From Warburgia ugandensis (lineage: Eukaryota > Streptophyta > Magnoliopsida > Canellales > Canellaceae), in assembly GCA_035236585.1 (NCBI GenBank), contig CP141128.1, positions 32,842,684 to 32,906,683 on the forward strand: 64,000 nucleotides of DNA. The letters are read 5' to 3'. Under the pieces are notes generated by a model. The model ran no database searches and had not been told where the DNA came from. It was given only the letters and a program-made list of their open reading frames with translations. Positions 1 to 64,000 of the stretch are shown here, in pieces. Positions within the stretch are counted from its first letter, which is position 1, and every line of letters begins with the position of its first letter. Position numbers and translations under genes: made by a program.

Positions 1-2229
1 TTGGTCATGAAAAATTGGGATGAGTAGCATATCCTAGATTATAGGTCCCAGAGTATGGATTACTACTTGGATTATGATATACATTCATTACATTCACTTT
101 TTTGCAAAAGATTTTAAATGTACACACTATTGGATCGAAGATTGAGGTTAAATGTGTTGGGCTAGAACAAATAGAACAAACTTCTTATGGAGGTTTCATA
201 GATGCCTAGACAGTCCTGATGATTTGGAAGATATTTTCAAGCATGTCTACTCTTCCACACAAGGAGTCAAACTTATCAATTCTATTAATTATATAATCAA
301 GCTTACAGGATATATCCAAGGTCACTCCTATTTCATACAAGCCTCCTTTCTTTTGTGGTTGGGTATTTCTTTCTCTCCTAATGGAATAATCCCATTGCTA
401 AGAATTGTCTATTATGGTTTGGAAAAATTCCTAGGCCTCTATTTTATTTTTCAAAATGAGGGCTCCTCCACTAGTTGCATCTATCATTTGTCTATTTTGA
501 GGTATCAAAGCCTCATAGAAGTACCGAACTTGCTACCATTTTTTTATTCCTTAGTGGGAAAATTTTTATAATAACTCATTCCACCTTTTGCAACATTGAC
601 AATATTGTTCATAATCTCTTTGCTAAAAATATATGATCTCCCTACCAAGGGATTAGTCTTATGTATTGGAAAAAATTTGGTCAGAAACATTTTGAACAAT
701 GGATCCCATGTAGCAATGGAACCGACCTCTAAAGAATTTGGCCAAATTTGGCCTTATCTTTTAATGAGAAGGGGAATAACCTTCCCCTAACTAAATCATC
801 TGAAACACTTTAAAATTTGAATGTAATGTAAACATCAATAAATTCTTTGATATGTAGGTATAGATCCTCTCTCATGACCATATAATGTGGGGAGTAATTG
901 AATGACTCTAGGTTTAAGTTCAAAGTGGTTTGCAATGGTAGGTGGCAAGGTGATGCATGATGGAGTATTTAACTAGAGTGGTGCATAGAAATCTTTGATA
1001 GCAACTTCTACTGGTCGTTTAGCCATGGGGTTAGGAATTGGATTTCTTATCCCTAGCCTATGGTGCATTCAATTTAGGGTCAAATGGTGTTAGATCTATG
1101 TTCTAAGATCGATAACTTTGCATGCACTAAAACTTGTCTAAATGATGCAACTTAAATCTAATTATAATCCTAACTCCATATGATGTGTGACCAAACAATC
1201 CCTAATGCTAGCAAGCTTGATTTGGTGATCTTTCTTAATATGTAGGATGGTTGCATTTAGACCTAGATCTAGACATCTTCTCCTTTTAACCAAGCTCAAC
1301 TATTGCTTACTAATTAGGTTCTGTGCTAAAATGATTAATATGGTTCTCATGGAAGGAGGCATGGAGATCTCAATGATCATCAACAGAAGGTGAGGGAAAA
1401 TCACTTGGATTTTGCATACCCACTATAACCATGATATTTAGAAGCCATTGGAGTGACAATAGATCTCCTCCTTTTAAAAGGGTCCTAAGCTTGACACCCT
1501 ATCTCTTGCTACTTGATTTTAAATTAAGATTTAAGGCTAAGATCTTGAACATAGAAGGAATTGAATTAATTACCTAGGTGGGCTAAGGATCTAGTGGTGA
1601 AATCCATCCCTTATCTTATGAGGGTTCCTGTGGGGCCTTTACTATTAGTGTGTTCCAACCTCCACAAAGCAATGAACGTGCAATGCAAGTGTAAAGAAAA
1701 TAAACCAATGCCTCCTATATACTATCGAACCAAGGATTAGATAGGTGCATAATTAATGCAGTAATCCTAAATAAGATGCAACAAGTATAATGAATGATTG
1801 TAAACTATATGAAATACACTACCAACCAAATATACAAGCTATGCTAAATGCAACTACCCTAAGAAAAATAAGAAAGTGAAAGATCTTATAGTGGGGTTTC
1901 TTATGAAGATTAAGTGTGGGACACTTGTCCTATATTAATACAACCCATTTAAAATCGAATAATAATATACAAATTTCAATGGGGCATTAGTGTGAGTTCA
2001 CTCAAAAACCTAATTTTAGAAAGCAATAACATTTAATGAATCTTTGGCCCATAAGATTGTTTTTGCTCCTTTACCAAATTCCTTTGCACAAAATAAGTAA
2101 GATATGTCAAATTTTGAGGAGTTTACAAAATATGCAAGAATGACGCAAAAATCCTAATCTAATGCATCCTAAAACTATGACCATTGAAAACAATTTAAAT
2201 AAAGTTCTACCCATAAATCTACTGTGGTT
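1..2229. other. Unassigned AT-rich DNA, possibly internal part of an old LTR element
   Basis: No recognisable gene. Short open frames at 152-571 and 596-790 show no known motif and no codon pattern I trust. The stretch lies directly inside the primer-binding site at 2230-2246, so it is probably the 5' internal part of a minus-strand LTR retrotransposon that runs off the left edge of the window. I could not recover gag motifs from the minus strand, so the assignment rests on position only. Confidence 0.35.
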
Positions 2230-2246
2230 CCACAACAACGATGCCA
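2230..2246 (-). other. Decayed primer-binding site, tRNA-Asp type
   Basis: On the minus strand this reads TGGCATCGTTGTTGTGG. Plant Tat/Athila-type Ty3/gypsy elements commonly use a tRNA-Asp site reading TGGCGCCGTTGCCGGGG. Five bases differ, and four of these are C-to-T or G-to-A transitions, as expected from deamination of methylated cytosine. It lies 6 bases inside the LTR boundary at 2253, which is the right place for a minus-strand element. Confidence 0.6.
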
Positions 2247-2252
2247 AAAACT

Positions 2253-5226
2253 TGGTGTAGCTTTAACATTACTTGCAATAGCATGAATCAAAGTAGTGTT
2301 GCATGCAAGAGAGGTCAATCCCATTTGGAATCTCACTAGTTTGTATGTTGGATGGATCTTATTTAAAGTGCTTAACTATAGCCAAAGTGGGAGATTGAAT
2401 TGAATTTGAGTTTAAACTAGGAAAATAAATGACAAAAGAAAATAAATATGTATTAAATTAGAAATTACTATTAAAGGAAACTTGCTAAAAATAAAACTAA
2501 GCAATGGAATTAGAAACTTACCTAACTAACATGCACTCAATTATACAAAAGTGATGCAAAATTATAATGAATTAAACCAAGTAAATTAACGTAAGGAAAC
2601 ATACTAAAAAGGAGTTAACTACTATTAAACTACCACTAACCAAAGCAAAATCTAAAGAGACTTCACCCAAGTTCCATGTGCATGATCCATGAAATGGTGT
2701 GCATGGTTCATGGTTTACAAGATGGACAGGCTTCTAGATTTAGAAGCTTAATAACATGCAATTTAATTATGGAACTATAAAAATAACCTAAAATGCTAAA
2801 TGTGTTCCAAAGGAATCAATCAAATAGGATGAATAAGGGGCTGGAAATTAACCATGAAGTTTGAATGAAAAATTTCCAAATTTCAAGCCCTTAAGAATTT
2901 CAAATCAAACCAAGCATGGAAAGCAACATAAGTAGCACTTTTTATGAAAGATAACACTCAAGATCTAAATTACTTAGCTATGGGAAACAAGTATTAACAA
3001 TTATCCTTAAGCAACTTTTTTGATTGACTGGGAAAGTACATTAGAAATAGTTCGTATGATACATAAATGTAAACATGAAAATAACACATTTTTTCTAAGC
3101 TTGAAACTTGATTCAAATCAAAGATAAAACACACTCTAATTCTTTCATTCTAAACTAAGATAACCTGCAAGTCAAACCCAAGAGAGAATCAAGAGAATGG
3201 ATAGATGAAATGATGGAACTAGTTAAGGCCAGAGATGCCTTAAACTAACTCTCAAATTGAAGAAAAAAATGTGGAATTTAATGAATGAAATCAATGACTC
3301 AATATTTTTCTTCTCTTGGCTATCATTATTAGAGGAGGATTAACTTTGATCTTTCATAAATAAGCTAGAAAAATTAACAAGGATAAAGCAAAAAACTAAA
3401 GGGAAACAAGGATGATCTGTGTCGAGATCTAAAGAAGAAAAACAAGAACAACTAAGCAATGAAAGGTAGAATTGAAAACAAAATACTAACTTCAAAATAA
3501 AGGGCAAAAGCATAGGAAGAAATTAGGAATTCAAAAGAAGTAAAAGTTTGAAGCTCCAAAAGATCCCAAGTTAGGGTGCTCCTTTCAAGGTTTTCTCACA
3601 AAACCCCTGCTTAGAAAAAAGATGTGGAATGCCTTGGGGATTTATAGATGCTTTGGCTTCCAATTTCGTGATGACTTATTATAGGAAAGGAAACTGGATC
3701 TAGATCTACAGTCTCAATGAAGGAAAGTTAGGTGGAGAGTGAGATGAGGAATGAGCTAAGGATGATGTCATGGTTGGTTGCCATACATTTAGAAAGTGGG
3801 GAGGTGTCAAATTCTTAGGAAGTTGGCATTGAGATCCTTGTAGTATTCTTTTGTTTGAAAAGAGATAGAAATGGGATTGAATATGGTAAGATATATGGAA
3901 AAGAATCTAGGGTTTTGATGTGCTTTGATTTGAAGAAGATCTAAGAGTTTCTTGATTAGGAAACCATTTAAAATGGTAACTAAGCAACGAGCTTTTAGGA
4001 AGGTACCTCCCTCATTAAGCCAAAATTGTGGAAACCCTAATTTGGGTGGGTGGAAAGAATAAAAAATGAAAAGTGGAAAGTGAAATTTCTCTTTTAACTG
4101 GTCCACTGACATATGATTATCTTATCTTTTACAAATATCTCTCAAATCCTTCTAATTATCCCTTAAAAAATGACACTTTTAGCATGATATAATTGTTTGA
4201 ATTGATCCTCCAATGTGTGACTCCATGTAGATTAATGGCTTATTCCTTGGTGGATTGTATTACTAACTTCCGTGGCTTTAAAGATTGAATGGCTTGGCTA
4301 TTTTATGCTTCCTCATTAGATTAGAAAACTTCATGCATGGCTCCAATTCTCATGTAAAGTGGTGGAAATGGATGGTTTTTTTTATGGACCATTTTAAACT
4401 CCTTTGATGCTTCCTATTTTGCTTGCCCTAGGATGTAACACCCAGGGTTCCAATAGTCACAATATTGTCTACTTTGGGGCTCCCTTACACCCCTCATGGT
4501 TTTGTTCTTCCCCAGTTTCCTAGGGAAAATGCGTTGTGACCATTAGAGTTCCCTGAACTCTTATAAACAACCCAGTTTTCTCTCCCCGAGCAATGTGGGA
4601 CTAACTCTTTGTCCTTCACCCCAGCCTAGAAGCTTGTCAGCCTTCTCTTGGCCAACCCTCATTGGCTCAGGGTTTCACATCTTCCCCCTGCTAGCCACCA
4701 CACCACAAGGGAAACTAGCTCGGATACCATTTGTAACACCCCAGGGTTCCAATAATCACAATATTGTCCACTTTGGGTGAACAATGCATTTTCCCTAGGA
4801 AACTGGAGAAGAACAAAACCATGAGGCGTGTATGGGCACCCCAAAGTGGACAATATTGTGACTATTGGAACCCTAGGGTGTTACATAGGATGGTCTTGAA
4901 CCTTGATCACACTTTGCATTAATTCCATTCAGGCTTTGGTTTGATCTTTTGACCTTGATCTTCAATTCACATCTTGATCAATCTTGGTCTTTGGATCAGA
5001 TTCTAAATACCTACAAAAGATGAAACCCTAATTAAATTTGAGAAAAATATAATTCACATACTTACTATGGATTAGCTCCTAAACTTGCAAAATATCAAAC
5101 TTTTAAATTATTAGGTTAGAAATGCACATCTTATAAAATTTTTAAATAACCCTAAGATAACACCATAATTTATAACACATGGATAACTAACTAGATACTT
5201 TTTTATATAGAATTGAGCAGTTATCA
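2253..5226 (-). mobile_element. LTR of an old Tat/Athila-like Ty3/gypsy element (5' LTR, minus strand)
   Basis: Read on the minus strand the LTR begins TGATAACTGC at 5226 and ends CTACACCA at 2253, followed by a tRNA-Asp-like primer site. Without the TRIM inserted at 4434-4885 it is about 2.5 kb. The segments 2260-4420 and about 5010-5226 align by eye, in the same order and orientation, with 16396-18700 and 20730-20895, which supports a repeated LTR family. The internal part continues to the left and the partner LTR is outside the window or lost. Family assignment comes from the primer site, not from coding sequence. Confidence 0.55.
4434..4885 (-). mobile_element. TRIM-like element with a rearranged LTR
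   Basis: The element is flanked by a perfect 5-bp duplication TAGGA (4429-4433 and 4886-4890). The left LTR, 4434-4679, runs from TGTAACACCC to GGGTTTCACA. A 52-bp internal segment holds a purine-rich tract (minus strand GCAGGGGGAAGA) next to the left LTR and a short tRNA-Met-like primer site (minus strand TGGTATCC, 4722-4729) two bases from the right LTR. The right LTR, 4732-4885, starts as a direct copy (TGTAACACCCC) but ends as an inverted copy of the same terminus, giving the whole element terminal inverted repeats of about 110 bp. Known TRIMs have short LTRs, tiny internal regions and no coding capacity. The inverted half probably arose by template switching. Confidence 0.75.
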
Positions 5227-5965
5227 ATGAGGAAGGACAAGAACCCAAGCGAATTTTGTAGAGATTGCTTGAGATTGTGCAAATTCCATTTGAGATTTGA
5301 AGCAATGGAGTTGGGCATCTTCATTATAGATGCTGAAAATTGCAGCAAGGTTTGCTGCCATGGAAGCCAAAATTCCAACAAGGACAAGTGCTTGAAGCAA
5401 GGACTTGAAGTTGGAAGAAAAAGGTCAGAAAATTGGTGGTGAAGGCAAGGAAGAGTGAGCAACATTTGGAGCTAGAAAAGAAGCACGCACAAACAAGGGA
5501 GAATAGTAGTCATGGGGAGCTCCACTTTAGCTAGAAAAGCTTGTATTTGAGGATTTCATTGAGAGGTGGAGAGAATAGGAAGTTAGTTAATGTTTGTTTG
5601 AGCATTGACCTAAGAAAAAATGTTTACAAATGCTTGAATTTTCATCATCTTGCTGTCTTTGAAAATCCTATTTTATACTTAGATGTTGCTTACAATTCTG
5701 CCTAAAACTTTTATAGATTTTCATGCCAAATCTCACCTTGCTTCTTAATATTATGTTGATTTCATTCATGAAATTTCACAAACAACTTGATGCATAGGGG
5801 GCATTCTTGGATGTCATTTGAGCATTGTCATGGGGACTCTTTTAATCAAATTGTTATGTAATGTTTCTAGGCAATGACATTACTACATACCTTACTATTA
5901 AGTATGATAAGTTAATGTTTTTATTAAGGTATATGATTCCAATTATTGTACTTTTTAACTAGATA
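5227..5965. other. Unassigned DNA left of the family 1 solo LTR
   Basis: An open frame at 5227-5442 (71 codons, rich in K, C and E) has no motif I recognise and no supporting context. The DNA is continuous with 13864 onward; the solo LTR separates the two halves. Confidence 0.4.
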
Positions 5966-6516
5966 GAACCTGTAATAACCCCAATTTTTGTAAATTGATT
6001 GAGAAAATTAATTTAGTTTGAATTTTTAGAAATTTTGACCTAGAATATCAGGTTATTAGAAATTATATTTTTCTTAAATATTAAAACCTGATTTAATAAT
6101 TAGAAATTATGAATGTAGTGTAAAAAAATGATCAAAATGACACTAAGTATGTTCAATTCCATATTAAAATGAAAATCCCCTAATTTTCTCCATTTTTATG
6201 AACAAAAGGGTAAAATGATAATTTTACTCATATTCAAATGTACTTAGAAATACAATTCCAATGCCACTAAGTACACTTAATTCCGAGTTCGGGAGAATAA
6301 AATGGATTTGTCTCCATAAAGGGCAAAATGGTCCTTTCACATCTCCGTGGGGCCCACAAATGAATCCAATGGCCAGAAAACATGTAATGAGTGATCAAAC
6401 CACTACCAGATAATAATGGAGAAGGAGGTGGTAGTGGAGGATCCAATGTTAATTTAATATTCAAAAGAATTGAAACATAATTATTACAAGTAATTATGGA
6501 AAATTAAAAAACATCT

Positions 6517-6524
6517 ATAAATAC
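6517..6524 (+). promoter_or_regulatory. TATA box of family 1 LTR
   Basis: TATAAATA lies about 550 bp into the LTR on the sense strand. The same motif is at the equivalent place at 30503-30510 (minus), 41088-41095 (minus) and 59960-59967 (plus). This conservation supports a Pol II promoter that starts the retrotransposon transcript. Confidence 0.65.
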
Positions 6525-6881
6525 ATCACCAAAAATCCTCCAAAAATGTTCATTAAAATTCCCAAGAAATTTTCTTGCTTCCCTTAAATAACCAAATCTA
6601 GATTCATTACCAAATTTCCCAAAAATCCCCCTTCTTTCACTTTCTCTCTCCTCTCTCTAGATTAGAACAAGAGACCTAAATTCAATTAGGTACTCTATTC
6701 CAAGGCAAATCTCACTATTCATATTGTCCTAGACCATCTTATCTACAAAACCCTCAAAGATATTTCAAGATCCAACAGTGCAATCAATAGAAAGTCACAA
6801 AACAAGTGGGTATCGGGCGATCTTATCTTCAACAGGATAATTCTCGAAAATTGGGCTGCAAAACCTAAGTTTTTCTCTAAT

Positions 6882-6891
6882 CAGGTAGGTG
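6882..6891 (+). other. Conserved splice-donor-like site in the LTR leader
   Basis: CAGGTAGGTG fits the plant 5' splice-site consensus and lies about 370 bp after the TATA box. The same sequence at the same distance is at 30131-30140 (minus) and 60340-60349 (plus). Use as a real splice site is inferred. Confidence 0.4.
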
Positions 6892-9218
6892 AAAACTCTT
6901 CCATACTTATTTCATATTAGTTTATGTAATTTTTATTTTTTTAAAATTAAATTTAGGTTACAACTTATAAAAGTCAAGTAAGGTTAAGAACCCATCATTT
7001 TGGTATGACAGAGTGCTCAGATGAAAACTCTGAGTCGTGAAATTGATGTAGAAGGTCCAAAACCCTTAGGATATAATTTTCAAAATATTTAATCAAGTTT
7101 AGAGCCTTTAATTGAAATGAATTGATTGGATGGTGTGACGACCCCAGTTTTCTCATGCATTTTTAAATGCAATATCTAATTCCTAAGGCAGGATGCATCC
7201 CTATTTGAAAACCATTTTATAAAAACCATGCAATGCAGTGAAAAATCTTTAGTTTTAAACTCATTTTGAAAACCCCGAGTGTCATTTGCTATCACAACAA
7301 TCAAAGTAGTTTTTGAAAATCTTTAGAAATCATAAATATTTTTCCCCAGGTCTATCCAATCACAGCACACAACCCACTGTAAATAAATACAAATACATGT
7401 CCAAAGGGTAGAGAGTTTACTTACATGTATAATTGTCTCTTTTTTTATTCACTTGCTCGTAGCACCAATATCTCCTGAGGCATCTTCTATTTGTGAGTGG
7501 AACTATCCTGAAAAATGTTAAGGATAGGGTGAGTATATACTATACTCAGTAGGAGTCTATCACTACTAGTTTTGCAATGCATGCTATGTTTAAAAATCAT
7601 ATGCTCTTTAAAACATGTGCATGTTTGAACAACCATATTCAATATCGATATTAAAAACCACTGTCGAATTAGAATACTGACGACTTAAATAATCGCATAA
7701 TCCAAGTCGAAAGTATCATATATATATATATATCATAAACATAATGATATGCATAAGATGCTCAACTAAATCCAACTCATGGATATCTGGTATGGTCGAC
7801 CAACCTCATGTCATGCCATATGCAATGCAAGTAAATCCTCAAATCATAGTGTCCAACTATGCCCATGACCTCGCCGCCGTGTGGTCCCCGGGTACCTAGG
7901 GACATAGGATCATATGCCTCCACGGGACATATGACACTTCAACCCAGTGCCGTGACACCAGTGGTAGCCCCCTATACCACATGCAGTCGAAGCAGGGACA
8001 TGCCCTTTTTGGGCGTGGTACCCATCCACCCAATAGTGGTAGAGGCTGGAGGCCAACCCAAACCTCTCGGCATAGCGCCCACGAGCTTACCAGCCCAAAT
8101 CATATAAGATCAAACATGCAAAAATCTCTTTTTCAAAACCTATCCTCTTTGGGTCCCTCACAACTGTCTGGCCCTCACAACTGCCTACCCAGTGTCTTTT
8201 GGGCACTCCAGCGTCTTTTGGTAACCCTCAAGGACATGTAGTTTTTCAAGAACTCAGTGCTCACAAATCATGCAATATATGCAATTGTTTGCAAAACATG
8301 TCTATGCATAATGTATTTAATCATATGCATGCTGAATTCATTTGTATGCTAAACAAGCCATAAAATAAGTCATGCTAAACAAGTTATATAATTTATACTT
8401 AAAACATGCATTCAAAACAATCATGGCTCTTTTTAAAAGTCTAGTAGCGATAGAGCACCTACCTCAAAGTCTCCTGAAGTCATGTCCTTTATCACTCAAC
8501 CCGTCCCTGGGTCTCATTTATAAACTCCTGGGTATGAATGGATACAAAGAGTCCTTATTAATTTCAATCCATCTAGAAATTAGATCTCTAGATCTGCCTT
8601 TTAAGGTCTATGGTCCTTGCCTAATTCATTGTCAGGCTAGATCCTATGATAGGGATCTACTATTCAATGGATAACTTTGTAAATTGTCCTCTAATCCTAT
8701 TTTTAAAGTCTCCTTAGGTCTACATGTCCCAATTCCCAGGACACCCGTGTATCCTGGTTGAACCGTGACCGCCTCATGTGCGTGCACGCCCAAAGGCCAT
8801 GCCAGGGACTACGTTTTACAATCGCACATGCTAGCTCAAGCGACGCGCTATAACGTGCATCCTAGATGGCATCGCACGGACGTACCTTTCGTGTAACATG
8901 GCACGTCTCAGCTCTCAGGGCACCTCGTGCATCCTGGTCGAGCCAGGACCCGTGCCCCATGTCGCGCAGGGACCCGAAGGCCACACCTGGGACAGTGTAC
9001 GCACTGTCGTACATCTGGAACCCGTCCTAGGGACCCAGTCCTAGGTGCAGGTGGAGCATGGCATCCTTGGGATGCTTGGTTCGTGCAAGGCCGGCCCAAG
9101 CCGGCTTGGAGCATTTTCTGGCCAGGAAACCCGGCTGGAAAACTGTTGGGAAAAGACCAGATCCAACATGGATCTGGCCTGAGGGGAGTGAAACGAAGAG
9201 AAAGAAGGTAAGGAGGGG

Positions 9219-9226
9219 CTTACCTG
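9219..9226 (-). other. Splice-donor-like site in family 2 LTR
   Basis: The minus strand reads CAGGTAAG, about 280 bp after the TATA box. Equivalent sites are CAGGTAAG at 34995-35002 (plus) and CAGGTACG at 46373-46380 and 52501-52508 (minus). Confidence 0.4.
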
Positions 9227-9506
9227 TAACCTGGGGATGCCCATCGCTGGTGGTGGAACCCCATTTCACTCCAAACCTCCTACTCGCCAGAAAACTCGAA
9301 GAAAGGGGAAAACCCCATTGCCAAGACCGAAAAAAGAGAGGGGCATGGGGAAAATGGCAATGGCCAGCCTGAGTTTGGCCTGGCCGTTGCCGAAAAATGC
9401 AGAGGGATGTCGGGCTTGAGATGTGTTTCCTATTTTTTCGAAAACCCCAGTCTCAAAACGGCTGGGAAATCGTGTTTTTGGAGAGGGGGAGATGGAGAGA
9501 TGGGGC

Positions 9507-9514
9507 TTTTTATA
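9507..9514 (-). promoter_or_regulatory. TATA box of family 2 solo LTR
   Basis: The minus strand reads TATAAAAA, about 390 bp inside the sense start of the LTR. A splice-donor-like CAGGTAAG follows on the minus strand at 9219-9226. Other family 2 copies have the same order. Confidence 0.5.
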
Positions 9515-12500
9515 GCCTTACTATGGCGGTGCTGCCAATGGCGGTGCCGTCCTTGGCGGTGGCAGATCTCTCTGGAAAAATCGAGATTGTGGGTTTCTGG
9601 AGAAGTCTGGAGGTGGAAGACGACAGGGGTTGCCGTTATCAAAATGGCCCCCTGCGTTTTTTGGCTTTTTCGTTTTTTCTATTTAAATTCCAGAATTGCC
9701 CCTGATCTTTAAACGGCCGTAACTTCTTCATACGAACTCCGTTTTAGGTAATTTTTTAGGCGTTGGATTCCATTTTTCGAGTAGAATCTAATGGTACCAA
9801 TTTACTTACAAATTCATTTGTTTAATATTTTAAATAAAGTTAAACATTTAACTCAGTTCATTTCCTATAGAATGTCCAATTTAGCGTAAATTGCTCGGGC
9901 ATTACAAATGGTCCAAAATGGACTATCCAATCTTCCTTATAAGATTGAGTTCCTAAGACGCCACACAAAAATGCACCCTACGAAAGCGTCTCCTAGCATG
10001 CGCTGCACATGCAACAATGTCCTGAGACGGAACATCGTGCCGAGCGGACAGTCACGGGCAACATGTTACCAGGTGCGTCTCGGTTATGGGAGTGCAACGA
10101 CCTCTCCGCCCAACCAGACATGCCCTCCCGACTTGATCGGAGCCATTCTTTCTATTGGGCCCAGATTAAATCTAGACCCTCGAAATCACTGTGAACTTCA
10201 TTATTCAATTATGTAGTCCTCTGGTCTCCAAATCAAGATCTAGAAGAAGCTATGGAAATCTTGTAATGCGTATTTTCTTCTAAAATCATAAAATTTATAA
10301 AATTATTTAAGAAACTTTTGTTTAGAGGAAATAAATTTCCAAATTTTATGATCTTTAAGATCTGAGATGATCAGATCTTGGGGATCTAATTTAATGATGA
10401 AATAATGTTAAAATAAAGTGGTATCTATGATTTATTTTGACATATCTAAGATAAATTGAGAAATCTATCCTTTATGGTAAAAATAACCTAAAAGTACAAA
10501 GGGACCCACTTAAACAATGAGATCAAGAATGATCAAACCCTTTGGATGGGTTGTATGAATGGGATTATGATGAAATCTAGTGAGATCATGAATTAAATGT
10601 GACAAAAGCAAGTGGATATGATCTTTGAATCTTAATGAAGTAAAAGCCCTATATGTAATTAAAACCCTTGATCTAAAGGAAAAGATCTAAGATTTAATGG
10701 TTGGATCGTAAGTAAAAGTTTTTAATAATCTTAATCTAATTAGTTCACTTGTCTTTTATTTGGCAACAGAATTGTAAATGTGATTTATGTTATAAATTAG
10801 GAAGCATGACAATGTAATTCTTAAATTTTAGCATGTTATGCTCTAAATGTTATTAAATTGTTATAATAGGCTAGTAATTTAATTGTCTTTGGGCCATGTT
10901 AGTTTGAATTTGAGATTTTAGCATGATTCCATTAGATTACTAGTAAAATTTCATGTATTTCATAACTTGGCATTATGCTAGTTTAAGTATAGTTTATTCC
11001 ATTGGGTTAAGTTACATTCATAGGAAGCATGTTAGTATAAATGGTTGTTAAATTTATATAGGAGTTATGCTTTAAAGTTTATGATTTAATTGTTGTCAAA
11101 TTTTATTAGTAGATTCAAATGTTAAGTAGTTGTTGAGATCTAATGAACATAAATCATCAAAAATGTAAACTAATGGAATATAGAGATTCATGGACAATTA
11201 AGATGAGTGAATGACTTTGACTTAATGTTAGTAAGGGTTATATTTAGTAGGACAATATAAGTATTATCAAATCCTTAGCCCAAACTAGGAGAATAATAAA
11301 CCCCATGAATGACATTTTAAATGTTCATGGATTTAATTAAAATCAATTAGAAAGAGTACTAAGGGTTAAAATGCTCATAGGAACCTTATGAAAGGTTGAG
11401 CTAAGGCCAATCAAGTGAATGCTGAACATAGTGGTTGAGGGGATTCTCTAATAGAGCCTCACTCTTCCCCTACCTTCCATTGACATTTGTGAGGTCTAAA
11501 CACCTCCTTAGATGAGGATTGAAGTAACCACTTTATGTTAAGCCATTCAACTAGTAAGCCTTAGTCAATTTGAAATAAGAGGAGTTGTCTAGACTTAGGA
11601 TGAAATAAGCTATCTTCAACCAATAAAACATTAACTAGTTGAATAATAATAATAAGAGCATAAAAGGTTAGTAAATTATCTGATCCTAATAAAAATTGTA
11701 AATAAGATAAGGATGACGAAACAAGATCTATAATATCTTGAATGATGAAGAATAATAAAAGAAATAAATACTTTTTAATGTATGATATATATATATATAT
11801 ATTGCTTGCAATTTAGATCAAATAGAATAGATGATTTGAACTCTTGATCGAATATGATTTAAGGAAGAGAACCAAGATCATCCTCCTTATGGATGATCAA
11901 GCAATTGAACTTAGATCAAAGAATAACTAGATGATAAAAGATCTAAGCCCTTGCTCTTTATCAAAAAGTATAAATTGTTGATCAAAGGATTTATGAAAGA
12001 TCAAGATCAAAGAAAGGAATACACATTGACTTAAATAGATTTGAAAGATTAGAAGATCATTCTAACTGTCAAATCTATTAATCAATACTATTTGAGGAAG
12101 TTAGATCATGATAGGACACAAGATCTACATCCTTTATATCAAAGGACAAGATTAAACAAAGAATATAGATAGGATAAAAAATATAGGATTATTCAGATTG
12201 TATAAATATTGACAGTATGTATAGATTTATAGATTTCATATGTCAATCAGGACCATGGAAGGTTTGAAGAGATGAATGACTACTTGAAGGTAGGGGGATT
12301 TTATGAATGCATCTAAATGAGAAATACATGTTGAATATATGATCTTATGTCTGGAAATGTTGACAAGTATAATGTAAATACTTGTGTTAAATCCATTGAA
12401 AACTCTTATGATCCAACCAAAACACATATGAAATGGTTAAGTTAGAATTGAGGAAAACCCTAAGTGAATAGGGAATGAAAAGGTATTTCAGCCCTAGATA

Positions 12501-13045
12501 AAGAGACAAATTATCTGATAAGTATAAATTCAATACATAGAAATCATTCATATAGAATGGTGATCCCTAAACTTATATGAACATGGGTATCATTCATGGT
12601 AAATGATGATCCTTAAGTTGAAGTGAAATCCTATCCTCGGTATAAGAATACCAAAATATTTTGATGATGATATAAACAAACATGACATCTGATAAGTAAA
12701 ATAATACTTCACATACAAGCAAGGAGGCTTGTGGTTTTTGTTGTAAACAGGCATATGCTTGAGAATACTATGCTAAGAGGGTTACGAGGGTTTGACCACC
12801 TGCTCTCTAAAATGTGATATATGATGATACAGTGCCCAAAGAGAGGCAAAATGTCGGGTGGGGCAATTATGGGAGGGCCACCACTGTAACGGTCTATCCC
12901 CCATATAGACATGACATAGATGATTTTCCACATTTGGTATCTGTGTAGCATGAAAGTAGTTATCCGAGCATGCTAGTATGGATTGGACTGCAATATAGTA
13001 GTCCTTTGAGTACTTTGCACTATGATGTATGGCATAATGAGATGT

Positions 13046-13194
13046 CGATACTGCCCTAATAAGGGAGTATTTTTCTAGCAGAGTCTAAATGTTTTATCAA
13101 CTCAGTGTGGCTAAATGTGATGATACTACCCAAATAAGGGAGTATTTTCTAGCAGAGTCTAGATAATTGATCAACTCAGTGTGTCTGAGTGTGA
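13046..13194 (+). repeat. Two-copy 75-bp tandem duplication inside the LTR
   Basis: Two adjacent units (13046-13120 and 13121-13194) each carry the blocks AAGGGAGTATTTT, CTAGCAGAGTCTA and ATCAACTCAGTGTG. The other family 1 LTRs have a single copy (for example around 26745-26800), so the duplication is specific to this copy or its subfamily. Confidence 0.8.
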
Positions 13195-13400
13195 CTATTG
13201 ATATTTGAGATATTAACTATTTTTCATGGTTTTGACCATATATATTTCTATACGACATATAAAGTATGTATGTGTAAGGATGTACATTTATGACAAAGTA
13301 AAGAGATTGATCCATGAGTATGAATAATAGGATTATGAAGTATTAGGACTAGACTATCAAATTATTATGCTTCTTGGATCTCCTATCGAGCATAGCTTGT

Positions 13401-13438
13401 TGAGATATCGTAAATGTTTGAATGTTTACAATATCTCA
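13401..13438 (+). other. Conserved stem-loop near the 3' end of the family 1 LTR
   Basis: TGAGATATCGTAAA pairs with TTTACAATATCTCA across a 10-base loop with one mismatch. Equivalent inverted repeats are at 26474-26511, 33974-34011, 53696-53733 and, with a shortened loop, 63198-63226. It lies about 215 bp before the poly(A) signal. Confidence 0.6.
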
Positions 13439-13652
13439 GATACAGAGGAGAGTTAGGAGTTCAAGACTTAAGAAGATAGGGAAGAATAATCAATTATGGT
13501 ATATCCCTTGAAGACATGCATTTTTCTTTGAGAGCATTGTTTTGAGAGTTTTTATTGTATGATGAGCTTTGAAATTTGGATTATGTAATTTGGACAAGTA
13601 TTGTACTGATGCTCGAGTTGTACTGTGAACCACTGGATGGATTATGGAATTT

Positions 13653-13658
13653 AATAAA
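13653..13658 (+). terminator. Poly(A) signal of the family 1 LTR
   Basis: AATAAA on the sense strand, about 200 bp from the LTR end. The same hexamer is present in the other family 1 LTRs (minus-strand copy near 26243; plus-strand copy near 63430), as expected for the R/U5 boundary region. Confidence 0.5.
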
Positions 13659-13863
13659 AGCATATTCTTTCAATAGAATTTTATCTTGTACAAAGTTCTA
13701 CTTATGTTATGTATGAAGTGATGACTTGGGTTTTACAAAACAAGTTCTAAAGAAAAGAATTTCCACTGCTTTGTTTTATGAAATTTTTTTACTACGAAGG
13801 GCACCTTGCATTTGAAAAATGTATTATAAAATGTCTTACAAAAACCTAGGTCGTCACAGAACC

Positions 13864-15872
13864 TATGGTGGAGACTTGTGAAATGGAATGGGATGAAAGG
13901 TACTCATTGCTAGAAAAGCCACCAGTTGTACTATTTCTGTAGAAGGTCATTTGAGCGCCTGATTTGTTGAGATAGTGGATGGGGTTTTATGGTGGACATC
14001 ATGACTTAGTGAGGCCATAATCAATAAATAAGAGTTCCACGGTTAGAATAATGGATTCTAGTGATGCTTAGAACACAAACAGAGTGGAATCCCTACTGGA
14101 TTTTCTAGCAGGGAGGTGTTTTTAAAACTTAGAACTTGGCCTTAACAATGCATCTTAAATAGGGGATTTTCATAGGTGAAATTGTCACATTTGAACCAAA
14201 ATAACAGATGGTTTGAAAATAGTCAGTAAGAGGAATCAATTAGTTAGGTTACATCCTAATTAAGTAGAATATCATCAATATCATTCCTTTTGGAATTTCT
14301 AGTAGGAATGTATATATAGGGTTACTATTTATAGGTGACCAATTGAGGGATAATTTAATGTAAAACTTAGGGAAATTAGACCAGATGATAGCTCTATCAG
14401 ATATCTAAAATTTAAAAGGAAAATGGATAGATTTGTTTGAAAAATGAAAGAGATACATGGATCTTAATAAAGCATCTGCTTAGGAATTTCAAGTGGGGAT
14501 ACACCTTATGTTTGATGACTAATCAAGATAGAATCCTACTCAAAATAGTGACTTAGGCAATGTTGAACCTCACTTGGAAAAGGGTAAACATTATTTAGAC
14601 TTAGGTGGGTAGATAACCCAACCTATAATAAGGATCCAAACCACATGGTAATTGGTAGCAAGATGATCTCCATTAACCTCTGGAATGGAATATGTAGATC
14701 AATACTCAAACCACAATGGATTGACCATTATTTAGTAAGTCCATTAGCTAAGGATAGATGTGAAAAGAATAATGGAAGGAATGGGAAATGTAAACAAGGT
14801 ACCATAAGATTCCCAACTAAAACAATGTGTGATCCTATGTCTATGTAGTGTACAGATTGGACCCAAACCATTCTAAGACTTAGCATGAATGATGATAAAC
14901 CATTTACAACCTATTAACATGAATATCATCAAGTGTTAATGAGAAGGCACTAAGATTTTAATGGACTAAACTATGTAGGATAAGGTAGTGGACTGCTAAA
15001 AAATTCTGCAGGCCTACTAAGCTCATTGATTCATGTATAATAACATGAATATGCCATGGAACCTTAACATAATCAATCCAAAATGGACTTTCACAGTGTA
15101 CCTATGTCACAAATTCAACAATCACAACTTGGCCTATGATAATAGGTTGAAGATGTGGAACCTAACTTAGTCAAGAAGAAGAAGAGGGGTGTACTATGAA
15201 CCCATTCTATCCTTGTTGAAACTTAGTGACTAGTCATAGACATCTTACACTTAGTTAAAATTGGAGTTTGGAGGAGGACTTCTAACATAAGAATGACAAC
15301 TTGGCTAGAAGGTGGGAACCTTATCACTTCTAGTCTAATTGCTTAATTGGAAACATGCCTCTAAGTAAGAGGACATGTTATCACATGAAATCACATATGA
15401 GAACTTGTCGTTGCTAGCCATGTGGGGACTTCAACAACCAAGTTAGAATTCACATAACCAACTCTATGGTTACCTAGTAGAAAGCCTCGTCACCAATTGG
15501 GTCACCAAGTTAAAATTAGGTAAGCTTTATAACCTATAGAGTAAACATTGAAGGATCATTACAAGAAAAAGTAAACATTGAAGGATCATTACAATCTCCA
15601 TGATCTAAATAAATGACAACCCAATATCACAAGGGTATAGGTGGCTTAAACTATCATCACTGGATAGCATAAAGAAAATATGTAGTTCCTTAACTAGGGA
15701 TCTATAATTGGAAGGACATTCACACTTTAATGGAAGATTGAAGCTCCAGACATAACAAGGACTATAACATAAACCACCATAAACTATAGTAAATTAAGTC
15801 CTTAGAATTTAAAGGACTAATGGAATTCACACATGGAATCGGCATACCTAGTATTTAGTACTATGGTTTGAT
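13864..15872. other. Unassigned AT-rich DNA
   Basis: Only short open frames occur (for example 14645-14848), with no recognisable motif. A 28-bp direct duplication containing AGTAAACATTGAAGGATCAT lies near 15540-15590. It may be an old decayed transposon, but I see no termini. Confidence 0.4.
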
Positions 15873-16216
15873 ATTCATTGATGTTTTAGGCAAGCAGTCT
15901 GTGAGTCACTATAGAACCTAGATATACAGACTTCCATTGGTGTTTTAGGTAAGCACTCTACTAGTAGCCATAAGCACTAGTGGACACGGATTTGTCAATG
16001 CTTTAGGCAAGCACTCTATGAGCAAATGTAAGCCTTGATGGTTATGATTTCATCAATGTTTGAGGAATGAACTCTATGAGAAGTTGTAAACCTTGATGGA
16101 TATGATTTCATTGATGTTTTGGCAGGCACTATTTGACTGGCTATAAGTCCTAGAGATGCAATTTTCATCACTGTTTTGGTAGGTACTTTATGAGTATCAT
16201 AATAAATGGAGACATG
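15873..16216. repeat. Degenerate 58-60 bp minisatellite, about six units
   Basis: Six head-to-tail units share a core like ATTGATGTTTTAGGCAAGCA followed by CTCTATGAG-like and CTATAAG-like blocks. Cores occur at about 15875, 15935, 15995, 16052, 16110 and 16167. Spacing is 57-60 bp and the units are quite diverged, so the array is old. It lies about 180 bp left of the LTR-like copy at 16396. Confidence 0.7.
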
Positions 16217-16395
16217 CATGCTTGGGGTGGCAATAGGACCTCAAGCCAAGCCTACTTGGGGCAGCCATAAGAGTGAGGCATGCATGCTACATGCCACTAT
16301 AAGTCCTGTAGACCATATGATAGGGATTGTAGTTGGCCATTGAGAACTAAGATGATATTCATAGCAGCCCTACAATGAAGACCGTGGGCAGCAAG

Positions 16396-19300
16396 TGATA
16401 TATGTTTAAAAATTAGTCACAAGCACATGAATCGAAGTAGTATTTGCACATGAGATATGTCGATCCCATGAGGAATGTCACAAATTTGTATATTGGAAGG
16501 ATTTTATTTAAAGTGCCTAATTTCACTCAAAGAGAGAAATTGAATTGGATTTCAATTTAAATTAGGAAAGTAATTGACAAAAGAAAAGAAATATGCATGA
16601 AATTAGAAAATACACCTAAAGGAAACTTTATGAAATAAAACTATGCAATTGAATTAGAAACTTACCTAACTAACATGTATTCAATAAAGAAGCTAATGCA
16701 AAACTAGAATTATTTAATCTAAGAAACTTACTAAAAAGGAAACTTTCCTAATTTAATACTTTCCTAAACATAAATCTTTCTAAAAGTGGAACTTTCTAAA
16801 ACTCATAAAGGAAACCTTCTAAAAGTAAAATAATATGTAAATAACTAGTAAAGTAATGATAAACTAGCATGAAGTAAAAGAACAATAATCCACTTAAAGG
16901 AAAGTCACCCAATTACCATGTACATGACTCATGGAGTTCAGCACATGGTTCTGAGTGAGAGATCTCTAGAATTTATGAATTAAAATCTAAATAACATGAA
17001 AACTAATCAAGGTACTCACTAAACTATCTAAAAATATAAATGGGTTCCTAGGACTTTAAACAAATAAGGTTTATGGACTGCTGGACATTGCACATGAAAC
17101 ATAAGATGAAAAATTCTAGCAACATGGTCTATATGAAACTCAATTCAAGTAAGGCATTGAAAGAAACTTAAGTATCCCTTTCCATGGAATATAAAACTCA
17201 AAAATTAATGGTACTTTCCTACTGAAATTAAACAGGAATCATGCTCTTGAAACAAATTCATTCATTCATTAGAAATTATATCCAACATTGGTGCACATGT
17301 ACAAAGATAACAAGGCTGAAAATTGTACACTTTTCTAAGGCCTAGAACTTGATTCAAAGAAGGAATTAAATAGACTCTAATGATAAAAATATAAATTAAG
17401 ATATCATGCACTACATTCAAAAGAGAAAATCAGAGCAAAAGATTGAGGAAATAGACAAAGGACAAGGCAAAGAAGGAAGGGAAAAATAAGGTGATCAGAG
17501 TAAGAAACAAGACAACTATGACATAAAACAAGAGAGATTCATGATACTGTTTCTCTTGTTTGTCACTACCAAAGAAAAAATAACTAGGATCTTGAGAGAT
17601 TAAGGATGAAAAAACAAGAGGAGTGAAAGCAGGATTGAAGGAAAGGTAAGCTAGTTCTGTATGGTGAAAGTAAATCAAGAAAACAAAGAAAGAAAGCAAG
17701 GAATTAAAGGAAGCAACTAACCTATAATTGAAGTGCAACAAACAAGTGAAGGAAGCTTGAAATATTTTGTGTAACACCTCTTAAGAACAGTAGTAAAAGA
17801 GTCGTAGATATCCCTTGAATGAAATTTCACTTTTCTAGGGTTTGATAAACCAAACCCCTTCTTAGAGAAAATTGTGGAATCCACGAAGTGTTTATGGATG
17901 GCTGGGTTTCCAATTGAATAAGATTAATCTAAGAGAATAAATTAAATCTAGATCTAGGATTTCAATAAAGAAAGTTAGGTGGGGAGATGAGTTGCATGAA
18001 TTTGGTAAGCAATGGCATCATTATGGCTGGTTGCCATCTTTAGAAGCAGGGAGTTATGCTCTTCTCAAGTAGGTGGATAGAGCTCCTTCCTATTAAGTGG
18101 AATTGGTTGATAAAAAGGAAAGAGAAAAGAGAAGAAAAATAGTATGAAAAGATGGAGAAAACCTAGGGTTTTGGTGTGCTTTGATTTGAAGTAGATCTAG
18201 GGATTTACTATTTGGTAAACCACTTAAATTACGAATGAAGCAAGGTGGAGGCATTAATCTTTTTGGGAAGGTGCCTCCCTCCTTAAGCTAGAAACGTCAA
18301 ACCCTAAGATAAGGTGGAGAAAATGGATTGAGAAAGTGGGAATTTTCTCTTGATTGGTCCACCTATGCATGATCATCTTACCTTTTACAAATATTTCTCA
18401 ATAACCTTCCAATTATCCCTTTAGAATCACCACTTTTAACAAAGAATAATTGCTTAAAATAGTGCTCCAACCATGTGAATTCATGTGGCATGGATCCCAT
18501 GTGGCTTGATGACTCACTTTGATGGCTCATTCCTTGATGGTTTGAATGGCTACGTCCATTCTTTTGAAAACTTGAATGGCATGGCTTCTTTAGTTAAACT
18601 AAGAAAGGTGATGCATGGCTCCAATTCTCATGCAATGTGGTGGTTCCCATATTTTTGTCAAGCCATCTTGTATTAACTTTCTTCCAATTTGTGAGTTGTG
18701 GACATGCTCACCCCTTACAACCAACAATTTTAGGTATATCCAAGGGAGATTGAGTGCAACAGATAAAGGGAAGGCAAAGGATTCGAGCTCAATTTAGATG
18801 TACAGTGATTATACTTCTTGTACAATTATCTAGTAGATTGCATGTATAGGAATTCTTTATGGGTTATACATAATTTATCTTGCTGACACATGAAATAGTT
18901 GTATATAAATAAATATGGATTATTTATTTATTTCAAATGATGTGTATTTCTACTTGTGAGCAATGCTGATCTTGTGGCATGTACTTCTAACCATCTTCAT
19001 GTTAAAACATTTATTGTTACATATATGTGGATGTTTTGATAGTAACACCCAATATGAAGTTGAAGTATTTTAGAAAATACTTACATATTATCACTCTAAT
19101 GGCTTTTAAAAAACAAGGAAAATTTTTCTTCTTTCCAAATTAAAATTGATAAATATTTTGCAAAAACCAAGATGTTATACCTTAGCTTACCTTCCTCCCA
19201 GAAGATCTCCTTCATTCTTTCTTCTCATCATCTTTAGATCTTAACCATCCATTCTAAGAGGTTACTTTCCTTAAAATCTGTAAATAAGATGTGAGAAAGA

Positions 19301-20895
19301 AGAAAAGCATTTATCTCTTATCTTTATTAGTACTTGAAATCTAAATACAAGTGAAGTAGAGAGAGAGAGAGAGATATCACCTTTGCCAATTCTCTCATAA
19401 GATCAAAGCCAATCCATTAGATCTTCCAATATCTTCTTGATTGCCCTAGGATAATTTTTAAGACTACTACAACACAGTAGAACATATTTGTTTTGTAGAT
19501 CTTTTAGGAACTCTGCCCCAAGCATCATGATAAGTGTTTAATTTTGCATAAAGATCACTCAATTAGTCACCCATTTGTTTTAACTTATAGGGGTAAAATA
19601 GGGTTTTTGACCAAAATTAGCAACACATGCATTTGTTGACATAATGACTAAAAAGTTTGATACTTTTTAGGTCTAGAGGCTAATCCAATTCATCTCTACC
19701 TTTAATGACTCAAAATTTTGATACTTTGTAGGTTCAGAGGTTAATCCAATTCATCTCCACCTCACTCTCTTGAAAACACCTTAGAAAACTTCGAAATTCA
19801 ATTATAAAAGAGCCATCAGGGAATCAACTAGAAAGGAGAGATTCAAAGGAGGAAAAGTATAACTCCTTCAAGGAAGAAGGCATCCTTTTCCTAACTCATT
19901 TTTCCCTTTCCAAAGCATTCAACATATTTCTCACTTGGTATCCATATCCTTCAAGCCAATCCATGCTTCCCTCTTACATGTTTCCAGTGAGTTTTACACA
20001 ATAATTTCTAGGTTGATTCTTCATCCTTTGTTCTTTCTTTGTTGCTTATTTTGATTATTCCTTGTTTGTCTTGTTGAATTGCTTTTATTTGAAGCCTTAG
20101 ATCCTTATATTGAAGGACCACAACTCTCTTGTAGTGACAACCAAGAGTGTGTTGACCTTGAATAAAGTTACTTACTCCTTTAATATCCTTAAGTACCTTG
20201 CTTACCTTTTTCCTTCTTTCTCTTCTTTTGTCTCTCTTTTCCCTTGTATCTCTCTTTGATTACATGCATGCTTGCTTAGGATTGGAATATTGGATTGCAT
20301 AGAAGAAGATAGCAGCAATTTCTTTGGTTGTATTTTTAGCATTGTATGGTGAGCACACTCCTTGGATAAGGTGCACCACTCTTGTACTTAAATTCCATTT
20401 AATGAAATTGAATATGGTTTTTGATTGAAGTATACTTCCCATGAGTGTTCTATATGGTTTAAATCTTATTGTTCATGAATGTTTTATTCAATTTTGCATG
20501 TTCAATTCCATAAATCATTCACTTTAGATTAGGTGCATCTTTAGGCTAGTTTTGCATCATGGAAACACATCATGGTTCCATTTACACATCAACTTCTACA
20601 CTCTCAGTGAGCTAACCATGTAGCTTAACCCATAAAAATTCTACGAAGCACAATATAAGCTATTAGATCATTTGCTAACTTCCAAAAAAAAAAAAATGAA
20701 AAAATCCAAAAAATCATGATGATTCACATACTTACTTTGGATTGGCTTTTGAACTTGCCAAATATCAAAATTTTAAATTTAGATAAAAAATTACATGGGT
20801 AATGAAATTTCAAAAAAGCCCTAAAATAATGCTTATCATTTATAACACACAAACTACTAATTGGGTACTTTTTATACAAAATTAAACAATTATCA
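16396..20895 (-). mobile_element. Second LTR-like copy related to 2253-5226, enlarged
   Basis: 16396-18700 aligns by eye with 2253-4420, including the blocks around the GTCGATCCCATGAGG motif, the lysine-rich shadow frame region and the CTAGGGTTTTG block. 20730-20895 aligns with about 5040-5226, ending in CAATTATCA. The middle, about 18700-20640, has no match in the first copy and probably contains later insertions. Flanking bases GCAAG and TTAAG match only in part, so target duplication is not established. No primer site or gag is visible. The call is a decayed solo or truncated LTR. Confidence 0.5.
18990..19180 (+). repeat. LTR-terminus relic, inverted relative to 22085-22255
   Basis: The reverse complement of this stretch aligns with 22085-22255: both carry TAACATCTTGG, a TTTTCCTTGTTTT block, AGTGATAATAT and CACATATATGTAA in order. 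This marks the end of a decayed third LTR family related to the family 1 end. The other end of this copy was not found. Confidence 0.5.
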
Positions 20896-21609
20896 TTAAG
20901 AGCCCATGCTAAAGTTCTTCTCTATGTTAAATCCATGGTCGAATACTATATTCAAGCATAAATATTCCCTCGACGCCATCGCAGTAACCTTTTTCAAGTT
21001 TCCACATTTCGAGGATAGAAAATGCATGCAATTACGATCACCACCCACCCAAAGTTCAAACTCTATGAACCATTTTGTTCCCTGCTTAAATTCTTTTGAT
21101 GTTCTTTTCATGTTCATTCAAACACATTTGTCTATTTTTTTAACAAATTAATGTTAAACTATGTGTGAAGACTTGTTAGACATGAAGAGATTACAGTGAA
21201 CTCGATTAGGCATTTTACTAGACACTAGGTATACAAGAATTCTAAGTGTTTGAAAAAACTAAATTTCCAATTCACAATGAAGAAAGAAGCAAAACATGAA
21301 AGATCCATTCTAAGGCATATTTAGCTTTAAAAGAGGAATTTTCTACCCATAATCATGCATGCAAGATATATAAAACATGCACATGAAACAAACAAGGAGA
21401 TATTAACAAATACTCAAATCAATATCCATGAAATATATACATATGTATATATGTGTGTGTGTATAATATATATGTAATTCCTATTTGACAGTTGGGATTT
21501 GGTTAAAGATAGCCATAGTGAAAAATGAACCTATATGAGCTTTAGTTTGTATATTGATGAAGATAGTTGAAAATAGAAAAGCAAAAGTTGATGTAAATTC
21601 CATGTAATG
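20896..21609. other. Unassigned DNA with an AT/GT-rich simple tract
   Basis: Overlapping open frames on both strands at 20896-21151 show no known motif. A TATATGTGTGTG-type tract lies near 21435-21475. No termini or coding homology seen. Confidence 0.35.
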
Positions 21610-21800
21610 TAGTACTTGTAAAGTCTGTGCTAAAAGTGACTTTAAAAATGGACTTTTAAAGTCATTTGTGAAAACTATTTTTAAAATATTTTCCAAGATT
21701 TTTTTGTCAATCAAATAGGAACTTTTAAAGTTGTTTCTAAAATTGAATTTAAAAGTGGGCACTTTTAAAGTCAGTTTTTGAAAACTAACTTCAAAAACTA
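21610..21800. repeat. Cluster of palindromic ACTTTTAAAGTC motifs, CACTA-like subterminal repeats
   Basis: At least four copies of GACTTTAAAA/ACTTTTAAAGT-type motifs occur in both orientations within 190 bp. The same motif clusters at 56680-56815 and is scattered at 25655-25685 and 56215-56235, all in DNA adjoining the CACTA transposase. CACTA elements carry short repeated motifs near their ends that bind the TNPA-type protein. I could not place a CACTA terminus, so the link is inferred. Confidence 0.45.
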
Positions 21801-22084
21801 TTCGCACAAAAAGAAGTGTTTGCCACCACATTGAAGCTATTAGTTCTTGACAAACCAGCTTCTTCAATATGAGTTTACAGTCTTTTTTAATTAAATCAAC
21901 TTATATTACTTTCATGAAGTGGTTGACTAAAAAAATGGCTTTCTTTTTTGCCAACTTTAAAAGACACCTCTCTAGTAGCAGCACTAACCCAAAGTTTTCA
22001 AAAGGTACTACCCTTGAGAGAAGAAAAGAAGAAGGGATGGAGTGCAAAAAGAAACAAGAATTTGTGCCTCTCCTTAGCTACATA

Positions 22085-23253
22085 GTAACATCTTGGGTTT
22101 TACAAACATTTTTAATTTTTAAGTTGAAAAGCAGTGGAAATTTCCTTGTTTTAGAAAACACTATCAAAGTGATAATATATATGTAATTTTAAAAAATTCA
22201 TCAACTTATTTTTGAGAGTTGTGATAAAACCTTCACATATATGTAAAGTACTAATGGTCTAACCTAGGAATGGTTAGGGATACATGCCATAAGATCAGTC
22301 CTACTGTCACAACTAAAATCAACCACATATCAAAATAAATAGAACAATCAATGTTTACAGTCATTCCATGTGTTAGTAGAAGCTAAATTATATATAGTAC
22401 CAAAATGAAATCCTTTACACGAACTCTATCAAAATAAATATGCCAAAGGCATTTTCATCTCAAATCGAACTGATATGGGCACTTATGCCTTCCCTGGGTC
22501 TCTCACCTGAAATGTTGGTTGTAGTGAGTGAGTAAAATAAACACTCATGATAAGAAGAGAAATTAATACAAGTTCGAATGCCTAAAATAGGGCATATAAT
22601 AGCATATGTATAGGTGTATGTATTTCCATGTATGTATATATATATATATATATATAGACACACATAGTTTTTGAAAATGATTAGTCATAGCATGTTAAAT
22701 AAAGATCCATGAAGAAAAACTAGTAATCTCAAATCTTACGTGATTTCTAAGAGAAACTGACAAGTCTGCTAAACAAGTATGCTCAAAATAGCTAATTCCA
22801 AACCAAGGCACATAGGCCTCAGTCCGTAATGCACAAATTCATGCCCACATTATCATGGAAAACTAATTGCCCCATATCATAATGGCATATAGTCCTACCA
22901 CCATGGATGCATCAGTGACATATAGTCCTATCACGAGGGAACATTGGTCTCAACTCTAGAGAATGAGTGGCATGCCCAACATGCTAACATCACACAGATG
23001 CCTATGCTTGTAGGGCCCTACGGTCACCCATTGCTTACTATTGTGGCCTCTACGTCAGCTATTAGATATCCTTACAAACATGACTCACCAATCCTAATGG
23101 GGGCTACTCGGCTACAACTAAGAGTACTTCCCCATGAGAAGCTACTCCTACTGCCCACCCTCTCCATTATAGGGCTAGTATCAATCTGATCTCAGAGGCT
23201 AGTGGCCAATTAAACCTCCTAGTATAAGTTCTCTAGGAGTTACAGTGCATTCA
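22085..23253 (-). mobile_element. Probable solo LTR of a third family
   Basis: A perfect 5-bp direct repeat CATAG (22080-22084 and 23254-23258) flanks a 1169-bp segment that starts TAACATCTTGGGTTTT (TG decayed to TA) and ends GCATTCA. Its left end resembles the family 1 LTR end, including the AAGCAGTGGAAAT block. A related inverted terminus is at 18990-19180. No coding sequence; the frame at 22944-23189 has no motif. An (AT)n tract lies near 22636-22656. Confidence 0.45.
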
Positions 23254-23287
23254 CATAGTGCACTTGGTGAGAGATCCGGAGCTTAAG

Positions 23288-25130
23288 TGTTGATTTTTTT
23301 TTGCAAGTGCATGAGCTATTGTACTCTAGCTTATGCAAGTATAGGTGGATCCCGCGAGAGCTCAACTTAATGAAAATGAAGTTTGAATAAAATTTAATTA
23401 TTCACAAATTGAAAGAAATGATAGAAATTAAATGAAACACAACTCATAGACTATAAAATTTTGAATGAAAAAGACAAAAAATTAAATGAAATAATAGCTA
23501 AAATCTACTTTCCTAGCTTTATCCTAAAAAATTCTTCCAAATTTAGTCACATCAAAGCCAATCAACCATCATCAATCTATCACTCATATCTCTGATTAAG
23601 GATTCAATAGTTTGATTATTTAGATTTCTTAAAAATTTAAAAATATGGACTAAGAAAAGAGATTGAGGTTTGGATAGTTTAAATTGGATTTCTATATTTT
23701 AGAATGAAGATCAAGACTAATGCATCAACTATGAATTATCCTAAGATAAAGATCTTAGAATTCAGTGAAAATTTAATGGAAATAAGATTAGAAACAAAAG
23801 TGATCCTGTTGATTAAAGCTAAGGCATTGATTTGGTTTTGCTTTAATCAAATAGGTTTGGATTACTTAATTCATAGATAAACTGAGAATAGAATAAACTT
23901 GAGATAGGACAATCCTTGAAGAGAATAAGACAAACCTAAGAAAAAGAAAAAGTGGGATGAAAATGGAATTAAGGAATAAGTATAATGGGTAAAATTAATT
24001 TTTTTCTTAATTTATCGTTTTACCCAGAGCATAGAATAACTATAAGAGGAAGAAGATGATGTAAGAAATGGAGTAAAGGTGGGAAAGGAGTGGGATTTTG
24101 GGTAAAACTCGAGTTGGGTTTTGCTCAAAAACAATGATGGATCACAAGGATTAAAAGAAAACAAGGAAGATATGACACAGTGTAAAACATGGTGAAAACA
24201 AGGAATAACTGTGATTCAAAATAAAGGTCTGGGAAAGAAGAAGGAAGTCGGGGAGAATGTAAAAAACCACAATGATTAAACAAAGGAAAAACAACGATGA
24301 GAAATAAGATGCATCAGAGAAGTGAAATAGGGGATGAAACAAACTATGAAACAAATAAAACTAGTGATCAAATAGAAGTTGAAAGTAGTGGGAGAACAGG
24401 GAGAAAAATGACTAGAAATAGAGAAGCAAATAGTTGGAGGAAACTAGGTGATGGAACAAGAGGAACACGACTTGTAATGGAAAAAGAACAATGATGATAA
24501 AAGTTAAGATAGATGGTGAAAACGGAGGGAAAATAGGGATGAATAATGACTTGAACAGAAGGGAAACACAGTGAAGACAATTAAGAACATCGAATATTGG
24601 AGAAAAAGGACTAGAGATGAGTTCTTTAGTTTCTATAGTGTAATGGTCCCCTTGCCTTCTAGCTTTCTAATATGTAACTAGTGAAGGGAGAGAGAGACCT
24701 CCAGTGGGGAAGATGCTACCCTCTATGATGTTGTTTCAGTCGAGGAGAAGAGATCATGCTATCTTACTGTGTAGAGTCTCTTTGCTTTCAAGAGTCTACT
24801 GCAGTCCAAAGAGAGTGACTATCCTCCTTTAGTGAAGAGAACTCCTCTTATATATAAATGTTTTTCACTTTCCTTTTTCAGATCCCCACCTACGGTTCTT
24901 CCACTTTTGTTCCAAATTTTTTTCTTCTATAGATTTTCTTTCCGTACTCCCTCCTAAAATTTCCACTCTACTAGCTTCCCATTTCTTTGTTTGGTTTCCC
25001 CCTTAATTTGTTTTCCAATTAAGAAACTATCTATTGATCCATCTTGTGTTGATAGAGATCTGGTTCATTGATTTGATCCCAGGCATTCAATGCTCAATTT
25101 GATTGATCTGTAACACATAAGACTAAATTA
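23288..25130 (-). mobile_element. LTR-like relic with a tRNA-Asp-type-family terminal module
   Basis: Left end TGTTGATTTTTTTTTGCAAG is followed by a module (GTGCATGAGC...GTGGATCCCGCGAGAG) similar in layout to the first 100 bp of the LTR-like copies at 2253 and 16396. A possible minus-strand TATA lies near 24848. The right end is unclear and no duplication was found, so the boundaries are approximate. Confidence 0.3.
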
Positions 25131-25510
25131 GATTCATCTGACCTATGCTCATATACATTTGACCTATGACCATTTAGATAAAAATGCCTTCAAAAGTATA
25201 CACATTTTTTATAAATTTTTTTTTTGAAAATATATACACTTTTTATGTTAGTTCTTCATATATAGCAATTACTTATTTCTAAATGAAATATATATATATA
25301 TTTGATTGACACTATAAGCTTCCAAAGTTTACTTGAGCCACAAAATATAGTGATAACCAAAATTAAGAACTAAACATATGTGATAAGCAAATAATTACAA
25401 AAGCTGTATTAATAAAGAAACATTAAGCAAAATAAGACAGTAAATTAACTATAAGATGCAAATGTGGGTGTGTTATCTTAAATTTCTCTGTCCATTTCAT
25501 AGGTTATATG

Positions 25511-25512
<2 letters not shown>

Positions 25513-25576
<64 letters not shown>
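25513..25576 (+). repeat. Compound microsatellite (TG)16(AG)16
   Basis: Uninterrupted TG dinucleotides at 25513-25544, then AG dinucleotides at 25545-25576. The sister unit at 56052-56135 has the same TG count but a longer AG run. The open frame that reads through it is not a gene. Confidence 0.97.
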
Positions 25577-25577
<1 letters not shown>

Positions 25578-25797
25578 ATGGTTCTTATATTAAAGTTTTC
25601 TTAACACTAAATTCACATAAGTTAAACTTTGGTAAATTGTTATTTGATGTACATACTTTAAAAGTGTACACTTCTAAAGTCAACATAGTTTCATGCATAT
25701 ATTCTTTGTATGCACATATAGCTAGGTACCAATCCATATATATATATATATATATAGCTCATGACAAAAGGGCTAATTAAAATTATAAATATGGAAT

Positions 25798-25862
25798 TAG
25801 GGTTCAAGGTTAGGGTTCGAGGGTTCAGGATTCAAGGTTTAGGGTTTGGGGTTAAGATTCAG
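25798..25862 (+). repeat. Degenerate telomere-like (TTTAGGG) tract
   Basis: A short run of TTAGGGTT, TTCAGGGTT and TTTAGGGTTT variants. A sister tract in the next tandem unit is at about 56368-56425. Plant telomeres use TTTAGGG; the tract is short, irregular and inside a transposon repeat, so it is not a chromosome end. Confidence 0.6.
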
Positions 25863-26052
25863 CCACAGGGTCAAGTTAGGGTTCTATATGCTTAATTTTA
25901 AATGAATATGTGTGTGTCACAAAATATTGTAGAAAGTCTCCTAAAGAAATAAAAATATGTGATAACCAAAGAAGTACAAAAACTGTTGTAAAAAAAAAAA
26001 CATTAAGCAAAATAAGATTGTAAATTAATTATGAGGTGCTACTATGAGTTTG

Positions 26053-29000
26053 TGAAATGACTTGGGTTTTTGTAATACAATTTTCAAAGGCAGGGCACCC
26101 TTAGTAGTATTTTTTTTTTGCAAAACAAAGCAGTGGAAATTCTTTTCTTTAAAACTTGTTTTGAAAAACGCAAGTCATCACTTCATACATAATATAAGTA
26201 GAATTTTGTACAAGATAAAATTCCATTGAAGGAATATACTTTTATTAAATTTCAGAATCCATCTAATAGTTCACAGTACAGCTCGGGCATTAGTACAATA
26301 CTTGTCCAAATTACATAATCGAAATTTCAAACCTCACCATACATTAAAAACTCTCAATATAATACAATGCTCTCAAATATAAAAAAATTACATGTCGTCG
26401 AGGCTTATACCCTGATTAATTATTCTTCCAAATCTTCTTAAGTCTTCAGCTCCTAATCCTCCTTCTCTATTTCTGAGATATTGTAAACATTGAAACATTT
26501 ATAATATCTTAGCAAGCTATGCTTGGTAGGGGATTCAAGAAGCATAATAATTTGACAGTATAATCCTAATACTTCATAATCCTATAGTTCATAACATACT
26601 CATTAATCAATCTCTTCACTTTGTCATATATGTATATCCTTACAAATTCATACAGTATACTGTGTATCGATAAATACATATGGTCAAAATCATGAAAAAT
26701 ATTTAATGTCTCAAAACAAAACCATATCCAGCTAATGCTGAGTTGATAAATCATCCAGACTCTGCTAAAAATACTCCCTCATTTGGGTAGTATCGGTAAT
26801 CCATGATTACCCAGCATCTCATCATGCCATAATATAATGCATTTCACTATGCCATGGATCATAATGCAAAATTACTCAAAGGACTACTACATTGTAGTCT
26901 GATCCATACCATCGTGCTCGGATAGCTGCTTTCATACTCCACAAATACCAAGTGTGGAAAATCATCTAAGTCATGTCTATCTGGGTAAACAGACTGTCAC
27001 AGTGGTGGCCTTCCCATATTGCCCCACCCAACATTTTCTCTCTTTGGGCATTGTATCATCATATATATCACATTTTGGAGAGTAGGTGGCCAAACCCTAC
27101 TACTCTCCTAACATAGCATCCCCAGGCCTATGCCTGTTTAAAATAAAACCACAAGCCTTCATGCCTGTATGTAAAGTAATCTTTTTACTTATTAGACGTC
27201 TTATCTGTTTATAAAATCATCTTCGTATTTTGGTATTCTTATACTGAAGATATGATTTAACGTCAAACAAAGGGATCATCATTTCAATGAATGATACCCA
27301 TGTTCATACAAGTTTGGGGATCATCATTCTACATGAATGATTCCCATGTATTGATTTTATACTTATCAGACAATCTATCTATTTAACTAGGGCTGGAATG
27401 CCTTCTAGTTCCCTATTCACTTAGGGTTTTCCTCATTTCAAACTTAACCGTTTCATATGTGTTCTAGTTGGATCATAAGGGTTTTCAATGAGTTTAATAC
27501 AAGTATTTACATTATACTTGTCAACATTTCCGAACATAAAATCATGTATACAACATGTACTTCTCATGTAGATGCCTTCATAAAATCCTTCTACCTTCAA
27601 GTAGTGATTCATCTCTTCAAATCTTCCATGAACCTGATTGATGTATGAAATCTGTAAATCCATACATACTGTCAATACTTAGACAATCTAGATAATCTTA
27701 TATTTTTTATCCTATCTATATTCTTTGTCTAATCTTGGCCTTTGATATAAAGGATTTAGATCTTTTATCATATCATGATCTATCTTCCTCAAATAGTTTA
27801 TAGCCTAATGATTAATAAATCTAATAGTTAGAATGATCCTCTAATCTTTTAGATCTAACTATTTTCTATTTTAAGTCTTTGTGTATTCTTTTCTTTGATC
27901 TTGGTCCTTCATAGATCCTTTGATCAACAATTTATACTTGTTGATAAAGATCAAGGGCTTAGATCTTCTATCATCTAATTCTTCTTTGATCTATGTTTAG
28001 TTGTTTGATCATCCCTGAGGTGGAGGATCTTGGTTCTCTTCCATGAATAATAATTGAACAAGGGTTTAGATCTTCTATTTGATCTAAGATCTTCTATTCT
28101 ATTTGATCTAAGTTACAATCAATATCTATATACATATATCTCATCATCAAGAAGTATTGATTTCTTTTTAATTTTTTTGATCATTCAAGATCCCATGAAT
28201 CATGTTTGATCATCCTTATCTTACTTACAATTTTTATTAGGATTAGATAGTTTACTAACCATTTATGCTATGGTTATTATTATTATTATTATTCCACTAG
28301 TTAATGTTTTACTGGTTGAAGATAACTTATTTTAGCCTATGTCTAGACAGCTCCTCTTATTTCCAATTGGCTAAGGCTTACTAGCTGAATGGGTGAACAC
28401 AAAGTGGTTACGTCAATCATCATGTAAGGAGGCATTTAGACCTCACAAACATCAAATGAAGGTAGGGGAAGAGCGAGGCTCTATTAGAAAACCCCCTTAA
28501 CCACTATGTTCAATATTCACTAGATTGACTTTAGCTCAACCTCTCATAAGGTTCCTATAAGTATGTTAACCTTAAGTACTCTTTCTAATTGATTTTAATT
28601 AAGTCCATGAACATTTAAAAATGTCATTCATGGGGTTTATTTTTCTCCTAGTTGGGGCCAACAATTTAATAATCCTTATATTTTCCTACTAACTATAGCC
28701 CTTACTAATATTAAGTCCAAGTCATTCACTCATCTTAATTGTCCATGAATCTCTATTTCATTAGATTTTACTTTTGATGATTTATGTATATTGAGACATA
28801 ACCACTAATTAAACAATTATATCTACCAACTTAAAGACAATTAAGATGCTTATACTATACTTTGACAATTCAAATAATCATACACTTTAAATCATAAGAG
28901 AATTGTACATCCATATCATTCTAAGGACATTCATACTCTAATATACTAACATGGATCCTAAGTTATAAAATACATGAAATTTTACTACTAATCTAATGGA

Positions 29001-31074
29001 ATCATGCTTAAACTTCAAATTTAAACTAACATGGCCCTAATATAATTAAATCTATCAACCTAATATAACAATCTAATAACACATAGAACATAGCATGCTA
29101 AAATTTAAGAACTATCATGCTTCATAACATAAATCACATTTACAATACTAATATCAAATAAAAGACAATGAAACTAATTAGATTAAGATTATTAGAAACC
29201 TTTACTTACAATCCAACCATTAGATCTTAGATCTTTTCCTTTTAAATCAAGGTTTTAATTAATTTTAGGGCTTTTATCCATTAAGGTCCATGATCATATT
29301 CCTTTGTTTTTGGTCATATTCAATCCATGATTTCAATGGATTCCAATATAATATCATCCATTCAATCCATCCCAAGAGTCAGATCATACTTGATCTTATT
29401 GATCAAGCAAGTCCCTTTGTTTTTTTAGGGATTTTCTACTATAAAGGGTAAATCCCTCAATTTATCTTAGATATGTCCAAATAAATCATGGATGTCACTT
29501 GATTTCAACATTATATCATCAGTAAATCAAATCCCCAAGATCTGATCATCTCAAATCTTGAAGATCATGAAAATTAGAAACTTAAATCATGAAAACAAAA
29601 AGTTTCTAGAAGGTTTTTTTTATCAATATTATGGTTTTAGAAGAAAATAATGGTTATGAGCTTTCCGTAGCTTCTTTTCGATCTCAATTTGGAGTTTCAA
29701 TGACTCCACACTTGAACTATGAAGTTCACAATCATTCCCAAGGTCCAGATTTGATATGGGCCCGATTGAAGGGTTGCTACGCGCCCATCATCGAGATGCA
29801 TGAGTGACGTGCTCCAACAGGACTGGCAATGTCCCACGGCCATTCAGCCAAAACAGCGTTGCACACGGCGCGCATGCGTGGAAATGGTCCCGCAAGGCGC
29901 ACTTCCTTATGGCATTTCAAAATTCAATAAAAATTCTTGAAATTTCTACACTAGGGGTTTTGGACCCTTCTTGATCGATTGGATGGCTCAGATTTTTCAT
30001 CTGAGCCCTCTGTCATCCAGAATTGAAGGGTTTTGGTCCTTACTTTATTTTTATAAATTTCAACCTAAAACTAATTTCAAAAAAATAAAAATAAAATAAA
30101 ATAAGATGAAATAAGTATAAGAAGTGTTCCCACCTACCTGATTGGAGAAAGAATGTAGATTTGAAGCCCAATTTGAAATAAATATCCTTTGATGATAAGA
30201 TAGCCCGATAGTCGCTTATTTTGTGATTTTTCGTTGATTGCACCATTGGATCTTGAAATTAATTTGGGGGTTTTGTATATTAGGTAGTCTAAGATTGTAT
30301 GGATGGTGGGATTTATGAGATTCAATTTGGAACAGAGTGCCTAATTGAATTTAGGTTTCTTATTCCAATTAAAATGAGAAGAGAGAAAGTGCAAGAAGGG
30401 AGATTTTTGGGAGTTTTGGAATTTTGGGAATGAATGTAGATTTGGTATTTTAGGTTAAGCAAGAAGATTTCATGGGAATTTTAAGGAACATTTTTGGAGG
30501 TATATTTATAGTTGTTTTTGAAGTTTTCATAATTACTTGTAATAATCATGTCTCAATTCTTTTAAATATTAAATTAACATTGGATCCTCCACTACCACCT
30601 CATTCTCCACTAGCAATTGGTAGTGGTTTGACCAATCATTACATGGTTTTTGCCCAATGGATTCATTTGTTGGCCCCACGGAGGTGTGAAAGGACCATTT
30701 TGCCCTTTTATGGAGAAAAATCCTTTTTATTCTCCCAAACTCAGAATCGAGCGTACTTAATGACGTTGGATTTATATTTCTGAGTACTTTCTCAATATTG
30801 ATGTCCCAGATCTTAGTTATTGGTAAAATTACCATTTTACCTTTTATTCATAAAAATAAAGAAAATTAGGGATTTTTCATTTTAACTCAGAATTGAACAT
30901 ACTAGTGTCATTTCAATTGATTTTTCAAGTACATTCATAATTTCTAAGTTTGAAATTATTTTTTAATCTTTATAAAATAGAATTTCCAATAAACTAATAT
31001 TCCAACCCAAAATTTCTGAAAATTCAAACTAAATTGATTTTCTTCATCAATTTACAAAAATTAGGGTTATTACA
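26053..31074 (-). mobile_element. Family 1 LTR (a), outer left LTR of the triple-LTR tandem
   Basis: The plus strand starts TGAAATGACTTGG and ends GGGTTATTACA, 5022 bp. The left flank GTTTG (26048-26052) pairs with GTGTG (56007-56011) at the far end of the tandem. On its right are a polypurine tract and the conserved GAGGACGAAATT motif (minus strand), so in element sense this is the 3' LTR. It matches 33732-41644 over its length, apart from the insertion in the latter. A (TTA)n tract lies near 28273-28293. Confidence 0.9.
30503..30510 (-). promoter_or_regulatory. TATA box of LTR (a)
   Basis: The minus strand reads TATAAATA, about 565 bp inside the sense start of the LTR at 31074. A splice-donor-like CAGGTAGGTG lies at 30131-30140 on the same strand. 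Confidence 0.6.
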
Positions 31075-31109
31075 ATCTTTCCCCTTATAATAATTTCGTC
31101 CTCGAAATT
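31075..31109 (-). other. Polypurine tract and GAGGACGAAATT motif, internal copy 1
   Basis: The minus strand has AAGGGGAAAGAT directly next to the LTR start (plus 31075-31086), preceded by AATTTCGAGGACGAAATT (31092-31109). A GAGGACGAA block just before a G-rich polypurine tract is typical of the 3' end of Tekay/Del-type plant Ty3/gypsy elements. The priming role is established for such tracts; lineage is inferred. Confidence 0.7.
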
Positions 31110-31515
31110 CGCATTTCAACTCACTTAATAGTTTTCATTAACTCATTCATGAGTTTGCTCATGTGGCCTTGCCACTTAAGGAAACCTCCATTTCCTTTCA
31201 TTCATAGTTCATATCACCTTCTCTTTCAAAGGAAAAATTACATTTTTGGGTCTTAAATGCACATCTTACTAATAATGCTACTGGATTAATCACTTACGCT
31301 AATTCTTTGCTGGACCTCTTAAAAGGATTAATAACTCTCAATTGATTTATCCCTTTTTCTTCAAAATTCTCTATTTCTAATATCTATTTGCTGAGAGATT
31401 TATGTTCTATTTTTCCTATGAAGGTTTAAGTGATTTCATCTATTTCAAATCTCCAACCTTCCAATGATAGTTTTATGCAAATTCATAGTAAGGAAAATTT
31501 ATTGTTCTAGTATCC
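31110..31515 (-). other. 3' noncoding part of internal copy 1
   Basis: This lies between the truncated protease start and the polypurine tract. In autonomous relatives the polymerase would come before this point; here about 0.4 kb of AT-rich sequence follows directly. The equivalent stretch in copy 2 is 41680-42079. Confidence 0.55.
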
Positions 31516-32779
31516 TCAATCAAATAATACTTTTGCATTATTATAAGTGATAAACAAAGTACCCTTCATCTTTCCTTAGGACAATTGACCTTCTGTAATA
31601 GCAAATAGCCTCCCTTGGTGTCGAGGGACATTTCTTGGTTTATCATCGTTGATTGCCAAAGGTTTGTTGCAGTGATCGGCCATATGCCCCAACTCTCCAC
31701 ACTTATAACATTTGACTAGGGGTCTTTATTGTGGTGGCCATTGATTGTAACATGGTCTTCTAGGATGAAATCTTTTACATCTAAGACATGGTTTCTAATT
31801 CTATCCAATTGTAGGATTTCCTTGATTTCTTTGTGACCTAAAGTTGTTCATGAGTCCTTTGCTTTTCTTAAAAGGTTGTGGATTGAAGTCTCCCACTCCT
31901 CTTTTCTCACTTTGTTTTTTCTTAAACTCTTCTTCAAATCTTGAGCCCATTTCCATACATTCTGCCAAGGTCGTGGGTTTAGTACAAAGTACCTTTACTT
32001 TCAATCCTAGGTTCAGCCCTTCTATGAATCGATTTACTGTGTAACTCAGTGTTACATACATGAGTCCTAAATCTCCTTAACTATGTAAATTTATTATTGT
32101 ATTCTACCACTGACATGTTTCCTTGTCTAAGTTTTAGAAACTCTATTAGCTTTCTTGCTTGTACATGACAAGGGAAATATTTTTGGTTGAAGACTTCCTT
32201 AAATTCCTCCCACGTAGTATTTTCAGAATTTGAGAAGAAGGTATTATTAGCTGATCTCCACCAAAATGCAGCTTCTTGTTTTAATAGATAGGTGGCAAAT
32301 TTAACCTTCAACTTTGGGGGGTATGTAGTGTACTAAAAGTCCTTTCTAGTTTATATATCCATTCCTGAGCCTTCTCAGCTTCTCCCATGCAATGATACCT
32401 TAGCCATCTTTTGAAACCTTTCCATCATTTTGTTAACCTTTTCTAGGGCTAATGGGGAATTTCTAACTTCTTCACGTGGTACAAGGGAAGATTGACCCTG
32501 TACCAGTGTGGGAGCATTTGGTGTTGGAGTTGGTGTATTGTGTCTCACTTCAGGCTAAGCTTCATCCTGAGTACTTGGTACCTCTACTGGAGGTGATGAA
32601 CTTTGGGGCTGTTGAATGTAAGGAAGAAGGTTCCTCAATACTCTTGTTACCATCTCTTCCACATTATTCATTGTTACTCCCTCCATATTATCTTCTGGAG
32701 TACTTTGAGCCGTCTGCCTTGTGACTGTCTTTGGCTTCCTCTGTTCATAAACCAAAATACCTATCAGTATTTCATACAA
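31516..32779 (-). pseudogene. Decayed Ty3/gypsy gag with truncated protease start, internal copy 1
   Basis: The N-terminal part is at 32555-32779 (about 74 codons, with VEEMVTRVLRNLLP). The capsid core at 32081-32311 has AAFWWRSANN and EFKEVFNQKYFP, matching the retrotransposon gag family, and continues at 31801-32061 (RFIEGLNLGLK). A nucleocapsid zinc knuckle CYKCGELGHMADHC (C-X2-C-X4-H-X4-C) lies at 31669-31710. It is followed by GTLFI..NNAKVLFD, the usual lead-in to the aspartic protease, then a stop at 31516-31518 before the catalytic DTG/DSG. Gag packages retroelement RNA. Frameshifts and stops separate the parts, so it is dead. No reverse transcriptase, RNase H or integrase follows. Confidence 0.85.
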
Positions 32780-33716
32780 GTACTTCTATCATATAAGTAG
32801 AATCAATATCTCTAAATTCATCATATTAATATCCCTGTTCATGTATAGGTCTTCACTTTCCATTCTATCATCAATGCAATTTATAATCCATAATTATTTC
32901 CATATTTCAATTCTATCATATAGTTGAGTCAATATTCCTCTAAATTTTATCTCCTTATTTATCTTTATTAAAACTCTTCTCATTCAACAATTTTGAAAAT
33001 ATGCACCTATCTCCTTAAATTCTTCTCAAATAAGATCATCTCTATTTTGATGATTAAATTCTTTAGCTAACTGTCATAATACTACATCTATGTAGTAACT
33101 GTAACTCTTACATTTATATTTATTATTTATTATTATTATTAATTTTGAATTTTGTATTAATTCTAAGGTTATTAACTTTAGTATCTATTTCATATTTCCT
33201 ATAAAGGTTGGATTTTATCCTTCTTCTTTCTTTCCATCGTATTTTTCCAATTTATCATCTCCTTATCTTAATCTCCATTATTTCACCTAATAATAGTTAT
33301 ATTAATGTATTTTATTTCTACAAGTATCTTTACGTAAGATTTTAGGTTACACCTGAATATCATACATTACATCTTCCTCTATTCTAAGGTTTTCCATACT
33401 TGTTTCTAAACTTAATATTCCCTATATTAATATCATTAACTTATTAAGTAGTACTTCTAGTTATTTTACTAAGTACTATCTACTTATACTCCATTATTAC
33501 TTCATGAGTTAATTACATTAACTCTTCGCCTAATGAGTTAATAATCATATCTCTACCTATATTCATTCTCAACTAATGAGTTAATTACATAACTCATTCT
33601 CTACTCATTCTCATCAAATACTATCTTATTTATTATTCACTCACTATTTCTCATCCCCTAATTGGATTGTCATCTTCACATTGGACATAAGGGTACCATA
33701 CTATGACTGGATGAAT
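32780..33716 (-). other. 5' leader of internal copy 1, noncoding
   Basis: AT-rich sequence between primer site and gag with no open frame of note. It contains GAGTTAAT-TAC-ATTAACTC (33506-33524), an 8-bp inverted repeat that in the sister copy is the insertion point of the family 2 element at 44076. Confidence 0.6.
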
Positions 33717-33729
33717 GGCTCTGAGACCA
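33717..33729 (-). other. Primer-binding site, initiator tRNA-Met, internal copy 1
   Basis: The minus strand reads TGGTCTCAGAGCC, one mismatch from TGGTATCAGAGCC, the standard plant initiator tRNA-Met site. Two bases separate it from LTR (b) at 33732. Confidence 0.8.
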
Positions 33730-34685
33730 ACTAAAACAACTTGAGTTATTGAAACACATTTTGTAATACATTTTTCAAAGGTAGGTGCCCTTAGTACAAT
33801 ACTTGTCCAATTTACGTAATCCAAATTTCAAACCTCACAATACATTAAAAACTCTAAATACAGTACAATGCTCTCAAATAAAAATAAAAATACATGTCTT
33901 CAAGGGATATTCCCTGATTGATTATTCTACCAAATCTTCTTATGTTTTGAGCTCTTAATCCTCCTTCTCTATTTCTAAGATATTGTAAACATTGAAACAT
34001 TTACAATATCTCACAAGCTATGCTTGGTAGGGGATTCAAGAAGAATAATAATTTAATAGTATAATCCTAATACTTCATAACATATTCATGAATCAATCTC
34101 TTTACTTTGTCATATATGCACATCCTTACACATTCATCCAGTATACTGTGTATAGATATATACATACAGTCAAAACCGTGAAAAATAGATAATGTCTCAA
34201 AACATAATCATATTCAGCTTATGCTGAGTTGATAAATCATCCACACTCTGTTGGAAATACTCCCTCATTTGAGTAGTATCGATAATCCAAGATTACCTAG
34301 CATCTCATCATGCCATATCATAAGGCATTTCACTATGCAATTGTAATGCCTCATATTTTGAAGCCCTTTTGTAAAAATGGTTTATTTTGTTAATAAAAAA
34401 TATAAACACAAAGGAATTTATGAGAAAAATCTGTATCATCAGATTCTACACTTAAAATGGAATCCAACACCTCAAAGAACACCAAAAACGGAGTTCATAT
34501 GACCAAGTTATGGGCATTTGAAGATGTGGGACATTTCTGTAATTTAAATGAAAACGAGAATGGCCTGAAAACACAGGGAGTTGTTTTACTAACGGCACCC
34601 CCAGGTCATCTTCTTCCTCCAGCCACCGCCTTTCCAGCATTGCCTCTATAAGGCGGCAACAATGGTGGGACCGCCTTCATGAGGC

Positions 34686-34692
34686 TATAAAG
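34686..34692 (+). promoter_or_regulatory. TATA box of the nested family 2 solo LTR
   Basis: TATAAAG about 345 bp after the LTR start. The donor-like site at 34995-35002 follows 309 bp later, as in the copy at 7134-9906. Confidence 0.45.
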
Positions 34693-35999
34693 CTTGCGTC
34701 CCCCTCTTCCTCGATCATCTTCTTCACCTCTTTCTCTGGCTGCCTTGATCCAAAATCCAACAGTTAGGGTTCCAGCAAAAATAAAAAAAACCCTCCATTG
34801 GTTTTCCCTGTAAAGATTGGCAATGGCCAGTCCTGTCCTCAGGCCGGCCATTCCCCTTCCTTCTCTTTTCCCCCTTCTTCCTCTGGTCTCACCAGACATT
34901 AGGGTTTTTCTCTGCTTCCTATTTTTCGGCGAGTAGGGGTTTCAGACTGGAGAATAGGCGCACTCACTGGCAATGGTCACACTCCTAGGCTGCCCAGGTA
35001 AGCCTCACTCCTTCTCTCTTATTCCCCTCTCCTTCCCAGCCCAGATCCATCCCAGATCTAGATGTTTTCTTGGCTGGAAGGCATTAGCACGGCATCGGTC
35101 CTAAACCAGACGGGCTGAAACCCATCAAAGACAGTGACCTAGGGGGAGCACGGGCATGACGCGCGCCTGTGACAAGCTCCCTGGGGTAACTATTGCAAGC
35201 GCGCCACGTGCAGTGGATTCCTGACTTGACCGGGATGCATGGGGCATCCTGGGAGCCGAGGGGCACCCCGCCTGCACCAAAGACGCATCTGCACGACACC
35301 AGCTAAGACGCACATCATAGTGTCGATTAAGCATGCGTGCGCATGCAACGCGGTCCCTGGTGTGGCCTTCGGGCATGCGTGATGTGTGGGTGCTGGTCCT
35401 GGTCGACCAAGGGCACGCACCACATCCTGGGAACCGTGACGCATGGGCCCTAAATGGATGATCTGGTTCATCCATGACTTTGTGACACTAAATATGCAAT
35501 TATGGAGGCTGTAGGACTCTGATTGACGATTCAAAAGAACCATTGTGTCTGTAGTAACGACGCGGACCTAATGAGATGATAAAACTTAGGATCATAGGAT
35601 TATTTAGTATAACTATAGCCTAAGAACTTTAAATATCTTTGAGATCTAGCCTAGAAGCATGCTAAGCAAGGGCCTATAGATCTTAAAAGGCAGATTTAAC
35701 CATTAATCAATAAGTCTAAGTGATGACCCATAAAGGTTGGAAAATAATACTTGAATCCATGTTATTAATGAATATCCAGGGTTTCACTAAGATGGGTCAG
35801 AGTCGAATAATGAAGAACATGATTTAAGGAACATTGAGGTAGGTAGTCTAATACTACTATGTTTTTAATACATTTCCAAATGTACTTGATTTATTGATCT
35901 TCTATTGTCGAGTTGTTTTCATAATATATGGTCTTGAATGTGATCATTTGCATTGAGATGATTTTATGAATGCATTGCTCACATACTTTAGAATGGATG

Positions 36000-36275
36000 G
36001 CATAAATTGCATGAATTAAAACAATTGCATTGCTTATCCTCGAGGGTTGCCAAAAGACACTGGAGTGCCCAAAAGACACTGGTTAAGCAGTTGTGAGGGC
36101 CAGGCAGTGTGAGGGACCCAAAGGGGACATTGAAAATGATTGCATAAATTGCATGATTTACGATGAATAAGTGCATAAATTGCATGATTTGCAATTATTG
36201 CGATTCGGATAAAAGCATAATCTTGAGGGTTACCAAAAGACACTGGTGAGGTAGTGTGAGGGACCCAAAGAGGAC
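36000..36275 (+). repeat. Partially duplicated module in the family 2 solo LTR
   Basis: GCATAAATTGCATGA followed by GAGGGTTGCCAAAAGACACTGG-like and GTGTGAGGGACCCAAAG-like blocks occurs at 36000-36135 and again at 36174-36275. Other family 2 copies have one such module on their antisense side (8140-8235, 45270-45350). Confidence 0.75.
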
Positions 36276-39200
36276 ATGATTTTTATATTTTACAGGTTGA
36301 TAAGCCTGGTGGGCACTATGCTAAAAGGAGGTACGGGGTTGGCCTCCCGGCCTCTACCACCAAAAGGGTGGATGGTATCACTGTCAAAAAGGCATTGTCC
36401 CTTCCCTGACTACTGTGGTAAACAGGGACGACCACTGGAGGTGTTCATGGCACCCTTTCGGGGACATCCATAGTCGCCATGGAGGCTATTGTGGATTCCA
36501 GTTGTATACTGAGTATGAGTGTAGTGGCCCTATGATTTCGATGTGATTGATATGAATATAGCATTGAGATGGCCGCATACTAGTACTCGTGACCAGTTGG
36601 CATGACGTGTACGCTGAGAGACTCATGTGCATGGTACTAGCATTTGCTTGAATGATGACTATTTTAAGAGTTTCATCATTAGTATATTTGACTCGCTGGT
36701 TTGATGCATTTGCCGAGATCTTCGTATATGGATCTATTGATTTCTATTTTAGTCATATTTATATGACGTGATTTGCATATGGATTCCATGATTTAAATTG
36801 CATCAATAAGCTTATGTTTTATGCATAACTATGCATGCTTACACGAAAGGAATCACTGATGTTTTTCATTAAAAAGCTCTTGGAACCATGCATGATGCAT
36901 ATCGTGTTTCCAAAATAGTAGTATCAGATCACCTACTGGGTATGAAAAATACTCACCCAAATCTATTATTTTTCCATATTAGCTCCACACAAGGATAGAA
37001 GAAGCATTAGGAAAAGTTAGTACTACTATCAAGTAAATCAAGAAGGAACAAGCATGAATGTAAGTAAACACTCTACCTTTTGGACATGTATCTGTACTTA
37101 TTTACAGTTGGGCTGTGAGCTATGATTGGATAGACTTGGGAATCCATTTATGAATTTTGAAATTTTCAAAACTACTTTGTTGTGGAAGCAAATGACACTT
37201 GGGGTTTTCAAAACGAGTTTAAAACAAAAAGATTTTTCCGCTGCATTGCATTGTTTTCTAAAAATGTTTTCAAATAGGGATCCCGCCTTAGGCATTATTT
37301 TTGCATTTAAAAATGCATGCGAAAACCCAAGTCGTCATAGCAATGCATCATAATGCAAAAATACTCAAAGGACTACTATGCTGCAGTCTAATCCGTACCG
37401 GCACGCTTGGATAACTGCTTTCATACTCCATGGATACCATGTGTGGAAAATCATCTATTTCATATCTATATGGGTTGATAGATTGTCATAGTGGTGGCCT
37501 TCCCACATTGCCCCACCTGACATTTTGCCTCTCTTTGGGCACGGTACCATCATATATATCACATTTCAGAGAGTGGGTGGCCAAACCCTACTACTCTCCT
37601 AGCATAGCATCCCCAGGCCGATGCCTACTTAAAACAAAACCACAAGCCTCCATGCTTGCATGTAAAGTAATCTTTTTACTTATCAGATTTCTTGTCTGTT
37701 TATATAATCATCTTTGTATTTTGGTATTCTTATACTAAGGATAGAATTTTACTTCAAACTTAAGGATCATCATTTAATATGAATGATACCCATGTTCATA
37801 CAAGTTTAGGGATCACCATTCTATATGAATGATTCCCTTGTATTGATTTTATACTTATCAGACAATTTGTCTTTTTATCTAAGGTTGGAATACCTTCTAG
37901 TTCCCTATGCACTTAGGGTTTCCTCATTTCTAAATTCACCATTTAATATGTGTTTTGGTTGGATGGTAAGGGTTTTCATGGGTTTAATATAAGTATTTAC
38001 ATTATACTTATCAGCATTTTCAAACATAAGATCATATATACAACACGTACTTCTCAAGTAGATGCCTTCATAAAATCCTCCTACCTTCAAGTAGTGATTC
38101 ATCTCTTCAAATCTTCCATGATCCTAATTGATGTATGAAATCTGTAAATCCATACATACTGTCAATATTTATACAATCTAAATAATCCTATATTTTTATC
38201 CTATCTATATTCTTTGTCTAATCTTGTCCTTTGATATAAAGGATCTAGATCTTTTGTCCTATCATGATCTATCTTCCTCAAATAGTGTCTATCCTATTGA
38301 TCAATAGATTAGACGATTAGAATGATCTTCTAATCTTTCAGATCTAAGGATTTTCTATTCTAACCCTTTGTGTATTCCTTTCTTTGATCTTGATCTTTCA
38401 TAGATCCTTTGATCAACAATTTATACTTGTTGATAAAGATCAAGGGCTTAGAGCTTCTATCATTTAGTTCTTCTTTGATCTTAGTTTAGTTGTTTGATCA
38501 TCCCTAAGGAGGATGATCTTGGTTCTCTTCCTTGAATCATAATTGATTAAGGGTTCAGATCTTCTATTGGATCTATGATCTTCTATTTTATTTGATCTAA
38601 GTTGCAAACAATATCTATATATAGATATATCATCATCAAGAAGTATTGATTTCTTTTTATTGTTTTTGATCATTCATGATCCCATGGATCATGTTTGATC
38701 ATCCTTATCTTAATTACAATTTTTATTATGATTAGATAATTACTAACCATTTATGCTCTTATTGTTGTTATTCAACTAGTTAATGTTTTACTAGTTGAAG
38801 ACAACTTATTTCAACCTAAGTCTAGACTGCTCCTCTTATTTCCAATTGGCTAAGGCTTACTAACTGAATGGGTGAACACAAAGTGGTTACTCCAATCCTC
38901 ATGTAAGGAGGCATTTAGACCTCACAAATGTCAACAGAAGATAGGGAAAGAGCGAGGCACTATTAGAAAACCCCCTTAACCACTATGTTCAACATTCACT
39001 AGATTGACCTTAGCTCAACCTTTAATAAGGTTCCTATGAGCATGTTAACCCTAAGGACTCTTTTTAATTAATTTTATTTAAGTCCATGAACATTTAAAAG
39101 GTCATTCATGGGGTTTATTATTCTCCTAGTTTCCTACTAACTATAGCCCTCACTAATATTAAGTCCAAGTCATTTACTCATCTTAATTGTCCATGAATCT

Positions 39201-41087
39201 CTATTTCATTATATTTCATTTTTGATGATTTATGAATATTGAGACATAACCACTAATTAAACAATTATATCTACTAAATTAAAGACAAGATGCTTATACT
39301 ATACTTTGACAATTCAAATAATTATACACTTTAAATCAAAAGAGAATTGTACATCTATATCATTCTAAGGACATTCACACACTAATATACTAACATGGAT
39401 CCTAAGTTATAAAATACATGAAATTTTACTACTAATCTAATGGAATCATGCTTAAACTTCAAATTCAAACTAACATGGTCCTAAGATAATTAAATCTATC
39501 AACCTAATATAACAATCTAACAACACATAGAACATAGCATGCTAAAATTTAAGAACTATCATGCTTTATAACATAAATCACATTTACAATACTATTATCA
39601 AATAAAAGACAAAGAAACTAATTAGATTAAGATTATTAGAAACCATTACATATGATCCAATTATTAAATCATAGATCTTTTCCTTTTAAATAAAGGTTTT
39701 AATTATTTTTAATGCTTTTACTCCATTACGGTCCAATATCTTATTCCTTTGTTTTTGGTTATATTCAATCCACGATTTTAATGGATTCCATTATAATATC
39801 ATTCATTTAATCCATCCCAAGGGTTTGATCATACTTAATCTTATTGATCAAGTGGGTCCCTTTGAATTTTTAGGTTTTTCTACCATAAAGGGTAGATCCC
39901 TCAATCTATCTCAAATATGTCCAAATAAATCATGGATATCACTTGATTTCAATAGCATATCATCAGTAAATTAGATCCCCAATATCTAATCATCTCAAAT
40001 CTTAAAGATCATAATAATTAGAAACTTAATTCTTGAAAACAAAAGTTTCTGGAATGTTTTGATCAATATTATGCTTTTAGAAGAAAATAGACATTATAAA
40101 CTTTCCATAGCTCCTTTCCGATCTCAATTTGGAGCTCAGATGACTCCACAATTAAACTATGAAGTTCACAGTCATTCCTAGGGTCTAGATTTGATCTAGG
40201 CCTAATGGAATGGACGACCCAAATCAATCGAGTGGAAGGGTTGGGCGTAACAGTCGCCGTACGCCCGTTGTTGAGATGCCTGCGGCACACTCTCCCCCGA
40301 GACTGGCACTATCGTGCTGTGGTTCTGTTAAAACATCATTGCATGTAGAGCGCTCGCATGGAAATGCTCCCATAAGGTGCATTTTCGTGCAGTGTTTTGC
40401 AGCGTGTCCTGGGAGCCAATCAGATTTGGGAGATCAGATAGTCCGTTTTAGACCGTCCAATCAATCCTCTTCAATTTAGGGCTCAAAACTTAATAAAAAT
40501 TCTTGAGATTTCTACACTAAGGGTTTTGGACCCTTCTGGATCGATTAGATGGCTCAGATTTTTCATTTGAGCCCTTCATATCCAGAATTGAAGAGTTTTG
40601 GTCCTTACTTTATTTTTATAAATTTTAACCTAAAACTAATTTTAGAAAAATAGAAATTAAATAAAACGACATGAAAAAAGTATAAGAAGTGTTCCCACCT
40701 ACTTAACTGGAGAAAGAACGTATATTTGAACCCCAATTTGAAATAAATGCCCTTTGGTGATAAGATAGCCCGATAGTCGCTTGTTTTGTTATATCCCATT
40801 GATTGCACCTTTGGATCTTGAAATTGATTTGGGGGTTTTGTATATTAGGTAGTCTATGATTGTATGGACTATGGGATTTGTGAGATTCAATTTGGAAAAT
40901 AGAGTGCCTAATTGAATTTAGGTCTCCTGTTCCAATTAGAGTGAGGAGAGAGAAAGTGCAAGAAGGGAGATTTTTGGGAGTTTTGGAATTTTGGAATTTT
41001 GCAAAGGAATCTAGATCTAGCTTTTTAGCATTAGTGAGATGATTTTGTGGGAATTATAAGGAATATTTTGGAGGATTTTTGGAGGTG

Positions 41088-41095
41088 TATTTATA
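41088..41095 (-). promoter_or_regulatory. TATA box of LTR (b)
   Basis: The minus strand reads TATAAATA, in line with the other family 1 copies. The downstream donor-like site near 40695-40705 has decayed to TAAGTAGGTG but keeps the GT. Confidence 0.6.
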
Positions 41096-41644
41096 AATGT
41101 TTTTGAATTTTTCATAATTACTTGTAATAATCATGTTTCAATTCTTTTACATATTAAATTAACATTGGATCCTCCACTAGCAGCTAATGGTGGTTTGACC
41201 ACTCATTGAATGCTTTCTGGACGTTGGATTCGTTTGTGGGTCCCACAGGGGTGTGAAAGGACCATTGAGCCCTTTTATGGAGAAAAATCTATTTTATTCT
41301 CCCGAACTCAAAATGAGGGTACTTAGTGGCGTTGGATTCATATTTCTAAGTACTTTCTAAATATTGATGTCTTAGATCTTGGTTATAGATAAAATTACCA
41401 TTTTACCCTTTTATTCATAAAAATGAAGAAAATTGGGGATTTTTCATTTTTAACTCGGAATTGAAAGTACTTAGTGTCATTTCGATCAGTTTTTTGAGTA
41501 CATTCATAATTTCTAAGTTTGAAATTATGTTTTTATCTTTATAAGAAGAGAATTTCCAATAACCTAATATTCCGACCTGAAATTTTTGAAAATTCAAACT
41601 AAATTGCTTTTCTCAATCAATTTACAAAAATTGGGGTTATTACA

Positions 41645-41679
41645 ATCTTCCCCCTTATAATAATTTCGTCCTCGAAATT
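41645..41679 (-). other. Polypurine tract and GAGGACGAAATT motif, internal copy 2
   Basis: The minus strand has AAGGGGGAAGAT adjacent to LTR (b) (plus 41645-41656), preceded by the same GAGGACGAAATT block as copy 1. Confidence 0.7.
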
Positions 41680-42079
41680 TGCATTTCAACTCACTTATGA
41701 GTTTTCATTAACTCATTCATGAGTTTGCTTATGTGGCCTTGCCACTTAAGGAAACCTCCATTTTCTTTCATTCATAGTTCAGATCACCTTCTCTTTAAAA
41801 GGCAAAATTACATTTTGGGTCTTAAGCACACATCTTAGTAATAATGCTACTGCATTAATCACTTATGCTAATTCTTTGCTAGACCTCCTAAAGGGATTAA
41901 TAACTCACAATTGAGTTATCCCTTTTTGTTCAAAATTCTCTGTTTTTAATATCTATTTCTTGAGAGATTTATGTTTTATTTTTCGTATGAAGGTTTAAGT
42001 GATTTCATCTATTTCAAATCTCCCACCATCCAATGATAGATTTATGCAAATTCATAGTAAGGATATTGTTCCTATATCC

Positions 42080-43346
42080 TCAATCAAATAATACTTTTGC
42101 ATTATTATAAGCGATAAACAAAGTACCCTTCATCTTTCCTTTGGACAATTGACCTTCTATAAAAGCGAATACCCTCCCTTGGTGTTGAGGGACATTTTCT
42201 GGTTTGTCATCCTTGATTGCAAAAGTTTTGTTGCAGTGATCGGCCATATACCTCAACTCTCCACACTTATAACATTTGACTGGGGGGTCTTTGTTGTGGT
42301 GGCTATTGATTGTAACATGGTCTTCTAGGATGAAATCTTTTACATCTAAAACATGATTTCTGATTCTATCCAATTACATGATTTCCTTGATTTCATTGTG
42401 GCCTGTAGTTGTTCATGTGTCCTCTATTTTTCTTAAAAGGTTGTGGATTGAAGTCTCCCACTCCTCTTTCCTTAGTTTGGTTTTTCTTGAACTCTTCTTC
42501 AAATCTTGAGGCCATTTCCACACATTCTACCAAAGTCATGGCTTTAGTACAAAGTACCTTTACATTCAATCATGGGTGTAGCCCTTCTATGAATCGATTT
42601 ACTGTGTGTATTTTAGTGTTACGCATGAGTCATAAATCTCCTTAACTACATAAATTTATTATCATATTCTACCACTGACATGTTTCCTTGTCTTTGTTCT
42701 AGAAACCCTATCAGCTTTCTTACTTGTACATGAGAAGGGAAATATTTTTGGTTGAAGACTTCCTTAAATTCCTCTCATGTAGTTTTTCAGAATTTGAGAA
42801 GAAGGTATTGTTAGCTAATCTCCACCAAAATGTAGCTTCTTGTTTTGATAGATAGGTGGCAAATTTAACCTTCAACTCTAGGGGAGTAAGTAGTTCACTG
42901 ATAGTCCTTTCTAGTTCTTATATTCATTCCTCAACTTTCTCAGCTTCTCCCTTACCATTATACCCTGTACCCATCTTTTGAAGCCTTTCCATCATTTTGT
43001 CAACCTTTTCTAGGGCTGGTGGAAAATCTCTAGCTTCTTCACTTGGTACAAGGGAAGATTGACCCTATACCAGTGTGGGAACATTTGGTGTTGGAGTTGG
43101 TGCATTGTGTCTCACTTCAGGCTGAGCTTGAGCCTGAGTACTTGGTACCTCTACTAGAGGTTTTGAACTTTGGAGTTGTTGAGTGTGAGGAAGAAGGTTC
43201 CTCAATACTGTTATTACCATCTCTTCCACATTATCTGTTGTTACTCTCTCCATATTATCTTCTAGAGTACTTTGAGTTGTCTGCCTTGTGACTCTCTTTG
43301 GCAGCATCTGCTCATAAACCAAAATAACTATCAGTATTCCATGCAA
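42080..43346 (-). pseudogene. Decayed Ty3/gypsy gag with truncated protease start, internal copy 2
   Basis: Same organisation as 31516-32779. The N-terminal part is 43065-43346, and a core homologous to the FWW-containing capsid region is near 42780-42870. A one-base deletion near 42783 (TAGTTTTTCAG against TAGTATTTTCAG in copy 1) shifts the frame. The knuckle at 42233-42274 reads CYKCGELRYMADHC, so the zinc-binding histidine is lost. The frame 42080-42373 ends VLFD-stop at the same base as copy 1. The shared end point shows that loss of the polymerase came before the duplication. Inactive. Confidence 0.85.
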
Positions 43347-44075
43347 CTATGTCTATCATATAAGTAGAATCAATATCTCTAAATTCATCATATTAATATC
43401 CCTGTTCATTTATAGGTCTTCACTTTTCATTCTATCATCAATGCAATTTAGAGTCCATAATTATTTCCATATTTCAATTCTATCATATAGTTGAATCAAT
43501 ATTCCTCTAAATTTTATCTCGTTATTTATCTTTGTTAAAACTCTTTTCTTTCACCAATTTTGAAAATATGTACCTATCTCCTTAAATTCTTCTCAAATAA
43601 GATCATCTCTATTTTGATGATTAAATCCTTTAGCTAATTGTCATAATACTACATCTATGTAGTAATTGTAACTCTTACATTTATATTTATTATTATTATT
43701 ATTAATTTTGAATTTTGTAATAATTCTAAGGCTTTTAACTTTAGTATCTATTTCATCTTTCTTATAAAGGTTGGATTTTATCCTTCTTCTTCCTTTCCAT
43801 CCTATTTTTCCAATTTATCATCTCCTTCTCTTAATCTCCATTATTTCACTTAATAATAGTTATATTAATGTGTTTTATTTCTACAAGTATCTTTACTTAA
43901 GATTTTAGGTTACACCTTAATATCATACATTAAATCTTCCCCTATTCTAAGGTTTTGCTTACTTGTTTCTAAACTTACTATTCCCTATATTAATACCATT
44001 AACTTACTAAGTAGTACTCCTAGTTATTTCACTAAGTACTATCTACTTATACTCCACTAGTACTTCATGAGTTAA
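43347..44075 (-). other. 5' leader of internal copy 2, left part
   Basis: Homologous to 32780-33512. Interrupted after GTTAA (44071-44075) by the family 2 element; it resumes at 53038 and reaches the primer site at 53247-53259. Confidence 0.75.
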
Positions 44076-45070
44076 TGTGACGACCCGGGTTTTCTCATGC
44101 ATTTTTAAATGCAATGTCTAATTTCCTAAGGCGGGATGCATCCCTATTTGAAAACCATTTTATAAAAACCATGCAATGCAGCGGAAATCCTTTATTTTTA
44201 AACTCATTTTTGAAAACCTCGAGTGTCATTTGCTTTCACAACAACTAAGTTAGCTTTTGAAAAACTTCAAAAATCATAAATGTTTTTCCCCAGGTCTTTC
44301 CAGTCACAATGCACAGCCCATCTGTAACTAAGTACAAACACATGTCCAAAGGGTTGACAGTTTACTTACATGTATATTTGTTTCCTTTTGGATTCACTTG
44401 CTCATAGCACTAACATAGATGTCCTCTTTGGGAGTGGAGTTGTCCTGAACCATGATATATTTACGGACGTATCCTGTCCTTGAGTGCTTACTGATATCTG
44501 AAAAATGTTGAGGATTGGGTGAGTATATAATATACTCAGTAGGGCCTATCACTACTAGTTTTATAAATGCATGAGATGTTTCAAAATCATATGCTCATTC
44601 AAAACATGCGTATGTTTGAATACTCGAGTTCAATATTAGTATAAGAATCCATAATCAATTTCAAAATATGCGTATGTTTGAATACTCAAGTTCGATATCA
44701 GTATAAGAATCCATAATCAACTGAAATTCTCATAACTTAAAAGATCACATAATTCCAAAAGTGAAAGTATCATATATCTGATGACATCATGATATGCAAT
44801 AGATGCCTCATGGAGTCCAACTCATGGACCCCTAATATGGTATGGTCGACCAACCTCATATCATGCTACATGAAATGCACATCAAACCATAGGGTCCACT
44901 ATGCCCACGGCCTCCTCGCCGTGTGGTCCCGGGTACCTGAGGACACTTGGTCATAGCCTCCATGGGGCCTATGACACTTCATTCGCCGTAAATCATGCAA
45001 TTTTTGAAATCAGTTGCAAAACATGCATGAATCTGCTCATGCTAGTATTGCATTCAAAGTCATAACCCTG

Positions 45071-45200
45071 CCTAGAAGCCTAACAGCCTAGAAGCCTGCC
45101 AGCCTAGAAGCCTGCCAGCCTAGAAGCCTTGTCAGCTCTCTCTGGGCCGCCCTCATCGGCCCGCCTTCGTCGGCCCGCCCTCATCAGCCCGCCCTCATTG
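45071..45200 (+). repeat. Two adjacent short tandem arrays in the family 2 LTR
   Basis: Four units of about 16 bp (CCTAGAAGCCTGCCAG type, 45071-45135), then about four 14-bp units (GCCCGCCCTCATCG type, about 45143-45200). The other LTR has the same arrays at about 51160-51313, with an extra 23-24 bp duplication at 51212-51257. Confidence 0.85.
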
Positions 45201-46483
45201 GTCAAGGTTACGTTTATCATGCAACCTATGCATGTAGCACATGTCTTGGCAATACATGCACAATGTATTTTTCAAAACCTGTCCTCTTTGGGTTCCTCAC
45301 AACTGCCTGGCCCTCGGCACTCCAGCGTCTTTTGGCAACCCTCAAGGACTTGCAATCTTTGCAAGTACTTAAATCATGCAATGCATGCACTTGTTTGCAA
45401 CACATGTATGTGCATAATGTATATGCAGGCATTCCAAAACATGGCTATTTACAAAGCATTTAATATGCATGCTGAATTTATTCATACAAATCACATGCAA
45501 ATCAAGTCATATATCCAAAACATATGTTCTCAAATAACAATAGTTCTTTTAAAAGAATCTAATAGTGATAGAGCACCTACCTGACTAGGTCGTGTTAATC
45601 CTCTTATCCTCGTACGCTCCTGAACATGGTTTGGGGACTCAAGGTTAGTTTAACCTATCTTTGATGGGTTTAGAGCAGTTGGCTCTCATTACTTTGGAAT
45701 TAGGGGTCCATCCCTATGCCTATGGGTGTCCCAAGGTCCTAATTTGGCCTTGGTATTCTCAGTTTTCCAAAGTTCTAGTGGTCACGCGCCACCATCCTAT
45801 TCTAAGGGTCATGCCCACCTTTTATTGGGCCCTGATCAGAGATTTTATCATTTGGATGTGTCCGTGTCGTCGATACGGACACAACGCCTTTTGCAGCACC
45901 TCAATCGGAGCTCTAGATCTCAAGTTATAAGCATTTTAACATTGTATGTACATATAGTCTTAAAGACAAAAATACGGAATGCTAGGGCGCTGCGCATCTG
46001 CGACGTGCGCCCTAGCTTCCTTAAGGAACCAAATTAATCCGTGCGCTAGCGCGCGCCTCAATGGGCACGTCTGCAGATGCTCTAGAATCTCCACCCGTCT
46101 TCATCTTTAGCGGGCGCGTCCACGGACGCGCTCGTTGGTTCCCTCTTCAGACGCGTTCGACGCGTCTCGTCTGGAGTGGCCGTCTCCGTCGTTGGGGGAC
46201 CGAGGCGTCCTTGGGATGCCCTGGTTCATCCCTGAGGAACCCGTGCGGCCCTGGGGACGTCCCAGGGTCCTTGGTGGCTCCCTAGAGGCCTATTCTCTAT
46301 GGTTTTTCATGAAAAAACCTAGGGAAACCAAGCCTAGGACTGTGGGTGAGATGGGTTTGGGGTTTTTTTGTGCGTACCTGCTTCGTGGTGGGTTTTCTCT
46401 CCACGTTTTCCCCCCTTGCTCACTGCTTCACGACTGGTTTTCTCCAAGGCTTTTGGGCTGCCATTAGAGGCACCCAAGAGCTC

Positions 46484-46491
46484 TATTTATA
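46484..46491 (-). promoter_or_regulatory. TATA box of the left family 2 LTR
   Basis: The minus strand reads TATAAATA within the palindrome CTCTATTTATAGAG. A donor-like CAGGTACG follows on the minus strand at 46373-46380. The copy in the right LTR is at 52612-52619. Confidence 0.6.
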
Positions 46492-46909
46492 GAGCTTTTA
46501 CAGAGGGTTCTGGAGGGTTTCTAACCGCCTTTGAATGGCGGTGGGGAACCCTCTGGAATGGCGGTGGTTTCTTCTTGAAACACTGCCGTTCCAAAAACCT
46601 CTAGGAGGTTGAAGACGACGGGGTGCCCGTATCAAAACGGGCACCTGTGTTTTTCAGGTTAAATCGTTTTTGGGAAATTTACAATTTTGCCCCTGAACTC
46701 TGAAGGGCCATATCTTGCTCATTTTAACTCCGTTTTGGGTGATTTTGGTCTCGTTGGATTCCTTTTTCTGAGACGGATCTAATGGAACCACTTTTGGTAC
46801 CAAATTCCTGGGTTTAGTCAAGGTGACTAGTGAAATGACCAAAATGCCCTTATCTTTAAAACTGAACTTTTTATGGGCTTTTAATATTACAAAATTTGGG
46901 GTCATTACA

Positions 46910-49900
46910 TTATTACCCCCTTAAAAGAATTTCGTCCTCAAAATTCCATAACTTATTATCTTCCAAGTATTTGTCTCTTAGATGATTTCTTGGTGGATGC
47001 ATTCTCCCCTTCAGGATCAAATCTAGGTTCATCCTCAATTTATTATTTCGATTGTTCCTCCTATAAGGCCTCACCTATAAGAGATGCTTTTGCTGCGTAC
47101 TCTGATGCCCCTCCATACTCTCATACGTGCCAATTTAACAATACCGTTTTCTAGCGGTATTTCATCCATCTTGAATTCCTTAGATCCCTATACTTATCTT
47201 ATCATGTATAAGATAGTCTCCTCGTAAGATCATGCTTCTTTGCTCATGCATATACTTCTTTCAAGATCATATTAGCTTATTCCTCCTATTTTGAATATCA
47301 TAAGATAATCCTTTTCATCTAGTGATCTCTTTCATTATCCACAAGTCCAAAAAGTTACCTTCTTTCTATTGTGTCTAATTTTGCTTCTTGCCCTTGTTTC
47401 CAAGATACTTTAATAACTGATATGGTATCATTTGCTCTATAGTCAAACTCTTACTTAACTTTGAATTTCAACTGTCTGTTGTTTTGCATACACGACTCAA
47501 GGTTATATTCAAAATGAAATCATGAAAGCCAATTAGTACCATCTTCCATCACTAATACTACCTCATATTACAATTAGGACATTCAAACTGTTCCTCAAGT
47601 TTCATAGATGCTGAAGTCATCAAATGCTTTTTCTTCTTGAAGAGTTTATGCATACTCATATCAAATATATCATGGTCCATTGTTCTCTTCTAGAGGCCTA
47701 TCTCACTATTCACATCAACTTGTTATTAGGAGTGTTAATAATGTTCCTATTTATGCAAGCAAAGAGTCTCTTATTCATCACCGGATACCCTTACTAGGTC
47801 ATGGTTGAATCCTTTGTCATCATCCTTTTTGTCCTTTCTCTGCTTGATGGTTTTCTTCTTTACCTTCTAGTTCAAGAGTTCTATATTCAATCCAATAAGG
47901 TTAGTCCTTAAGAAATTCCTTTAATTAATTTTTCGTACTTGGTATATGCTAACTTTTTGTCTAAAGGCAAGTAACATCACATCACCTTATAGTGTGCTAG
48001 CCTCCTCAACTTTTCTCTTTTCATTCCTTATGTCAATATATTGCCCAATCTTTTATTAAGGCTTTATCATCAACCATGCAGTTTGTATTGTCAGGAGGTA
48101 TCATCATAAGTAGTGATTTTCTCAATTCCTCAACTTTTATCTTTCAAGTGCCTCCTTATTTTATCTTTCAAGTGCCATCTCACAGCCATAATTCTCCCCC
48201 AATAGCAATTATATCAAATTGTACTGAAGTTGTTAACTCAACAAGTTCAACAAGACTTAGATAAGCATAAACATTTCCTTAGACATAGAAAGACTTTAAT
48301 CGATTACTTATTGATCTCTTCCCAGATGCGTTATAAGCTCAAGGGCCTCTAGAGTGATCAGTACTTATCTTTCTTTCAATCCAAGTCTGTAGTAGATTTC
48401 AGACCTAAAGTAATTTTTTCACCTTGTCATGGTAGCCATTAAGGTTTGAAAATCCTTTCACCTTGGTTTAGATCACTTCTTATTTTTGCTCCTATCTCAG
48501 TTGTTACTGTATTTATTGTACTTATAGCTCCTCCATGATGTGGCCTAATCAACTGGCCTTATACCTTCAAATGACTTAGCCTCAAGTCTAAAGACTTATA
48601 ACATCCTTCTGAGTATATAACTTCAACTACTAACTCATAGGCATTAACATACCTGATTAATTAGGGTGGGATGCCTCTATTTAGCTGACAATACTTAATG
48701 ATGGTCTTAAGATATTTGGTCTTCCAATTGATGATAGCAAGACCTTTATTGATCATTGATGGTACTCTTCTTGCTAAATGGATAAGTTACTGTCCTGGCC
48801 TATTTCCTTTTTCAATATAACTTTATTTACTCATATAGTGGCAAGGTGAGATACCACCAAATTTTCTTTTTATGGATTATATTCATTGGTGTTCCTCATA
48901 CGCTAATGGATCTGATAAGAATCTAATTGATATCAAACCATTTGTAAAAGTTTAACTTCTAGTTGGTCGCCATTCTTCTTTGAAAATTTCTTGTCACATA
49001 ATCTCCTGAAATTCGATACTCTACTCAAAATCTTAATCCCCATATGCTTTCTCTCTTTTCTACTCTTTTTGCAATAAGATCACCAACTCATCTATCATCA
49101 TTCCTTTGCATTTGTTTGATCTTCCTTTCTATGGGATTCTATGTATCTCCATGAAGTCATGATCTTCTTCTTTGAATATTCCATATTCATCGAATACTTA
49201 TAGTTACATCTCTATCTCTTTCTCTCTTTTCTTCAATATCCATTTGGTCTACCTGGATCAATGTCTCCATATGCTTTTGTTGCATATGATCGATACTTCA
49301 TCTATTACTTTACGTAACAGATATGATAAACTGAATGCTTCTCAGAAATTCTAAACTGTCTTAAAATGCATACAATGTCTTAATAATGGCTTTGATGTTT
49401 CGGTCATATTAGGATCAATCTATTATCATCCTTAGGATGATCATCAAATCTTTTGATAACTCGGTCGAATTCATTCTCTTATCATATTCGTGTTATGTTC
49501 CTCTTATTCACATAATCTGTTACTTGCATACCTCTTCTGATTTGCTTCATAATACTCAAGTAATTATTATTCAATAGCATTTCACTCTTCATAAAACTCT
49601 AATTAAGGTATTGAGCTATACCTTTGTGATATAGTATGAGTCACTGTTATCCCCTAGTATCATTTTGCATTCTCATCGCTCTTATCATTATCAAAATCAT
49701 CTCAAAGTCTGTCTTTTAAATCCCTTATACTTATCTCATATCCCTTGATACTCTTTATGATGGAAAGATATCCACCTACGTCCTTCAATTTTCTCACCTT
49801 TGATGAGATTACTTTATTCCCGATCAACTCTATCTTCTAACAAGTCCTTTAATCATCTTCATTCATTCATTCTCATCATCCATATATGAGTTTTCACATT

Positions 49901-50149
49901 TGCATCACTGCACAACAATTCTTATTTCCTATAATTTTGATAGGATTCAAGCAATCCAATATCTAAGTATTTGCTAGGATTATCTCCTTTTTCACCTATG
50001 TGTTTATGGTGAAATGTCTCGAGTCATATTATAATCCTCGAATAGAAGTAGTCATCTCTACTACTCCTATTTATACTACTTATCCTTGATTTTCTTTATT
50101 GTTCATGACCCTTGGACATGCTGGACTGGCTGTGAAAGGATAGAACCTG
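46910..50149 (-). mobile_element. Noncoding internal region of the family 2 (LARD-like) element
   Basis: With the primer site and 2-base spacer up to 50164, the internal region is 3255 bp and lies between two LTRs. Next to the left LTR is a polypurine-type tract (minus strand TTTTAAGGGGGTAATAA, 46910-46926), preceded by GAGGACGAAATT (46928-46939). The rest is AT-rich and pyrimidine-rich on the plus strand. I found no gag, zinc knuckle, protease, reverse transcriptase or integrase on either strand; the longest open frames are about 60 codons. Long LTRs around a noncoding internal region fit the LARD class, which depends on proteins of an autonomous relative. Confidence 0.85.
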
Positions 50150-50162
50150 GGCTCTGATACCA
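50150..50162 (-). other. Primer-binding site, initiator tRNA-Met, family 2 element
   Basis: The minus strand reads TGGTATCAGAGCC, a perfect 13-base match to the 3' end of plant initiator tRNA-Met. Two bases separate it from the LTR at 50165. It fixes the element's orientation as minus. Confidence 0.93.
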
Positions 50163-50164
50163 AC

Positions 50165-53037
50165 TGTGACGACCCGGGTTTTCTCATGCATTTTTAAATG
50201 CAATGTCTAATTTCCTAAGGCGGGATGCATCCCTATTTGAAAACCATTTTATAAAAACCATGCAATGCAGCGGAAATCCTTTATTTTTAAACTCATTTTT
50301 GAAAACCCCGAGTGTCATTTGCTTTCACAACAACTAAGTTAGTTTTTGAAAAACTTCAAAAATCATAAATGTTTTTCCCTAGGCCTTTCCAGTCACAATG
50401 CACAGCCCATCTGTAACTAAGTACAAACACATGTCCAAAGGGTTGAGAGTTTACTTACATGTATATTTGTTTCCTTTTGGATTCACTTGCTCATAGCACT
50501 AACATAGATGTCCTCTTTGGGAGTGGAGTTGTCCTGAACCATGATATATATACGGACGTATCCTGTCCATGAGTGCTTACTGATATCTGAAAAATGTTGA
50601 GGATTGGGTGAGTATATAATATACTCAGTAGGGCCTATCACTACTAGTTTTATAAATGCATGAGATGTTTCAAAATCATATGCTCATTCAAAACATGCGT
50701 ATGTTTGAATACTCGAGTTCAATATTAGTATAAGAATCCATAATCAATTTCAAAATATGCGTATGTTTGAATACTCGAGTTCGATATCAGTATAAGAATC
50801 CATAATTAACTGAAATTCTCATAACTTAAAAGATCACATAATTCCAAAAGTGAAAGTATCATATATCTGATGACATCATGATATGCAATAGATGCCTAAT
50901 GGAGTCCAACTCATGGACCCCTAATATGGTATGGTCGACCAACCTCATATCATGCTACATGAAATGCACATCAAACCATAGGGTCCACTATGCCCACGGC
51001 CTCCTCGCCGTGTGGTCCCGGGTACCTGAGGACACTTGGTCATAGCCTCCACGGGGCCTATGACACTTCATTCGTCGTAAATCATGCAATTTTTGAAATC
51101 AGTTGCAAAACATGCATGAATCTGCTCATGCTAGTATTGCATTCAAAGTCATAACCCTGCCTTGAAGCCTGACAGCCTAGAAGCCTGCCAGCCTAGAAGC
51201 CTGCCAGCCTAGAAGCCTTGTCAGCTCTCTCCTAGAAGCCTTGTCAGCTCTCTCTGGCCCGCCCTCATCGGCCCACCCTCGTCTGCCCACCCTCATCAGC
51301 CCGCCCTCATCGGTCAAGGTTACGCTTATCATGCAACCTATGCATGTAGCACATGTCTTGGCAATACATGCACAATGTATTTTTCAAAACCTGTCCTCTT
51401 TGGGTTCCTCACAACTGCCTGGCCCTCGGCACTCCAGCGTCTTTTGGCAACCCTCAAGGACATGCAATCTTTGCAAGTACTTAAATCATGCAATGCATGC
51501 ACTTGTTTGCAACACATGTATGTGCATAATGTATATGCAGTCATTCCAAAACATGGCTATTTACAAAGCATTTAATATGCATGCTGAATTTATTCATACA
51601 AATCACATGCAAATCAAGTCATATATCCAAAACATATGTTCTCAAATAACAATAGTTCCTTTAAAAGAATCTAATAGTGATAGAGCACCTACCTGACTAG
51701 GTCGCGTTAATCCTCTTATCCTCGTACGCTCCTGAACATGGTTTGGGGACTCAAGGTTAGTTTAACCTATCTTTGATGGGTTTAGAGCAGTTGGGTCTCA
51801 TTACTTAGGCATTAGGGGTCCATCCCTATGCCTATGGGTGTCCCAAGGTCCTAATTTAGCCTTGGTATTCTCAGTTTTCCAAAGTTCTAGTGGTCACGCG
51901 CCACCATCCTATTCTAAGGGTCATGCTCACCTTTTATTGGGCCCTGATCAGAGATTTTATCATATGGATGTGTCCGTGTCGTCGATACAGACACAACTCC
52001 TTTTGCGGCGCCTCAATCGAAGCTCTAGATCTCAAGTTATAAGCATTTTAACATTGTATGTACATATAGTCTTAAAGACAAAAATACGGAATGCTAGGGC
52101 GCTGCGCGTCTGCGACGTGCGCCCTAGCTTCCTTAAGGAACCAAATTAATCCGTGCACTAGCGCGCTGCGTGTCTGCGTCGCGCCTCAACGGGCACGTCT
52201 GCAGACACGCTAGAATCTCCGCCCGTCTTCCTCTTTAGCGGGAGCATCCACGGACGCGCTCGTTGGTTCCCTCTTCAGACGCGTTTGACGCGTCTCGTCT
52301 GGAGTGGCCGTCTCCGTCGTTGGGGGACCGGGGCGTCCTTGGGATGCCCTGGTTCGTCCCTGAGGAACCCGTGCGGCCCTGGGGACATCCCAGGGTCCTT
52401 GGTGGCTCCCTAGAGGCCTATTCTCTATGGTTTTTCATGAAAAAACCTAGGGAAACCGAGCCTAGGACTGTGGGTGAGATGGGTTTGGGGTTTTTTTGTG
52501 CGTACCTGCTTCGTGGTGGGTTTTCTCTCCACGTTTTCCCCCCTTGCTCACTGCTTCATGACTGGTTTTCTCCAAGGCTTTTGGGCTGCCATTAGAGGCA
52601 CCCAAGAGCTCTATTTATAGAGCTTTTACAGAGGGTTCTGGAGGGTTTCTAACCGCCTTTGAATGGCGGTGGGGAACCCTCTGGAATGGCGGTGGTTTCT
52701 TCTTGAAACGCTGCCATTCCAGAAACCTCTAGGAGGTTGAAGACGACGGGGTGCCCGTATCAAAACGGGCACCTGTGTTTTTCAGGTTAAATCGTTTTTG
52801 GGAAATTTACAGTTTTGCCCCTGAACTCCAAAGGGCCATATCTTGCTCATTTTAACTCCGTTTTGGGTGATTTTGGTCTCGTTGGATTCCTTTTTCTGAG
52901 ACGGATCTAATGGAACCAATTTTGGTACCAAATTCCTGGGTTTAGTCAAGGTGACTCGTGAAATGACCAAAATGCCCTTATCTTTAAAACTGAACTTTTT
53001 ATGGGCTTTTAATATTACAAAATTTGGGGTCATTACA
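50165..53037 (-). mobile_element. Right (5') LTR of the complete family 2 element
   Basis: 2873 bp, TGTGACGACCCGGG to GGGGTCATTACA on the plus strand, followed by the duplication GTTAA (53038-53042). It is longer than its partner mainly through a 23-24 bp duplication near 51212-51257 and about 17 extra bases in the CpG-rich block near 52160-52180. The TATA box is at 52612-52619 and the donor-like CAGGTACG at 52501-52508, both minus strand. Confidence 0.95.
52612..52619 (-). promoter_or_regulatory. TATA box of the 5' LTR driving the family 2 element
   Basis: The minus strand reads TATAAATA. As this is the 5' LTR in element sense, this is the promoter expected to make the genomic RNA. Confidence 0.6.
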
Positions 53038-53246
53038 GTTAATTACATTAACTCCTCACCTAATGAGTTAATAATCATAACTCTTCCTATACTCATTCTC
53101 AACCAATGAGTTAATCACATAACTCATTCCCTATACATTCTCATAAAATACTAGCATGTTTCTTATTCACTCACTATTTCTCATCGTCCAAATGGATTGT
53201 CATCTTCATATTGGACATAAGGGTATTGTACTATGACTGGATGAAC
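53038..53246 (-). other. 5' leader of internal copy 2, right part
   Basis: It continues the leader broken at 44075. It matches 33508-33716 in copy 1 (TTACATTAACTC, TAATGAGTTAATAATCAT, GGACATAAGGGTA blocks). Confidence 0.8.
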
Positions 53247-53259
53247 GGCCCTAAGACCA
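53247..53259 (-). other. Primer-binding site, initiator tRNA-Met, internal copy 2 (decayed)
   Basis: The minus strand reads TGGTCTTAGGGCC, three mismatches from TGGTATCAGAGCC, two bases from LTR (c) at 53262. Confidence 0.7.
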
Positions 53260-53261
53260 AC

Positions 53262-56006
53262 TGAAATGACCTCGGTTTTTCTAACACATTTTGTAATACA
53301 TTTTTCAATGGCATGGCACCCTTAGTAGTAAAAAAAATTCAGGAAACAAAGCAACAGAAATTCTTTTCTTTAAAACTTATTTTGAAAACTCCAAGTCATC
53401 ACTTCATACATAATATAAATAGAATTTTGTACAAGATAAAATTCCATTGAAGGAATATACTTTTATTAAATTCCATAATCCATCTAGTGGTTCACAGTAC
53501 ATCCTAGGTATCAGTACAATACTTGTCCAAATTACATCATCCAAATTTCAAACCTCACCATGCATTAAAAACTCCCAATGCAGTACAATGTAGTCAAATA
53601 AAAATAAAAATATATGTCTTCAAGGGATATACCCTGATTGATTATTCTTCCAAATCTTCTTAAGTCTTGAGCTCCTAATCCTCCTTCTCTATTTTTGAGA
53701 TATTGTAAACATTGAAACATTTACAATATCTCAGCAAGTTATGCTTGGTAAGGGATTCAAGAAGCATAATAATTTGACAGTATAATCCTGATATTTCATA
53801 ATCCCATAGTTCATGACATACTCATGAATTAATCTCTTTACTTTGTCATATATGTACATCCTTACACATTCATATGGTATACTGTGTATAGATATATACA
53901 TATAGTGAAAATCATGAAAATTAGTTAATGTCTCAAAACATAATCATATCTAGCTTATACTGAGTTAATAAATCATCCAGACTCTGTTGGAAATACTCCC
54001 TCATTTGGGTAGTATCAGTAATCCACAATTACTCAACATCTCATCATGCCATATCATAAGGCATTTCACTATTCCATGCATCATAATGTAAAAATACTCA
54101 AAGGACTACTATGCTGCAGTCTGATCTGTACTAGCATGCCTGGATAACTACTTTCATACTCCACAGATACCAAGTGTCGAAAGTCAACTATGTCATGTCT
54201 ATATGGGTAGACAGACTATCACAGTGGTGGCCTTCCCATATTGCCCCACCCGACATTTTGCCTCTCCTTGGGTACGGTATCATCATATATATCACATTTC
54301 GGAGAGCAGGTAGCCAAACCCTACTACTCTCCTAGCATAGCATCCCTAGGCCTATGCTTGTTTAAAACAAAACCACAAGGCTCCATGCTTGTATGTAAAG
54401 TAATCTTTTTATTTATCAGATGTCTTGTCTGTTTATATAATCATCCTCGCATTTTGGTATTCTTATACTGAGGATAGGATTTTTCTTCAAACTTAGGGAT
54501 CATTAATTTGGAGTTCAGATGACTCCACAATTGAACTGTGAAGTTGACAATCATTCTTAGGGTCTAGATTTGTTCTGGGCCCAGTGGAACGGACGGCTCA
54601 AATCAATCGGGCAAAAGGGTCGGGTCGAACGGTCACCTCGCGCTCATCACCAGGCTGCAAGCGTGACGCACTCCCCCGGGATCGACACTGTCGCATGGCC
54701 GTTTGATCGGAACGGCGTCGTACGCTTTGCACACATGTGGAAATGTTCTTGCGGGCACATTTCGGTGCGGTGTTTCACAGCACATCCCGGGAGTCGATCC
54801 GATTTGAGAGATCGAATAGTTTATTTTGGTCTGTCCAATCAATCCTCTTTAATTTAGGGATTAAAACTTATTAAAAATTCTTAAAATTTCTCCAATAGGG
54901 GTTTTGAACCCTTCTAGATCAATTGGATGGCTCAGATTTTCCATTTGAGCCCTCCATCATCCACAATTGAAGGGTTATGGTCCTTACTTTATTTTTATAA
55001 ATTTTAGCCTAAAACTAATTTCAAAAAAATAAAAATGACATGAAGTAAGTATAAGAAGTGTTCCCACCTACTTGATTAGAGAAACAATGTTGATTTGAAG
55101 CCCAATTGGATGTAAATACCCTTTGATGATAAGATAGCCCGATAATCGCTTGTTTGTGATTTTTCGTTGATTGCACCATTGGATCTTGAAATTGATTTGG
55201 GGGTTTTGTATATTAGGTAGTCCAAGATTTTATGGATGGTGGGATTTGTGAGATTCAATTTTGAACAGAGTGCCTAATTGAATTTAGGTCTCTTGTTCCA
55301 CTTAGAGAGAGAAGAGAGAAAGTGCAAGAAGGGAGATTTTTGGGTGTTTTGGAATTTTGGAAACGAATCTAGATCTGGTTATTTAGAGTAAGTAAGATGA
55401 TTTCATGAGAATTTTAAGGAACATTTTTGGAGAATTTTTGGAGGTGTATTTAGAGATGTTTTCGAATTTTTCATAATTACTTGTAATAATCATGTTTCAA
55501 TTCTTTTAAATATTAAATTAACATTGGATTCTCCACTACCACCTCCTTCTCCACTAACAGCTGGTAGTGGTTTGACAATTCATTTCATGTTTCCTAGCTG
55601 TTGGATTCATTTGCAGGCCACACGGGAGTGTGAAAGGACCATTTTGCCCTTTTATGGAGAAAAATCCATTTTATTCTCCCGAACTCAAAATTGAGGGTAC
55701 TTAGTGGTGTTGGATTCATATTTCTGAGTACTTTCTAAATATTGATGTCTTAGATATCATTTAAGTGTAAAATTATCATTTTACCCTTTTATACATAAAA
55801 ATAATGAAAATTAGGGATTTTTCATTTTAACTCAAAATTGCACATACTGTCATTTTGATTGGTTTTTCGAATAAAGTCATAATTTTTGAGTTTTAAATTA
55901 TGTTTTAATCTCTATATCTGGCCCAAATTTTCTAAAAATTCAAACTAAAATTTCTAAAAGTTCAAACTAAATTTATTTTCAATTTACAAAAATTGGGGTT
56001 ATTATA
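53262..56006 (-). mobile_element. Family 1 LTR (c), outer right LTR with a large internal deletion
   Basis: It starts TGAAATGACCTCGG and ends GGGGTTATTATA, 2745 bp. Sequence up to about 54504 matches LTR (b) to about 37770, then jumps to the equivalent of about 40125, a loss of about 2.35 kb. The right flank GTGTG (56007-56011) pairs with GTTTG at 26048-26052. In element sense this is the 5' LTR. Its TATA position (near 55446) has decayed to TCTAAATA and the donor-like site near 55071 reads CAAGTAGGTG. Confidence 0.88.
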
Positions 56007-56049
56007 GTGTGTTAGCTTAAATTTTCCTATCCATTTCATGAGCTATAGG

Positions 56050-56051
<2 letters not shown>

Positions 56052-56135
<84 letters not shown>
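56052..56135 (+). repeat. Compound microsatellite (TG)16(AG)26
   Basis: TG dinucleotides at 56052-56083 and AG dinucleotides at 56084-56135. The TG run has the same count as at 25513-25544, while the AG run is ten repeats longer. Confidence 0.97.
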
Positions 56136-56136
<1 letters not shown>

Positions 56137-56679
56137 ATGGTTCTTATATTAAAGTTTTCTTAACACTAAATTGACACAAGTTAAACTTTTGTAAATTGTT
56201 ATTTCATGTACATATTTTAAAAGTATACACTTTTGAAGTCAACATAGGTTCATTTATAAATTTTTTATATGTGCACATATATATAGCTAGCTATCAATCC
56301 ATATATATATATATATATATATACATATAGCTCATGAAAAAATAGCTAATTAAAATTGTAAATATGGAATTAGGGTTTAGGGATCAGGGTTAGGATTTGA
56401 GTTCAGGGTTAGGGGTTAAGTTTGAGGGCACAAGTTTAAGGTTTGGGTTCTACATACTTAATTTTAAATGAATATATATATATATATGTACATATTTGAT
56501 TGACACTAAGCTTCCAAAGTTTACTTGTGTCACAAAATATTGTAGAAAGACTCCTAAAGAAATAAAAATATGTGATAACCAAAGAAGTACAAAAATTGTA
56601 GTAATAAAAGAACATTAAGAAAAAAAAAGATGAATAATTAATTATGATGGATGATATATTTTTAAAATCCTTTTAAAAA

Positions 56680-56815
56680 AATGACTTTAAATGTCTTAAC
56701 TTTTAGAGTCATTTTCAAGAAAATGGCTTTTTAACTCTTAACTTTTAAAGTCGTTTCCAAGAAAAAGACTTTAAAAGTCATTTTATTGAAAACGACTTTA
56801 AAAGTACAAATATTT
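56680..56815. repeat. Palindromic GACTTTAAAAGTC motif cluster, CACTA-like subterminal repeats
   Basis: At least five motifs (GACTTTAAATGTC, ACTTTTAGAGTC, ACTTTTAAAGTCG, GACTTTAAAAGTC, GACTTTAAAAGT) in both orientations. It lies downstream of the transposase remnants, as expected for subterminal binding sites, and has a counterpart at 21610-21800. Confidence 0.5.
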
Positions 56816-57079
56816 TATACCTTTTTTTTATAAATTTTTTAATTCAAAATATATACACCTTTTATGTTAGTACTTCACAATATCTAACAAGTAATATTCA
56901 ATGAAACGACCTTTTTATGATAGTGAACATTGATTCCTACATTCTTTTTAAGCACATATATATAGCTCACTGTCAATATTGATCCATAGCTCATGACAAA
57001 ACTAGAGCTTAAAATTATAAACATGGAATTATATATATATATATATATTACAACTAACTAATATACATATTCCATGTAC

Positions 57080-57610
57080 CCCAAAATATATATTATTTTC
57101 AAACACAAGCACCTTCTTCACCATTGTTTTGGTAATATAAGGGTAATTGATTTCAGCATCTCCTAGATCATATTCCTCATAAAAATCCCTCGGATAAGAT
57201 GATAACACTATTAACCATCTCTTATCACATTCATCTTATATGTAAAATACTTGTTTTGCTTAAGATGCCAAAATAAATTGATCATTTTTTTAGCCAATTC
57301 TATTGAGGTCAATCCAAGGGCATTAGTTTTGATGTTGTTGTGTTCCACCCAATCACACTTAAACACAACCACAGTTCTAAAAGTATAATCGAAGATCCAA
57401 ATCTCTCTTATAAGCTTGTAATAAATATCATATGCCACTATTAGCCTATTATCCTTTCAACTTGAAAAGAATGTAGCATTGGCAACTAAGCTAACTCCAC
57501 TATTATGTTACACTCTTGAGTTATCATAGTATTTCATGTAAAAGTGATAACCATTGATGGCATATTTGGCATATTTTATTACTTCTGGTCATGGTCCTAT
57601 TGCCATGTAG
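57080..57610 (-). pseudogene. CACTA transposase-associated DUF4216-like remnant
   Basis: Minus-strand pieces read AINGYHFYMKYYD, NSGVSLVANATFF and VVVFKCDWVE. These follow the DUF4216 domain found downstream of TNP2-type transposases (in relatives, an INGxRFHT block, NSGV, then FKCDW). The open frame 57211-57438 covers the FKCDW part; 57080-57210 may continue the C-terminal tail in another frame. Stops and frame changes show decay. The domain's biochemical role is not established. An AT-rich gap of about 350 bp separates it from the DUF4218 part and may have been an intron. Confidence 0.75.
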
Positions 57611-58019
57611 CCCAAGGTTTTTGATATGTTGTTGCCTACTACTTCTAGCTAATCTTGAATCTGTATATATTAAGTAGGCTTAAGTAAGATTAATACATAC
57701 ACATATATATACAGAATGTAGTTTTTTAACTTAAGTGAGATTTCTTTCATTTAAATTTACCTTCTTACACAGGCAATTATTGAAAGTGCGATAATGCTCA
57801 AATTGTAGCCACTTCTATTTGTTTGCATAACTTGGATTCTTTGCCTTGAGTACATCCATGTCTTCATTGCATACACACACACAAATTAATAGAGTAAACA
57901 TGGAAAATGTAATTAACCATCAGAAATTAAATTTGACATAAATGCATGCATGCATGATCAACTTACTCAATATAAGGTCAGACTTCATCAACATTTGCAA
58001 CACATAAAGATGCACAGTC

Positions 58020-59370
58020 TTATTCTTTATAGTCAATGCTCAATACCCGATCACTCGATAGAGGTTTGGTAACCTTTAGATCATGAAATGCAACTAATTA
58101 TTTATTTCTTAGGATTCCAATGGCATCCACTACTACTAAGTACTCTGTGCAAAACTCCACTGCTTCCTCTACAATATAACATTCAGCTATACTCCCCTCT
58201 GTGCGGTTGTGATTATGTACATACCCTTGTAAAATTTTCATGTCTCTCTCCAATGAATACATCCATCGCAACTAAACTCGTCCATAGAGTCTGACCTCAT
58301 CAATGAGGTTCACTGTTAAGTGTACCATGATGTTAAAGAAGGATGGTGGGAAGATTGTCTCAAGATCACATAAAGTTGTTACTAAATGACCTTAAATTTA
58401 TCGTAATTTTAAAACATCAACCACCTTCTTGCATAAAGCATTAAAGTAGTTGAATTTTGTAATAGCTCCCCTAACTTTGTCTGGTAACATAGAACATATT
58501 GATACTAACAGTAATTGTTACATCAATGCATGGCAATCGTGGGACTTCATCCCCATTAATTTTAGCCCTTCCATGGAAACAATGTTTTTAAAGTTTGAAG
58601 AGTAGTTGTCTGGGACACTGAGCTCGATCAAGGTTTTAAACATTATTTTCCTCTCCTTTCCATTGAGAGTATAATTTTCCTTAGGTTGGTAAGTTCCTCG
58701 ACTGCCCCTATCCTCATGGTGTAACCTCCTCTTCAAACCCATGTTCATAAGATCTATTCAAGTTGCAAGTCCATCCTTTATTTTTACTGGGATATTAAGC
58801 AAGGTACTGGTCAAGATTCCACACACATTCTTCTCAATGTGCATATGCAGTGATTTCCACTATGGCAGACAAAAAAATATTGAGTTCTTCTTCCAACAAC
58901 ATTTACAATAACTTTCACTGGCACGTTTACTTGATTTCTTCATATTCTTTCCCCATAAGACATTAATATTTTCAACCTACTCCAATACCTGACATCTTGT
59001 CAACATCTCAGGAGGTGTCCTTATCTCTACATTGCTATTAAATTCTCCTTTCTTAAAATGATAATGGATGGTCTCTGTGCAACCATCTTCTGTGCCCAAG
59101 GAATGCCATTTTCCTACCATGTTTAAGTCGTATAATACATGTTGATCACTACAGATAGGATAAGCATTGTATTCCTTCACAATGCATCCAGACAAAGTAT
59201 CATATGTAAGGAAGTCACTTATTGTCTACAACAATATAGCCTTTAGAGTGAATGACTCTTTCCTATATGCATCGTATGCTTCAATGCCTCTAACTGTTTT
59301 GGACCAGATATCAACATAGTTAGCATCATGAACTTCTTCTTCATACATAGAGATGGTGGAAGGTTGTAAC
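58020..59370 (-). pseudogene. CACTA (En/Spm) TNP2-type transposase, 3' part, decayed
   Basis: In order on the minus strand: NLPPSLCMKK (just inside 59370), then a frame change with loss of codons, EAYDAYRKESFTLKAILL, a stop where relatives have Trp, SDFLTYDTLSGC and EYNAYPIC (open frame 58977-59195). Then follow LHMHIEKNVCGIL and KIKDGLAT near 58760-58860, and YTLNGKERK and MKSHDCHALM (58518-58748). The DUF4218-like part has DLETIFPPSFFNIMV near 58330-58380, RWMYSLERDMKILQ near 58230 and EGSIAECYIVEE near 58180. TNP2 proteins cut and join CACTA ends. Several stops and frameshifts make this copy inactive. The 5' part continues at 63638-64000 beyond the inserted solo LTR. Confidence 0.88.
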
Positions 59371-62300
59371 TGTAATAACCCCAATTTTTGTAATTGATTG
59401 AGCAAATCAATAAAGTTTGAGTTTCAGATATTTCTGGCTGAAATATTATGGTTATTTAGAATATACTTTTTATAAAAGTATAATCAAATAATAAGACATG
59501 TAAAATTGAAATTAAACTTAGCAAACCCTTCAAAATGACTGTAAGCACAACAAATTCTGAATTTGGATGAAAAATCCTTAAGTTTCTTCATTTCTTGGAC
59601 AAAAGGGTAAAATAGTAATTTTACCCAAAAAAATCAAAATCTCCCAAAAAATCAAAATATGAGATATCAAAATTTAGAATCTACTGAGAAATACGAATCC
59701 AACGCCACTAAGTACACTCAAATCCGAGATCATGGGAATAAAATCCAAAATTTTATACATAAATAGCAAAACGGTCTTTTTACACCATGTCGGGCCCACA
59801 AGGGACCCAAAAACCAATCTTATGAGCAGACCACATGAAGTCATGGGTCAACAAACACCAGCTTATCTTGGGGAAGAAAAAATGGAGCATGGGAGACTTT
59901 CATGCCATTTAATAATAAAAAATTAAATATTATAATAATGAAATAAAGACCAAAATGCCTATAAATACAACCCCAAAAACCCGCCAAAAATGCTCATAAA
60001 ATCCCCACAAAATTTTCTTCACTCTACGTGAAAAATTAGACCTAGATCTCTCCCCAAAAACCCAAAATTTCCAAGTGATATCTCTCTTTTCAATTTCCTT
60101 TTCTTTTTAAATTGGAACAAGAGACCTAAAATCAATTAGGTACTCTGTTTTAGATCTAATTTCACCAATTTCACCATCCAAAACTTCCCACCATATCTTA
60201 TCTACAAGACCCCTAAAGCAATTTCAAGATCCAACGGTTCAAATAACAGTAATTTGCAAGAAAGGTGGATCTTAGGCCATATCTTCATCAATAAGGTATT
60301 CTTTTTAAATTGGGCATATAACAAAGATTTTTCTCCAATCAGGTAGGTGGGAATACTTTTTATACATGTTTACTTATGTTTAATGAGAATTTTATTTTAC
60401 TATAATTTATTTGATAAAAAAAAGGGTAAAAATAAAGTAATAACAGCACCTTCAATTCAGGCCTATAGATGGCTCCGATAGAAAATTGGACCTTACCAAT
60501 CGATCCAAAAGGGTCAAAAACCCCTAGGGTACAATTTTCACTAAATTTCATGAAGGTTTGGTCCCTCAATTGAGAAGGGATTCATTGGATGGTCCAAACG
60601 GTCTGTCCAATCTCCTAATCAGACAGACAACATGTGAAATGCCGCATGCAAGGGCGTGTGACGATGTCCCATGCGCGTCCATGGACGCCCCGTGTGGGCG
60701 CTTCCACATTTCATCGCAGCGGACATTCTCGACAAACCGAGCACGTTCCGCCAACCTAATATGCGCCATCCGTTCCTTGGGCCCAAATCAAATCCAGGCC
60801 CTAGGAAGGACTGTGAACTTTTAAATCACATTCTGGAGTCATCTGAACTCCAAATTAAGATCGGAAAGAAGCTATGGAAAGCTTAAAACATATATTTTTT
60901 GATGAAATGATAAAATAGACATAATATTCAGTAAAACTTTCAGTATTAAAGAAACAAGTTTCCAATTACTTAGATCTTCAAGATCTGAGATGATCATATC
61001 TTAAAAATATGTTTTACTATTGATATACTATTGAAATAAAGTGATATCTATGGTTTATTTGGACATATCTGAGATATATTAAGGGATCTACCCATTATGC
61101 TAGTTTAAATTGAGTTATTAAGGTATATTAATTGAAAATCATGTTATAGTAATTTTAAGTACCTTGCCTTGTTATCATTAAGTGTTAAATTATGTAGTTT
61201 TATGCTTTGAATTTATAATTCATTTATGGTTAAATGTTATTAGTAGATCTACTTGTTGTGAGATAAAGAGCATAAAACATAAAAAATGTAATCTAATGAG
61301 AAAGTAGAGTTCATGACACAAATAAGAATTGAGTACTTTGGACTTAATTAGTAAGGACTATAGTTAGTAAGACAATATAAGGATTATCAAATCCTCGGCC
61401 CAAACTAGGAGAAGAATAATAAACCCCATGAATGACATTATAAATATTCATGGACTTAATTAAAATCCATTAGAAAGAGTACTTAGGGTAAACATGCTTA
61501 TAGGAACCTTATGAAAGGTTGAGCTATGGTCATTCTAGTGAATGATGAACATAGTGGTTAAGGGGGTTATCTAATAGAGCCTCGCTCTTCCCCTACCTTC
61601 CGTTGATATTTGTGAGGTCTAAATGCCTCCTTGCATGAGGATTGAAGTACCTACTTTGTGTTCACCCATTCAGCTAGTAAGCCATAGCCAATTGGAAATA
61701 AGAGGAGCAGTCTAGATTTGGGCTTGAATAAGTTACCTTCAAATAGCACATTAACTGGTTGAATAATAATAATAAGAGCATAAAAGGTTAGTAAATTACC
61801 TAATCCTAATAAAAACAGTAAGTAAGATAAGGATGATCAAACAAGATCCATTAGATCTTGGATGATCAAGAACAATAAGAATAAGAATATTATATTGTAC
61901 TTAGTATGCATGCTTATTAGTATGCTTGTTATAGTTTATTAGATTAGATAATCCAAACCCTTGATCAAAGATGATTCAAGGAAGAAAACTAAGATCATCA
62001 TCCTTAGGGATGATCCAATAACTGAACTTAGATCAAAGAAGAACTAGATGATAAAAGATCTAGGACCTTGATCTTTATCAACATGTGTAGATTGTCAATC
62101 AATGAATCTATGAAAGATCAAGATCAAGAAGATGGACATACAAAGACTTAGAGATAGAAAAATACTTAGATATGAATGATCTAAAGATCATTCTAAACAT
62201 CAGATCTAGTGATCAATAGGATTGTTCATAATTTATATATTGACAATATGCATGGATGTACAGATCACATACATCAATCAGGATCATGGAAGATTTGGGA

Positions 62301-63632
62301 AAAGAGATCAATCCTTAAAGGTAGGAGGATTTGATGAATGCGTTTACATGAGATATACATGATTTTACTCATGAGCTTATGTTGACAAGAGTAATGTTAA
62401 TACTTGTATTAAATCTCTTGAAAACCTTATGATCCAAACATATAAGATGGTTAAGGACTAAACTATAAGTGAATAGGGAATTAGAAAATATTTCAGCCCT
62501 AAGTAAATAGACATATGGTCTGATATATATGAAATCTATTTTACATACAAGCTTGGAGGCTTGTGTGTTTGTTTTAATAGGCATAAGCCTGGGGAATGCT
62601 ATTGCTAGAGGAGTTATGAGGGTTTGGCCACCTGCTCCTTGAAATTTGATGATATAATGATACCTTGCCCAAAAAGAGGCTAAAAGTTGGGTGATGGCAA
62701 TTATGGGAAGACCACCACTGTGAAAGTCTTGCCCTCCCATACGGGCAGTGACGTAATATTTTCTACCGTGGTATCAGTGGTGAATAGGGCAGTTATCCGA
62801 GCGAGATAGTATGGATCAGACTACAGCATGCCAACCTTTTTTATTATTTTGCACTATGATGCATATGAGAATAGGCATAGTGAAATTCCTTATGTTGTAA
62901 CATAATGAAATGCTAGGTAATTGTATATTGCCAATATTTTCTAAGAAGGAAAATTCCCAATATAAGATTAGCTGTAATACTAAATTCTCAAAATAAAGAG
63001 AATTGATCAACTTAGTTGGGAATGATATTTGACTACTTTCACAAATTTAACTGTTTTACCCATGAAGGGTATGTATGTATATAAATATACATAACTTACA
63101 AAGTAAAGAGTGTGTTTAAGGATAATGAGATTATGAAGTATTGGAATTACCTAGTCAATTATTATATTTATTGAATCCCCTACTAAGCATTGCTTGCTGA
63201 GATATTGTAAATGTTGCAATATCTCAAATATAGGGAAGGAGAGTTAGGAGCTCAAGACGATAGAAGACTTGAAGAGAATAATCTTCAAGGTATGCCCTTG
63301 AAGAAATGTATTTTTCTTTGTTGAGAGTTTTATTGTATGGTGAGCTTGAGTTTTGGATTATGTAATTTAGACAAGCATTGTAATAGATTTGGCTGTACTG
63401 TGAACCACTAGATGGATCCTAGAATTTAATAAAAGTATATTCCTTCAATGGAATTTTATTTTGTACACAAATTGTACTTATGTTATGTATGAAGTGGTGA
63501 CTTGGGGTTTCAAAACAAGTTCTAAAGAAAAGAATTTTCGCTGCTTTGTTTTGTGAAAAAAATTTACACTCTTAAGGGCCCTGCCTTTCAAAACACTTTA
63601 CAAATCATGTTACAAAAACCCGGGTCGTCATA
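59371..63632 (+). mobile_element. Family 1 solo LTR inserted in the CACTA transposase
   Basis: It starts TGTAATAACCCC and ends CGGGTCGTCATA (CA mutated to TA), with perfect 5-bp duplications GTAAC at 59366-59370 and 63633-63637. It is 4262 bp, about 0.75 kb shorter than LTR (a). One missing block of about 0.5 kb is at 61094-61100, where it joins sequences 0.5 kb apart in the copy at 5971-13858. It keeps a TATA box (59960-59967), donor-like site (60340-60349), CpG-rich block (60640-60790), stem-loop (63198-63226) and poly(A) signal. Confidence 0.92.
59960..59967 (+). promoter_or_regulatory. TATA box of the family 1 solo LTR
   Basis: TATAAATA, 589 bp into the LTR. The donor-like CAGGTAGGTG follows at 60340-60349. 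Confidence 0.6.
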
Positions 63633-63637
63633 GTAAC

Positions 63638-64000
63638 AAACTAATATAATGGGCCAACAACTATACGTGTTATTCATAGAACCATGAGGATTAGTCCCAT
63701 CTGTAGATAATGCTAGACATAGGTTTCTAAGTTCTTCACCAAAATTAGGGCATATGAAGTCTACAAAATTTCATACTAAGCTATTTGCTGGATGATGTGA
63801 AAATCTATAAGCTATTCTATCATTGACATGATACACTAATTTCTTTGTTGTTTCTATTACACAAAACATTCTTTTGAACCTTGGAATAGGGGGGAAGTAC
63901 CATAAAATCTTTGCAAGAACTCCTTTCACTGTCTCAGTTGAATTCTTCTTTAAATTCCATCTTGGCTGTCCATAAGTTAGGCATGTAGTTTTATCCTTGC
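63638..64000 (-). pseudogene. CACTA TNP2-type transposase, 5' part, runs off the window
   Basis: The minus strand reads GVLAKILWYFPPIPRFKRMF, then HHPANSLV, a stop, NFVDFICPNF, LCLALSTDGTNPHGSMNN and CWPIILVCY. These follow the TNP2 order (in relatives, a YFPLIPRLKR-like block, an HPADS-like block, LGLASDGFNPFG and WPVVLVPYNLPP). The DG of the SDGFNP-like block is kept. The next codons (NLPPSLCM) lie across the solo LTR at 59370, so the LTR sits inside the exon. The 5' end lies beyond 64000. Confidence 0.88.

Follow-up and report, generated by a model that had tools for sequence, protein, structure and literature searches.

An old tandem LTR retrotransposon in Warburgia ugandensis, with evidence for a single landing and candidate routes to its doubling

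Tandem LTR retrotransposons are common in plants, with cases in rice, Arabidopsis, almond and cotton, and gypsy elements, as well as the Tekay lineage in rice, are over-represented among them (PMC11899658). As reported there, 80% of the rice cases have LTRs that are more than 95% identical, and 28 of 28 selected rice cases encode retrotransposon domains; section 13 of this 2025 survey leaves both origins of the plant tandems open, and the survey also describes yeast Ty5, in which cDNA joins a resident element by LTR homology (PMC11899658). Sabot and Schulman describe template-switch complexes in Triticeae, rice and maize (PMC1950507), and TR-GAG elements are a named kind of non-autonomous element (PMC10552921).

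The locus described here lies in a 64-kb window of the W. ugandensis genome (the whole stretch of DNA analysed, G000:C3:32842684-32906683) and is a newly found, old example of a tandem arrangement already known in plants. Like the plant tandems of the survey, it has alternating LTRs and internal regions in one orientation, a shared middle LTR and one outer 5-bp duplication; unlike the rice tandems described there, its LTRs are older, differing by about 10-16%, and only broken gag was found (PMC11899658). With the template-switch complexes, as described, it shares three LTRs, two internal regions and one outer duplication, and two partly different templates are possible (PMC1950507). The searches covered this one genome, 1.12 Gb in 14 contigs.

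Anatomy and coding content

Self-comparison of the window identified LTRs a, b and c as direct copies of one LTR of about 5 kb, which alternate with the internal regions in a single orientation, in the order LTR a, internal region 1, LTR b, internal region 2 and LTR c. The element lies on the minus strand, so that its 5' LTR is LTR c and the composite is read from c to a. Its parts are as follows.

26053..31074, minus strand: LTR a, the 3' LTR by element orientation
31075..33731, minus strand: internal region 1, 2657 bp, with broken gag, a PPT-like end at 31075 and a PBS-like end at 33731
33732..41644, minus strand: LTR b, the middle LTR, common to both units
34342..37339, plus strand: family-2-related insert inside LTR b, with duplication GCAAT at 34337-34341 and 37340-37344
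41645..53261, minus strand: internal region 2, 2431 + 219 bp on either side of a nested element
44076..53037, no strand assigned: nested complete family-2 element, with duplication GTTAA at 44071-44075 and 53038-53042
53262..56006, minus strand: LTR c, the 5' LTR by element orientation

This alternation of three LTRs with two internal regions had been proposed by a sequence-only reading, and it was confirmed, positions included, by the self-comparison together with mapping on LTR a. The two nested family 2 insertions of that reading are borne out by the duplications at their junctions, and their removal leaves internal regions of the lengths listed above, in agreement with the earlier estimates of about 2.66 and 2.65 kb. 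Mapped on LTR a, LTR b keeps both LTR ends in addition to its insert, and LTR c lacks some 2.4 kb from its middle, with nothing corresponding to LTR-a positions 1228-3633. The insert in LTR b, in which both family-2 LTR ends match, is probably a solo LTR, and in the window its strand is opposite to that of the second family-2 copy; this second copy, nested in internal region 2, has LTRs that are 96.5% alike. K2P distances between the LTRs are 0.096-0.158 for a-b, 0.126-0.138 for a-c and 0.111-0.150 for b-c, and those between internal regions 1 and 2 are 0.092 (2428 sites) and 0.127 (225 sites). Since the LTRs and the internal regions have thus diverged by 9-16% (K2P), an assembly duplication is very unlikely.

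Translated from stop to stop, the internal regions yielded 38 pieces with a length of 45 aa or more, among which two pieces of unit 1 matched gag domains.

32084..32332, minus strand: gag piece of unit 1, Pfam Retrotrans_gag, E 1.2e-12
31579..31725, minus strand: gag piece of unit 1, zinc knuckle, zf-CCHC, E 3.6e-6

Among the first five pieces scanned, the two from unit 2 matched no gag family. No pol domain was found in the 15 of 38 pieces scanned in all (13 of 13 on the minus strand and 2 of 25 on the plus strand), and one of the ten later pieces matched DUF223 weakly, below the cut-off. Judged from these translations, the element is gag-only, with gag broken in both units. TR-GAG elements are defined by LTRs, PBS and PPT ends and gag, with no pol. 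The present element resembles them in its LTRs, its PBS-like and PPT-like ends and its gag, with pol absent within the 15 of 38 pieces, and differs from them in that its LTRs of about 5 kb exceed the 2.65-kb internal region; this proportion also resembles that of LARD elements.

In both units, PPT-like and PBS-like stretches abut the LTRs on the minus strand, as had been claimed earlier for the primer site and the polypurine tract. Read on that strand, each unit starts after the LTR with GTTGGTCT(C/T)AG(A/G)GCC, which we take to resemble an initiator-Met tRNA primer site; before TGTAATAACCC it closes with CGAGGACGAAATTATTATAAGGGG(A/G)AAGA, presumably a purine tract of the Del/Tekay type. The presumed placement in the Del/Tekay lineage rests on these PPT and PBS motifs, no pol having been found in the pieces scanned.

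Within the LTRs, the GC-rich stretch at 29763-29919 and its counterparts in b and c are far above average in divergence among the three, and they are rich in C/T and G/A differences, as methylated sites might give. The window also contains two inverse copies matching the LTR, d (5971-13862) and e (59371-63637).

Target site and flanking repeat

Tandem repeat units of about 585 bp flank LTR a on its left, and to the right of LTR c this repeat resumes at the same position. The repeat is dispersed genome-wide, with two units in a row at many places (40 of 1004 candidates scored). Nine distinct element-free junctions of the repeat, eight elsewhere in the genome and one in the window, align to the outer flanks of the composite; at the 5-bp site, 6 of the 9 have GTGTG and 1 has GAGTG, and in 2 the site is 4 bp longer. 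This count omits the junctions of L054, which is the same place as L052, and matches not spanning the junction; for L015, L022 and L048, no match to a junction was obtained in this comparison.

26048..26052, no strand assigned: left copy of the target duplication, GTTTG, from flank alignment to unoccupied junctions
56007..56011, no strand assigned: right copy of the target duplication, GTGTG, from flank alignment to unoccupied junctions
25469..25473, no strand assigned: paralogous target site without an element, GTGTG, in the adjacent repeat unit

Because the unoccupied paralogous junctions align, GTTTG and GTGTG are a true target duplication in which one base has since changed. Inspection of the inner LTR/internal borders revealed no 5-bp duplication, and the earlier claim of a duplication at the outer ends only is upheld. 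So is the preference for one insertion over two, since the empty paralogous sites confirm the outer target duplication; a single landing of the element is well supported.

To the right of the element, 56012-59370 holds a DNA transposon remnant on the minus strand, with a match to Transposase_21 at 58980-59225 (E 2.4e-8) and one to DUF4216, below threshold, at 57214-57456; we take the remnant to be of CACTA type. In the left part of the window, three stretches recur in order about 14-16 kb apart with 70-80% identity (2282-5226 and 16426-20895), perhaps an old local duplication.

Haplotypes of the internal regions and the LTRs

Searches of the genome gave 6670 first-look candidates for the LTR query and 1781 for the gag query, with 40 scored in each, and the LTR/internal junction pattern occurs at 1762 places with at most 3 mismatches, compared with 0 for a control pattern. 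For a panel, 31 LTR stretches were fetched by place, of which 27 gave a left LTR stretch and 19 a right one; the more distant subfamilies containing d and e were omitted from panel trees and haplotype test, and in one further count L068 and L067 were taken as one. Masking removed transition columns in CG or CHG context, which are methylation-prone. The main-group panel trees were nearly star-like, with short inner branches. The family also contributes to a satellite-like array at G000:C1:59485088-59526087 (L037, L038), where 13 of the 40 LTR matches listed fall; its unit of about 2534 bp (copies 99.2% alike) joins LTR-a positions 5022-3303 to some 0.7 kb of further sequence, and at its end stands an almost complete LTR.

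For the internal regions, one block differs in family haplotype between the two units.

31800..32600, minus strand: gag block with different family haplotypes in units 1 and 2 (counterpart 42365-43167)

In a tree of this block with seven other copies, internal region 2 grouped with a C6 copy, L069 (UFBoot 91). A sister relationship of the two internal regions was rejected (AU 0.027), and 0 of 100 simulations reached the observed difference, unmasked and masked alike. At four-way sites, internal region 1 goes with L066 at 16, with internal region 2 at 3 and with L069 at 2. Over the next 0.9 kb or so (32601-33504), internal region 1 goes with internal region 2 at 9 of 10 such sites, and a pairing of internal region 2 with L069 was rejected over the roughly 900 bp after the gag block (0/100 simulations, unmasked and masked); the haplotype switch is located between about 32157 and 33030. 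Genome-wide, internal region 1 ranked 11th in similarity to the gag block of internal region 2 among the 40 matches listed, the query itself included, and a search with internal region 1 did not return internal region 2 among the 40 matches listed. Descent of both internal regions from one ancestor thus holds over 32601-33504 and not over 31800-32600. As the gag blocks are not sister, plain duplication is insufficient, and later gene conversion or two templates would be needed. For comparison, two C6 gag regions 9.3 kb apart are 2.4% diverged and pair with UFBoot 100, the pattern expected of a later duplication. These gag regions share one orientation, and two LTR/internal junctions 8.3 kb apart lie nearby; the places concerned (G000:C6:52518517-52528612 and C6:52562924-52571249) are candidate younger tandems of the family.

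For the LTRs, crossing over predicts that b is c-like on one side and a-like on the other, that the internal regions were identical at the event, and that a, b and c form one clade. Polarised transversions gave two b+c sites and none for other pairs on the left, and five a+b, two b+c and no a+c sites on the right; under a strict filter, two b+c sites on the left and two a+b sites on the right were the only ones. The masked panel tree of the right LTR recovered a+b (UFBoot 84) with an advantage of 3.0 lnL over both a+c and b+c, for which AU was 0.108, and in two middle-LTR stretches masked data gave a+b at zero cost, with 1.1 and 1.6 shared substitutions. The masked left LTR had 0 shared substitutions for every pair (b+c UFBoot 19), transitions showed no mosaic pattern, and tree tests rejected none of the alternative a/b/c pairings. 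In an all-site haplotype test, in which some panel members differ between stretches, b was average to both a and c in every stretch, and a+c was the closest of 134 pairs on the right and average on the left (rank 166 of 251). The expectation that LTR b is a mosaic of the 5' and 3' LTRs therefore agrees with the masked right side, where a+b is favoured, and with the direction of the few polarised transversions, but the masked left side, the transitions and the all-site haplotype test do not show it. We regard LTR b as a c/a mosaic as weakly supported and not proven.

Several other signals were set aside. K2P distances and a five-taxon IQ-TREE analysis could not separate the a/b/c pairings. A transversion singleton signal of a mosaic (p 1e-4; filtered, 1.7e-4 to 9.8e-4) turned out, after outgroup polarisation, to consist mostly of uneven private changes, with 22 of 23 polarised left a-odd sites private to a; on the right, 10 of 40 c-odd sites lie inside a local duplication in c that misaligns. 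A duplication/insertion age ratio of about 0.7 from transversions was not borne out by the panel trees, and a first haplotype count, biased by sites chosen within the panel, was replaced by the all-site test.

The a+b+c clade was rejected by simulation for the unmasked left LTR (deltaL 20.3, 0/40), but not by AU, with unmasked values of 0.146 on the left and 0.494 on the right; after masking it cost 1.6 lnL on the left and 0 on the right. Separate origins for a, b and c, as suggested by unmasked trees and simulations, were dropped, the signal being gone after CG/CHG masking. The three LTRs probably share an origin and separated at insertion or very shortly afterwards. The post-insertion history common to a and b amounts to a few substitutions, so the doubling was early, and by the same token insertion as a tandem is indistinguishable from early crossing over. 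As controls, seven partner stretches of LTR pairs were fetched: L042/L060 was a usable left pair and came out as sister (UFBoot 78), L046/L063 had a right stretch only and was not sister, and the remaining 5 of 7 gave no pair at the length threshold. With so few usable control pairs, power for LTR pairs this old is poorly known. L046 and L063 (G000:C1:71732750-71742100), an internal region between two non-sister LTRs, are possibly another recombinant element.

Routes to the doubling and their meaning

The reading that we prefer, at a probability of about 0.5, is that LTR-LTR exchange at about insertion time doubled the element, in combination with a conversion tract. A gag-only Ty3/gypsy-type retrotransposon with very long LTRs landed a single time, in minus-strand orientation, its target being a GTGTG site in one copy of the repeat of about 585 bp. 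While its LTRs were still near-identical, the 5' LTR on one chromatid could have crossed over unequally with the 3' LTR on another, which would have given a second internal region and the middle LTR b that the units share. Around the same time, a gag block of about 0.8 kb in one unit, where two haplotypes are observed, may have been replaced from another family copy by conversion, and the two family-2 insertions and the deletion in LTR c later disrupted the composite. Unequal LTR-LTR crossing over had already been put forward by the sequence-only reading; the single landing and the direction of the right-LTR signal speak for it, but the gag blocks are not sister and the left LTR does not settle the matter.

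A serious competitor is the integration of a ready-made tandem, formed as concatemeric or template-switched cDNA from two different co-packaged family RNAs, as in the model of Sabot and Schulman, or from a tandem transcript. The one target duplication, the differing gag haplotypes next to a shared stretch, which is the trace expected of template switches, and the split of a, b and c at about insertion time all accord with it. The mark of template-switch complexes, as described, is that the outer LTRs are most alike (PMC1950507); here the right side of the all-site haplotype test is the only place where a and c are so paired, whereas they are not closest by K2P, rank as average on the left and yield to a+b in the masked right LTR. 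The narrower proposal that the locus is the fossil of a two-template tandem cDNA, with the haplotype mosaic of the internal regions reflecting template switches of one reverse-transcription event, we consider rather unlikely.

It is improbable that a second cDNA, from another family copy, joined the resident element via LTR homology in the manner of yeast Ty5, which would yield one target duplication and partly different unit haplotypes but for which b, once masked, shows no foreign stretch. Two independent neighbouring insertions that recombined via their proximal LTRs, with loss of the DNA between, would explain the different gag haplotypes, and same-place hits in neighbouring units of the tandem-repeat flank are conceivable, but the identical base of the unit would have to be hit twice independently, the two outer flanks together match a single target that overlaps by 5 bp, and such a recombinant would have no matching outer target duplication, contrary to what the unoccupied sites confirm; this origin is highly improbable.

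Exchange between LTRs may also have occurred elsewhere in the family. Internal sequence adjoins the LTR in only 3 of the 14 search loci showing 1.5 kb past one LTR end, which fits frequent LTR-LTR exchange, although each locus was seen on one side only. With and without CG/CHG masking, the same left-LTR data lead to opposite verdicts on a common origin (accepted when masked, rejected when unmasked), and methylation-prone transitions can thus mislead such comparisons. The locus illustrates a test of tandem origin within one genome, in which paralogous unoccupied sites point to a single landing and family haplotypes bear on whether one or two templates were involved.
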